64,000 nucleotides of DNA from Ulva prolifera. Its lineage: Eukaryota > Chlorophyta > Ulvophyceae > Ulvales > Ulvaceae. The stretch covers positions 1,240,001 through 1,304,000 of the forward strand of contig CM041199.1 in assembly GCA_023078555.1 (NCBI GenBank). The letters are read 5' to 3'. Made by a program: the position numbers and the translations under genes. Positions 1-64,000 of the stretch are shown piece after piece. Positions within the stretch are counted from its first letter, which is position 1. Every line of letters begins with the position of its first letter. The notes beneath the pieces were generated by a model. It had not been told where the DNA came from and searched no databases. It worked only from the letters and a program-made list of their open reading frames with translations.

Positions 1-1432
1 CAGCGCTATCAGCCTCCTTGTCAGACTATCAAATCTTCAGGCACCCATGCCCACTGTTGATCTGCTTCGTTGTGCCTGCATGCCCCTGTCGCTCTACAGC
101 TGCGGTCCAGATTCGACGTGCAGATGCTGTACGTACTTGCCTTGGTGTGCTGTCGCGCATGGCAACTCCAGAATATATAGTCTGAAGGGCGAGGCGCTTG
201 TAGATTGTAATCCGCTCGAAGAATGAAATGTGACTGGTGTCGGAGTGTAGCGTGCTGCATGTTCGGGGAAGTTGACGTGTCAAGCACATCCAGCGCTCAG
301 TTGTGGGCAGTGCGGACTCGCGGACGAGACGAGGCGCTCATGAGGCGACACCGATGCCTGTGATTACTGAAAGTGACCTCAGCTGTACATCTTCCGCTCG
401 GACTGTGTGACTGCGCCAACGTTTGCGCCATGACGAGGCATTGACTCCAGCTGTAGACGCTTATGGGGCCTGTTGGTTATGCGTCATCGAACAGCGGCGA
501 CGTCGCCGACGACATGGTCTGATGCGCGGTGTGTGGGTTGACTTGTATGTCCTGCAGGCAACGTGGCCCCTGTTGTTCTCGGGCGCATGTAGACTGATAC
601 ACAACTGCAGTCAAATGTGCATGGCTCCTGCAATGAGGCACACAATTGCTGCCGCCGCAAGCCGGACTCAGTTCTTGGCTACACATGTCAGCAGCATGTG
701 ATCACTTCGTATGATTGGGCGAAACATATGTTGAGCTGCTGGCTGCTAAATTATAGCATGATGCTGGCTAGCTTTGCAGGCTGGCTGTATGCGGAACACA
801 CATTGGCTGTGCTCCGAGTATCCTGTTAAAACTGCTTTTCATCGATCAGGTCGTTCCGTATGTGATCCCCTGTGGTCCTCTAGGTGTGGTTTTGGTTGAT
901 TGGCACAGCCTCTCTGTGTATTAATTTGCAACACAGCCAGACACCATCATGTATCATAACATGAGCGTAGATGAGCAAACTGCAGCAGAACTCTGTAGAT
1001 CGCACAGCAATCATGCTTACCTCAGTAGACACTGCCCACCGCCTGCTGTATGATGAGGCAGGGTTGTTGCCACAGGGATTCTCTCACGCAACTGCAGCAC
1101 CTGCCATAGCCGTTTCCCATACTTTTCTCCACCTGATTTGCAGCTCTGGATGTTGAACGCGGCTTGTCCAGTGTTCCCTTCAATAATTTCCACCTGTCCC
1201 AGAAACAAGGCTCAAGCATTTGCACAAATGCTACACGGGCCAGAGTAAAGCTGAAGGTACAGATCACAGAATGGTCCTTGATGACAGATGGAGCATGCGC
1301 CGTTACAAAGCTGTGTTGCTTTGTAAAATGGTTGCCCAGTACAAAACTGTGTTGCTGCTGGTGTGTCACAAGGGCAGAGGCGGGGAGGCTGGGTAGTACA
1401 GCCTTCAGGTGTGGCTGGGATGTGGCAGGGCT

Positions 1433-1530
1433 GTGTTACAAGGATAATGTAGGGCTTTGTTGCAAGACAAAGCAAGCAAGGCAGGTAGCACTGCTAGCAA
1501 CAACCAAGGGACCCATAGACCCATACAGCC
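1433..1530 (+). repeat. Dispersed repeat family R4, copy 1
   Basis: Starts GTGTTACAAGGA and contains GACAAAGCAAGCAAGGCAGG followed by TAGCA and a diverged CAACCA block. The same core recurs at 6066-6160 (+), 42545-42580 (-) and 49545-49632 (-). A 40-bp stretch that includes AGGGCTTTGTTGC interrupts the core of this copy. No coding capacity or terminal repeat is visible. Confidence 0.6.
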
Positions 1531-2584
1531 CTACCACGTTGCGGGTGGCCCACTGCAACGTGGTAGGGCTGTGTGGGCTGTGTGGGCTCTGTGATCATTG
1601 TGATGCCGGTACTGTTGGATCAGTGTGATGCTGGTACTGTCACCTGATGCTTGCCAACTGCTGGTACTAGTGATATTTGCACACAGTTCAACTCGATTGT
1701 GTTCGTTTGCAGTGTCAAACCACATTGCTAACCTTTGCACCACGTTGCTCTGGGATTCTGAGCATGGGGATGAAACCTGGCTCATATGTCATGCTCCTGT
1801 GTGCACTCGCTTGTGAGTTGTGACTCTCACGAATTGCACCAGCCTGAGCAAGCTGCAGCGTATGGACAGGTTGCATCGGTCTGCAGCGCTCCTTGCTCCA
1901 GTATGCTCAGCCACTAAAAGTGCAATACATTACTAATGTCGTCGTTTTCGCATTCGCGCAGGTCTATCGCCAGTTGCACAGGTCATAACGCGCTTCAACG
2001 GTGCTGCTGGTGGCACCGTACCTCGGCCCACTCGGTTCGAATTACTGAGCACGGCGGTGCTATCCCGAAGTACAGCAACGCGGGTAACAGCCGGTCGAGT
2101 AATCGAAGCTGCGGGCTGACCACTCAGTCGTGCATCCTGTCGCGGCCATGCTCGGCGACAACGGCGTCACATCGCCGCGGCGATGCAACGCGAGTCATTA
2201 TGCTCACCCGTCCCGGGACCGTTGCGGTCCAGTGCCGTCGCGACGTCCCATGCTCCTCGTCAACGCACAATTATACACCATGATACATGCTCAGGCCATG
2301 TGGCTGCGCAATATAAACATATGTAGTAGTTACTCGCATTGCCTGTGCATCACGAACGCCCACTCGCTGCCAATTGTTAACTTGCCCAGGTCGACTTGCC
2401 CGGAGGCGCCCCGCGTAGCGCCGCTGTGTGTGCAGGCGCGAATGCGCGCTGTCCAGCGCGCTGTGACATGACGCGGCCACGCCGGCAGCGATGATAGCAG
2501 AAACATCTGGCCGTTTACGCCGCGGCGAGGTGGATCTGTCATGACATAGCATCTAGTTTCGCGCTCTCCTGGTGGGAGCCTGGA

Positions 2585-2606
2585 GGGCCCCCGTGCACGG
2601 GGGCCC
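2585..2606. repeat. Perfect 22-bp palindrome
   Basis: The sequence reads the same on both strands: GGGCCCCCGTG followed by its own reverse complement, with no loop bases. It lies 12 bp before a second, longer perfect palindrome. It could extrude as a cruciform or fold as an RNA stem. No T-run follows it, so there is no reason to call it a terminator. Confidence 0.85.
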
Positions 2607-2618
2607 AAGACCCAAGAA

Positions 2619-2648
2619 GATGAAAGACCACGGCCGTGGTCTTTCATC
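2619..2648. repeat. Perfect 30-bp palindrome
   Basis: GATGAAAGACCACGG is followed directly by its exact reverse complement. The pair with 2585-2606 is the strongest inverted structure in the first 10 kb. It may be a regulatory dimer site, a hairpin remnant of a mobile element, or an RNA stem; the sequence does not decide between these. Confidence 0.85.
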
Positions 2649-3937
2649 CTACACCGCGGGTACACTTGAATGCACCGCCCCGTCATGGCACAAGCGACAG
2701 CGTCACCTTCCCATCTGGTAGGCGCACCTGGTAGTAGATGGTACCTGGCACCCCTCACAGGCAAAATGGAGGCTAACCATGAGATAATAAATTGAGCTTG
2801 AGCTAGAGCAGATGCGCAGCATTTTATACTGCTTCGCCCACTCTAACAGCATTCAGTGATGATGTTGAGGTTGTGCTGTGATGTTCATGGCCTGTGGACT
2901 CACAAATGCGTGCGATACAATATGAATGGAATGGCAGCACATACTAGACATATAGCAGCTCAGTTCTCGCAGCCCGGAATTGCCTGGCCTGTTGATAAAC
3001 TGTCGCAGCTGCTCCTGCCTCTCCACTGTGATGCTGGTTCGTCTACTCGTGCAAGAATCACAATAACGCCGACATTGACAATCACAGCACTCGCCAATAT
3101 TTTCACACAGTCAAGCGAGGCCGCGAGCGCAACAGAATGCAGCAACATGCTATTCCTGCCATGTGCTAAAAGGGCAGCTATAGCCCACCATCTCATGCTC
3201 TACAAAGTGCTGTGAAAATGGAAATGGAAATCGGGGGCCCGTTTTGCACATCACCGTCCTCTCCAGCCATTGCTTGGCAGCCATTGCTTGGCCTGTGTTA
3301 ACAAGTTTTCTCCATGCTATGTGGTGGCTGCGGGTGCGCTGTGCACGTCTGCTGGCTGCTCTGCTGCTCATTTAGCCCCATCCTATCGGATCTCGATGGT
3401 TAAAGTCCATACCTAATTAGGTTCCAATCTCGCCGCTCAGCTCACTGCAATTGCGGAACATGTCACCGGACCACCTTGGAAATCTGCAGCAGTGCAACTG
3501 GCCACAGCATCGGTGTGCCACAGCATCTGTGTGCCACAGCAGACACCGTGCATCCTCTAGCAAACACGTCACGGTGGCAGCTCATAGCTCTGACTGTTTC
3601 ACTGAGAACCCTGAGAAGCGCAAGCAGGGTGAACGGGTCTAAACAAATAACACACCACCACAACTCTCTCACGCTGCGCTCCCAACCAAAACCAGCAGCT
3701 ATCTCACAACAGCCGATCTCACTCCTGTAGGTATTGCACGTGATTGCTGCCTTGGACAGTAACAATTGCAGCAACAGCCTCAGATTCGGCGCCGCTGCAG
3801 ATTTCAGCCCATGATGCCGGGTGGCCGCCATCGAGTATAGCTGCTGTCAAATCTGAGAACGTGGGCAACAGTATGATACACCAACGCGTGCCGCCTACCC
3901 AGCTCGTGGCGACCACCCTTCTGGCCTCACCCAGAAC

Positions 3938-5217
3938 ATGAATCAATTGCTGCTCCCGAGTGACCCCGTGCCCCGCGCCCTGCAGGGAGCTGCCGCGCAG
4001 GTGCCGGCCGCAATCAAGCAGAAGGCAGAGCAGCTCGCGCGCGCACTGCAGCGGCGGCAGCACAGCGTGCGCACGAGCGAGCAGCTCCACCGCCGCAACG
4101 GCACGGCGACCGCGGCGCTGCTCAGCATCCGCAGCCTGGCCCTGGGCGCACACAGCGCCCCGGCCGGGCGCGCCGCGGCCCCCCCCGGCCCCCGCACCAC
4201 CCTCACGCCCTCCTCCGCCGCCTCCTCCTGCAACCTCCCCTGGGCGCCGCTCCCGTGCACCGACGCCGCGTCATTCCGTGCGGGCGACCTCCTGGCCGTG
4301 TTGGACTTGAAGGCGTCACCACCACGGCGCCACGCGTCCAGGGCGGGGGCGTCTCGCAGCGCGCCCAGCCCACACAGCGGCAGCACTGCTGCGGACCCGG
4401 AGGACAGCGCACGCGGTGCAGAGGCGACCGTGGAGCACATCACAGCGCAGCTCCTCAACCTCCGCACCGCGGCACTCGGCCCGCAGGTGCACATTGCGGC
4501 CGGCCGGTGGTGGCTACAGACGCTCTACCATGTGTCCGACCCCCTTGCGTGCCATGTACGCCTCCGCGCACTACCGCTGCCACCATTCGGCGTCCCTGTC
4601 CCTTGCTGTGAGGCTTGCACACAGGCCTGCATCCCCATCCTGGGCCCTCGAGAGCGGACCGGTGCCTGCTGCCGAGGATGGCAGTGTGGTTCCCGCGCCG
4701 CTGTGCGTCAAGCTGCATGCATGGCGACCATACACACTACACCCAGCTGCTGCTGTGTTGGTGGTGTGTGCGTCTGCGTGCGGGCACACCTCACTGTGGG
4801 CGGCCGCAGCTGCGGGCGCAGCCCTTGGAACGCTGCCAAGTCGGCCTTGCACTGTGAGAGGACCCTCGTATACGTACTAGCATGCATGACAGTGAGGAGT
4901 TGTGTGCGGCCTGCTCACGTGCGCCGGTGCTGCAGACCGACGTCCTGTCGCTGGATATGTCCAGCAGCCGGGTGCTCCAGGCACAGCGGGGTGCGCCAGT
5001 GGAGGCGGCGCAGTGCGTCACAACCTATCATGCCTTGCTGCTCACACAGCGGCTCGACTTTGCCTTCATGGCCGCTGCCGCTCGCGCGGCGGGGAGCCCA
5101 GCCGAGGGTGCGGCCCGCCACTCTGCCTCTCTGCTACTGACGTCTTTCTGTGGTTTGGCTGCAGCGGCAGCTGTGACTGGGTTCGTCTGTGCCTTGGCTT
5201 CTTTGTTTGTGCGTTGA
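3938..5217 (+). CDS. Unrecognised Ala/Pro-rich coding region (probable exons)
   Basis: An open frame from an ATG at 3938 runs about 200 codons with the strong GC bias of genuine exons in this window. It opens with a helical segment (around IKQKAEQLARALQRR), passes through a low-complexity Ala/Pro/Ser stretch, and ends near QTLYHVSDPLACH before a likely donor at about 4550. A second coding-like block near 4930-5145, in another frame, contains TYHALLLTQRLDF and begins after AG acceptors. The two blocks may belong to one gene, and that gene may continue into the 6928-9013 block, but the joins are unproven. No family is recognised. Long open frames on the opposite strand are probably shadows of the GC-rich composition. 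Confidence 0.35.
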
Positions 5218-6062
5218 TGCGGTTGATGCGGCAGTGTGGCGGTTGTGTCGGACAGACGCCAGTATTGGTCTCTGAGAGTGTTGAAGACATACCGACCCTC
5301 CCCCCTGGACCTCGATACAAACGCCTTTGCGCCACTTTGTGCCACGTGAACCACGACACAGGTGCAGCTTTTGTCATTATCTGGACCATTCTTTGTCAAG
5401 CATGGCTGGTCATGCATGCCACAGGCAGATCTCCAGCCACTGCATATGGTGACTGTACTGACATAAATTGTTGTCCATCTACACTTGCGTACATGCTCTG
5501 AAGCCTCCTGCAGTGTCTCCCTCATGGAGTGTCCCTGCCAGGCAGTGACTGCTAGCCTGTCTGTGGCAGCCAGTGCGTTCATGCCTGCAAGGTCCAGCAG
5601 TCATGTACACTCAGTTTATGGTCATGTTGGTCACCATGGTAGCACACGTATGGTACTGTTGTATTGTGCACTCCAAGGTAGTGGCGATAGGCGTGTGTGA
5701 GCTGCTGTGCCTGCATCCCCATGGTGGTGCCGGTGGGGGGTTGGTGTGTCTGTTGTTGCGACATGTGCGTGGTTCTGGCGACGCTCCCCGATTCGATCCT
5801 CGGGATTCCAGCACTGGGGGTGGTGCCCACGGCAGGCAGATCTGGAGGATTCCTGCCCACGCCAGGCAGATCTAGAGGATTCCCAGCCGACAGGGGCTCT
5901 GCGTGTGCGCGGCACGCCGCGCCGCTTCTCACACCCACGCATACGTGTGGCGCCGACTGCAGAGTCGACTTTTCCTTTGCAGCACGCCCACTCAAGCATC
6001 GCGGCGCGTCGCCATTCACATCACCTCCCGCACAAACCTATCCGAGTCCCACCGCGGGCTGC

Positions 6063-6180
6063 CGTGTGTTACAAGGACAAAGCAAGCGAGGCAGGTAGCA
6101 CCGCAAGCAAGAACCAGGGGAACCGCACACCACGCAACAAGCCACACGCAGCACACACCAAAACGCGGGCTGCCGTGTGT
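6063..6180 (+). repeat. Dispersed repeat family R4, copy 2
   Basis: Contains GTGTTACAAGGACAAAGCAA, then a GCGAGGCAGGTAGCACCGCAA block and a GGGAACCGCACACCACGCAA block. It closely matches the reverse complement of 49545-49632 over about 100 bp, so it is a dispersed family and not chance similarity. No terminal repeat or coding frame explains it. It lies between the two coding-like blocks of the unrecognised gene. Confidence 0.65.
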
Positions 6181-6927
6181 GTCATGTCACATGTCACTAC
6201 CAGTCATGGCGTATAACGTACGACGCATGCCGTCTTTCAAACTTGAGAGCATCACATGATCACACTGCGATTCTGCAACCGCCATGTACGCCGTCGAACC
6301 AACTCTCGAGGACGTCATGACGCGCCACTGCTGAACCATCGCGAGGCTGCTTCCTTACCACCCGTTCGGCAGTGCCAGCTTCTGCGCGCAGCTGCGTCTG
6401 CGCCTGGCAACGGGCCGTGGCCACCGGTAAACAGTGCTGTGATGCATCATTGTGGCGCATGATGTTGCATTATCGTGTCGTTCGAGGCTGCATATGCGTA
6501 TGTATGCATATGACGGTACGGTGCAGCAAACGTCACGTCCCAGCTAGGTAAGGAAAGGAAATTTCGACATGATCTGCACTTATGTGTTTGCTCGTAGTGG
6601 AGACGTAACCATGTCCAATAGGACGTTGACCCCGGATGATGATCGACGAGGCATGCAAGCCATGGCTTGCACATGCTGGTGTCGTGTACAGAATCATAGA
6701 GCATGCCTTGGGCCAGGCGAGCCAGCCTAGTGCATGATGTGGAACACCTGCTGTCGGCCCTGGTGTGATAGCCTTGGTGTAATAGCTGGCCTCTGGTGTA
6801 GTAGCCGCCGTCACCACCTGCACCACCTGCAGACCGTGCAAGGCCTCTGATTGATCCCCTGCACATGCATGATCCAATCCAGGTTCACACGAGTGAATTT
6901 TGCATGACGCCCCTCCACTGTGTGCAG

Positions 6928-9013
6928 ATGCGCCAGCAGTCGACTGCCCTTCTCCGGAGGAGATCGCAGCCGCGCTGGACGACATGCTCCCCCCGCCGCA
7001 CCTGCAGGCTGCGATTCTCCGCGGCACCAGCCTCACGCTCACCGCCGGCCCCGACAAGACGGTCGGTGTGGCGACAGGGATGTTCAACATGGTCGCCTCT
7101 CTCTGCGGCGCCGCACTGCGGCGGTTGCCGCGACATGCATGGCTGCAGGCCGTCGCCGCGTTTGTTCGGGGCCTCGCGGTCTGGGGCCCGCCACTCGCCG
7201 TAGGCGCGTGCGGGCACCCCCAGAGCGCCATCGGCGGCGGCCCTGCGCAGCATGACATGCATGCTTGCCCGCGCTGCTCTGTCCTTGTCAGCGCGCTCTG
7301 CACAATCCACAGCATGCTTCAAGGCGCGCTGTACAGCACATATGTGGTATGCCCCCCTCCTCAACCCGTCACCGCGCCTGGTGCCGCCTGATGCGGATCC
7401 TGATCTTGATCCCACATGTAGGCCTCGCTCCAGGCAGTGGGGGTTTGGCTGAAGTACCACCTGACAACGCTTTGCGTCCTGCCTGCTCCCCCACCAAGCC
7501 CCCAGCTGTATGGTATGGCATGTGAGCGGTGTGCACACCTCCATGCATGCAAGTCATGCACATGCGCCCCCTGTATATTCCGCGGCGGGGTTGCAGTGTT
7601 GCGTGCGCTGTGCAGGGACCTCAGGCGTCGCCGGGCCCGCCATTTCCGATACAGCAGGTGGTTCAGAGCCGCACAGAGTTCACGCTCACGACGGCTGCGG
7701 TCGCACGCGCGCACTGCCTCGAGAGCAACCCGAAGGACTTCTGCCGCATGTACCATGCCGGAGGCGACGTGCGGGAGGCCTTCCTGCGGGTGTGCCTCTC
7801 ATCCCCCCCCTCCCGGGAGGTCAATCTCTGGCGTGACTCTGTGTTGACAGCGGTGTGGCGGAGGGCAAGCGGATCTGCGAGGATCTGAATTCGGCATGTG
7901 GTCCCAGCTTGTATCGGGTCATCTGAGCCCAAGTCGCTGACACCGCATGTGGTGGTCGGGGTGTGGGTGTGTGTGTGTGTGGGGGGGGGGGGGTGTCATT
8001 GTGTTTGACTCGGCGAACCGGCCGTGCGCGCAGCCGTCGCATCGCCCTGTGCAGCCAACCATGCGGGGCAGGGAGCTTACAGTCACCGTGTGCAGGAGTC
8101 GGCATGTGCTGTCGCGGTGTACCAGGTCCTGCGCCTGAGCCCGCCGCAGCTGCGCGCAGCCGATGACCTCTGGAGGAGCTGGCGCGCCCGCCACCTTGCC
8201 TTCGACTTGGGCCTGCTTGACGCGTGCGCCAAGTTCGACAGACTCGTGTCCGCGGCGGACTTGGGCCGCCACGCTGCGGCGCCGGTCGCCCCGGCGACGC
8301 AGCCGCCCGCGCCGCCACTCGCAGTCGACCCGCGGCTGCCGCCGCCGCGGCCGCCGATGGCGGCGCCGCCGCCATCGGCTGCCGCGTGGGTGCGGCCCGC
8401 GCCGGGCGCCCGCCGCAACACGCTGCCGCCTCTGCACCGCGACCTGAAGCGGCCCCTGCCGCCGTCGCCTCCCCCACCACCACCACCCTCTATTGGGAGC
8501 CTTGGAATACATGGTGCATGGGCGCGTGGACAGGGTGGGCACCTCCTTAGTGGTCCACCCAGAAGCCTCCCGCGCGACGGCAGCGGCAGCAGCGGCGGCA
8601 GCGGCGGCGCCACAACTGAGTTCTACGGAGCCGGCGCGCGCATGCCGGATGGCCGTGCGCTGCCCCCCCCGGCTGCAGCTGGGGGCTTCCCATGCGTGTG
8701 TGCGCAGTGCGTGGCCGCGTTGTCGCCGAAGATCCTCGGGGTGGACCCCTGTGCGTCCGCGGCCGCTCAGGCTGGGGTGCGAGCGCTGCGCGCGTTGCAG
8801 GACGAGCAGCTCGCGCTGTGCGCGCGCACGATTCGCGCCGTGGCCATCCCCGGCGCGTTCTTCTCGAGCGGCCAGATGCTGGCCGCGGAGGACGTGGCGC
8901 TGCGCCACGGCGTGCCCACGGTGGAATGGTTGTGGGTCGCGGCAAACGCGTCGCAGCAGCTCCGCGAGAGCGCGGTGCTTGCAAAATTTGAGACTCAAGG
9001 GATGTGGGAGTGA
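6928..9013 (+). CDS. Unrecognised protein, probable 3 exons (C-terminal part)
   Basis: Three coding blocks join in phase. Block 1, 6928-7346, includes PSPEEIAAALDDML and TGMFNMVASLCGAALRRL and ends at GTATGC. Block 2, 7658-7819, includes NPKDFCRMYHAGGD and ends at CGGGAG|GTCAAT. Block 3, 8096-9013, starts after GTGCAG and includes LRLSPPQLRAADDLW, a long Pro/Ala-rich linker, then a helical C-terminus with LRALQDEQLALCARTIRA and TVEWLWVAANAS before TGA at 9011-9013. The layout (a helical LSPPQLRAADDLW segment, then a late amphipathic segment) faintly resembles large algal bZIP-type regulators, but no basic region is visible and I do not assign a function. Upstream exons probably lie near 3.9-5.2 kb. 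Confidence 0.45.
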
Positions 9014-10750
9014 CGAGGCGGAGCCTGGCTCTCCCACCCCGCATGCATGTTCCTGATTGAGGATGTCGATCGCTCACGTGAGATGACTGCGCTGGTGGAG
9101 TTGCCCACGCGGTGTGTGCGGTATGTGGTGTGTCGGGTGGCGAGCCCTGCTGCGTGGGCAGGGGTGCCATCTGTTGTTGCGGAGTGGCGTCAGTTCATGA
9201 CGTGTGATGGTTGATGTGGAAGCTACTGTTTGTGGCTGAGGCTGGCCGCGGGAACTGCCCGGAGGGTTTGTCCTGTTGGCTGGTCCAGCGAGTTTTGTCC
9301 ATGGGTCGCCGGTTGGGCACTCGTGGCACAGGGTTTTTGAAACTCTGCGTTGTGGCTGCATCCGCAGTGCGCGGGCCAGAGCGAAAGCTTTGCATTTGAT
9401 TAGTAGGGTGGACTATTCCTGGGGGAGGGAAAGGGGCTGGGGGCGCACCCTGCCTTTGCTCTGTGGGTGATGTTGCAGGCACCATGGAGGTGCCAAGAGG
9501 GCCGGAGTCGCACAGGGTTTGCGGTGGGGCCCGGCTGCGGAGGCGTGTGGCGGTGGTGCCCGCCCGCCATGTGGCCGCGTGGGATGGTCAGGGTGCAGGA
9601 GTCAGCTTGCGTTCGTAGAGCGCAGCTGGCGACCTTGTGCATGCATGGAGATGATGAGGTTGCGCTGCCAGGCGTTGCCTGGAGCGCCTTGTGTGTGTGT
9701 GTGTGTTTGCTGATGTCTACTTTGCGATGTGATCAGGGGAGCCGGCGGAGGCTTCTCATAGGCCTCTGCTGTCGTGCTGGCCGGTGGGGCATGCATGCTG
9801 CATGCAACCGGTTGCTGTTGTGTTAAGGGGGGGAGGGCATTGGGGGGTGCTGTGTCGGCGGTGGCAGCCGCGCGGAGCCGCCGGCACTTGTCGACTGATT
9901 TTGGGTGTGTTCTGGCGTCACACTGGCGTGCCAGTGGCTGCTTTTGACAGGGCGACTGCGTCCCGCTCGTGGGGCGGGACAGAGCCTGCTGCTGTGCTAC
10001 GGCGACGTGGTGGTGTCTAGATGCCGCCTAGTGGAGGCGTTTCTGCCGCATCAGGTGAGGAGCTGTGCTGAAGCATGCATGCATGCGTGTCCATGTCGTA
10101 GGCTGTGCCATCGTGTGGTGTATGGGGGAATGGGAGGGAGACTCTTGTAGCATGTGCCGAGACGGGCGGTGGGGGGGGTGTGCTTGACCACGCATCTACA
10201 CCACCATAAGCGCGCCTTCGGTGTGAATGCGAGCTCGTGTGGGTGCGAGCTCGATTTCCGGGTTTGTGCGTGGCTACAGCCTGCCGAGGCGCGTGCAGTC
10301 ATGCGCTGTGCAAATTTTGTTAGTCTGAGTCCAATCTAGATTGTGAGGTGGGGTCGGTGCTGTGGGGGAATGTGGACCGTTGAGGTGTGCCTTACGTATC
10401 GAGCACTGAAGTCTTGTGGTGTGAAGGTGATGCATGGAGTCGGCTCAGCCGGATCTGGTGCCTCAGGGCACGAAACTGCTTGCCAGTTTGCAGCGTAGCC
10501 TCAGGGTGAGGGTTGTACTGGCTGGGGAAATTGATCGATTTTCGTTCTTGGTCAATGCGTGGAGTTGTGGTAGGTGCAGCATGCATGTGCTGAGCATGTA
10601 ACGGGGGTTGGCCTGGCAAAGGCCCAATCAAATACTCGCTCCGAATGACTGTTACATTCACCACACTGCCCCAGGTGACCACTTTTTGCACACGGCCTAA
10701 CTGCATGGCATTGAGGAAGACACAAGCAAAGGCCTGCGTGGGAGGTGCAG
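9014..10750. other. Intergenic DNA without a supported gene
   Basis: The stretch is GT-rich, with scattered TG and GCATGC repeats and no frame showing a known domain. A minus-strand frame near 10560-10770 reads codon-like (around GRVQKVVTWGSVVNV), but the MITE interrupts it and it has no clear splice partners. Confidence 0.5.
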
Positions 10751-10756
10751 TGGCCA

Positions 10757-10860
10757 TCAGTGTTGAGTCGCTTTGCACCATTTCCAGGGCTGTCACCCAG
10801 GAATTAGACCTGAATATTCGGAATTATTACATATGATCGTGCCGGACACCCCACAACTGG
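10757..10860 (-). mobile_element. 104-bp MITE, copy F
   Basis: Member of a miniature inverted-repeat family with ends close to CCAGTGTTGGGT and its reverse complement. This copy is inverted and diverged at the left end (TCAGTGTTGAGT). It is flanked by a perfect 6-bp duplication TGGCCA at 10751-10756 and 10861-10866. The interior carries the family signature CAGGGCTG...TGAATATTCGGAATT. At 104 bp it has no coding capacity, so it needs a transposase in trans. Confidence 0.85.
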
Positions 10861-10999
10861 TGGCCATATACACTCATCCCAAGGTGAAGCTGTAATGAGT
10901 CGTCAATTTGTCTGTGTTCTGCATGAGCTTCTCTCTGCTGCTGAGATGGTGAAGATGGGGATGTACCAGATGTGCATCATGGGCCGCATGAACATGGCA

Positions 11000-11035
11000 C
11001 AACCCTGGTATTAGATATATCTGATACCAGGGTTG
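11000..11035. repeat. 36-bp near-perfect palindrome
   Basis: Two perfect 12-bp arms, CAACCCTGGTAT and ATACCAGGGTTG, flank a 12-bp AT-rich near-palindromic centre (TAGATATATCTG). It sits just before a pair of inverted R3 repeats, so it may be part of the same mobile-element cluster. Confidence 0.8.
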
Positions 11036-11052
11036 CAAAAGTATGTCTTATT

Positions 11053-11284
11053 TTACTGAGCCATATCCTGAAGAGGGCATTGACAACTCCGAATTAACGG
11101 GACCATAGATGCCTACAGCACAGGGCCGTTATCACTGGTACAATCACTGGTACAATTGCGAACATCACTCTCGTGTTGTTGCATTCTGTGGCGCAAGTCA
11201 GAGTTTGCGGCAGCATGTTGCTTGGATGCCTCTTTCGGTCCCGGATTTCGGAGTTGTCAATGTCCAAATGGATACGGCTATGTA
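11053..11284. mobile_element. Element bounded by inverted R3 repeats
   Basis: Positions 11053-11110 carry the R3 motif (TTTACTGAGCC...TATCC...GACAACTCCGAATTAACGG). Positions 11234-11284 carry the same motif inverted (GGAGTTGTCAATGTCC...GGATACGGCT). About 125 bp lies between them. The arrangement looks like a short non-autonomous DNA element with terminal inverted repeats of about 50 bp. R3 also occurs singly at 31178-31262, 32190-32262 (inverted) and 48875-48950. No target duplication could be assigned. Confidence 0.5.
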
Positions 11285-11308
11285 ATCATGCATACATACA
11301 TACATGTA

Positions 11309-11329
11309 AGGGCCTCTGTCCTTTGTAAC
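11309..11329 (+). mobile_element. Minimal LINE 3' tail copy T1
   Basis: The last about 21 bases of the retrotransposon tail (GGCCTCTGTCCTTTGTAAC) sit between ACATACAT arrays on both sides. This is the expected product of a severely 5'-truncated insertion. It lies about 10 bp before the inferred 5' end of the full-length element, so at least two insertions hit the same TACATA array. Confidence 0.6.
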
Positions 11330-11338
11330 TACATACAT

Positions 11339-14300
11339 TCTTTGTCGTACGTCTGTCGTCTGTGCTGTGTCGTGGTCCCGATGTAGACGCATGCCAAAAG
11401 AACCCGGCTGCGGGAGGCAGCAAAAAGAAAACGAATAGGCCCTTAGTTGTGTTCTGTCGTCCGCTGTCGTGCAGCTGCAACGAATACGCGCGCCAGCTGC
11501 CAGTGTTCCGCCGTTCTGCAGCCCCACTAGAATGCCAGCGGACTAACCGCCAGTGGCCTGCAGCCTTGCCCATTTGGAACACCTAGATGTCTGTTCTATG
11601 TTTCGCCGGGCCTTCCTGGTGACCCGCTTGGCTGTGCAGCCGTCATGTCGGCGCGGGCCGCTGCCTGCCCGCGTGCCGATGTCCGGCAGTCCCACTGGCA
11701 ATCCTGCGGACTAGCCGCGGGTGATCTGCAGATTTGATTCGTAAAAAGTGTTGTGTGTTTGTTGTTTTAGTTTTGTGCCGTCTGGCCGGTTTAATGGCCC
11801 GTTAGACTGCACCGTTAGTGTGTCCGCTTCCAGCGGAACGAGTCCCTGCGTATGAGCTTTCAGTGTCCATATGACGGATGCAGCGCTAGTCTCTCCTCCC
11901 ATTCAAGCCTGTTCACCCACATTCGAGGAATCCATCGCGACGGGCCGAGGCTGCCTACTGCGAAGCTGCACGAACTCAATGCCGCTTACTGCTCTCACTG
12001 TGGCATATTCGGCTCCACCAAGACCCCTAAGGCGCATAAATGTGTGGGAGGTCAGAACAGGAGCTTGAGGTCAGGTCACTGCGTGCTGCCCGCCACACAT
12101 CCGGCCCGACAGCCCGCCCCAGCCCAACCCGCCCCAGCCCAGCCCATCCCTGCCCAGCCCGCCCCAGCCCAGCCCGCCCAGCCGCAGCCCACCCAGCCGC
12201 AGCCTGCCCAGCCTGCCCAGCCGCACCCCCATCAGCCACCCCGTCACTTCACCGAAGCCCCCGCCGCCGCCCACTACACCGCCCAGCCCAGGCCCTCCCC
12301 GAAGGTCCCGGACACCGTCCATCCGGAGTTCGGCGACGCAACGGCCGAGCTCCTCAGAGATTTCAACGATGCCAGCGACGCGTCAAACATCGACGGAGCA
12401 CGACTGGCCCTGGGCCGCTTCCTCGACTTCCCTGGTAAGGTTCTGTCGCTGAAGGGCGGGGACGGCACGGCGCGCCGCGCTCGTACATGCATCACGCTGT
12501 TCATGGACGGCGAGGAGCCCAGGCTGGCGGAGCCCACTCCGAGCCAGAAGCGCAGAATGAATCAGAACCAGGATCGCCGCCTGGCGGGCTCCGTCCACAG
12601 GTCACTGAGCGACGGTAATCTCCGCAAAGGCGCGGAGAAAGTGGAGGCGCCGCCCATCGCCAGGTACACCCCGGAAGTGCATGAGGAGCTGCGGCACCTG
12701 CATCCCGCAGAAGCGCTTCCCCCCGACACCCAGCCCGCCGAGCCCGCGCCCCCGCTGCAAATCGACGAGGTGACGCTCCTCGCCCTGCTCGACAAGCTGC
12801 CGAAGGGCAGCGGCCCAGGCCTGTCGGGGTGGACGTATGAGCACATCCGGGCTGCCGGCACGGCCTCCACGGCCGCGCTCACGGAGATTCACCGCTTCGT
12901 GAATGCGGCCCTCGCCGGCCGGCTGCCACACCTCCCGCGCTTGCTGGACTGCCGCCTCCTCCCGCAGGAGAAGCCACAGGGAGGCGTCCGCCCTATCGCC
13001 ATTGCAGAGACGTGGCAGCGCCTGGTAAGCCTGTGCGCCATGACCCTGTGCAGTGGCCTAGGTGCCTCCCTCGCGCCGCTGCAGGTGGGGGTCGGGGTGC
13101 CAGGGGGCGCGCAGAACCTGGGCCATGCTGCGCGCGCCGTGCTGCAAGCGTGGGACGATGTCGTGCTTGTGCAGCTGGACTGGAAGAATGCATTCAACAT
13201 GATGTCCCGTGCAGCCATCTTGGAGGCCGTTGCGTCTCACAAGCCTGCGCTGCTGCCCTTCGCCACCATGCTTTACAGGTTCCCCGCAAATCTCTACATC
13301 GAAGGCGCACCGCCCGGCACCGCTGCAATCACGTCGCAGCGCGGCGTGCGTCAAGGCGACCCCATCAGCCCGCTGCTTTTCGCCCTGGCCCTCCAGGGCC
13401 CCCTCCAGGCAGTGCAGGCCCAGCACCAGCCACCCGGGAGGGAGGTCACGGCCGCCCTCATGGCGTATCATGACGACTGCACCATCGCCGGGCAGCGCGT
13501 GGACGCCGCCGCCGCATTCCGTGCGCTGGTCTCGGCAGCAGAGCCCCTCGGGCTGGAGCCCCAGCTGCACAAGTGCACGGCCTACTCGCGCGACCCCCAG
13601 CATGCGGGATCCGTTGCGGCCGCGCTCGGCATAACGCATGCCACGGAGGGCACCGTCATCACCGGCACGCCCATCGGCACCCCGGCGTTCGAGTCGGCGC
13701 ACGCGGAAGCGACGGCCGACAAGGTGTGCGCCACCATCGAGAAGATGATGAGCCTGCCCCTGAAAGCGCAAGACCAGTTCTTGCTGCTCACGATGTCCTG
13801 CCAACGCCGCATGCTGCACTACGCCAGGGCGGTGCCGTGGGCGCACATTTCCGATCACATGCGCCGGACGGAGGCGTCTGTCCTGGCTGCGGTGAATGAA
13901 ATCATGCGCGTCCCGCGGGACGACCTGCGTGCGGCCGCACAAGCCGTCCTTCCAGCGCGCCTCGGAGGTCTGGGCATCATGTCCACGCCGCAGGAGGTCG
14001 CGGACGGAGCGTACCTCGCTGCAGCTGCGGTGAGCCAAAAGGCATTCGCAGGAGGCCCCGAGTGCATGCAGCCGTTCCGGGGGCCGCACGGGCAACACTT
14101 GCAGGAAACCTGGCAGGCCCTCAACGTCGCTCAGCAGCTCCATCCGGAGCTGCCCGGGCCGGCGAGCGGCGACACCATCGCCAAGGTGCTACCTGGTATG
14201 CAGCAGCGTATCACAAAGTTGGTTGCCCTGCACCGCCGGGCAGCTCTGCTTGCCAGCCATGACGTCGCCACGCTCGAGGGTGCATGCAGCTTGGCACGGC

Positions 14301-15504
14301 TTCGCAGCTGTGCTTGCCGTGCAGCCACCCTTTGGTTGAGCACCCTGCCGCTCTCCCAGGCGCTGCGCATGACTGACATTGAGTTCATGCTGTGCATCAG
14401 GTATCTCCTGGGCATGTCCCCAGCCCCTCCCAATGCGGTCGGCTCGCGCTGCGAATGTGGCACTCTCATACAGCCGCATGATCTCGACCACGCGATGAAT
14501 TGCACGCACAATGCGGGGACCTGGACTTCGCGCCACAATATCGTTGAAAAACAATGGCGCGAGATCGGGTCCCACGCGTGTGTGGCATCCACCCGCATCC
14601 CGCGCACAGCGCCGTTCGTCCGCGCGCGGCTCGCGGCCGCATCGAGGCAGATCCATGCTAGCCCGTTGGGCTCGCCCCCCCCTGCTCCGCCCCAGCCCGC
14701 CACCCAGGTCGCGGGCCCTTCGCGTGGGGCAGCCTTGCCCGCGGCGCCGATGCCTGCAGCCCCGCCGCCGCCGCCAACCGCGCGCGCGGACGAGGCGCCG
14801 GCACCTACGCCTGCTCCGGCCGCCGACGCCGATGCTGGACACAGCGCCCAGATGGGGCGCCACACGCCGAACGCAGCGCGGGCTGCGGCCCTGGCGGCGG
14901 CGGCGGCGGCGCCGGGTGGTCAGGATCCGGCGGGGCCTGGGGAGCAGGCCGCTGCCGCGCAGGCAACGGCGCTGGATCAGGTGTTCAGGGCAGTGGCCCA
15001 CGAGAAACTGGGGGACATCATGTTTATGCCGCCGGGTGACCCTTTGTGCATAGGAGATGTGTCGGTTGTGAACCCCTGTGCAGGTTCCTATTGCGGCCGT
15101 GCGGCCCGCGAGGACGGGGGTGCTGCGGAGACGCGGGACGTGCAGAAACGCACTGCTTATCGTTTGTACGACCCTGATGCGTATAGTTTTGTGCCGTTGT
15201 CGCATGAGACGCATGGTCGATTGGGACGGCCTGCCATGAATCACTTGAATCGGCTGGCGGAGGTTGCGTCTCGGTGTGGCAAGGTGAACCGTGCTTTGTT
15301 TGTGACGAATGCTCTGCGCCGGTTGAGTGTGGCGTTGTGCAAGGGGAATGCTCTTGTGCTCCGTGCGGGGCTTCAATCTTTGGCTGGCATCACCGGCCGA
15401 GCTGTGGTACGTGCTCGTGCCCGGCCTAGTGCCATGACTGCGTGAGTGGATTTGCGTGTGTATTCCTGGCAACGGCTCGCTTCCCGGCCTCTGTCCTTTG
15501 TAAC
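11339..15504 (+). mobile_element. Full-length RLE-type non-LTR retrotransposon
   Basis: About 4.17 kb. The 3' end is fixed at 15504: the truncated copies T2 and T6 end at the same CTTTGTAAC, and a clean target duplication follows each of them. The 5' end is inferred at about 11339, after TACATACAT at 11330-11338, which matches the TACATACAT right of the 3' end. Layout: about 510 bp of 5' leader, one long ORF (11852-15445), and a very short 3' UTR of 59 bp with no poly-A. There are no LTRs. The single ORF with a C-terminal restriction-like endonuclease places it with the early-branching (R2/CRE/Utopia-like) LINEs; the exact clade needs a phylogeny. Confidence 0.8.
11852..15445 (+). CDS. Retrotransposon polyprotein: zinc finger, RT, RLE
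   Basis: This 1197-residue protein is the enzyme of the element. Residues 5-28 form a C2H2 finger (C-X4-C-X12-H-X4-H), and a second Cys/His cluster follows at about 48-65; both should bind nucleic acid. A Pro/Ala/Gln repeat linker covers about 85-140. The reverse transcriptase spans about 300-620: KPQGGVRPIAIAETWQRL near 373, RQGDPISPLLFALAL near 500, and the catalytic box YHDD near 538, a variant of the usual F/YADD. A CCHC-type cluster (CEC...HDLDHAMNC) near 866 precedes a restriction-like endonuclease with GDVSVVNP near 1067, a following Lys/Tyr segment and ETHG. A second low-complexity linker lies at about 930-1020. The frame is intact with no stops, which suggests recent activity. The N-terminal ATG follows a stop-containing leader. 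Confidence 0.88.
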   Translation: MSFQCPYDGCSASLSSHSSLFTHIRGIHRDGPRLPTAKLHELNAAYCSHCGIFGSTKTPKAHKCVGGQNRSLRSGHCVLPATHPARQPAPAQPAPAQPIPAQPAPAQPAQPQPTQPQPAQPAQPHPHQPPRHFTEAPAAAHYTAQPRPSPKVPDTVHPEFGDATAELLRDFNDASDASNIDGARLALGRFLDFPGKVLSLKGGDGTARRARTCITLFMDGEEPRLAEPTPSQKRRMNQNQDRRLAGSVHRSLSDGNLRKGAEKVEAPPIARYTPEVHEELRHLHPAEALPPDTQPAEPAPPLQIDEVTLLALLDKLPKGSGPGLSGWTYEHIRAAGTASTAALTEIHRFVNAALAGRLPHLPRLLDCRLLPQEKPQGGVRPIAIAETWQRLVSLCAMTLCSGLGASLAPLQVGVGVPGGAQNLGHAARAVLQAWDDVVLVQLDWKNAFNMMSRAAILEAVASHKPALLPFATMLYRFPANLYIEGAPPGTAAITSQRGVRQGDPISPLLFALALQGPLQAVQAQHQPPGREVTAALMAYHDDCTIAGQRVDAAAAFRALVSAAEPLGLEPQLHKCTAYSRDPQHAGSVAAALGITHATEGTVITGTPIGTPAFESAHAEATADKVCATIEKMMSLPLKAQDQFLLLTMSCQRRMLHYARAVPWAHISDHMRRTEASVLAAVNEIMRVPRDDLRAAAQAVLPARLGGLGIMSTPQEVADGAYLAAAAVSQKAFAGGPECMQPFRGPHGQHLQETWQALNVAQQLHPELPGPASGDTIAKVLPGMQQRITKLVALHRRAALLASHDVATLEGACSLARLRSCACRAATLWLSTLPLSQALRMTDIEFMLCIRYLLGMSPAPPNAVGSRCECGTLIQPHDLDHAMNCTHNAGTWTSRHNIVEKQWREIGSHACVASTRIPRTAPFVRARLAAASRQIHASPLGSPPPAPPQPATQVAGPSRGAALPAAPMPAAPPPPPTARADEAPAPTPAPAADADAGHSAQMGRHTPNAARAAALAAAAAAPGGQDPAGPGEQAAAAQATALDQVFRAVAHEKLGDIMFMPPGDPLCIGDVSVVNPCAGSYCGRAAREDGGAAETRDVQKRTAYRLYDPDAYSFVPLSHETHGRLGRPAMNHLNRLAEVASRCGKVNRALFVTNALRRLSVALCKGNALVLRAGLQSLAGITGRAVVRARARPSAMTA

Positions 15505-15524
15505 TACATACATACATACATACT

Positions 15525-15635
15525 CGGCCGAGCTGTGGTACGTGCTCGTGCCCGGCCTAGTGCCATGACTGCGTGAGTGGATAAGCGTGTGTATTCCTGG
15601 CAACGGCTCGCTTCCCGGCCTCTGTCCTTTGTAAC
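15525..15635 (+). mobile_element. LINE tail copy T2 with 12-bp target duplication
   Basis: A 111-bp 5'-truncated copy starts CGGCCGAGCTGTGG and ends CTTTGTAAC. It is nearly identical to the last 111 bp of the full element. TACATACATACT occurs immediately before (15513-15524) and after (15636-15647). The insertion therefore landed directly in the target repeat behind the full-length element. Confidence 0.85.
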
Positions 15636-15984
15636 TACATACATACTTCGAGATGATCATGGCTTCAGCGGTCCCGCGTCCTGCTGCACTGCTGCGTACA
15701 GCCAATTCTGTCGGCACCCAGCTGCTGCGTACAGGTTCCCAGTGTGGAAGTTATGATCCCATGTTCATCCGCTACGATACCCCGCTCTCTGAGCATTTGC
15801 GATGCGTGAGGACATGCTTTATTGCTGGCTGTACGCCAGCGCTGTTTGCTGCAACGGCTTTGACGATCATGCGACGATGGGCTGCGTGGTTGATGACTAG
15901 CTGCTTCCTTGTGAAGCTGGATGCCTGTGTTTTTTCTAATTGTGAAGACGCTTTTGAAGTTTCTCATGTGCAGTGCACTTGCCC

Positions 15985-16076
15985 GTAGTGGGCGTGCACT
16001 GACCTGGTGAATGAGTGGATTTGCGTGTGAGTTCCTAGCGATGGCTCGATGCCCGGCCTCTGTCCTTTGTAACTAC
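15985..16076 (+). mobile_element. LINE tail copy T3 (diverged subfamily)
   Basis: Runs from about TAGTGGGCGTGCAC to CTTTGTAAC, followed by TACATACATACT. It shares GAGTGGATTTGCGTGTG and CCCGGCCTCTGTCC with the full element but differs upstream. It matches T4 at 35561-35659 better than the full-length element, so two tail subfamilies exist. No left-hand duplication is visible. Confidence 0.65.
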
Positions 16077-16229
16077 ATACATACTCTGTGTGATCACATA
16101 ACGATGACCACTGTTGCACCAACGCGAGGACAACATAATCCGGCCATGACTCCACATTCCCACAAACTGGGGCCACTGCTCTGTCACATTCACAAACTCG
16201 AACCTCTTATCTGAAGGTGTGGCTGTGGG

Positions 16230-16930
16230 ACAGGGTGGCGGAAGTGTCACTGGCATCTCCTCGGCTGTGGGCCCTGATAATAACAGGCTCACACAAACAG
16301 CCACTGGTTCAGTGTCCGGGCTCGGACACTGCAGGGCTGCTCACTACAGTGTGCACATATCCCAAGTCAATGCTTGATAACGACGTCGAACCACACCTTC
16401 AAGGAATTCCCATATGTTGATGCAAGTTGACACAGCTGACAATACTGTAAACCGGCTTCCAGAGTCCACTGCTAAAGCAATGATTCAAGAGAATGATGTT
16501 GTGGACATGCCGTACGCACTGCGTGCACCACTGTCCCTGGCAAGCAGGTTGACAATATACATCAAGAGATTTTCTGTTGATGAAAATGATGATGTGAATT
16601 CCCACTGCAGCACAGCACAGCGTAATCTCAGTCAAGTTTGGATTACTGCCAGATTTTCGAAGTGTCGTCTACAGCAGCTTCCTTCCCTGCGTTGATTTGG
16701 CTTCATGTAGTCCAACAGCACTGGTTCTGCTGAATTGCTGAGCGTTCCAACCCATTCTTGTGGGTCTTTTTGTCTGCTCCAAGAATGCTTGGCAGAATGG
16801 CCGATTGAAATGAAGACGGTGCCTTGTGCCTTGTGAGGACTGGTAACAAGAATATGTGATGTTCTCCAGGTCACTGCTGCAGGCATAGGTAAAAAAGCCC
16901 TTGCACCAAGTGGTGTCCCAAAAGATCAAT
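16230..16930 (-). pseudogene. Possible decayed coding remnant, faint MACPF-like motif
   Basis: On the minus strand, codon-like text is spread over two or three frames with shifts. One stretch (around KDPQEWVGTLSNSAEP, near 16740-16790) has the W-x-x-x-L-x-x-x-x-x-P spacing found near the end of MACPF/perforin-like domains. A segment near 16900 in a neighbouring frame is weakly reminiscent of their G-x-H motif. Near 16130-16210 another frame reads RFEFVNVTEQWPQFV. No single frame is open, no signal peptide or start was found, and the rest of the domain is not recognisable. It could be a broken gene, several short exons or chance. Confidence 0.2.
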
Positions 16931-17380
16931 GATCGAGAACAGTGTGACTGTAAAATGGCGCAACAAGGAAGATCCGAGCCAGATCACGAGTCCATCTTGG
17001 CAGACTCATGCAACAGTCCAGGTCACCACCACATTCACTCACCAGTTCACAAGTATTTTGCTAAATTGATACTTTGTCCAGTTACAGCACGAGCGTCTGA
17101 GCATACATAGCATCCTGTGCCATTCACACAAAGCACATCAATGCAACGTCAACACCACCAACAACCGTCAGCAACCTCACATCACAACATACCCGCATGT
17201 CCACAGACAGGCAGTCCTCCACACCAATACAGCGACAACAATCAGCAACCGTCTCACAAGCAGCCATCAACAAACAGGCGATCACTCCTGGGAGCTGTGT
17301 AGTGTTGGGGCAGCATGTCGCCTCTGCCCTCATCTCAAATCCAGAAAGAGCCGCTGTTGTGGCAGACATATGACCACAGC
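16931..17380. other. 3' flank of TAN1, no feature seen
   Basis: CA-rich sequence (many ACACAACA/ACCAAC words) lies downstream of the minus-strand TAN1 stop. It probably contains that gene's 3' UTR. No polyadenylation signal could be assigned with confidence. Confidence 0.4.
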
Positions 17381-20300
17381 TTACTTTGCCTCAGCAGGCT
17401 TATCCTCTGCTGCCTGTGCCGTGGCCTCCTTGGCATCTGCTGCCTTGACATCTTGTTTGGCTTCCTTGACATCACCTGCTGCCTTGACATCTTGTTTGGC
17501 CTCCTTGGCATCTTGTTTGCCCTCCTTGGCATCTTGTTTGGCCTCCCTGGCACCTGCTGCCTTGGCCTCCGGCTTGTCCTTGTCTTCCTCCGGGTCCTGG
17601 CACAAGGTCTTGATGTTGTACTTCTTCAGCTCATCGTAGTCATCCAGCACGGCAACACCACACGAATTCCTCATCACCTGCAGCCGGCCCCTCGCACTGT
17701 CTGTCTCTCTTTGGTACCAGCAGCACAGCAGCACTGCCCCTCGTGCACTTGAACATTGCCTGGAAGACACCGCCCAAAGAGGGCCCAAAACAGCAACAAG
17801 GGCATGAACACATCAACCTCAACTGCCACGTGCACACGGCGTGGGATAGATGTACAAGGGCGAACAGCGCGGCAGCAGCACAGGCGCCGCAGCCGCGATC
17901 CGCACGCCCCCGCGTTCAGTGTGGGCACCGTTAAATACAGTTCGCTCAGAGCAGGGCTAGCGAGCTGGGAGTGTTGATGCCATGCATGAGACAGCGGCCG
18001 CCCCACGGCGCTCTCGAAGTGTGTCTCCAGCGTGTCAGGGTATGAGCCGCGGGGGTGCACATTGCACATTGCCAGAGAACCGCGGGCCGGGCGGCACCTC
18101 AAACACAGCTCCTGTGGAGCACTCCACAGTAGCTGTGTATTTCAAGGGCACAGTCATAGAGAGGGTGGCAACACCGCCATGGCAACGCGTAACCACACAC
18201 ACACACACACACACGCCGCTAGTCATAGCGGACGCCGACCCATGCCGACACGCCGAAGCCCGCCCCGGCCTCCGGCCAAAGAAAGATGGCCCACATCCAC
18301 GCCAGCTTGGAGCTGCATATGTGGACAGGGGGAGGCGCACGGCACGCACCTGCAGGGAGATGGTTTTGGCGGCGCCCTTGAGCTTCACCGAGTGCGGCGG
18401 TCGCGGCACGTGCGCGATCGCGCCGTCTATCGCCTCCGCCCGGACCACGCCCGCCGGAGCCGCGCGGTGCTCGTACAGCACCGCCGTCGTCAGCGGCTCC
18501 GCGCCCGCCGCTGCACAGCACGCAGCACGTCACAGCGCGGCCGTGGTGCACCAGCAGCCGCACGATGCGCAAACATGTGCCATGCGGAAGATTTGCAATC
18601 CTCAGGCCGTGCAGAGGTGATGCTGCCTGGCATTTCTGTTTCAGCTGCTTGAGTGAGCTATGACAGACGACGAGCGCTCGGTCCATTCACGGCAGAGCAC
18701 CGGCTCATCCAGGCAACGCGTCGGAAAATGTGTGAAGGTGGGGGTGCTGAGGTATGACACGGGCAGTACACCAGGAAGTACGTAGCCATGCAACGTAGGG
18801 CACTGCCAGTTCCAGATGGTCGGGACGACAAGGCGGCCGCGTGTTGTGTGCGGAGGTGTCGCAGAGCTACTTTGGCGGACGGCAAGGGGGGCTGCCGGCC
18901 TCCTCGTTACAAAGCTTCGCTGTCGCGGGGCCATCTGTCCGCCGAGGCATTGGCCGCAGCCGCCACGTGGAAAAAATACCCCGCACGTTCCTCAAAAAAC
19001 GAGCACCACCGTACCGGCGGGCACAACAAGCGCCGATTCTCGATGGCATATATATATGCATTGAATGTATCCAGAGACGCAGAACAGGTACGGGCAGGTG
19101 CAGGTTCAAGGGCACGTACAGCAGTCGATCGCCATCGTGATGGCGGCCTTGGCTGCCGCGTCGATCTCTGCCGGCTGCGAGCGCACGACGTGTGTGCAGG
19201 GCAGAAGGCGCAGGCAGTGCCGCAGCCGCAGCACGCGCGTCTCCTTCGCCTTCCGCAGCACGTGCTTCACCACCTGCACCACAACCCCACGAATCACCCT
19301 GGTGTGACGTGGCACCGACGTGGCTGCCGCATGTGGCCACAGCCGGAGGCCGCGCGCAATCGTATCCCAGCAAAGCGCCAAACATGCTCCATGCACTTGC
19401 TAATCAGTTTCCATGGTTTGATTAAGAAAACGAAAAGACTTTCAATAAGCCTGTTTGGAGCACCCGAGGCTGCTGCCACAGCAGCATGCCCTGTGCTGTC
19501 TGTGGCGGAAACTGCTAAAGGCACCCCCAGCAGGCACTCGCGAGTGATCGGCAGAGGTGGAGTCAGGAACTGGCTGCAGGGTTGCCCCGCCAGGGTGGAC
19601 CACAGACACCATCATGATACATGCGAAGCCAATAGTAGATAGATCTGTATGTGTCAGTGCAGTAGCTATTCTCACGATACATCAAACGTCAACGGTGGCA
19701 TGGCACTATGCAAGACTTGCACCAGAGGCATGCGCCCGTTTGACCGATGCTCGAGTAAAGCGTTAGCGGCAGGCAGGGCCACGAGGGCAGGGTGGCAGCG
19801 GAGCTGACCTTACCTCGCAGGGGCCGGGCATGTCGGCGCCGACGAGGGGCATGCCGATGAACATGCACGTCTTGATGCCCGTGTCATGCACCACAAACGG
19901 CTGCTTCTTCACGTCCTTTAGGTCCTTCACCTCTGACGATATCATCTTGGAGAAGTCGAGCGCGTCCCCCCCACCGCCATCACCATTGCTACCGTCTTCA
20001 CCGCCGCCATCAGCGGCGGAGGCGGCTGCGGCTGCGCCGCCGGCAGTGTCCGCCGCAGCTGTGCCTGCACGTCCCACAGGCAAGTCATTTAGGGATGAAC
20101 ACAGGCAGCAGCAACAGTAAGACAGGGGGCGCCGGGGATATACCCACACTGGCCGTATATACCTACACTGGCGCCGCGTGGGTACATCCGTGTAGCAAAT
20201 CCGCACAAGACACGCAGACAGACAGGCCCTAGTCTACCACGGACGCAAACCTCTTGCACTATGCATCGGCGAAAGCGAGATGGGCTGTGCATGTGGTGAT

Positions 20301-21281
20301 TCAGAGTGATTCCAGAGACGACAGCGGCAACACGACCCGGCAGAGCTGTGCGGATCATTGCTGCATCTGTGATGAGGCCGGACGCTGGCGTTACGCAAGT
20401 GGAACGGACGAGAAAAGCCAGATGAGGGGACCGTTACATGCACATTGACGATGGAGATATACGTTCAGAGCACCAGGGCAGCTGTCGCGTACCGGGGTCG
20501 CTTCGTTTGGCCTTGGTGGGAGGGTGCTCTGCTTCATTGCTGTCTGCGGCAGGTGGCTCGGCGGCGTCGGTCGCAGGTTGTTCGTGTGTGGAAGGCTCGG
20601 CTTTGGGAAGGGCAGGTGCGATGAAAGGGCCCTGTTTGACGCCTTGGGCGATCAGTTCTTCCCATGCCTGCATACTTTGCTGGGGCGTAAGGCCTCAGGG
20701 GCAAAGACACGATGGCATGCGATTCATCGGCCAACATTCCCTCATCTACAGGCTGGACGGCAGGCGTGGAGTGGAAGGCCTGAGGCTGTGGGGTATGTAT
20801 GGGAGTTTGCATGTACGGTGTAGATACGTGGCAGGAGACAACGTGTGCTGGTCAATCGGTGGCCCTCAGAAACCGTAGTAAAAATGTGTTTGTCTGCATG
20901 ATTTTCTGGGACTGACGTGCAAATTTGTTCGTCACCGGGCACCGCACAGGGAAACAGGGAGCATACAGTGGTGCTGGCAAACGCCTGGCCTGTGCATGCT
21001 GGAATTCTTAAGCAGGTGGGCGTGCCTCTGTGAAGACGTTGATAGCTTCCCTGCCAGCTCGGTTCAGGTTCGGCGACAGCAAAGTCACTAGGATGCCTTG
21101 CTTGCCGTACGGAATTGCGACTGATTTATCCCCTCCAAAAGCCTACACAGTGGGAGCTGTTGGTGTGTTCGCCGGTTGCCTGGCAGCGTGCTGACGGCGA
21201 CGCGAGGGAGCCTACCTGAACGTACTTCCTCTTGGCTCCGCCATGTCCCCGCGATCTCTTGTCATTACGATCTCCACCCAT
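17381..21281 (-). CDS. TAN1: THUMP-domain tRNA acetylation adaptor, TAN1/THUMPD1
   Basis: Tan1/THUMPD1 binds tRNA-Ser and tRNA-Leu through its THUMP domain and lets the Kre33/NAT10 acetyltransferase make ac4C12. Seven minus-strand exons join in phase: 21216-21281, 21026-21142, 20493-20667, 19814-20064, 19120-19273, 18350-18510 and 17381-17677, giving about 406 residues. Exon 1 starts MGGDRNDKRS and ends AKRKYVQ, the family N-terminus. Exon 2 holds GILVTLLSPNLNRAGREA. Exon 3 ends in an acidic/Pro linker. Exon 4 has HDTGIKTCMFIGM. Exons 5-6 are the THUMP core (KETRVLRLRHCLRLLPC, then TAVLYEHRAAPAG). Exon 7 has GVAVLDDYDELKKYNIKTL, the conserved end, and then a Lys/Ala/Asp repeat tail (KQDAKEA-type). 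Intron 2 appears to have a GC donor (GAG|GCACGC). The gene is divergent from TBC1D19. The family call is firm; the exon 2 end is the least certain junction. Confidence 0.9.
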
Positions 21282-21987
21282 GGTCTTTGAACGTGTTCAG
21301 GTGAACAGGATCGGCGGATGCAAGCGACGAGGCTGGCGGCCTGACTTGAAGACGCGATGACCTTGACCCAGCGATCACCGACAATACTTACATCCGTAAT
21401 GACGATAACAGGCAGCCGCGATAGAGTTTATATGGTCATTGGCGGTCTTCAGGAGCGGTGATCGAATGCAACAAGCATGTATGGCATGGCAGCGAGTGCC
21501 GCAGATGGCTTCAAGGGGAGCGCGCAAAATCGCTCATGCAACAACGGGACGCGTCAAACAACGCTGCATGCGTGTCTTTGGCGATGGCCTGCCCATGGAC
21601 GCGGGCAGCGACAACTCTGCTGCGTTGAAATTGTAGCCATGTCGCTCGTGCTGACGGTAGCTGAAGTCATCAGCCAGCGTGAGAAACACAGCAGGCACAT
21701 GCACGAACGGAGCCCTGTCCGCGGCAGTCGACTAGACTCAAGAACACAGGGCACGCGGTCCTCAAGACATGCATATTCAGTCCATGTTGACCCCCCGATA
21801 GAGTCGGTCTGTCGTTTGGCAGCTGTTTCTCCAAAGATTGCCATCCTCTGTGCGCGCGGACGTGTTTAGAGCAGCGTTGGTTTGGATCCGGCAAAAGACC
21901 AGCAGCAAGGAGCACCTGGGTGGGTGGCGCACTTTTGTGTGAATCACTTTGAGCATGTTGATCTGCCAATCCTGGCAACGCTAAGCA
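21282..21987. promoter_or_regulatory. Divergent intergenic promoter region, TAN1 / TBC1D19
   Basis: 706 bp separate the start codons of two divergently transcribed genes, so both promoters must lie here. On the minus strand, CATATAAACT at about 21425-21434 includes a TATAAA about 145 nt upstream of the TAN1 start and is a candidate TATA box. No clear TATA is seen for the plus-strand gene. Short open frames inside are unsupported. Confidence 0.45.
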
Positions 21988-24900
21988 ATGCCCGAGACCA
22001 ACGCAACGCTGGATGCGCTCTCGATGGTGAAGCAGCAACTGGAGACGTCTGACGAGTACTGGCGGATCAAAAGTCAGACTAAGGTATGTCTGAGATACTG
22101 CTGTTGTATGCTATGCCCCTGAATCGGGCTGGATGGCAAGTAAATGCAGAGATGTTACCACTGAACCCGACATCCGAGCAGGAACACCTGGCATCCGTGC
22201 AAGGGGGTGAAGCTGACGACGTCAAAGCCGCGATCAAAAGCTTCCTGCGATCGTCCGGGAATGCGCTGAAGCTACAGAACCTGGCGTACGCATTGAAACA
22301 TGGGCTAGTCCTGCCCTTCGACGCAGCGCCAGAACACCCGAGCAGCGAAGTGGAAGTGACGGTGAGCAACAATTTGCTGATGTTACATCTAGCATATGTT
22401 CCAGGTCGGCAGTAAATCATAATTACACTGCAGGATGACGCCAAATCGAGCCCGCATCACATTAGTGCAGTGGCTTCGGCGTCCACCAACACTCTGCAAG
22501 TAGCGGAGCGGGAAGCAAGCTCCTCTGACTGGGGCTTACCCAGTCAGCAGTCTCTTGGAAACTCTTCTGTCGATCTACAGCGCTGTCACAGCCAGTCCAC
22601 CTCACAGCCGGACCCGATGCACAATCAACACCCTTCAATACAAAGGCATGAAGATGATCAACGAGCATCACCTCAGCATCAAGCTGCGATGTCTATGCCA
22701 CCAGGTCTGTCATTCTCAGTTTCCTTCATCGCAGCCAATCTTCCTGTATGTTACTGCCATTTGCCATGTGCTATTGGGAGTCGCAACAATTCTGAGCAGT
22801 CTGCTACGCAATCACCACTGTGTTTAGAAGCACCGCAACTGCTTTGTCAGGCCGCACCAAGCAGCTATCTGTCGTTCGCGTGTCCGTTGGACATCCTGAG
22901 CCAAGGCATCGTCTGTCCTCACAGCCCCATAGCCACATGGTCATGTGTCGGTGCATGATATTGGCCAAATTGCATCAGCCTTTTCTTCAATCTGCTGGGT
23001 TGATCACTGCCAGTTCCTGGCCGGTTGCAATCCCGTGGTTGTACCATCGCAACCAAAGATTATGCCATGCAGACAGGCTGCAACCAGCGGCAGCAGAGCG
23101 TTTGTCCACAAAGACACACTACACAGCCACACCTTTGAACGCTGGACAACACAAAGCAAAGCCATCCCTCGACGCCGCCCTCGCTGGCGTCCCTGCTCAC
23201 CCGCAGCAGCAGCCGTGCACTCCCCCAGGTACCACCGCAGACTCACCCGCACACCGAGACAGCCCCACACAAGCCCGTCCACCCCAACGCCACAGCCGTG
23301 GCAGCTGCGGCGATTCCAGGGATGCAGCGCAGCTGCTTCCCGCTGAGCAGCGCCATCCGGCGGCACCCGATGCAGCCCCCGCCTCCGCATCGCCGCCCGC
23401 CGTGCAGTCCGCCTGGGCCCGCACTCCCGCGCCGCAGCATGCAGGGCAGCCCACACACAGCCCTGTAGCGCAGGCGGGTGCGGCCGCACTACCGCCACAG
23501 CCACGGCCCTCGGGTGTGCAGGCGGCTGCAGCCGCAAGCTGGCAAGGTGGGGCACAGGGCGCCACGCCGGGGGAGCCCCCGTGTATGCAGGAACCGCCGG
23601 TGCGCCCGCACCAGCCTGAGCTGACCAAAGCAGCGGCGCGTCCTGCAGCATGGTTCCGCCAGGTGGAGCTGCCGCTCACGGCTCAGCTGTACTGCAATTA
23701 GTTCCAGACTTCCTGGGTTCACACGGCGTTCCGTCATGCGTTGAGTCTAGCAGAGCTAGAGCCATCTTGGGTTATCCCGTAGCGCTTTGGCTTTGCCGCA
23801 GGCCTGTGATGGAGCGCTGCCTGCGCTGTGCTTTGTGTTGCAGTGTGTGTTTGCGTAGTAGTGTACAGTCGCCGGCGTGCATGCAGGCCATGCAAGCGCT
23901 GCGGGACCACTGGCAAGCCGTCGTCGTCGACCGCCTCATGCGGCTGGCCGCCGCCGCGGGGGAGCCACTCGCGCAGCGGGCCCTCCCGCCCGAGCAGCTT
24001 GCGGCGCTGCGCGAGGCGCAGCCGGGGGCGGCGTCGGAGCGCATCGCGTGCGCCGACGCGGCCCCGCCGGCCGCTGCGCCCGCCGCGGGGCCGCCGCTGG
24101 ACATGGCCGTCATCCCGATGGCGCTGCTGCAGCGGGGGGCTGCCGCAGCGCTCGCGGGCGCGCCCGAGGTGCCCGGCTGCGACCCCGCCGCAGGCGCGGT
24201 GAGACCCGCGCCCGCTCCCTGGCTTTTGTCTGTATGCATGCAGGCCATGCATGTGGTGCATTACTCGTTCTGTGGCGGATCCGCGAGCCGCAGCCTGGCT
24301 GAATCGGTGCAGTGATACTGTGGCAAGGAGGCTCCGGGGTGGACGGCATGCGGTGGCGTGCACCGTGCTGCAGCAGCACACTGTTCAACGATATGTAGGT
24401 GTGTGGTGCTTTGACGGTGGGCGAAGCTTGTCGCTGCTGACACATGCTTCATTATCCGGAGGTCGAGCGGCACCAGTGCGATCGACTGCATCTTCGGCAG
24501 ATGAGATACCCAAAGAGTTGTCCTGCAGGACCTGCTGCGGCTGCCGGAGCCGCCGGTCACGGTGCCGCTGCCGCCGGTGGGTGCGGACATCGCGGCACGC
24601 GTACCGCCTCTGCCGTGGCTACAGGAGCACTTCAGGGAGCTGCACCCGAGGCACCGGCAGTGCGGCGCGGACGACCGCCGGCTCGAGGCGTTTGCGCGCA
24701 GCGCGGTCACGGACGCGCGCGCGACCGTCGCCGGCGGCGAGGTGCCCGCCGCGCTGGCCACGCTGCGCCGCGGCGCGCCGCAGTGCTGCCGTGCTGCGCT
24801 GTGGTGCACCGCGCTGTGCGTCGCGCCCGACGATCCGAGGTGCGCTCCCCCAGCCGAGTGCACGCCTGGCCAAGAGCGCGTGGCCAAGAGGCTGACTGAG

Positions 24901-26722
24901 CGGCTGCCGATGCTGGGGCTGTGTCAGCGGGTGCGTGCCGGCCGGAGCGCTCCTGCGGCTGTGGAGTTCCTCCACAGGCTGGTCACAGCCACTGCAGCGG
25001 AGGCAACGGCGCACAGTCTGCCCATTGCATGCATGACTTGCCGTCCGCCCTGGACGACTCCCCTGTTTGCACGTGCTCAGCGATTGAGACCGCAGCTCCG
25101 CATTGCCTGCCGGTGGCTGCCGATGAGCGCCAGGCCGACCAAATCGCGTCCGACGAGGAGGAGAGTAGGGGGGCACCGCGGGGGCCGCGTGCAGGGCTGT
25201 CGAGCACTTTGAGGCGCTGTGCGGCCGCGTCGAGGAGCGGCGGCTGCTCGTCGACGGCGCCGTCTCGGCCGCCGTCTCCGAGCTCGCCGACGCCGAGGAC
25301 TTTTTCCTGTTCGCCGAGCCGCTGCGCGCCGCGGCGCTTGCGTTCTCGCGCGACCCCTCCGTGGCCGCGCACGCCGCGGCGCCCCCTCACCCCCGCCTCG
25401 TCGGCATCGGCCGCGGCGGCCAGCGCCATGGGCTGTACCCGCCCGGCGGCGTGCTGCAGCATGCGGGCGCCGTCGCGCTCGCCGCGCCGCTCGCGTACCT
25501 CTTCCCGACGGCCGCGGGGATGATGCTGTGCCACCGCGCGCTGTACTGCCGCCACTGGTGTCGCCTCGCGAGCCTGTCGGCGGCCGGGCCGCCGGCGCCG
25601 AGCCTGCCGGTGCTCGTCGCGACGTTCGTGGCGCTGCTGGAGCATGCGGAGCCGGGGCTGGAGGCGCACCTGGCGGGGGTGTGCGCGTTCAGCGCGCGGG
25701 ACTGCGCGGTCGCGTGGCTCGCGCGGGGTTTTGTGGACGTGCTGGATGTCGAGGAGGTGCGGCTCGAGGCATGCGCCTGTGTCATTGGCACCCTGACTCA
25801 TTGCGGTGGCACGGCAATCTCTCTTTTGTTTCACCTTGTGTCAGCGCCTGCCCCTGATGTCCGCGTGGCCTGCCTTCGCACCTAGTGTGGTCCTGGGTTA
25901 CAGGCTTGTTTGTGTGGCTGCGCTCGATCTTCGTCGACAGGTTTTGTCGCAGCAGAGGAATGGTGTGCCTTGTACCTGTTCGCACGGCAGTGTGCATGTT
26001 GGGGCTACCCTGTGGTGCCTTTGAACCATGGCTGTATGGAGTGTGTTATGCATGCGAGCATTCATACTTGAGACAGGCACAATGCTGCAAAATGTTGTGG
26101 GGGCCTTGGCGCGGGATCTTGCAGATGCCGATGCGAGATGCAGTTGTCACGTATGAGAGTTTGACAGCTTGTGATGACCACTCTAGCAGTGGCAACAAGT
26201 GTGGCTTGCAATATCTGTGTATCTTGCAGTGTATGTGTGGAGTTTAAATACCACCTGCACTGTGTGGCTGCCCCGTTGTGAGAGTTCCGCGCCATGTGGG
26301 CAGTTGATGAAGGTTGAGCAGCTTTTGTGTCGAAGTTTCCGATGTTTGCTGTTTCACGTCAACAACGTCACAGTCACGTTCCATGCTGCAGGCGCCCTGG
26401 CAACGAGCTTGTCAGATACAGGCATGGGGGTGCACAGTGTCTGAGTGAAGATCGCCTGCATGGCAAGCAGTACTGGTTGCTGAGGTTGCCGGTGAGTGTC
26501 ATGCAGGTGTTGCTGCTGTGGGACCGTGTCATTGGTTTTGATTCACTCCTGGTACTACCAGTCGCAGCGGCGGCAATTCTGGCATGGCGGGGAGCAATGT
26601 TAAGAGAGTGCACATGCAAAGCAGAGGCAGAAGCAGTGCTGCAGCACCTGACACAAGTGCAAATTGTGCCCCTTTTGCAAAGCCTACTGTTCTTAATTGG
26701 GAGACATGGCAGTCATGATTGA
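21988..26722 (+). CDS. TBC1D19: TBC1 domain family member 19 orthologue
   Basis: TBC proteins usually act as Rab GTPase-activating proteins in membrane traffic. Eight exons join in phase: 21988-22083, 22152-22361, 22434-22704, 23073-23662, 23887-24198, 24529-24839, 25195-25756 and 26507-26722, giving about 855 residues. The match to TBC1D19 is collinear: SSGNALKLQNLAYALKHG near the N-terminus, QALRDHWQAVVVDRL, PEPPVTVPLPPVGADI, then the TBC part with DAEDFFLFAEPLRAAALAFS, GLYPPGGVLQHAG, VLLLWDRVIGFDSL and VQIVPLLQSLLFLI. Human TBC1D19 is about 526 residues; the excess is a Gln/Pro/Ala-rich insertion in exons 3-4, about residues 105-390. The classical IxxDxxR and YxQ catalytic fingers are not visible in the TBC region, so GAP activity is doubtful. 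The first 32 codons end at a strong GTATGT donor. Exon 3's 3' end is the least certain. Confidence 0.9.
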
Positions 26723-27451
26723 TGAAGGAATGTGTAAGTGCCAAGGGGCTATGTAACCATTGTTGCTCCGCCATTGGCAAGGGCTCTTTATGACTGTCAA
26801 TGTGTGCTGTTCAAAATGCGGCATGATCTACAATAAATCTGCAAAAAAATTTATTTGCGGGGAGATTAGATTGATGACATTTGATCTGACTAACAGAATT
26901 CTAGGTCCGGTGCAACATATCTGCACAACCTTAATATTGGTAACAATGGACTCCAACCAATGTTTCCATTACTATGGATCATTCAACACGTCCTCTGATA
27001 AGAAGCATTGGCAAACTGTTGCTGGGGGTAACAGGTGGTATTAAACCATGTACCTGTCTATAATATTAGGTTGCGCGCAGGCCTAACTGTGAACTAGTCT
27101 GTGCCTTACTGTGTGGGGCAAGATTTTTATGTGTTCTGTCTGTACAGCTGGATTTGTTCTGTGTAATAATCATGTTGGGAAAACATACAGTGCAACACAT
27201 CATTCTGAACCATGATGGACGTGTGCTGAACAGTCAAAATCCATACCAACTGGACAGGAACATCAGATCACATGACACGGGTATCTATCGAGGGTGGTGG
27301 AGGAGATGAGAGATGGAAGGTGTTACATCCCACAAAGGAACAGAAGTAATTCATCCTATCTGCACTAGATAATTGCAAACTATACACTCAAAAGGCCCAT
27401 GTGAGGACACCCTGGGCCTGCCGAACGCTCTGAACCCGCTCGAGCACCGAT
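26723..27451. other. Convergent 3' intergenic region
   Basis: AT-rich DNA lies between the TBC1D19 stop and the LHCII stop, which face each other. It should hold both 3' UTRs and polyadenylation sites. No coding frame or repeat of note was seen. Confidence 0.5.
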
Positions 27452-28314
27452 CTAGTTGCCGGGCACGAACTTGGTGGCGTAGTTCCAGGCGTTAGCCGCG
27501 AAGGGGTCAGCGACGTGCTCAGACCAGTTCTCGATGGGGCCCTTGCCGGTGACAATAGCCTGGGTGTAGAAGCCGAACATGGAGAACATGGCAAGGCGGC
27601 CGTTCTTGAGCTCCTTCACCTTGAGCTCAGCAAGGGTGTCGGGGTCATCAGCGAGGCCAAGGGGGTCGAAAGCCTCGCCGGGGTACAGGGGGTCAAGGCC
27701 CTCGCCAGCGGGGCCACCGTTGACGCGGTATCCCTCAATCAGGCCCATGAGGATAACCTGTACGTATCAACGTGACATGAGATAAGCAGCTTAGTTCCCA
27801 TTACGAAGCACCGAAGAATCGTTCGACGACAAGACCAGATTACGACATCGTGCAAGAAAATGTCAGGCACAATAGACACCGGTCGTATGCGCGACAGAAA
27901 AGAGAAAGCATTTACATGCGGGCAGCAATTCACCTGGCAGCCGAGGATGGCCAGGATGCTCTGGGCGTGGATGAGGGAGGAGTTGCCGAGGTAGTCGAGG
28001 CCACCGTCGGAGAAGATCTGAGCACCAGCCTTGAACCACACGGACTCCCCGAAGGAGACACCGTTCTTGGCCAGGATCTCGGGGAAGACACAGCCGAGAG
28101 CGCCGAGCATGGCCCAGCGAGCATGGATCACCTCAGCCTCGCGGTAGCGCTTGAATGTCTCGGGGTCAGCGGACAGGCCAGCGGTGTCCCAGCCATAGTC
28201 ACCGGGGAACTCACCGGTCAGGTAGTCGGGGGTGGAGCCATCGGAGTAAGGGCCGAGCCACTTTGCGCGGTCGGGGCCGTAGAACTCGACCGCAGCGCGG
28301 GAAGCGACGGAGCG
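27452..28314 (-). CDS. LHCBM: Major LHCII chlorophyll a/b-binding protein (5' exon missing)
   Basis: Thylakoid antenna protein that binds chlorophyll a/b and xanthophylls and passes energy to photosystems II and I. Two exons are clear: 27934-28314 and 27452-27757, joined in phase (GCQ|VILMGL) across a 176-nt intron. The mature region is almost complete, about 228 residues: [35 protein letters not shown], helix [15 protein letters not shown], the helix C region ending [12 protein letters not shown], and helix [20 protein letters not shown] with its Glu/Asn ligands. It ends ATKFVPGN. The sequence matches green-algal LHCBM. The exon starting at 28314 follows a GTGCAG acceptor and begins RSVASRAA, probably the end of the plastid transit peptide, so the start codon lies in an upstream exon (above 28315) that I could not identify. 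Confidence 0.93.
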
Positions 28315-29198
28315 CTGCACAGTAAGTCGATTTTAGCCAAAGCGTAATGGGCACTGAAAAGTTGCCACTTCATTTTGGAAGGTCTGACGCTGTCAGCTCG
28401 GTCAGCATATGCCACACACGCGATCGACGATTGTCACACGGACCGGCAAAACGGTTGGAGCACGCACAAGTCTTCTTACCACGATAAATTTCTTCTAAAC
28501 GTAACATTGACGTTTTCAGATAAGGGCCCGAGATGAGAATCGCTCTTTGTACTGCCCGGGGTGACAGCGACACCAAGATCGAATCTGCCGGTCGGCAAAA
28601 CAGAACGCAGATCACCAAAGCGCACTCACACACTACCAGTTACTCACAGCAGCTATAGAACATAACTGGCGCTGGTTGAGGATACCGCGAGGTGCCACAG
28701 ACTAGGCGCAATCCGAGATCCGGACGGTGTGTGACAGATTTCGACAAGATCGGAAAGCATCACACGAAGCACACAGTCCAACGCCAACACTGTATCATCA
28801 TCCGCTATCATGCTACATCAGCTCATCGTCGCAGATGGGTATAGATGTACTGTCGCCAACGGTCAAAGCCCAACTGGAGCAGGTTGATTTCTCGAGACCC
28901 TGAAGTTGACCAGGCCACCCAATCGAACCCGAAATGCTACTGCTCACACCACCACAACAGTGGCACGGTCCCCCAGGAGGAAGGAACGGGTTGGACAATT
29001 CATGGTCAGGAACCGAGAGACAAATGGTCAGTGCACACCTTTGTGGGTGCGACGCGCGCGGAGGAGAAAGCAATGGTGCAAGCCATGATCGGAGAGATCT
29101 AATGTGGTTGAGGAGTGTCGATGAGGATACAAAGAACCAGCTGGTATCGACATATAGCTCGACCGGGGCTTATATACTTTTCGCGGTGGCACGCTGCA
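28315..29198. other. LHCII 5' region and unassigned DNA
   Basis: It should contain the first LHCII exon, its intron and promoter on the minus strand. GTGAGT and GTAAGA donor-like sites occur near 28640 and 28481, but the short ATG frames ahead of them are out of phase with the next exon. On the plus strand an ATG at 28835 opens a 16-codon frame (MGIDVLSPTVK) before GTTGAT, and 29018-29102 reads KWSVHTFVGATRAEEKAM to a stop; these may be exons of an unknown gene. Confidence 0.4.
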
Positions 29199-29792
29199 TG
29201 GCCAAGATTGGAACGCTCAAACACGATCGCTGCCTGAGCAAGCGCACGGTTCCGATGCTTCGGGCATGTTCTGATGGCGTGTCGGACGTGCGACAGATCC
29301 CCCCGAGCAAGGCCTTGATCGCCCATGCAAGGCTTTTCACGGCGTGCCGATCATGTTCCGGATCGTGAAGGTTGATTGCACGATCCGTGAGCTGGATTGC
29401 GTAGACAAATAGGATGGCTAACACGTGCACTACCCACGATTCTTGTTGGCTGTCCTGGTGTGCCCACTTCGAGGCGCCGGGCGGAGATGGTGTCCCCAGT
29501 CAATGCCTTGCGCGGCAACTTATCAGCACCTGCCAAATACAAGAAGCCCATAGAAGTAGCACTGAACGCTGTAACTGAGCCCTTTCGCTACGTCAACGTA
29601 GTAGAGCGTGCTCTCGGATGGCCGACTGACGGGCAGCAGGCCGCGGTCCGTATGACAGCTCGAATTTGGTTCACCAACACGGTGAGATGCCATGTCACAG
29701 AGCTCTACAGACCAGTGCCTCAACCTCACGCCAGCGACGATTTGTATCAGAAGCATGAGGCGATGCTGTTTGAAGGTGCCCGCAGGCAGTGA
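29199..29792 (+). CDS. Candidate small gene, unknown function
   Basis: TTATATACTTTT near 29170 looks like a TATA box about 28 bp before ATG at 29199, which opens MAKIGTLKHDRCLSKRTVPM. Downstream, after CCCCAG at about 29492, a frame of about 100 codons (LRGNLSAPAKYKKPIEVAL, YVNVVERALGWPTDGQQ, ARIWFTNTVRCHVTELYR) runs to a stop at 29790-29792. A GTTCTG donor in the first frame would join it in phase, giving about 120 residues, but this is only one option. No family is recognised. The coding bias is moderate. Confidence 0.3.
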
Positions 29793-31177
29793 GGTATCGT
29801 GAACGTGCTAGCTTGGAACCTGCTCGGCACTGCATCGCTTCTGCTTGAAAATTTATCGTTCTGCCTCCCAGCAACGCAGCGTAACTGACGAACAATGAAT
29901 AATTACGGTTCGTGTGCACCTTGTGGTTGGGGCACGGAATGCTGTTGGCGTCACCTCCGTCGAGCGCCAACGTGCCAGCATTCTGATGGGGGATGAACAA
30001 CGCCAGAGATGCGACGTGATCAGCTGTACTCATCATGAAAGACCGGTGGGACTTGCACCTGGTTTATTGTTTTAAAATCACTGCCGCAGCGATTCCCTTC
30101 CGGAGTGAAGGCCGAAGTTGACTGGTCGTGCCGTCTACTCTCACCTCCCTGCTGTCACGCTGGCAGGGGCACATACAATTGGGCACGGACGCTTGGTGAT
30201 TCAATTTTCTTGTCCCATCCTTGCATGTGCAAGTTCGTGTGAGCAGATACAATGCCTATCCAGAACCCGACAGACACAGAGCGGATTCGATTGCACTGGC
30301 TTCCAAAGCTGCCCATACCAAAACACTCTTGACACAGTGAGAGATGTTTGACCTCCTTGCCGTTACCGCAGTGTTGCTGGCATTTGTGGACCGGGCACTG
30401 CCGATCGCAAGATGAGAGCTATGTAGGCTGAGAGCTATGTAGGCTGAAGAGCACCTTGCAAGAGCAACACTGCAACTCTCGAGGCCATCATGTGAACACC
30501 AGCCAACTTCACGTCGAGGTATTTGTCTCTTGTACCTGCATCTGGTCTTCGTCGCCCTCCTCTACTAGACATCGGCAATCATGTGCATATGAATCTGGGC
30601 TGGGCTGGTGCATGCGCGCCACGCCAGTCAGCATGAAGCAGTCCGACGTGAAAGCACCCACTCCCTTGAAGTCGCCTTGGCCCGCCATGAGGTACACGGC
30701 GAGCTGCGACATTGCCGCTGGAAGGTTGGACAGGCACGCCCTCTTCCAATCACAAGCCCGAGACGTGCCCGTGAACAAGGTCAGTCTCCTACTTGGTTGG
30801 CACACCTTGAAAACGTGCTTTCCGGTTCGTGGCCGCAACAGGACAAGCACTGGAGAAAGGATGCTCGTGATCCCGTGACAGAGCACACACTGGGGTCCGA
30901 TTCATAGACTAATTGAGCCGAGTCGTGTGCGTGTCTTGTGTCTGTGCATGCGTTCAGGTTGGTCTGTGGTGTTGTGTAGGTACCTCGGCATGAGAAGCAT
31001 TCGAGCCATTCGACCTCTTCGGGTTGGGCTCTGGCAGAGCCCTCCGCCTCTGCTCTCTATCACACTCGGACCCATGCCCCGCGCCGGTCTAGCGCACCGT
31101 GTCCTGGCGTGTGTCCAGGCCACCTGCACACACCTGTGCCAGCCAGTGGCGAAGTTGATGCAGGCAAAAAAGGCAGC
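29793..31177. other. Unassigned region with minus-strand candidate exons
   Basis: Two minus-strand blocks look exon-like. One runs about 30530-30785 (around SNLPAAMSQLAVYLMAGQGD and EEGDEDQMQ) and ends at a GTACAAG donor. The other runs from ATG at 30036 (MMSTADHVASLALFIP) to an AAG|GTGCAC donor near 29921. They could belong to one gene, but no homology is recognised and the antisense frames are also open in part. Confidence 0.3.
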
Positions 31178-31262
31178 ATGGTAAAGTAAAGTAAATCTAA
31201 ATTTACTGAGCCGTATCCTATTGGACATTGACAACTCCGAATTAACGGGACCACATATGCCG
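31178..31262 (+). repeat. R3 repeat copy
   Basis: Begins GGTAAAGTAAAGTAAATCTA and ends AACGGGACCACATATGC. It matches 48875-48950 almost base for base, including the leading AAAGTAAAG block. It is probably one end of a DNA element of the kind bounded by R3 pairs at 11053-11284. Confidence 0.65.
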
Positions 31263-31732
31263 TAACGTATATGGTGTACTGGGTCTGCTGTGCACCTCAG
31301 GAATCGAGCTGTGAGGGTGCTGCTATGCAGTGGCACAGCGGCCATAGCACTGGATTGCCACAGAGGGTGCTGCTATCGCACCAGTGCAGCAGGCAGTGTG
31401 TACGGACGCCCCGCAGCCTGTGAATGGCTGCTCGGAAGGGCTGCTGGGCCAGCGGGGCTTCATGCACATGGACCACGTCGACGTCCTCGTCAGAATGCAG
31501 CTCTGAGTAGCCCCAGACATGCTGTGCTTCACAAGCAGGGCTCCGGGAGGGCTGCGTGCCACGCCACTATCACCGTCATACAGCCACATATGTATGCATG
31601 GCCGGGGAGCATCAGGAATCCATAACTTTGTTTTTCAAATGTCACAAGTTCAAGAAGGTGCTGTCAGACTGCCGGCTCGTACATTGGTTGGATCCCACTA
31701 CTTCTGTCGGGTGATGACCTCAGCCTTCCAGG

Positions 31733-31924
31733 CAACCTGTCCTCCGCTGCATTCTCTTATGCGCACAGGCACGCGAGCCAGCATGGGGATGCAGGGCTGC
31801 GTGCTTGTGTGGTCCTCCGCCCCGGAGCTCGGGACTGCAGCAGCCGAGGCTGCTGTCGGGCGCTTCCTGCGTATCGCAGCACCTCGTGCACTTCCGGAGC
31901 AGCGGAGCGCAGGCCCAAGAATCG
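31733..31924 (+). CDS. Candidate exon of an unknown gene
   Basis: Follows CCTTCCAG and reads about 64 codons (PPLHSLMRTGTRASM, LVWSSAPELGTAAAEAA) to an ATC|GTGAGG donor. The GC bias resembles the real exons here. No homology is recognised, and no upstream or downstream partner is certain; 32880-33220 is the nearest candidate. The reading frame on the other strand is also open, so this may be a shadow. Confidence 0.25.
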
Positions 31925-32034
31925 TGAGGTGAAGCTGCGTTGATGCTGCGGACGGGAAGGTAGGCGGCGGAACTGCTCTGTTCACGCATATGAGCCTCAG
32001 GGATTCAAATCAGCCCTGCGTCGCCACCTCAGCA

Positions 32035-32138
32035 CCAGTGTTGGGTGATCGGGCCCGATCACATCGAACGACTCCAAACATTCAGATCTAAGTTCGGGGT
32101 GGCAGCCCTGGAAATGCTGCAAAGCGACCCAACACTGG
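32035..32138 (+). mobile_element. 104-bp MITE, copy A (best preserved)
   Basis: Perfect 12-bp terminal inverted repeats, CCAGTGTTGGGT and ACCCAACACTGG, bound 104 bp. The 6-bp target duplication TCAGCA is perfect (32029-32034 and 32139-32144). The interior has GATCGGGCCCGATCACAT next to the left end and GCAGCCCTGGAAATGCTGCA near the right, itself a partial hairpin. Confidence 0.92.
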
Positions 32139-32189
32139 TCAGCACAAGGGGAGGCCCTGTGAATTGTGTAAGCTTATTTTGAGAAGTTT

Positions 32190-32262
32190 TCAGGTGGTCT
32201 ACCCTTACGGCATGGTTGCCCGTGTGATCCAGAATTGTCAGTGTCCTCTTAAGGATACAGCG
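32190..32262 (-). repeat. R3 repeat copy, inverted and diverged
   Basis: CAGGTGGTCTACCC...GAATTGTCAGTGTCC...AAGGATAC aligns with the reverse complement of 48875-48975. It is more diverged than the other copies. With the R3 copy at 31178-31262 in the opposite orientation, it could bound a larger element of about 1.1 kb, but no coding region between them supports this. Confidence 0.45.
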
Positions 32263-32409
32263 AAGAAAGGTGACGTCGACTTGCCATCACACATGGTCGG
32301 TGCAGCTCTTGGCTGTAGCAGCTGTCACAAGGACAGCTGTGGGGCTGTGGCAATCCAGTAAGTCGGGACTGTGCGCACGGCAGAAACAGGGCAAGGCTGC
32401 CTGTAGAGC

Positions 32410-32513
32410 ATTGTTGGTCCATCAGGCCCAATCACATAGAACAGTTCCGAATTTTCAGGTTTACTTTCTCGTTGGCAGCCCTGCAAAGTGCTGCAAGGCG
32501 ACCCAAGATCCGA
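32410..32513 (+). mobile_element. MITE copy D (degenerate)
   Basis: The interior matches the family (CAGGCCCAATCACATAGAAC, TTGGCAGCCCTG), but both ends are eroded (TTGTTGGTCC and ACCCAAGATCCG). The alignable length is close to 104 bp. No target duplication is preserved, consistent with an older insertion. Confidence 0.65.
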
Positions 32514-32681
32514 GGGCTGCAGAGCGTGTCTGCCTGCGAGGTGTGGGCAGGTGCCAAAGCTGCCCGAAGCGCCCGAGTCGGCTCGGGCGTGACCGTCAGC
32601 GCCAGCAGATGGATGCATATGTTCAGGATGTACAGCCCCGTGCGGGGTGGGGCAGTGCTGTGCCGGGGTGCGATGAGACAG

Positions 32682-32740
32682 GCTGTGGCAATGCAGTGGT
32701 GTAGCGGCCATATCATTGGATTGCCACACAGGCCGCGGGG
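32682..32740 (+). repeat. R6 repeat copy (GTGGCAATCCAGT family)
   Basis: An inverted-repeat-like unit: CTGTGGCAATGCAGTGG and, about 20 bp on, CATTGGATTGCCACA. Related units lie at 31328-31362, 48804-48873 and 49685-49722. The last two adjoin other repeats, so R6 is probably a terminal part of a mobile element. Confidence 0.5.
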
Positions 32741-32879
32741 GTGGGGCGATTGCCATGAACACAAATCTGTTCACCAACAGCAACAGGCCCGCAGGAAGGT
32801 GAAGTAGGTATCGATGATACAACAATGTGATGAAGTAGGCATTGTGTGTCAGTGAGACCTGTGAGAAGATCACTCAGCT

Positions 32880-33220
32880 CCTGGAACGATGCCACCAGCT
32901 CTGACGCATTGCCTGCTGAAATGTCCAAAGGAGCACCACGCAGCTCGATAGCCCTGTCTGGGAGATGGCGCCAAAACCTGGTTCAATCAAGCATAGCACC
33001 AGCATGTCTCTCGGAGCAAGGTTGTCTGGCAGATAGGCTGCTGCAGACTCGAGTGCTCAGGATGCTGATTGTGTGTGCAGCAGCTGTGGAGCTGATGCTC
33101 TCGCCCGAGCGCAGCTGCATGCATGTACTCTGGGCTGCTGCAACAGCTTTTTCTGACATGGTTCCAGACGCTGCAGTCAAGGAATCTGAGTTGCTTGGGC
33201 TGTCCCAGGTTCCTTGGGCT
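32880..33220 (+). CDS. Candidate exon of an unknown helical protein
   Basis: The frame, read from before 32880, contains ADRLLQTRVLRMLIVCAAAV and MHVLWAAATAFSDMVPDAAV and ends near a CCCAG|GTTCCT donor at about 33208. It is predicted mostly helical. No family is recognised. The antisense strand is also open over this interval, which lowers confidence. The gap from 33220 to the cathepsin start holds nothing I can support. Confidence 0.28.
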
Positions 33221-33840
33221 GCGTTTACCCACACGAAACTGACCCATCACAGGCGTATGCATTTCTGCGGATCCGTCGCTGCAGTGGAGAGGAAATCCAC
33301 GCATGAGCTTTTCGAACGATGATGGTGTGTGACAAATATCGCTGAGCTGTGCGTGGGAATAAAGGAAGGTCAACCTGGGCCATGCCTGCAGCTGTTCGCT
33401 TCGCGACACCGCTGTCTTCGATTGACGGTCAACTCGCGATGCTGGCCATTCCCTCTAAGGCGTCCCAGTTCCCTTGATGACTTTGCTAAACAAAGCTGGA
33501 CGGAAGCATCCTATATCGTAAGCTAGCGACTCCTTGTTGGCCGCAGGGGCATGCCGAGCTGGAGCACGACTTGTCGCGGGTGCACACGTGTAGCCGTGCG
33601 TCACAAAAGCATGCATCGGAGATGCAGAAGTCGCGGTGCTTTTTCGACCACTGTGGTGCAGAAAGCATGGTCTGACGCATGCAATGGTGAGATGGAGGAA
33701 GTACAAACAGATTTTGGTGCTTTGACACTCGACTGCGGTTACTCTGGCGTCTGTGCTGCCTCGTCAAGTTTCAACGTCGTTGGTGTGTGAGTGTGTGGCT
33801 ATTGCCTACTCCGGCTTGCTTTCAGTGACTGCACACCAGA

Positions 33841-36800
33841 ATGGCGTTCTCAATGTCGACTTCAATGCTGTTTATGGCGGCTGTGCCCATGGCACTAGGT
33901 GCTGTCGTTGGGCCCGCTGCTGATCGCATAGGGCATCCAAGCAAGTTCGGAGTCGACATTCGTCCGGACCCGTCATACGTACCAACACGGTAATCATACC
34001 TCAGTTTCTCTTACCTCTGGGGTCGTTGTTTATGTATTTTTGTGCTTGCTCTCTCGTGATCAAGGTTTCCGGGAAGACTACGTGTCTACATGCCATCGCC
34101 GGAAGGCCTTGTTGCGCCATGCTCGTCGCTGCCGAAGGAGCACTGTCCAGTAGCCACATCTTCAGCTGGGTTGCCTGGATTGGGTGCGGTGTACCGATGA
34201 ACTAGGACGACCTAGCATCAAGCACCCATGCCACGGTCCGGCAAAAGTGCACAACTCGCCCGAGTCGATGAAATCACGAGTCCGGATACACAGGTTGACA
34301 GAGACCGTTGAAGAAATTGATGAGGATGCCCTGCCGAAGGAACTCGACTGGCGCGGTGCGTCTCCACCTGCCACGCACTTGCATCGTCTGCGCACCTGCG
34401 CTGTGCGTGCTCCAATGTCGCTGCGCATGTTGTACCCCAGAACCTCTCTCTCACAGGCAATGTGTGTGTAATGTACCCCTCACAGCATGTAGTTGCTGCT
34501 GGTGTCGTCTAGCTCTGATTCACATTGCTGTGCAGACAAGGATGGACACAACTACTGCAGTACCACTAGGAACCAGCACATCCCGCAATACTGGTACGAC
34601 AGCGTTCCCTCAAGCGATACAAGCACTGTCTACGAAGCATGAATCCTGCTGATGCTGTGCCTGTGGATGTGGTTGTGCACAGAAGCTGCCTCGCGATCAC
34701 ATGTCTCCAACTCATGCTCCACTCCCCAATGTACAATTTCCTACTCACGTTCCGGCCAGTCAGCATTACGCTGATGTGTCACTACAATGCGGCAGCACAG
34801 TAACAGTGCAGAGGGGCCAGCCCTGGCACAGTTTCCACATGCCCTGCGCTTCCCACCACACCACGCACCATTGCCGGCCATGGGCTCCCCCGCACTTCCA
34901 CCCTTCAATCCCTCCATGCACACAAACACTCACGGGGTGGTGTTGGGGTGCAGCGGCAGCTGCTGGGCGTTCGGGTCGACCTCGGCGCTGGCCGACCGCG
35001 CCAACATCTTCCTGAACAAGGGCGCGTGGCCGGACACCTACCTCAGCACGCAGCACGTCATCGACTGCGCGAAGGCGGGCTCCTGCCAGGGTGGCTGGGA
35101 CGGCAGGGTATACAAGTACGCGCAGGAGAAGGGCATCCCCGACGAGACGTGCAACAACTACCAGGCGAAGAACCAGGAGGTTTGCAGCCTCCCCCGCCAC
35201 GCTGACCCCCCCTTTTCCATTCGAGGAAAAGAAGCAGTATCTTCCGCAAACCCTGTGTGGGCCTCATGTGCGGGTTCTTGTCGGGCGTCAGGTCGTGTCT
35301 GCTTCGGTCGCATGCCTCCCCATTAGACCTCTGAATCCTACACCACCACAGCGACAGCTTCCACCGTTGCCTCGGCGGCCGGCCGCGCTCGGTGGGACCT
35401 GCGCAGCCCATGCGTGGACAGCTCCAGCATGGTCGCGCAGGCGTGGCGTGCCCCTGGCCTCGCTGCAATGCAAGCATACTGACATTCACACACCCCACAC
35501 ACCATCTACTCACCATTCCCATCTGCTGCGGAACACATACGTGTACTGTGTTTGCCTGTAGCTACAAAGAACAGAGGCCGGGCATCGCGCCGTTTCTCGG
35601 TATTCACTTGCAAATCCACTCATTCACCAGCTCCGTGCACGCCCACTATGGACAAATGCACTGTGTTTGCCTGTATCTGTGTAAGCTCCTGCAACATGTA
35701 TTACATATTAGGTTTGACACTCATCATACCATCAATAATAAGCATAATCATGGTCGTGTATCTATGTTGTCTGTGTTACCGACAGCCCGGCATGCAGTGT
35801 GACGAGATGAACTCCTGCTACACCTGCGAGGGCAACGGCCACTGCTACCCGATCAAGCACTACCGCCGCCTCAAGGTGTCGGACCACGGCCGAGTGTCGG
35901 GCCGCGCCGCGATGAAGAAGGAGATCGCCGACAACGGCCCCATCTCGTGCACCATCTTCGCGACCGCCGGCCTCGACGCCTACTCCGGGGGCATCTACAC
36001 GGAGTACCGCGAGAAGATGTGGACGAATCACATCGTGAGTGTCATCGGCTGGGGGGTCGAGGATGACGTCGAGTACTGGTGCGCCTCCACGCGGCACGCA
36101 CATGCATGTGGGCCTGCGGTGCGGCCGTTGCGGTGCGGCCGTTGCGGTGCGGCGAGTGCTGGAGTCCCCCATGTGCTGTGTGCTCCGAGGAAGTGCCTGT
36201 TCTGTGATCTTGACTGCAGCTCAGGGCTCCTAGGGGCTGAGTGAAGCCGGGCTGCATGAGGCCTCGCAATGGGGGGCAAGTTGTGTATGCCTCGCTGCCG
36301 CGGCGCGTGCCAGTCCGCGCAGTGAGCAAAGTGAGCCTGTGATTGTTTGCTTTTTCTTTCAAAGTAGCCTGTGAAGCGAGCTGTGGAGTGGAGCCCCTCT
36401 GTGGACTCCCCCCGGCCGGGTTCCGAGGCCGACATGTGGAGCCGTGGCGCCCTGCTTGAGCTATCGCATGCTTCTGACACACCAATGATCCCGATATTAC
36501 TGATTATCACAGTCAACATCACAATCATAACGATGAGGCGAACATCGCCATGCTCGATCCATCGCAAGCGTCCCTCGTGAGCATCCCACGGGGAGCATCG
36601 CAAGCATCCCACATGACGTAAGAAACTGTGGTCAAGTATTCATACGCACCAGGCGTGACGTGCGTGCGCATGCGTGCAGGATCGTGCGCAACAGCTGGGG
36701 TGCTCCCTGGGGCGAGCAGGGCTTCTTCCGCATCGTGACGTCGGCGTACAAGAACGGCACCGGCGACTCGTACAACCTCCTCCTCGAGGGCGACTGCGGC

Positions 36801-36908
36801 TGGGCGACCCCCTCCGGGTGGATCCACTACGACGCCGAGGCCGACGCCGAGATGCTGCCCGGCCTCGAGGCCGCCCTCGGCGCGAGCATCTCGTCCGAGG
36901 AGCAGTAA
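33841..36908 (+). CDS. CTSZ: Cathepsin Z/X, papain-family cysteine carboxypeptidase
   Basis: Cathepsin Z/X is a lysosomal/vacuolar C1 protease that removes single C-terminal residues. Exons: 33841-33989 (signal peptide [20 protein letters not shown]), 34065 to about 34180, about 34246-34355, 34536-34593, 34954-35179, 35798-36078 and 36680-36908. Splicing restores the hallmark line: [10 protein letters not shown], then RNQHIPQY joined to CGSCWAFGS. The HIP triplet is the mini-loop typical of cathepsin X. The catalytic Cys is in CGSCW, His in [12 protein letters not shown] and Asn in [12 protein letters not shown]. Other family blocks are [30 protein letters not shown] and [21 protein letters not shown] short propeptide with Cys (LPKEHCPVA) fits the short pro-region of this family. 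Only the exon 2/3 boundary is unresolved. Intron 5 (35180-35797) carries LINE tail T4. The acidic C-terminal tail after WIHYD is longer than in animals. Confidence 0.93.
35561..35659 (-). mobile_element. LINE tail copy T4 in a cathepsin Z intron
   Basis: A 99-bp inverted truncated copy lies in intron 5. Its 3' end (CTTTGTAGC on the minus strand) abuts a target starting TACAGGCA. A perfect 16-bp duplication, ACTGTGTTTGCCTGTA, flanks it (35545-35560 and 35660-35675). The sequence belongs to the T3 subfamily. Confidence 0.85.
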
Positions 36909-38036
36909 TGCATGAGGCGCATGCATGTGGGGGTACCTCGCATTGATATGAGGGTGCGTGCGGCGGCTGTGTGGTGGAGCGGGGAGGGGACGGCGGGTTT
37001 GTGGGGGGGCGTGGTGTATCGAGGTGATTCGTGCATCGGGGTGCGTTGTTGCGTTGGGGTGCGGGGCATCAGAGTTCGCGGAGAGGTGGCGGTGAATCGT
37101 CGCTGTGTGTCTGGGCTGGGTGGCAGGGAGCTCGGAGTCAATGGAGGGTGTCGAGTGTACATACCGCATGGTTGAACGGCCGACTCGAACGCTGTCAGCG
37201 GCTCGTGAGAGTTCGACGGCGGGTGGCAGCCTCACTGCGGCGGCAGGCTCGAGGCATCAGTGCAAGCATGTCCGGAGGCGTGTGCAGGCCTGGCCGGTTG
37301 CGCCATGCCAGACGCAATTACCGAAGGTACTGGCGGCACACATTCAGCCATGCCATGTGGAAGTGCCAGCGAAGTGCCTTGTCCTGCAACGCTGCCCAGA
37401 TGCAGGACCTCGGCGGCTGTCGGCGCCGCTCACATATCGCCCTTGCAGCCCGATAGTAGTGCAGCTAGGGAGCAGCTGATCAGTATCTGCTGTGTGCGAT
37501 GGCCCGAATGTGGCCATCAGTGACAGCTCGAACGTAGGCAGTTTAAAATGGTACTCTCTCTACCCGTGTTTCGTGGTGCATCTGTTTCCATCATTGAGCG
37601 CACGTAGCACTGTCCGTGCTGTGTGCGCCTCCGGCCGTAGAGCCCGCCTCTGGGCCTTGCGCCGGTGCTTTGCACGGGTGGCCGGGTGCGTGTGAACGCG
37701 TGCATGCGCTGCGGCCTGTGCACACCCGCGACGCTGCACAGCTCTGCCGCGTGTCTGTGCGGATGGTTACATTGTCACGGTTATTTATTTATTTTGGTTT
37801 TGGTTACATTGTCCCGGTTAAATTGTCAAGTGTGAAGCGTCCGCCATGGGAAGGATGCAGCAGTGCATCTTCTGTAGATACGCAGGAAGCTTGCGCGCTG
37901 ACGGTGCAGGCCGGCATGTGCACTGACAAACCCCGCATGCTTGCCCGGCACTTGCACCGCAGCAGCAGCAGCAGCACATACGTACACGCCGCTGCACCAC
38001 ATGCTGCTGCAGGCGATCACAAGGCACGTGTGCCCA

Positions 38037-38140
38037 CCAGTGTTGGGTCGTCGGGCCTGATCATATGTAACAATTCCGAATATTCAGGTCTAATTTCTGG
38101 GTGGCAGATCTGGAAATGCTGCAAAACGACCCAACACTGG
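38037..38140 (+). mobile_element. 104-bp MITE, copy B
   Basis: Terminal repeats CCAGTGTTGGGT and ACCCAACACTGG are intact. The 6-bp duplication is TGCCCA on the left and CGCCCA on the right, one mismatch. The interior reads TCGGGCCTGATCATATG, so it differs from copy A mainly by point changes. Confidence 0.88.
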
Positions 38141-38577
38141 CGCCCACCATCCGCCACACACCACCAAAGACGTGTTGCAGTGGTCTGTACGCCATGTTGG
38201 CGCTCCGCCATGTGCTGGGCCACGCCCTTGTAATTTGTTTCCGCAGGACAGGGCTCGCCGGACCTCAAATGCGGTCCAGACCGTTCGACATCATCAACGT
38301 CCGGGCTGGACATAGTTGAGTAAACCCGAATTTACATTTCTCCAACTAGCCAGGCTCACACAACTGGGCACTGCCGCAGCACCTGTCACACAGCATCTGC
38401 GTGGGCCTGTACCCGCAGCCCTCACCACACAGCACACAGCACACAGCGCGCTGCAGCGCGGCACTGCCGGCAAGGCTCCCCGCCCCGGCAACACCCCTCC
38501 CGTATCCCCTCATATACAAGATACACTACAAGCTTATCGGAACATCATGCACACAAACATCTTTTGCTGGAACCACC

Positions 38578-38688
38578 GGCAGGGCTGTTGTACGCGCTCG
38601 TGCCCGGCCCAGTGCCATGAATGAGCGAGTGGATTTGCGAGTGGATTCCAGGAAACGGCTCCATGCCCGGCCTCTGTCCGTTGCAACT
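38578..38688 (+). mobile_element. LINE tail copy T5
   Basis: GGCAGGGCTGTTGTACGCGC through CCGTTGCAAC, followed by TACATACATGTAG. It matches the last about 110 bp of the full element with several substitutions (for example TTGCAAC for TTGTAAC). No left duplication was found. It lies about 35 bp beyond the stop of the minus-strand PPOX-like gene, so it may be part of that gene's 3' UTR. Confidence 0.75.
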
Positions 38689-38722
38689 ACATACATGTAG
38701 CACATGCACCAGCGGTGCGGCA

Positions 38723-41700
38723 CTACGCCTCCGCGGCCTGCATGCCGGGGTTGTGGGGCGACCACTCGGTGACGGCAGAGTGGGTGATCGGCACCGCGTC
38801 GGCACGCCACAGCGACGCGGAGGCGACGTCAAAGACGACGGTGCGCTGGGCACCCGGCAGGTCCGTGGCCTCCCAGTCGATTCTGCACAGCACACTCGTC
38901 ATACGTCAGATGCGGTGTCAGCCACCTCTGCAGTTACAAGCATGACCCCGGCAGGAAGCTGTAACCTTGGTCATGAAGTGTTCAGGGGCATGCTAGCTCG
39001 CACGGGCACATGCGTCGGCCTTGCGCCCCCGCCATTGGCGGATTACAGCACCAGGCATTATACACGCAACACGTGCGGCGCAGGCAACACATGCAACACA
39101 CGCAACACATGCAACACATGCAACACTCGCAACACATGCAACACATGCAACACATGCGGCGCAGGCAACACATGCAACACATGCGGCGCAGGCAACACAT
39201 GCAACACTCGCAACACATGCGGCACAGGCCGTGACCGCCGCAGATTGCGGGGTTGAATTCAGAGCAGTTGTGCAAGGCGCTGAGCCCGTGTTCATGCCCC
39301 GCTCTCCCCCGGCTGCCGCAGCCGGCGATGCCGTGGAGAGTGTGCGTATACCCTCACGCATATACCAAGACTCGAGCGCTCCAGCGCTTAGAGCAGAGAC
39401 CCACACACATGCTCGTGAGTCGACCCACACATCATGCAGGGCCTGCAAGTGCTTGGGAGTGGCATGGTGTCCCAGAAGCGCAAGCAGAGAGGAGGTCACA
39501 CACCGGGCGGTGCCCTCGGTGCGCAGCATCGCGCCCGACTCATAGTCGACAAACAGGAGGCTCGTGTGGCCAGAGGCGGCGATGTTGCCGAGCGTCATGA
39601 AGAAGTCGTTGCCGCGGTAGTCGGGCCAGCGCAGCTGCGCGCCGCCTGCGGCCACCTTGGCAAACCCCCGGTCGCCGCCGCGGTGCGACACGTCGGCGCC
39701 CTGCGTCGCCGCTGCACCCCCCGCGGCCACGCCGGCTGCGGTGCTCGCAACGAAGAACGTATCTGCATGATGGGCAGGGGGAGGGTGTCTGGAGGTGGAC
39801 TGTGTTGCAGAAGCAGTAGGAAATGTGACTGAAGAGGATGCAAGTGAATGTAGATGAAAGTTTGATTGCTGACCATGCCATGTACCCATCCGGAATTTAT
39901 CGCGATGGCCACAGGAGTTCGTGCCGAATCGTGCTGTGCTGTGCTGTGCCTTGGTGCCTGACAAGAGCTGCCACGTGTGCATAGCCCCTTCAGCAGAAGG
40001 ACGCCGCAACTTGCGAGCGAGGTGGCAACCAGGCAAGTACAGGGCGATGAGAGGGCATGCCGTAGCACCCATGATCAGGCATGATCGTAATTTTATATAT
40101 ATCGTTTGCAAGCAGTGTGAGCGCCATTAGGCGAGCTATGGCCGCTTCACGCTCCCGTCCGGTGTTGGGTAATCGGGCCCGATCACATAGAACAATTCAG
40201 AATATTCAGATCTAATTTTGGGGTGGCAGCCCTGGAAATGCTGCAAAGCGACCCGACGCTGCTCTCGTCTAGGCACAGCGCCGGTCGCAGTCATACGTTA
40301 TCACTGAGAACACATACACCATAAGCGCCCGCACATGTGCGCGCCACGCGCGGCAGTTGATCGCCGACCATCGATCGGACGATGCAGCGTGTGGCGCCTA
40401 CCTGCTTGCTCCACGATCGCCGCCATGGCGTCGTTCAGGGCCCCGTCGGTGACCTCAGCCGCCGGCACATCGCGGGGGGCCCCCGCAGCCGCCGCGGCGT
40501 CAAAGCCGACGTCCCGCTTCTGAATGTACTTCGGGCAGTTGCCGAAGCTCTGCTGGACCGCGACGGTGAACGCGGCGCCGGGGCGTGCTGTGCTGTGCTG
40601 CGCTGCGGGGATGCCAGCGGCCGTGCTGTGCGACACGACGCCGTTCGCGCGGTTGCGGCGCCGCGTCTCGTGCTCCAGGCCGAGCACGCCGACGTGGGCG
40701 CCGACCGTGAAGTCGGCCGCGGCGGCGCCGCAGACGGCGGCCTCGGAGAGGTCGAAGTGGAGCTCGGTGGCGCTGGGGGCCGAGATGAAGCCTGCACGGG
40801 CGCCCGGGGGTGGGTTGGGGTGCGTATCCGCAGATGCGCATGGCCACAGAATTGTCTGAGGGGCGGCCTGTGGGCTTCGTACGCCGGCATGCACCATACG
40901 CAGAACTAGTATGGCTTGTATGCAGGTGGTGATGTCGAGCAGACCAGCTGTGAGTGTTCCGAGCGGCACCCTCGCAGGGGATGCACCAGCGAGCCCCGGG
41001 CAGCGCTCGCGACTCCGGCCATGTACACCACGCTTCTCGACTTGCCCGCAGAAAGGTTGAAGCACATACTCCATCCACACCGCCGTCTTTTCTCGTTGAA
41101 GGTACATTTGAATTCAATCACACAACACGCTAGGCAGTGTCTTAGAACTCAGCCAGCACTTCCTTCTCATTCTGAGGATTCAAACAAGTTCAAGCTGCAA
41201 GGGACGTGGGGGGGGGGGGGCACCTGCGGGCCCGGTGATGACGGCGGCGCGCGGCGCCTCGCCTGGGGGCTGCACGGCCACGTAGATGACGGTGCGCCTG
41301 CCGAAGAACTCCTGGTGCTGCTCCGGCATCTCAGGGCGGATGAACCTCTCGTACTTGCGGATGGTTGCGTCCGGGACGTGCGCCTTCTGTTGAATCTGCA
41401 TGCATGCATGACCTGTGGTGCTGCGCTGCGTGAGGCTCCGGGCGTGGAGGTGTTTGGCTGCATGCGCTGACTGTGAGTGATGCCAATGGGAGAAGCCTGC
41501 TTGAACGCCATAGAGCGGTGTGCAGTGGCGATGGTGCACAGGTCAACGATCGTTTGTTTGCCGAGAGGGTGGCTGGTCAAACGTGCGATGGTCGAGTCTG
41601 CGAGCCGGTCAACACCGGTGGCAATGATGCTGCTGTTGTGAGGGCTTCATGCGCTTGCCCACCCAACCGCCCGCAACTTAAGTTCCGCGTACTGCAACAT

Positions 41701-42161
41701 TGAGCGCTCATTATGTAAAAGACAGTACATGAACTGAAGACATTTCTACGCTGGCTCGCAGGTTCTTTGAGACAGCCGAGCAGGCGCTGTGTATGCTCAT
41801 CTGCCGGAGCGCATGCACAAGCTGTTGACTGCGTATAAAGTGCGCTGGTAGCTTATCTCGGTCACAGCCCCCGGCTGTGCTCGAGACCCCGGTACACAGA
41901 AAAAGCACCGACTGAGGTTCACACCTGTCGTTCGACGTCGTTGAAGACGAGCGCTCCAGGCCTGGGCATCGCTGACTCGGCAGCATTGGGTAGAGCCTGG
42001 CGCGAAGCTTGTGTGCCTTGCCAGGGAGCAGCCGTTGTCGCCTCTCCCACACGCCAGCCCATGAGAGATGAGATCCAGTTCATCGAGGAGCGTAGCTGGG
42101 ATGGTGGCGGAGCAGCTCGAGCAGGAAGTGGATTTGGCGAGTTGTGTAAAGCGTTGTGCAT
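38723..42161 (-). CDS. PPOX-like FMN-binding split-barrel flavoprotein
   Basis: A pyridoxamine-5'-phosphate-oxidase-like flavoprotein of the long form, with two half-barrels; its substrate is unknown and it is not the vitamin B6 oxidase itself. Five minus-strand exons join in phase: 41925-42161, 41224-41395, 40402-40791, 39504-39762 and 38723-38882, giving about 405 residues. Diagnostic blocks: PGALVFNDVERQ|IQQKAHV (the FHxGE...VQxxAGV-type start), RPEMPEQHQEFFGRRTVIYV, AVITGPAG|FISAPSATEL, GVLGLEHETRRRNRANG, FTVAVQQSFGNCPKYIQKR, ADTFFVASTAAG, GADVSHRGGDRGFAKV, WPDYRGNDFFMTLGNIA and LLFVDYESGAML. The start at 42161 is chosen because a TATAAAG lies about 60 bp upstream. The first 70 residues are Ala/Pro-rich and could be an organelle-targeting leader. 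Intron 3 holds MITE C and intron 4 a minisatellite. Confidence 0.9.
39064..39232. repeat. Minisatellite of 9-bp CAACACATG-type units
   Basis: About 19 tandem 9-bp units, mainly CAACACATG and CAACACTCG, alternate with CGGCGCAGG variants in a higher-order pattern. It lies in intron 4 of the PPOX-like gene. Because 9 is a multiple of 3, all six frames stay open and give artificial Cys- or His-rich repeats. Such arrays vary in length between strains. Confidence 0.85.
40159..40262 (+). mobile_element. 104-bp MITE, copy C, in an intron
   Basis: Ends are CCGGTGTTGGGT and ACCCGACGCTGC, three or four changes from consensus. The 6-bp flank is TCCCGT/TCTCGT, one mismatch. The interior (AATCGGGCCCGATCACATAG) is well preserved. 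It sits within intron 3 of the PPOX-like gene, in the opposite orientation to transcription. Confidence 0.85.
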
Positions 42162-42218
42162 GATGAACGATAGCAGCAGACTTGGAAGATGGGTGATGAC
42201 CAGCACCGGATGCGCAGG

Positions 42219-42225
42219 CTTTATA
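42219..42225 (-). promoter_or_regulatory. TATA box candidate of the PPOX-like gene
   Basis: TATAAAG on the minus strand lies 58 bp upstream of the chosen start codon at 42161. That spacing leaves a 5' UTR of about 30 nt if transcription begins 25-30 bp downstream of the box. Confidence 0.5.
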
Positions 42226-44412
42226 CGCAGTCAACAGCCTCGTCAATGGTCTCACCGGGAAGGTCCGCTCCAGGCATGTAGCAGATGCAGGATTCTTGTA
42301 TGTTCTCGTCAGCTGCTAGCATCGCAAGAGCCCTCCGGTAATGACATGCCTGTAGCCACGCCCTGTTCGGTATCGCGATCCACACACACATTGCAGCACG
42401 CGCAAGAACACTATCCGCATGCGGTGACGATCAAAAAGTAGTGTTTTTGTCCTTCCGAGAGTATCTGCTCTACACCTGTCCATGCGAGAGATCGCTCCGT
42501 GCAAACGCAGGCGATGCACTGCATACCTACACAGGGGGATGGGCTACCTGCCTCGCTTGCTTTGTCCTTGTAACACAGTGGGATGGGCACTCGGTCTGCA
42601 TGCACGTCCACCGGGAGCGCGGGCACCTCATACACATTGCAACACGCTGCAAAGAGCTATAGACTGAGTAGAACAACCTGAATCGGTCTAAAGCAGAGTG
42701 GGCGAAACAGGTGTTTGCAGCCCGGCGGAATGAGGGGTTCTCGACCGTAAGTGCCGTTTTGCCCAGCGCGGCTCAAATGGCGTCAAATGGCTCCCAGCGC
42801 ATGCCCATATGTGTCACTGGTGATGATTGATAAGACAGGTGGTTGTTGAGTGTCCGTGTGACTTGACGGCAAGGGTCGTGACGACTCGTCAGCGTGGCCA
42901 CCGCGAGCGACCAGCTCGCCGGGGCTGATCCCAACGATTAGGCATGTATTGCTGAACGTTATGTCTATTATTTCATCTACAAAGCATTTGTGTCAATTTG
43001 CCGGAACAGGTTGATGAGGACATCATCCTTGCTTCGAGCTGAAAGATCGGTATCCAGACTCAACCAGCGCAATTGTCACGTGTCACTTTCCGATCAGTCA
43101 CTGGCCACTAGGCAAGAAGCAGTCAATTAATGGCCGTGGTCCGAAGGTCCTGGATTCACAAGACGGAAAGGCTGTGCTGAGGCCAAGCGTTCATCGTTGA
43201 TCTGTGTTGCAGTGCACAATGCCATGAGAGTGACGCGCAACGCATGCTGCTTTGGTTTTCTCCTGCCATGGAGTAACAGCTCTGTCTCACTGTGATACAT
43301 CATCCGATGCATCAAACCTATGTCTTTTGCACGTTCACAAACATGTCAGCACGCCTACATGTACTCGCATCTCGAGTGGCTTGCAACAAAACATAGCTGA
43401 CTCCACACCGGACGTGAGAATTGATCAGTCTCCGATTGATTGACGCAGCAGCATCGCATGGACTCATCGCATCTACACATGTATCTCGTGTCATGCAGAA
43501 AGCGATTTGATTGTCACACAACTGCATGTTTTCAGTGTCACACGACTGGAGCAAGATTTAGCTCGTAAACCACGCAGCCTTTGATACTGATCCGAGCAGC
43601 CAGCCATATACTGCTGACTCAGTCTGTGATCAGCGTGTTGCTCAATGCACAATGCTTCCTGAGCCATCGAGGCAGCGCAATAGCATGAACGTCAGCAGGA
43701 GAGCTCAACGCTTGACATCACACTTCTGCAGTGCTTGTTTCGTGCTGTGTAGCTTCCAAGAAGGCTGCCGGTGGTGTGCAGCGAGCCATGCATGTCAAAA
43801 CCGCCGCTGAACCGCCCACAGCACCACCAAATACCAGGACAACATCGTTGTGGGCTATGTATAACTAGAATGGATGTGATGAGCTCAACGGGCGGGCGCT
43901 GGCCAGCGTTGGGCAAAACGTGTCTTCATGCCCAGCCATGCATACGATTTGGACGGAAAAGTGTGACTCTGCCCAGCGCCTGGAAACAAAGGTACAGTGG
44001 CACACAGGAGGGTCTAATTAGTCTATATACGTTCCCAGCGCTTTCCAGGGAGCTCTGAGGTGCCCGCGCTCCTGGTGGACGTGCATGAGGGCTGAGTGCC
44101 CACCCCCCTACCTACATTCGCAGCCTATCCCCACGAGCTGAAAACGGTTACACCAGCTCTGATCACCGCATGCCACGAAAGCTAATCCCAAAACAGTATA
44201 TCAACCTACTTGCCTGTGTGCTGATCTCTTGCATTCGATAATCTCCACTGCCCCTGCATCCACCACACACACCCGAGCGGAATCGATCTGCATATATAGC
44301 CTTGCATGGATCCGACGGCGCCTCCCCGACTTCATCTTTGTGTCAAATACCATTGCACAGACCTGCTCCACCCATACGCAACTGCTTTCCTCCCCACAGA
44401 CCGCCTCAGGCG
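42226..44412. other. Intergenic DNA
   Basis: Lies between the PPOX-like promoter and the 3' end of the F-box gene. It contains an R4 fragment at about 42545-42580 (CTACCTGCCTCGCTTGCTTT, inverted). No coding frame or RNA gene is recognised. Composition is closer to 50% GC than in the exons. Confidence 0.45.
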
Positions 44413-47400
44413 TCACAGCCGGATCAACTCCACATTCGCCGGCAGCTTGCCAATCTCTGCAGCCTCCAGCTCCACCATGCTCACCCCTTCCCCCTCCCCG
44501 CTGCCTGCAGGCCCCGCGGTCGCACTGATAGGCACCAAGTCCGGCAGGCTGTCTGCAGCCTCCACATCCCCGCCCCCACCCTCGCGGATCTCCCCTGCCT
44601 CCTCCACGCCATCCTCACTTCCCCCCACCCCATTTCCCCGACCACCATGGCCCCCGCCTCCTCGCTCTCCTCCGACGGGTCCACCACCGTCCGCAAACGC
44701 AACTGCCCCCGCTCCTTCACACGAAGCGTCAGCTGCCGACCCCGCCGCCGCCGCCACCGCCGCGGCGCCGTCCGCCCCCTCCCGCCCGCCGTTCGCCTGC
44801 ACCACAGCCACCTTTGCGGCTCTGCGTGGCCCATGCACCCCCCAGCCGCCGTCAGCCACGTCAGCGGCCGGAGGCGCCGGGGGGGCCGGCCGAGGGGCCG
44901 CCGCGGGCGCGCCGGCCGCGGGTGGCTGCAGGCGGTCGCAGAAGGGGGAGCCGGCGTGGAGGCGCCAGAGGTCGCGCCACACGGGGGCCGGGGTGTCGCG
45001 GCAGAGCTCAAACAGCGTGCGGCGGGGGATGGTCACGCGCGCGAGGTTCAGCCGCTGCAGCTGCGGCAGCACCTCAAACACCTGCACACGGGTGGGGGGC
45101 TCACGTCAGACTGGACACCATATCGAGGGGTGGCTGCCGAAACACGTCGGGGACATAATTGGGTGGCGTCGTCGTGGGTGGCGGTGAGATGAGTCCAGCG
45201 GTATAGCGGTCATAAAACAGCGGTCATAAAATAAATAAATTATACGATACGACATCCATTATCACAGGACTTCCAGAAAGGCTGAGTGCTCTGGTGTTAT
45301 GGGAAACCGCCCACTGCGGCGGGGGGGTTCGGGGTCTGCGTCGGGGTGGTCATACAACTTGTGGCCGAGGTGGCCTCCCCTCACAGGAGCCGGGGGTATA
45401 CAGCCGTGGCCTCCGGGTCATATACGCACGGTATCCTGCCTGCTGGTCCACTCACGTAGCCACCACCTGTGTCCGTGCTACAACAGCCTGCGCATGCATG
45501 TCTCTGTCACTGCCATCACTCTGGTGGGGCCCGCCAGGTGAGTGACTGCGACCGTACCCCTCCCGGCCCCTCCCACCCGGCTGTGGCGAATCGCGACTCA
45601 GAGAAAAGAGTCTTAGCAAGCAGCTGCTGATGCTCCCTGTTGTGTCCGGGGGCAGGCGCAGGCGCGCGAAGCAGCGTCCCGGTGTTGCAGCCCTCAACAC
45701 CATGCAGTGCATCGCGTGGTCGGACTGTGGGACAGAATCGGCCGCATGGAGACAGAACAGACACTCGTGGGGGCGTGCGCCTTGAGCACCCGTGTCCAGC
45801 AGTGGCGTGGTGGCTGCAGCGGTGTCTGGCCGGGTGGAAAGCTGCTGACAAGAGCAGACCGGTGGGCCTGGCCGGCAAGCTCACTCTCCACCAGACACTG
45901 GCCTCATGGTACTGTGCTCCAATTGATACCATGTAATCGTTTGTTGCGCAGACATGAAGCACGTGCTGAGGGCAGCCGAGGCGTAGGCGGCTCTGCACGC
46001 GTGGAAGCGACAACTGTCACCCCCGCCAGCTTAAGACTGCGCACACAACAGCTGCAGCAGGCAGAGACCAGCACACGAAGCGGGCGAACTGCTACAGCGC
46101 CGACGCACTCACACATGCATGAGAAGCGGCTACAGGGGCCGCACCCGCCGTGACGTCACCTGCAGCGGCACCGGCACGAGCGACTGCATGCGCAGCTCGC
46201 ACAGCTGCGTGCAGTTCTGCAGGACCGCCTTGAGGCTGCCGAGGTTGATCTCCGCGGCAAAGGCGGCTACGGCGGCGCCGCCAGGGTCCGGGCCCCCTTG
46301 CGCCCACTCCACCACCTGCAGCAGGTGGGCCGGCAGGTCTGCGGCGACCGCGCCGTTGGCGCCGCCGGCGGCCGCAAGCGCCGCGTCCGGGGGCAGCCAC
46401 CGCATCGGCGACAGTTCGAGGAACGTGAGCTGCGTGAGGGACGCCGCGGGCGCGATCCGCGGCGGAAGCAATTCAAAGTTGCAGCGCGGGCGGTCCTGCA
46501 CGATCGCAAGGTGGCGCAGGCGCGGCAGCCCGGCCGCCGCAGCGAGGATCTCACGGTGTGGCCCCGCAAAATCGCCAACCACCGACGGCGGCACGCAGAA
46601 GTTTGTCGCCTCGAGGAGGCGCAGCGCCGCGAGCGCCGGCAGCGCGGCGCCGGTGAAAGTGCGGAACGTGCGGAGGTCCGCAAATACGCCGTGCAGGCGG
46701 AGCGTGGTGAGGTAGCTACAGGCGGCGACGGCCCCGAGGTTCGTGCGGAGGGACGGGATGTGCGCGCCGGTGAACGAGAGCGAGAGGTCGCGGAGCGCCG
46801 GGGCGTGCGGCAGGACGGTCTCGCGGTAGTAGTAGTGGCCACGGGGGCGCGCCGGGTCCTCCGCGAGTACGATGTCGAGCGCCTCAAGGCGCGGGGAGGA
46901 AAACGTGAGCGTGTGTGGCAGCTGGAAAGGCCGCGCGGAGTACTCCTCTGGGATCCACTGCTCCGGGAGGAGGCTCAGCCACTGTCGGAATGCCTCGACG
47001 GGCTCGAATTCGGCACCGTCACCAAGCGGGAAATCTTCGTTTCGGGGGGAGGATTGTACGGGGGTGAGGGTGTCGTGTGGATCGGGTGGCGAGTTGGATA
47101 TGAGGCGGTCAAAGAGGGAGGGGGGGATGCGGGACGGGGGGCAGTCCAGGAGATTGTAGTAACGGAGGGGTGGGAGGTGGAGGGTGGTGAGGGCGGGGCA
47201 GCGGGAGTGGAGGTCTGCGAAGAAGGCGGGGTGGAAGTGGGACTGGGCTCCTGATGCGCTGTCTGCTGCGTCCTGCGGCTCGACGCGGGACATGCGGATG
47301 ACACTGCCACGGAGGCTGAGGGACTGGAGTGTGGGGGGAGGGTGCATGAGGGTGGTGGGTGGATCAGGGATGAAGGCACAGTGCTCGAGTGATAGACTCT

Positions 47401-47957
47401 CGAGCCACCTGGAGACAGCGCCTGCGTGTGAGATGGACGTGCGAGCAGGTGAAACTGAGAACAAGGCTGCTTGTCTGAGGCTTTTCTTGCTAAATTGCTC
47501 GGCAGGCGTGTGCAGCGTACTGAGAGGAGGTCAGCGCCTGGGCGAGGTCTGTTGGTAGTTCCGCTCCAGTCACGTGAACGCGCTTGAGGGATTGGAAGTG
47601 GTTGGCAACGACGTCTGTGAAGCCTTGTAGCATCTCGTAGGACGCCTTGGCAGCGATGGGCCCTATTCTGACCTCGTCGCAGTGCTGGAACAGCGTCGAA
47701 GACAGCCTCGGGCAGTCGGCGCAGATCTCGAAAGCATGCGCATCACTCATGAAGCATAGCTGTACTGCTGCAGAGTGCACCAGGCGTCGCAGCCTGCTGT
47801 TGACAGAGGCCGCGATCCTCAAGGACCCAGCTGGCTCAGTCTGGGGAGTGTAATCACGGCCGATCATGTACACAGATCCCACATGCTTCAGTATATTCAT
47901 AATAATGTCATCGTTGAACTCCAACAGCGATGTAACTCGGCACCTTCCCTCGTCCAT
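44413..47957 (-). CDS. F-box-like, leucine-rich protein
   Basis: Probable substrate adaptor of an SCF ubiquitin ligase, inferred from architecture. Three minus-strand exons join in phase: 47521-47957, 46160-47408 and 44413-45081, giving about 784 residues. Near the N-terminus, SLLEFNDDIIMNILKHVGSV has the shape of an F-box start, followed by NSRLRRLVHSAAV. Exon 2 holds irregular leucine-rich segments: WLESLSLEHCAF, PALTTLHLPPL, PALRDLSLSFTGAHIPSL, SYLTTLRLHGVFADL, ALAALRLLEATNF, LPRLRHLAIVQDRP and LTQLTFLELSPMRWL. Exon 3 adds LPQLQRLNLARVTIP and then an Ala/Gly/Glu-rich low-complexity tail of about 170 residues. The repeats are irregular, as in plant and algal FBD/F-box LRR proteins. The F-box itself is weak, so adaptor function is tentative. 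The 1,078-nt intron 2 could hide another exon. Confidence 0.7.
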
Positions 47958-48511
47958 GATCGAGTTGCGTCGGGGTGCGGTTGAATCTTTCTGAATAGGC
48001 TACAACCAATCAATCTTGCCAACAGTACTATGAGAAAACAAACGAGGATTTCAAGACATTGCTGAACGCCCTATCTGTACAATTGCTTTTGACGTCGAGG
48101 ATCCTTAGCTCATGACGAATGCACCGCGCTTTGGCAGCCTCACATGAAACGCTTCAGAATCGTCGATACACGCCAAAGCGCAGTTCGATAAGCGACGCAG
48201 TTAATTGGATCGCTGTGCATGGACAAATAGCTGCATGCTTTGCGACCGAGCTCTTTCCAGCCACGCCTGATGCTCGTTGACGAAGCAGCCCAGTGCCATG
48301 CATGGCCACGTAGTCTGGTCATGTACTGAGGTAGAAAGGACACTGGTTGATGCTGTATTTCATGAGCAGCAGCAGTCGCCTGGTTCAGTGGCAAGCAGTA
48401 TGGGCTCATGAACGAGTACTCCCGAGCTTCTCGGGCCCAGGGCACATTGCCTATGCAGAAAACGTACACATGCCACTCCTGCGTTGCAACCGTCCGGTCA
48501 TGCCGTGTGGA
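47958..48511. other. Upstream region of the F-box-like gene
   Basis: It should hold the minus-strand promoter of the F-box-like gene. No TATA box or coding region was identified. Confidence 0.4.
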
Positions 48512-48615
48512 CCAGTGTGGGGTTACTTTGCAGCATTTCCAGGGCTGCTACCCAGAAATCAGACGTGAATATTCGAAATTGTTACCTATGATCGGGCCCG
48601 TTGACCCAACACTGG
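48512..48615 (-). mobile_element. 104-bp MITE, copy E
   Basis: Ends are CCAGTGTGGGGT and ACCCAACACTGG; the interior is inverted relative to copies A-C. The 6-bp flanks are TGTGGA and TGTGGC, one mismatch. The length is again exactly 104 bp. Confidence 0.88.
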
Positions 48616-48803
48616 TGTGGCCGTGCCATGCTTTCAGTGCCACAGCTGGCTCAGCGGCCCTGCAGTCACTTTTGTTGTATGACATGCAACACATGTGTAC
48701 TTCACAGGGCACATGTCAAGCTACGACAAGGCTCATGCGGCACGGCAAACTCAAGACCTCTCACGACAATTTCGTCTTTTTGCAAATCATTGCAAGATCC
48801 GGG

Positions 48804-48950
48804 AGAGTTTTGGCAATCCACTGGATTGAATCCAGTGGTATTGCCACTTTACCACTGGATTGCCACAATGTGAAGTAAAGTAAATCTGAATTTACTGAGC
48901 CGTATCCTATTGGACATTGACAACTCCGATTTAACGGGACCACACATGCT
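48804..48950 (+). repeat. Composite R6 + R3 repeat
   Basis: R6 units (TTTGGCAATCCACTGGATT, CCAGTGGTATTGCCAC, CCACTGGATTGCCACAATG) run directly into R3 (AAGTAAAGTAAATCTGAATT...AACGGGACCACA). The direct adjacency suggests that R6 and R3 are parts of one mobile element. The three R6 units alternate in orientation and can fold into a hairpin. Confidence 0.6.
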
Positions 48951-49544
48951 GAAGGGGTAAACCACCTGGAAACCCCCCCCCCCCCCCCAGACGATCGTAC
49001 GCAACTCACAGGGCCTCCTCCTGTGCTAAGCGAGGTGGTCACGTACGGCCGTTTCGATTCCCCCAAGCGCACGCAGAATCTAACCCACGACCTCCTGAAA
49101 CGGAGGGGGCAGCTAATATTATCCATATGTCAACACATCTCATCTCGCAGCAAGGCACGCTGAGCCACGTCTCATCCACGACGGCTCATCTATGACTTCG
49201 GTGTACCTCGCCTTGCTGTGTTACAAGGATGGCGTGGCGACGCGGGCAGCCCCGCAAAAGAAGCAAGCAGATCAAGCACACACTCAGACGCCCACGACCG
49301 CATTACCCACAAAATCCAACACGTTCTCAGCAGACAACACAGATCCACAGACCGCCAGGTACAAACCCACATGCACACACAAACACAACGCCTGGCTGGT
49401 AGGCGGGGTGCGGGTGGGGGTGGGCGTGTGGGTGTACATGTGCTTGTGGGTCTTGGGTGCGATGCTTGTGAGTGTTTGTGGGTGTGTGGCTGTGTAGCTG
49501 TGGCCGGCGCGGGTGCTGGTGGTGCGTCGGTGTGCTGTGTGTGC
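48951..49544. other. Unassigned repeat-rich DNA
   Basis: Contains a run of 17 C at about 48973-48989, GT-rich stretches near 49400-49500, and TTACAAGGATGGCG at about 49220, an R4-like start in plus orientation. R4 in the opposite orientation follows at 49545-49632, so the two may bound a 400-bp element. No gene is seen. Confidence 0.4.
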
Positions 49545-49632
49545 TGCGTGTGGCTTGTTGCGTGGTGTGCGGTGCCCCTGGTTGCTGCTCGCGGTGCTAC
49601 CTGCCTTGCTTGCTTTGTCCTTGTAACACAAA
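49545..49632 (-). repeat. Dispersed repeat family R4, inverted copy
   Basis: Its reverse complement matches 6066-6160 closely (TGTTACAAGGACAAAGCAAG, then the GGCAGGTAGCACCGC and GCACCGCACACCACGCAAC blocks). Confidence 0.65.
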
Positions 49633-49725
49633 CACAACACAAACACAATGCCCATCGTCGTGCTGTGCCGTGCTGTGGTGGCACAGCCAGACGATGTTGT
49701 GGCAATCCAGTATACCACTGGACCC

Positions 49726-49947
<222 letters not shown>

Positions 49948-50794
49948 TATGTCTCCGTCTTCATCTGATTATCAATTGACTGCCAAGCACTGCACATTGT
50001 ATGACAACATGCATGCACACCATGAAAAAGTGCCAGGCACTGCCAGTCATCTCTGCGTCAGAAATAGTCCTGCAGTGCACACTGTACAGCTGACGGATGC
50101 TGGCTGGCCAGCGGTGTCTGGAGGGCTGGTGAGGCCTCTTGCCTGGCAAGTGTTCATTCCATGGCCGGCCAAGGCCTCATTCCAAGGTCCGGACAAAGTT
50201 GGACAGGCAGGTACCACCTCGGACAGCAGCAGCCATGAAGCAGAATGCAGCTAGCTGCACACTGCAACGCATTCATTTGAAGACTGCCCCCAAACGCACA
50301 CACAACGTCGGGTACTGTACGAGCAGCTGGGACTGTGGACAGCGGACATGTGCGTCACCAAGACCTCCAGACAGGCAGGCAGGTTCGTCACCACTTAAGA
50401 CAGGTTTACGTCAGATGGACAGATAGACGGTGCATATGAAACATGCTTACATGCTGTGTGAGCAGCAGTGTCTCTGCAGACATACTGTGCGCCTTCCGCC
50501 GACACAGCCCCCGTGAGGGCCTGCGAAACAGCTGGCCTCGCCAGACCGAACTCGGATGACCTGTGCAAACGTGATCACAACCCTGGCCGACACAAAATAA
50601 TATTAGCATATGCATGGGCCAGCAGGAAGCCGCGTGAATTCGAATTCAGTGTCAAGTTTGTAGCCGCAGGCCAGTGCAGGGCAGTCACATGCATCGCAGC
50701 AACCCAGAGACAAGAGAGCTTCCACGGCTGCGGTAGCTGAGCATGCAGTTGCGCTAGCACAGGTCAGTGAATGCCTCATAGCATACATACGTAC

Positions 50795-50911
50795 CTCCTG
50801 CGGATCCTCGAGGTGATGTATGTTGCGCAGGGTGGTCATTCCGGCGGCGGTGCCGATTGCGGTCCCTGTAGCTGCGAAAAGTTCACGTTCGAAGCAGCTC
50901 TGGAGCCACAT
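50795..50911 (-). CDS. Candidate first exon of an unknown small protein
   Basis: ATG at 50911 opens 39 codons (MWLQSCFERELFAATGTAIG, then TAAGMTTLRNIHHLEDPQE) and ends at a strong GAG|GTACGT donor. The GTAIGTAAG motif suggests a short membrane helix. A plus-strand TATAAAG at about 50990 would serve a divergent transcript, not this one. Following exons are not identified; a block near 50420-50550 with open frames is possible. Confidence 0.3.
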
Positions 50912-51121
50912 CTGTGTCAAGACCTGTTCGTGGATGTGCGCTGCTGCCACACGATTCCAGGCGGGACACAATTTGCCCCTGTTTCGCGCGTATAAAGCCG
51001 AGGCCGACAGCCACGGTATGAGCGGCACGTGCGCGCATCTGATCCGTGTCAATAGCAAACTTGCACAATTGCAACAGTCCTTGTGCTCCTCTCTAAAGTT
51101 ACCTCCCTCAGCCTGACCCAC

Positions 51122-52920
51122 GTGACCGACACCGTCATGCCTCGTGCTTTACGAAGCGAGCATGACCACCGGGGTCCCATGCCATGCAGTTGCACTGCCG
51201 TGGCACTGCAGCTGCGCTGGCGCTCGCGGCGGTCCACTAATTAAAAAGCATTGAGCGTGTACACATTGAAGTTGTCTCTTACTGTGCTGTCTGGACATTG
51301 ATAGGCGCTGTGCGACCTGGTTGGGCAGGACAACGTTGCCACGACTCGACTCCCACGAGCCTGCAGCGGGGCCTGCCAATTGGCTGAAATCTAGAACAAT
51401 GTGCTTGCTACAGTGAAGCCGATCCACTCCCATACATGCTGATCGTTGAGCTTATGCAGTTGCTGCCGTGTCGGGGAGATTGCCGTGTTGCCGTGTTGAT
51501 GCAGTGGCCCGTGCCCCTCGGCCAGGCCGCGTGTTTGCTGCAACACAGCTCCGTTGCAGCGAAGAAACAACAATGCCAGTATTTGTATGTTGGCTGGGTG
51601 GTCAGTCTATAACTGCGCTTGCGTTGCAAAAGCTCTGCAGATGCTAACACTGATGTTGACCTCGCCCGCGGCTCTGCAGCAGCGCTCAACACACTAAAAT
51701 GAACCACAAATTCACTGTTGTTTTATTGCTGACCACTTCCTTGTACTGTAGTGAAACTGCCGGAAATTGCACCGCAACGGCAATTGATTTGCTCGAGTGG
51801 CCGCGCGGGACAATTCTGATCGTCGCTCTAATACAACATCGCCGCAGTGCTATGACATTCAACAATGTGGTTCCGAATGTTTTTTGTCTGCCTTGCCTTT
51901 AGCCCTGATTATTACGCAACAGCTGGGCAGGTCTCAGCTGTGGTTTACTGCCAACATCCGAAGACAAGACAGTGCTGGCAAGCAAGCACGCCCACACAAC
52001 GCGAAAACATTGAATTAGAGGTTAAATTTCTGCTCGGCTGTAAGCCAGTCAGGGCAGCTTGCAGAGACAAGCTTCTGGCGAAAGGCACTTTGTTTTGCAG
52101 CCCGCTCTGGCCAACATCGCAGGCATGCACGCATCGCAGCGCTGCCTGTTTTGATATCCCCTTCAAGCTTCTTGTAGTGGAACAGCAGACAGCAGTCGTT
52201 CGTTTTAACGTTGCAATACTGGGCAGTTGCACTTTCCGGTGGTGACTGCTCGTGGCAGACGTCACATCCACCTACACGCGGTCGTCAGATGCGCGTGACA
52301 CACCCACCCACGTGGGGTGGCGTGACCTCAGCGAGGTATACCTAAAAATGACCCTTCTTGTGTTTGTACTACTCGAGGTGTTGACGTCTGTTGTCACCGA
52401 CCACTGGTCAGATGGCCAGCACATCTTGACCTCTTCGACCGAATTGACACTCCCAGGTTGATGTAGCTGGTAGAGAGAAATATTTAACCTTGATATATGC
52501 AGATATGTCGAGCTGCGCAGGTCTTGTGCGCGAGAACTCGCCACGAAAAACTCCAGAGTTCGACGGCGCGAGGCGGCAAGGGCGGTTTAGGTCCTGCGAA
52601 AGATGTTGCACCTGTTGCAGGCATACACAATGCATGTCGGCCTGAATTTGTCATCGTCCTTACAATTAGCAATCGATGCTGTTACCTAAGCACAGTAATG
52701 CGGGGGCGCTGCAGACGCCCCATGGAGACACAGGGCGGCGTACGGCGGTGCCATCCAGCGTCATGCATGGGTGCAAGACGGCGACTTTGTGACAGACGAC
52801 ACGCGTGAGCGTCAGCACGGCGGCCGGTCTCATGTAAATGCCGAGTAATGGACACATCTTGCAAGACGACACAGCATCGCATGACAATCCACTGAAGGCA
52901 CCATATACATTGACCTAGCG
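51122..52920. other. Intergenic/unassigned DNA
   Basis: Moderate GC with several plus-strand frames of 60-125 codons (for example 51865-52245) and no recognised domain, splice chain or bias comparable to the real genes. No RNA gene was identified. Confidence 0.4.
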
Positions 52921-52936
52921 GGTTTTCATTGCTGCT

Positions 52937-52940
52937 GTAC

Positions 52941-52971
<31 letters not shown>

Positions 52972-52992
52972 AATATATATACATATATGGTC
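52937..52992. repeat. AT/TATA microsatellite
   Basis: ATATATAT and ACATATAT units over about 55 bp. The end, TACATATATGGTCA, forms the target duplication of the next LINE tail copy. Confidence 0.85.
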
Positions 52993-52993
52993 A

Positions 52994-53122
52994 ATCTTTG
53001 GCTGGCATCACCGGCCGAGCTGTGGTACGTGCTCGTGCCCGGCCTAGTGCCATGACTGCGTGAGTGGATTTGCGTGTGTATTCCTGGCAACGGCTCGCTT
53101 CCCGGCCTCTGTCCTTTGTAAC
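52994..53122 (+). mobile_element. LINE tail copy T6 with 14-bp target duplication
   Basis: A 129-bp copy starts ATCTTTGGCTGGCATC, inside the ORF of the full element, and ends CTTTGTAAC. TACATATATGGTCA precedes it (52980-52993) and follows it (53123-53136) exactly. It is essentially identical to 15376-15504, so it is a young insertion from the same lineage. Confidence 0.92.
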
Positions 53123-53278
53123 TACATATATGGTCAGTGCGCATGCGGGCTGCGCTCCTGCGCAAGCAGCTCTGCAGCGCTCCTGCGCAAAACGCGGCGT
53201 CGACGTCAGTGAGCCTGAGCTGCATACTTGCTGATCGCAACGGCCGATGCATGTACATCGCGTCACTGCCGCGCGCGC

Positions 53279-53307
53279 GGGGGGGGGGGGGGGGGGGGGG
53301 GGGGGGG
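53279..53307. repeat. Poly-G tract (29 bp)
   Basis: An uninterrupted run of G follows GCGCGCGC. It is able to form a G-quadruplex. Its exact length is uncertain for sequencing reasons. Confidence 0.85.
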
Positions 53308-53639
53308 TCCTGCTGTCGACGTCTGAAAAGCCCTATTGCGCATGTCATGCGCTGCCATTCTCTGATCAGCCCGAGTGGGCGCTGCATGCGGGTGCTGTCG
53401 GTGTCGTTGCAGCGGGGCAATATTGCATTAATGCAAACATGTATCGGAAGTCTGGGCTTGTCATCTCTCGTGATCATGAGCAGGGGTTGCGGCCAGGGCT
53501 CTACATCCCGATCGGTTTCCCGACGAAAAATTGGGAAAAGGCAAAAAAAACCGACGGTGAGCGAAGCGAGTCTCGGTTTCCCCCGAGAAGCCAGGGGGGG
53601 GGCCGGCGGGGGTGCCCGACGGCCGCCAACGGTGCTTTT

Positions 53640-53719
53640 CGGGATTTGATTCGGATGAGATTCGGTTTCAGTGTTTGTTTTCTCCCGTTCACTCTTTTGT
53701 AAAAAAAAAAAAAAAAAAC
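53640..53719 (+). mobile_element. Retroposon-like tail family R5 with poly-A
   Basis: GATTCGGATGAGATTCGG, then TTTCAGTGTTTGTTTTCTC and CCGTTCACTCTTTTGTA, followed by 18 A. A conserved 3' block ending in poly-A is typical of retroposed sequence. Related copies lie at 54250-54325, 54748-54798, 54925-54970 (inverted), 56060-56115 (inverted) and 59225-59260. Confidence 0.6.
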
Positions 53720-56138
53720 TTTTCGGGATACCCCGACCAATGCCGACAGCTTGTCGGGATCCCGAAATCCTGTCGGGCCTGAAGGCACCGGATGTACATT
53801 GCAATGACAGAGCATTCATCAGGTGAGTCGCAACCAGGTTGCTTGCTGCTTGCGCATTGCGACAATGACCTTGCTTTCGTTCGGGTTCACTGGTCAGGGG
53901 CCGAATTCGAAGCGCTTCGAAGCGCAGGCGCAGGGCCGAAACTCCTGCATCAGCCGACCAGGGCAGCAACGAAGCCAGTTGTTCGTTGATTCGTTGCTTC
54001 GTAAAACCCGAAAATTGTTTTTGACACCCCCGATAGAACCTGAGGAGGTCGGCGGGCAACCCGATATCCAGCAGGGTGCTTTTCGGGGCCAGCCCGACCA
54101 AAATTGGGTATGGCTTCGGTTTACCCCGACAAGAAAAAACCGGCTTGTAGAGCCCTGGTTGCGGTATGAGGCAGGCCTGGAGGACGCGATCCTGCCGGAC
54201 TGTGTGGGTGCGGTTGTAGTGTGATCGTGTGTGTATGTGTTGCTGTTGATTCGGTTGAGATCCGGTTTTGGTGTACACCAACACAACGTTTAAAAATTTG
54301 TCTTCTCCCGTTCACTCTTTTGTACGACATCCTGTGATCGCGATCAGTGCGCGGACGCGTGCCGTCCGACGAGTCTTTGTCCGAGTCGAAGATGTTGGTC
54401 GTGGCCGTGATGTATATATGTCGATTCCACGCACACCTCAGTCCGGCAGGATAGCGTCCTCCAGGCCTAGGCCCGCATCGATATCGTCACGGATTGCAGT
54501 ACGGCCGTATACGCGTACGGAACCGCAACCAGTGCTCTACAACCCTGGATTTTTAGAAATGGATTCCCGCGGACTTTTTCCAACTTTCAGAGGGCATGCA
54601 CCGCTGGTTTGCTGAATTTCTGGAGGGCTTTCCCGCCGTAATTAATTTTTTTCTTGGAGGGATGCCAAAAACGTTTTGGGCTCGCTGCGCTCGCAATCAT
54701 ATATGTCTCTCCGAAGCATCGCAGTGAGCAACAACCTTTGCAATCACATACATTTCAGTGTTTGTTTTCTCCCGTTCACTCTTTTGTAAAAACCTTTGCA
54801 ATCACATACATTTCGGTCCGCAACCCTTATTCACGAAAGATCACAGGATGTTATTTACCGATACAGCAGACTGCGCGCAGTACAACATGGATCTATAGGG
54901 ATATGCACATATATAGTAACTATTACAAAAGAGTGAACGGGAGAAAACACTGAAACCGAATCACATATATAGTCGGTCGAGGCTGGTGTGAAACTTTGGT
55001 CGCGGCATGCTAACATCTCTGGACATCGTCAGACCCTGAGAAATGTCGACAAAATTGTTCGTTCAATTGCCAGTTGTGCATGTGCAAACAGCGCCATGGC
55101 GCTGCACGCCTCACGCCCCGCACGCCTCATCATCGCCTCCGCCATGTGTTCGAGCGACACTGAGGGCGATGCCGCATCAAGTACAACAATGTCAGTCCGG
55201 CAGGAGAGCGCGAAATATTAACAACCGCTGCAGGGCAGCGTAGCCATGGGATACCGAGCCATGGGATACCGAGCGGCCCCGGGGCCCGAGCAGGACAGGG
55301 CAGGGGGCACGTCCGGGGCACGCCGTCGCTGTGTCAGCCATCGTATATATTACATAGTATATTCAAATGTCGCGGCCTGGGGGTGCATCTGGGGGAGGCT
55401 GCGCGGTCACAAACAGGCGCCAGCTTGCTCTCTGCGGGCCGCAGATGACACCGGGCTCGCCATGCACGGCTGCGCTCACAACTACCCCGAGGGGCTCTGT
55501 CTAATCACATGCACGCGCTCGGCCTGTGGGCCGTACTAAGGCTGGTGGTGGTACTCATGTCCTGCGCGGTGGCATCGTCCTGCGCGGCACAGGCTGGTAA
55601 AGCCGAGGCGTTGTAAGGCTGGGCGACGCCAACGCGCTGCTCATGCCGATGCCGTCGATCAGTTTGAGGGCGTACACATCTGTATTTGGGACGCGTTCAG
55701 TCACTAGCAACAGCTGTGCACTATGAACGACAGAGCCCCGGCCACGGACACCGGACATTGTCCCTCCATGTACCCATGAACAGAAGAGGGGGGTTTACTA
55801 TTGGCAGTACACGCGATGACCGTCCGCGGATTGTACAGTGTACACACGTACGCTTCGGTAATCGATGGTTCCTGTGCCACGGCGTCGCGTCGAGGCGTCG
55901 ATATGTATAGCGCTGTCGAACACCTCAGCAGCCTTGGCGGCGCCGCCAGTCACGCAGCCTGCGCGACATCCGCAGGGCCCGCCGGCGGACACCTCGAGGA
56001 TCCGGCCCAATTCGGTTTGTGGCCACACTGGCCCCATGGCGTCATTTATTTGAGTGTCTTACAAAAGAGTGAACGGGAGAAAACAAACACTGAAACCGAA
56101 TCTCATCCGAATCAACATCAACATACACACACATGCGT

Positions 56139-56180
<42 letters not shown>

Positions 56181-57400
56181 GTTTGATTGTGATGTTTCTC
56201 CATGGCTGTAGCGAGCTCGAGCGCCGGAGGGTTGTCCAGCGAGCGTGCATTACGCAGGAGTGAATGGACCGAAGCGAACACAAATGTGTTCGCTTAAGTG
56301 TCTAGACGTCTGTCTAGACGTTTGTACATCCGGAACAAGACGGGTATACGTATAGCTAGTACGTACACACACTTCTTTGAAGTGTGTCCAGGAATCACAC
56401 AATTTTGTACACGGCCAGCACCACAGAGCCAGCCCCACACGCATACGCATGCACTCAGGGAGGCTCCCGGCCTTCTATAGATATTGTATACACGTCCATT
56501 CGACATGTACATTATTATCTCGCGGTCCAGGAGTACAGCGGGTCTCGGGCAATGCATATCTCCGAGATATATGCCCAGCTGCAGCTAGCCTAGGTAGCTA
56601 CGCCCTTAATTATTTTAAGGGGCGGGCACATGTGCGGGGGGGCTTCGGGCCTGCTGCCCGTGGATACGTAAATACTTTGAATTGAATTCAGTCTTTGCCA
56701 CGGGGGACGGGTTCCGTGGCTCTGATGCATGCTGCGCTGCACAGCACGTGCGCACAGGCGGAGCGCCTGCACGGCCGCATGGCAGCGCTGCGGCTGGCTG
56801 TCCAGGCGGCCGTACTCTATGGTCAGCAAGCGCCTAGGCCCACATAGCGGTACTACTTGCAGAACATAAAAAATTGAACGCGGCAGCTGGCGGCTTGCGA
56901 ACCCGCGCGCTGGCGAAGGGGCTGCGGGTTCACGAGTCCACACTCCAAGTACACTCTGCACGGCAGCGCGGGAAGGTCTCCTGGGCAGGGTCGCCCAGGA
57001 TGCATGCACGTTACCGAGCTCCTTTACGGTCACTAGCAGCATTGACAAATGTGGCGCTGTCGGTGGCGGTGGTGGTGGTGGGTGGTGGGTATGTGCATGT
57101 GGGTGCTACACCAGTCGTGCTGCGTACCACCCTCGGACACCCCCCCGTGCAATGTTTCCACACAGACAACGCAGTCGGCGGTGCCTCGACACATCCCGGT
57201 CACGCGGGCATGTGGCAGAACGAACTCATAGCATACTGATCCATTTGCTCTGCAATAGCAATGTATTAATAGATAAGATAGTAAGACGGTGTATGCATAA
57301 GTTTAGTCTTCAGCGGTCGCGTGTGCGGCGAGATAGGTGCAGTCGCGTTCCGGGTTCTCACCTCGCTGCCACATGCCATCACCACACTGGCCACCCTTGC
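53720..57400. other. Repeat-rich DNA with R5 copies, no supported gene
   Basis: Several R5 tails, a (CA)n tract at about 56136-56175, a duplicated CCATGGGATACCGAG at 55243-55273, and inverted motifs such as TCTAGACGTCTGTCTAGACG near 56301. Open frames are short, and most carry the R5 text in translation. No domain is recognised. Confidence 0.45.
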
Positions 57401-59220
57401 CACTCGCCTCCTCGACGTTACTAACGCCGTCATCACATATGCATGTGCCCTTGCGAAGTCCGAGCTGATCATTGCAGCTGGATCATCTCGAGGCCTTGTG
57501 CAGGCCTTGTGCAGCTGAATGCGTCAAAGGCACCGGGCAACAAACGTGACTGCACACCATGTGTGACAGAAGGGGCATGCCACAGCACAGTGGAGCACAT
57601 GCAAGGTCTGGGTTGCACACATCAGTGCCCTGCCAGCATCACACGAGTGGTGTTAGCAATCAGGTCTACGAACGCATCCCAGTGCAGCATGTCTACAAAG
57701 GTAATGCTGAATGGTTTCGTGACAGAGCTGCCAAGGCAACACATACACCCGTTTACGCCTCTATGAGGCACCTCAGCAGTAGCTTGGTGCTGTACAGTGT
57801 GGCAGCAAGGCTGCTTCGCAAGACAGTGCTACTGTGCAAGTGACTTTGTGTTAAATGGACTGAGCCGACGCATCACACTGTCCACGGGTTCCTCACAAGT
57901 GTACATAGGTAATATAAATTCAGTGACCTTGTATAAAGACACAACATCATAGAGGTGGCACAAGGCTTCGTTAACGTATTGTGGCATAATGAGGAATCAG
58001 CCACAGCATCTGCCTCATCAGTCGCAAGAGGACACAATCGCAGTGCAAGAGAAAAGGCTATCGAAAACAGCAACAGAGATCGGGTGGTTGCATGCGTTGT
58101 GGTGGATGGCCTGAGTTTCTGGGCCAGCACCTGAGTTCAGCTGACCAGCCATCTCGCGATCGTAGACCAAGGCATGCGCCTCGGAAGACGTCAACAACGA
58201 GAAATATATCAGTGCTATCTCACAGAGCTGATGAAACGACTCGCCGTGCAGTGTATAGAGCTGCCTTCAACGCAGTTTGGTTGCGCAGATCTGCCACTGA
58301 ACGCTCGGCCAGCCCCACGTTGGCGCTTGTAGCGGATACAGCTGCCAAACAACAGCATCATTACAGTTCAATTATTTGCTGCAGTGTGAAGCTGTATGCA
58401 GCTGTGCATGCCCACGCGAAAAGCTGCCGCAAGGAGGGATCAAGTTCGCGACGTATCAACGGAACCTATGGTAAAAAAGATATGTACGCCGTTGGTGCTC
58501 TCTCTTGTATCACAAACTCTGCTTACATGATCAACGCTTCACTTGGGCGAGGCCGTGTAGCATTCCTGCAGCTGTGTGCCGGCGTTCCGCAAAACTAATC
58601 GTCACAACGTGGCAATCATCATGCATGCTTGGCTGGCCAGTACCGGTTAACATACGTGACGCGGGGCTGACGCGCGAAGCGGTGTCAACCTGGCGGACAG
58701 CCAACGCCTCCAGGACAGCGAGTCAATGTCAATGGGACAATATATTCAGCCTAGTATCTATTGCTGCTGACATCAAATAGTTCCGGTCGTCAGTGCTCTC
58801 ACTTGCGCACGATTGCACTGCGATAAGTTGCCTGGGGTGATGGAGGGTGGCCCAGTGGTTGTGGACGGTGGCCTTGACTCCAGAGCATGCATAGCGCAGT
58901 GCGTGGCACAGCCAAGTTTGGGCGTGAGATGTCTCACATGACGCTATCGCCGCGTCCGTGGTTCCATGTCATGGCAATGCGTCGTGTGACGCTACAACAC
59001 CCGGGTCGGGGAAATACATCTGTGGCTCGTACACAAATCAGAAGAAGGTCCGGTTAGCGGCAAAACAATAAGAGTAGCTCTGCTATTCTCTATACATAGT
59101 TGCTTTGGCGAACCGCGCTTCCGTGGAAGTCGCCACCCTGCTACAACCCTCCACCACCACCGCCACCGACAGCGCCACATTTGTCAATGCTGCTAGTGGG
59201 TGTTTTTCTTTTGTAATGAC
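57401..59220. other. Unassigned region with possible exons
   Basis: The plus-strand frames 57559-57843 (around YERIPVQHVYKGNAEWFRD) and 58092-58598 (around CSVKLYAAVHAHAKSCRKE) are the longest. They lack recognised domains and clear splice partners. Either could be part of a degraded element or an unknown gene. Confidence 0.3.
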
Positions 59221-59550
59221 TTTACGGTGTTTGTCTTCTCCCGTTCACTCTTTTGTAGCACAGTTCCTTTACGTCTTGTTGAATCTTATAATAATATTAT
59301 ATATAATGTAATAGCGATCACCAGGTGGTGGCCCCGTCACAATTAGAAGTCAGAGGCGGTGCCCGCCGTATTCGCCTGCATGCACCACCCGTCGCGGCCT
59401 ATGAGTCATCGAGTGTAAGTGTGCTCGAGACGTCGGGGGCTTCTGTGCCGGCAGTGCAGCTGCTGACAGGTCGAATCGCATGCAGCCAAACTCTGCGCAG
59501 GTGCATGCGCAAAGTGCAGGGCAAGCGCGAGCAGTTCAAAAGAGACGCAG

Positions 59551-59880
59551 CTATGCCCAGAATGCGCAAAGCACGATCATTTGGAGCTGAATAGCTGAGC
59601 ATTGGAGCGTGTTTGTTCCACAGCTACAGGCAAGGGTTCGTGTCCGCAGTACTCCCCGCTCTTCCTTCGCATCCCTCGGAGTTAAGACAAAGCCAACATC
59701 AAATTTGAATTCGTCAAGGTATGCTTTGGTGCACTGTTTATTGAGCTGCATCCGTCGGGCGCGATGATCATGGCGTGAGAGCCCCTTCCCGTCGCGCTCC
59801 TCCAGGGCACAACCCCACACCTCCGACCGATCGAACAACGCACGGCTCGCGTCGGTGTTCGTGACTGTGATTTGCGCCAT
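59551..59880 (-). CDS. Candidate small gene or exon, unknown
   Basis: ATG near 59880 opens about 109 codons on the minus strand: MAQITVTNTDASRALFDRSE, VWGCALEERDGKGLS, CTKAYLDEFKFDVGFVLTPR, to a stop at 59551-59553. The first 85 codons have GC-rich third positions like real exons; the last 25 look non-coding, so a splice near RTLA is likely. No family is recognised. Confidence 0.35.
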   Translation of the reverse strand: MAQITVTNTDASRALFDRSEVWGCALEERDGKGLSRHDHRARRMQLNKQCTKAYLDEFKFDVGFVLTPRDAKEERGVLRTRTLACSCGTNTLQCSAIQLQMIVLCAFWA

Positions 59881-59928
59881 CGGATACGTTTGGTGGAAGT
59901 TGTTGCTATGCGTCAGTGCGAACGGCAA

Positions 59929-60762
59929 TTAGCAGTAGCACGTGCATATCAAGTGCATTGGCGATGACCTCGAGCACATGCCGCATGCAGCGCGGGCGGG
60001 GAAGTATGCATGCCTGGTGGACAGCTGGTTTGCGTGCTGCCTGACTGCAGCAGCAATGAAATTGCCTGAATTTGCTGTGCACAATGCTTCGGATCGTATA
60101 TGCCCCACTACTGTGTCGACAGCGAGGCTGATTTGCAGTGTTTCCACCTGCTTGAACACTTTGACGACAACTTGTCACCCCCGCCGTATTCATTGACAGC
60201 GCTCACATGTAGTCGATATCGTATATCATTATTATTTGATTCATTTTAAAAAGGTGGAGGTGCAAGTACGGTTGGTAGGTGTCACTGCCAGTGTACTGTA
60301 GATTATGTTCTGTGCCTGCTTGCGCAATGGTGCTTCGTGCGTTGGAACCAGTCAGCCGTTGTCATTTCGTCGAGGCAGAACACAGCTCTCTGTGTCTTCA
60401 TGTAGGTTGAGGTAGCTTGCGCGGCTGTGCTCGTGAATCCGTGAGGGCAGCGTCGCAAACAGCGCGATGACAATGCACGCTTGATTTGTTTGCATGCACC
60501 AACAGCTGCGAGCGGGCATCTTTTTGATCGTTGGTCTTGGCATGCAAATTGCGAATGTAGCATTGCATTGCCATTTTTGTGCCTTGTCGCCTTTGGCCAT
60601 GTAGGTCTGTCATCGGATTCCATGCTCGTGAATTCTGCTGTCCGAGACACTCCCCGGGGCTATCGAACTGGTTGATGCACTGCTACACACGATGCAATCT
60701 CGAAGCCAGTGCTGAGGCGGGCATTGCGTGTACACAATTTGAATCTGAGTCTGGATGCACTC
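59929..60762. other. Upstream region of the PL14-like gene
   Basis: No confident gene. The plus frame 59942-60196 (CIGDDLEHMPHAARAGK) and its antisense are both open. The promoter of the secreted lyase should lie in the last few hundred bases; no TATA box is evident. Confidence 0.35.
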
Positions 60763-63492
60763 ATGCAGGAATTTTTCGTTCAGATGCAGATGCTTCTCGT
60801 CGTTCTTGCTGCGCTGGTCGCATTTGCGGCACCCGCTCTTGCCGGATGTGGCAGCACTCTTATGTCCAACGATTTCAACAAGTACCCAGGAGGATGGCAG
60901 ACATACACCAAGGCTATGATGCAGCAAGATTTCCCTCCGGGTCCTAACAAAATCACCACCTCCCAAGGGGAGCAGAAGCTCACTGGCCTGGTGTTCCTCA
61001 AGTTCGATCGCAATGCGGAGGTCGGCGAGGGAATGTTTCGCGCGAAGAATCCGAAGGGTACATCTCTCACAGGGCATGGACCGTTCCGATGTCCTCGCGC
61101 GCGGCATCCCATGATCACCAAACGCGCCGCGCTGACTGATCTATTGTAGCAGTTGAACTCTCGCTTTCGAGTGGCCACCTCACGCCCGCCATCACGTTAG
61201 TCACACAACTCCCGCTTCTACGGAATTGGACAGGCTGTTTGTGTTGAAGTAGTCAGATGGCTAACGAGGTCGGGCCTTGCAGGATGCTACGCGACCGGCA
61301 TGTGTGGCGCCACATTCGATGTCAGGCTGCCATACAAGGTGAGTGAGGCGACGGTGTCGTACAAGGTCAAGTTTGATGCTGGCTACGCATGGGGACTGGG
61401 CGGAAAATTGCCTGGTCTGTGCTCGGACGGTAAGCCCCGTTTGTGTCCGCCACTGCGCCGCTGCAGTTCGGATTCCTCCTCCACTTGACCGACTCTGCGT
61501 GGCCACTAGAACTCTGAATTGACACCATTGCTCATGTTCAGATGTTGATCCAAACACGTCACCGCGTTGACTATGCTGGGTTGTAGTCATGACCATATCC
61601 AGCTTCATGTTCATGTGACTGTGTTGACCACACCAGGTCACTGCTCCCATGCTTACCTGGCCTCACACAGCCACAGCCACTGACTCAACAATATACTTAC
61701 AAGAATATACTTACTCTCGAATTTGACTCGGGTCATGCCACTGTGTTGACTATGGTGTTGGCATGACAGTATCCAGCTGCATGCGACTGTCTTGACCAAG
61801 CCAAGTCATGTCAAGAGGCACTGCACTCTCTTGACTGCCACAGCTACCATCCACACCCATGCCTCAATGCCATTCCACTCTCTGATGAGCAGTGCACTCT
61901 GATAAGCAGTGCATATGATGTCATCCCTACTGTGTCCATCATACTTGTCCATCATACTGGTCAGCGATGGTCCCGGTCCCGGTCCCGTGGTATCTCCAGA
62001 CACATACAACTCGTACATGCTCAGTGATCATTGCTCACCCCTGCCAGCGTGCTCACACGTCGGTGGTCGCCTGCAGATTGCCCATCCGGCTGCGTCAACA
62101 TGAATGCCAACACGGGCTTCAGTGCGCGGGCGATGTGGCGTGAGGGCGGAGACCTCATGTCGTACATGTACTACGCGGGCATGGACAGCTCGCTGAGCTG
62201 CGGCGAGGACTGGCGCTGGGACAAGACGGCCTCCACCGGCGGCTGGATGGACGTCGAGATGTACGTCAAGGTCAACACCCCAGGTTCGCCGCAGCTCTCT
62301 CTCACCGTGACGGGTTGACGCCTGGCAGACTGCGTCGGTGTGGGCGATGCATGGTGGCCCGTCGCCTTGCATGAATAAGTTGTGCCCTGGGTGCTGGTGC
62401 CTTTGTTTTGTGTACTCCTTGTGCACACAAGCTTGCACCAGTCTCCTCTCCCCTCCGCCGCGCAGGGCTCTGTGCGCAGGGCTCTGCGATCGCAGGTCTG
62501 CATGGGAAACACAGCCCTGCTGTCTCTGCGATCTCGAATGGGTGGCGATGCCGTAATCTCTGCAACATTTTATGAAGAACTCATCGCCTATAGTCCCAGC
62601 TGTTGTGCTGCTCCAGCCTCGCACCGACTCGGCTGTGTGAGCTGACTGGCGTCAGTGGTGTGCAGGGCAGGCGAACGGCATGGAGATCGTCAAGCTCAAC
62701 GGCCAGACCGTGTACAGCTCCAGCACCGTGAAGTACGTGATGGACGGCAAGCACGGGATCGAGAAGTTCACGTTCCGCAGTTTCCATGGCGGCTCCTCCC
62801 CGAAGTGGGCGTCCCCCCAGGACCAGTACATCTAGTGCGTGCCCCTCTCTCCTGCCCCTGCCTGCCACCCACCTGGCCGCACACTTGCATCATGCTGCGC
62901 CCACTGTCCTTCCGCCTCAAACCAGTCGAGTCGGCAGGTCTGCGCGCCGCAGAAAGGAGTGCATGGGTCGGCTGATGCCCGAGTCTCCTGATCCGTCATG
63001 GCGAAGTGCACTTTTCAAGGAGCCTCCAGCGGGGCTGGCTGCAACGCCAAAGAAGCAAGCACACTGCGCCTGCGCACACGCCGCACCCGTCCCCGAAGAC
63101 GATACACCCGGTGCCGCCGCAAAGCATCTCACGGCCGCGCCGCTGTGTGCAGCTTCGACAACATGAAGGTGCAAGAGGGCAACTGCGTCGGCGGCGGCGG
63201 CGGCGGTCCCGAGACTTTCTCATCGGCCGGCGGCAGTGACACCTCCACCTCCGAGACCATCAAGAGCATCCCGGCCTCCCAGGAGAACAGTGGCGTGGGC
63301 GGCGTCGAGCAGCGGCCGTCCCCGACCCCCTCCCCGGAGCCATCCCCCACGCCAGCTATCCGCACCGTGGAGGAGGCTGACGGGCAGGACAAGGCGGACG
63401 TGCAGGTTAAGGCGAAGCACACCGAACGCATGCGCCAGCGCGCAGTGCGCATTCGCGCCGAGAAGAATCGCATGCGCCGCGCCCGCGGCTAA
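60763..63492 (+). CDS. Secreted polysaccharide lyase 14-like protein
   Basis: PL14 enzymes cleave uronic-acid polysaccharides (alginate, glucuronan) by beta-elimination; this one should be secreted and act on cell-wall or mucilage polymers. Five exons join in phase: 60763-61057, 61283-61429, 62077-62283, 62666-62834 and 63153-63492 (about 385 residues, or 378 from the second ATG at 60784). The signal peptide is MQMLLVVLAALVAFAAPALA. Family blocks in order: VSYKVKFDAGYAWGLGGKLPGL, GFSARAMWREGGDLMSYMYY, GGWMDVEMYVKVNTPG, GMEIVKLNGQTVYSS, GIEKFTFRSFHGGSSPKWAS and YFDNMKV. The GGKLPGL and AMWR/YMYY pair mark the jelly-roll active-site cleft. Conserved Cys residues suggest disulfides. After the domain comes a Gly/Ser/Pro-rich linker and a very basic end (around KHTERMRQRAVRIRAEKNR), unusual for a lyase. 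Exact substrate is unknown. Confidence 0.85.
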
Positions 63493-64000
63493 GGCTGCTG
63501 CGGCACGCGCTGCTCTCACTGGGTCTCTCAGGCTTTGGCGGGTTTCGCGGCTCTCCCATTGGGGGGGGGGACACAGAATTTTTGAGTGGTGGTGATGTTC
63601 GGGGGTTTCTGGATGAGGAGACCTCAGGGACGATGCAGGCCGCGCGGTGCATGGGATTCATGCTGCCGGCTGAAGGTCCCGGGCGGGCAGAGTCAACAGA
63701 TGGCATGTGCTGTTATGATTGAGATTGATCACAATGAAAGGCCGAGTGCTGGAGAGGTTAGTCCGTTGCCGCGAGGGTAGCGTGGGGGGCTTGGTCAAGC
63801 CGCGAGGAGCTGCAGCTGCTGCCCGAGCCGGGTTGCTGCTGTTGGAAGGGTGCGCAGCACCGGGTATGCTCAGTGGCATAGGTGTTTGCGGCCATTCCTG
63901 TACACAAAAGTCTAGCTCAGGTTCGGTAGGGGGCAGTCGTGCTTTGTGTTGGGGTGGAATTGGGAAGATCCAGGATTGTTGGATGGGAGAGGGAGGTTGT
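63493..64000. other. 3' flank, no feature seen
   Basis: Downstream of the lyase stop. A run of nine G lies at about 63560-63568 and the rest is GT-rich. No further gene start is evident before the window ends. Confidence 0.4.

Follow-up and report, generated by a model that had tools for sequence, protein, structure and literature searches.

Insertion of a LINE at TACATRCA-like sites of the Ulva prolifera genome and its stacking in arrays

A LINE family of this genome inserts repeatedly at targets that begin with TACA. The tail of the LINE, GGCCTCTGTCCTTTGTAAC, has 1,449 copies with at most two mismatches in the 88.9-Mb genome of 44 contigs, compared to 2 matches for a reversed-pattern control. 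TACA stands directly 3′ of 631 of the 777 exact tails genome-wide (81%), and the next base is T in 718 and another base in 59. In the window, by which we mean the whole stretch of 64,000 nucleotides analysed here (contig C4, positions 1240001-1304000), TACA is found at 472 of 128,000 strand positions (0.37%), so that only about 3 of the 777 exact tails would be expected to precede it. A first-pass annotation had proposed repeated insertion at TACATA-starting targets, and the genome-wide count strongly supports this. We consider it likely that this one-ORF LINE inserts by target-primed reverse transcription (TPRT) at CATRCA|TACATRCA-like sites, duplicating the target and building arrays. A young, high-copy LINE is a naturally replicated experiment in LINE target choice: with more than 1,000 tails, intact ORFs and many readable duplications, protein recognition and RNA pairing become separable statistically. 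Its enzyme, R2-like but with a short target of tetranucleotide type, would also be useful to compare in work on R2-based DNA insertion.

The junction sample takes in every tail match with no more than two mismatches in the window or in 70 sampled loci. These loci contain 90 of the first 100 exact-tail places in the contig C1 listing, together with neighbours; the other 10 places were omitted for length, not for flank. After removal of duplicates and omission of short stretches, 103 junctions remained, 93 of them with an exact tail. TACA comes next in 84, TACATA in 62 and TACATRCA in 60. The 3′ junction logo, built from this part of the copies, thus bears out the enrichment of TACATA, which has a background of 0.0003 per position in the window. 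Nineteen of the 103 junctions are not followed by TACA, which means that the preference is not strict. A hold-out from contigs C2, C3, C4 and C6, consisting of 14 small regions that carry a single tail variant with 79 exact copies in the genome, gave 15 junctions, 14 with TACA and 1 with TATA; this test and the strict duplication test below were defined only once the data had been seen.

The features in the window are as follows.
11170..11305, plus strand: 5′-truncated tail from family 2, a second repeat family, with the end GTAATC plus ATGCATACATACATACAT
11306..11329, plus strand: T1, a 24-nt 5′-truncated piece whose last 19 nt match the LINE tail
11339..15504, plus strand: full-length LINE, 4166 bp, with ends taken from genomic matches and the junction series
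11852..15445, plus strand: single ORF of the LINE, 1197 aa
15446..15504, plus strand: 3′ UTR of the LINE, 59 nt, ending GGCCTCTGTCCTTTGTAAC
15525..15635, plus strand: T2, a 111-bp 5′-truncated copy, with the 12-bp TACATACATACT at 15513-15524 and 15636-15647
15648..16073, plus strand: T3, a 426-bp 5′-truncated piece of a different element, with the 12-bp TACATACATACT at 15636-15647 and 16074-16085
35561..35659, minus strand: T4, a 99-bp copy with tail CTTTGTAGC and an exact 16-bp duplication, TACAGGCAAACACAGT
38559..38687, plus strand: older copy with tail GTTGCAAC, then TACATACAT
52994..53122, plus strand: T6, a 129-bp copy, with the exact 14-bp TACATATATGGTCA at 52980-52993 and 53123-53136

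Tails ending CTTTGTA(A/G)C and followed by TACA, as first described, occur at six window sites, and the exact duplications of 12 bp (T2 and T3), 14 bp and 16 bp reported with them are all present. At the older tail ending at 38687 no convincing target duplication was found. Two more CTTTGTAAC words, on the minus strand at 18914 and 1310, lie outside any tail match and have no TACA next. The array had been described as three insertions stacked between 11.3 and 15.6 kb. The stacking holds, and the array extends over 11.3-16.1 kb with four pieces that have a common tail, namely the 24-nt T1, the full LINE, the 111-bp T2 and the 426-bp T3. T1 is flanked on both sides by TACATACAT (11297-11305 and 11330-11338), and the full LINE is bordered by the second of these and by TACATACATACATACATAC (15505-15523). 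Six genomic matches place the 5′ end of the LINE, as they start at query base 30-32, which corresponds to 11338-11340. The last ~60 nt of the LINE are common to T3- and T4-type elements, and folding of the 3′-tail RNA gave no structure beyond that of shuffled sequences (z 0.81). The whole array stands behind the family-2 tail at 11170..11305, which supplied its first target and has 100% identical matches of 134-137 bp at 15 other sampled loci.

A target duplication was called when the 3′ flank had a 5′ copy located outside the element and ending at the point where homology to the element starts; as a control, the 3′ flanks were exchanged among loci. The strict set comprises calls with a score of at least 10, a threshold that by itself sets 11 bp as the shortest duplication length. 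Three candidates of more than 25 nt and a nested artefact were dropped before counting; L075, where the match lies within the element body, and L008/518 were also dropped from the loose set of duplication calls. Strict duplications are present at 47 of the 103 junctions, compared to 8.2 expected from the flank swap. Outside recognised own and family-2 tails there are 25 (1.3 expected), a further 16 lie in the own tail of an older copy (4.2 expected) and 6 in a family-2 tail (2.7 expected), and the duplications in tail targets are made up in part of the shared motif. Strict duplications range from 11 to 22 bp, and 36 of the 47 measure 11-14 bp. Looser calls with scores of 7-9 are not above chance (14 real versus 20.7 swapped) and were kept out of the target logo. 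Fifty-six junctions are without a strict duplication, and some of these have 5′ ends beyond the sampled stretch. In the hold-out, 7 of the 15 junctions have strict duplications, and in the five of these that lie outside tails both copies begin with TACA. Copies of at most 200 nt account for 42 of 54 duplication-called copies (loose calls in an incomplete sample), compared to 4166 bp for the full element. The family thus combines 5′ truncation, a constant 3′ end and target duplications, as expected of a non-LTR retrotransposon.

Because the target duplications carry TACA in their 5′ copy, the motif belongs to the target. Of the 25 strict targets outside tails, 17 read TACA before insertion, 24 have CA at +3/+4, and 21 have CAT at +3 to +5. 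By position, their 5′ copies have T+1 in 19, A+2 in 22, C+3 in 25, A+4 in 24, T+5 in 21, A or G at +6 in 21, C+7 in 16 and A+8 in 17, and upstream C-6 in 16, A-5 in 21, C-2 in 16 and A-1 in 18. At least three of these targets (L011, L027, L080) adjoin diverged family-2-like tails, as judged by eye. In the logo of the 25, CATR recurs with a four-base period and the core at +1 to +5 is sharp; the wider context is CATRCA|TACATRCA. The motif first given as TACATA is enriched, and it is better written in this longer form with a near-invariant CA at +3/+4. The match to the upstream CATRCA is 4.16 of 6 in the 25 targets versus 2.73 in 78 other TACATRCA sites (p=0.0024), these control sites being DNA near elements in which the upstream match is weaker, not absent. 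The enrichment of upstream bases argues for protein recognition on both sides of the nick. Endonuclease preference and RNA pairing had initially been offered as alternatives; the data favour protein recognition and are no more than suggestive for RNA pairing.

It is possible, though in our view short of probable, that the target is set mainly by the RNA. The 3′ flank of the transcript (UACA...) would then pair with the nicked bottom strand and template the first bases after GTAAC, and the preference would be inherited through the flank too. Were the RNA to extend past GUAAC with UACA, TACA would be expected in the 3′ copy even at targets that lacked it. Duplication pairs that are discordant at +1/+2 do mostly have TA in the 3′ copy and not in the 5′ copy, which is the original target, as in TGCATACAGTGCC/TACATACAGTGCC (L016) and CACATACACATATG/TACATACACATATG (L023). 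Among strict pairs, L016, L023, L035, L072, L074 and L100 follow this direction and L077 the reverse; the hold-out contributes one pair in the first direction, L131 from a family-2 repeat tract, and none in the reverse, and all 61 duplications with a score of at least 7 give 9 to 1 (p=0.021). However, the strict ratio of 6 to 1 is not significant (p=0.125), 7 to 1 with the hold-out gives ~0.07, and the loose set includes the scores of 7-9, which do not exceed the swap control. Two of the six strict pairs and the hold-out pair lie in repeat tracts, where slippage could suffice, and L035 changed at position 2 only. Several sites kept a start other than TACA in both duplication copies (GACA in L009, AACA in L019, TGCA in L022 and CACA in L036 and L082), and an RNA end cannot pair with the upstream target bases. 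Passages of PMC12222951 describe a parallel in R2Tg, which requires 3′ homology of 4 nt or more and matches 4-5 nt of it at its off-target insertions; R2Bm, unlike R2Tg, does not need 3′ homology according to passages of PMC12222951 and PMC10499050. The asymmetry at +1/+2 is a suggestive lead for RNA templating. We think it rather unlikely that the target preference is partly RNA-borne, with a transcript bearing UA or UACA that picks and primes the next site, rewrites the landing motif and spreads it.

Stacking arises because each insertion leaves new copies of TACATACA. The genome contains 424 TACATACATAC tracts (BTACATACATAC, B = not A, a count that takes in only tracts not preceded by A), and 259 of them (61%) are preceded by TTTGTAAC of the LINE tail. 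Many targets of the LINE family are therefore of its own making, and no further mechanism has to be invoked for stacking. Insertions into own tails lie exactly at the GTAAC|TACA boundary in 11 of the 16 strict cases. Special self-recognition was considered as a cause and set aside, since the GTAAC|TACA register has the longest downstream TACATACA and the tails hold so many of the tracts. Tandem duplication of finished copies by unequal exchange is a very improbable origin of the arrays. L080 contains an exact repeat of one 69-bp unit, but adjoining copies differ in truncation point and subfamily and have their own duplications (T1, the LINE, T2 and T3 in the window, L008 and L037), and arrays as mere tandem duplication were rejected because the units differ. 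Hardly credible is the idea that TACATACA belongs to the element as a simple-repeat tail which the reverse transcriptase (RT) adds: it does follow 81% of the exact tails, and family 2 seems to bear a CATA-repeat tail, but 5′ duplication copies, 17 of 25 with TACA in the strict non-tail set, bear the motif in unrelated surroundings (TACATATTGCAAAGAG, TACATGCATGCAAGCCCG, TACATATATGGTCA), and the idea was rejected on this ground.

Family 2 (11170-11305 in the window; L025, L072 and L109-L128) has the tail GGATACGGCTATGTAATC plus ATGCATACATAC, with 171 genome copies at no more than one mismatch. Each of the 20 sampled ends begins ATGCATA or ATACATA, and in 13 of the 20 the LINE studied here or the T3 element follows within 32 nt. 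Other family-2 copies extend 5′ into an open frame of ~390 aa that by eye is like a LINE C-terminus and has no Pfam match. The T3 element (L013, L020, L008) is at least ~850 bp long, with an ORF of ~242 aa, also without a Pfam match, and its last ~65 nt are common with the LINE. It is probably a non-autonomous passenger that uses the 3′ end of the LINE.

The 1197-aa ORF contains an RT of the LINE type at residues 374-579 (Pfam RVT_1, E 7.6e-11). Its best match in the PDB is R2Tg (E 7.7e-6), so that among solved structures R2 is closest; three R2 sequences match at E 7.7e-6 to 0.013 and L1 ORF2 at E 0.35. A C2H2-like finger at residues 3-28 is below the cut-off (Pfam zf-C2H2, E 0.55), and the APE family is absent from the Pfam matches of the ORF at E<=1. 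At residues 867-884 there is a CCHC-like knuckle, CECGTLIQPHDLDHAMNC, with the spacing C-x1-C-x10-H-x3-C. This differs from the CX2-3CX7-8HX4C that a passage of PMC5678591 gives for the knuckle located before the restriction-like endonuclease (RLE) of RLE LINEs. The knuckle is followed by SRHN and then LGD...IGDVSVV...QKRTAY, an order of motifs that resembles the RLE order given in PMC5678591. Candidate RLE residues are D1054, D1069, K1099 and Y1103. In the candidate KX2KY motif the second K, described in the same source passage as the less conserved one, is replaced by A. For the C-terminal 381 aa, Pfam gave no match and the PDB none of significance (best E 0.14, low-complexity), and a single-sequence AlphaFold model of residues 291-1197 has a mean pLDDT of 39 and no usable fold. 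For the label RLE-type in the first-pass annotation, gene order and motifs fit, and C-terminal homology and fold lend no support. Since the label draws on motifs while the homology and fold tests were empty, a C-terminal RLE is probable, not proven. From 9,525 first-look candidates, 39 protein matches were scored and 28 of these span residues 1-1197; 27 of the 28 are stop-free, which suggests that the family is young and probably active. A search of viral contigs for relatives found none.

Motif enrichment, the presence of the motif in both duplication copies, the duplications themselves and self-stacking are observed, and for nuclease type, protein contacts, nick order and RNA pairing we infer the following scheme. 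A young multi-copy LINE with a zinc finger, an RT, a CCHC-like knuckle and a probable C-terminal RLE would insert by TPRT. Its protein most likely reads about -6 to +8 around the nick, where CA(T) at +3 to +5 forms the core. Once nicked, the bottom strand, with a TGTA-type end, would prime cDNA synthesis on an RNA that ends in ...CUUUGUAAC; this RNA may carry a few further UACA-like bases able to pair with the primer. Cleavage of the second strand some 11-18 bp downstream would duplicate the target and leave TACATACA at both ends, free for the next insertion. Head-to-tail arrays of mostly 5′-truncated copies would result, and the target would spread.

The LINE is a new family within a known kind of targeted LINE, to which the microsatellite-targeting RLE LINEs belong. 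Dong, of the R4 clade, is an RLE LINE that targets (TAA)n. Togen, with (TG)n, and some HERO families are further examples given in a passage of PMC4640811. The LINE resembles these in having a microsatellite target, and its repeat (TACA/CATR) differs from theirs; the logo is CATR-periodic, and the targets often comprise 2-3 repeat units only. A search of open-access titles, abstract openings and passages found no TACA- or CATA-targeting LINE. Like R2, the LINE has a single ORF with an RT, flanked in the R2 order by a C2H2-like N-terminal finger and, C-terminally, by a CCHC-like knuckle and a candidate endonuclease. According to a passage of PMC10499050, R2Bm melts its target around the nick between -6 and +5 and is sensitive to which bases lie there, a span similar to that of the target logo of the LINE. 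R2 targets the 28S rDNA, whereas the targets of the LINE are dispersed, short tetranucleotide-like tracts of the TACATRCA type. Unlike R2, the LINE shows frequent 5′ truncation and has a C-terminal domain without a sequence match.

Tails and full copies of the LINE cluster at 10.89-11.20 Mb on contig C1 and at 2.93-2.96 and 3.54-3.69 Mb on contig C9, where several full copies are close together. In the C1 listing, 23 of the first 100 places with a tail and TACA fall in its last 0.3 Mb. The LINE Zepp is APE-type and targets poly(A) tails. In Chlorella and Coccomyxa it forms clusters of nested copies, as described in a passage of PMC3446292. The LINE studied here is likewise clustered, and it stacks through a target motif regenerated by duplication. 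By analogy with Zepp, the clusters on C1 and C9 may possibly mark centromeric or silent regions. Two other repeats were observed in the window. A dispersed repeat of 99-117 bp is found at 10750-10866, 32033-32137, 38031-38147, 40163-40261 and 48513-48617, with 80-84% identity to the copy at 10750, and is present in other loci; a 36-bp near-perfect palindrome lies at 11000-11035 (94% match to its own reverse complement).
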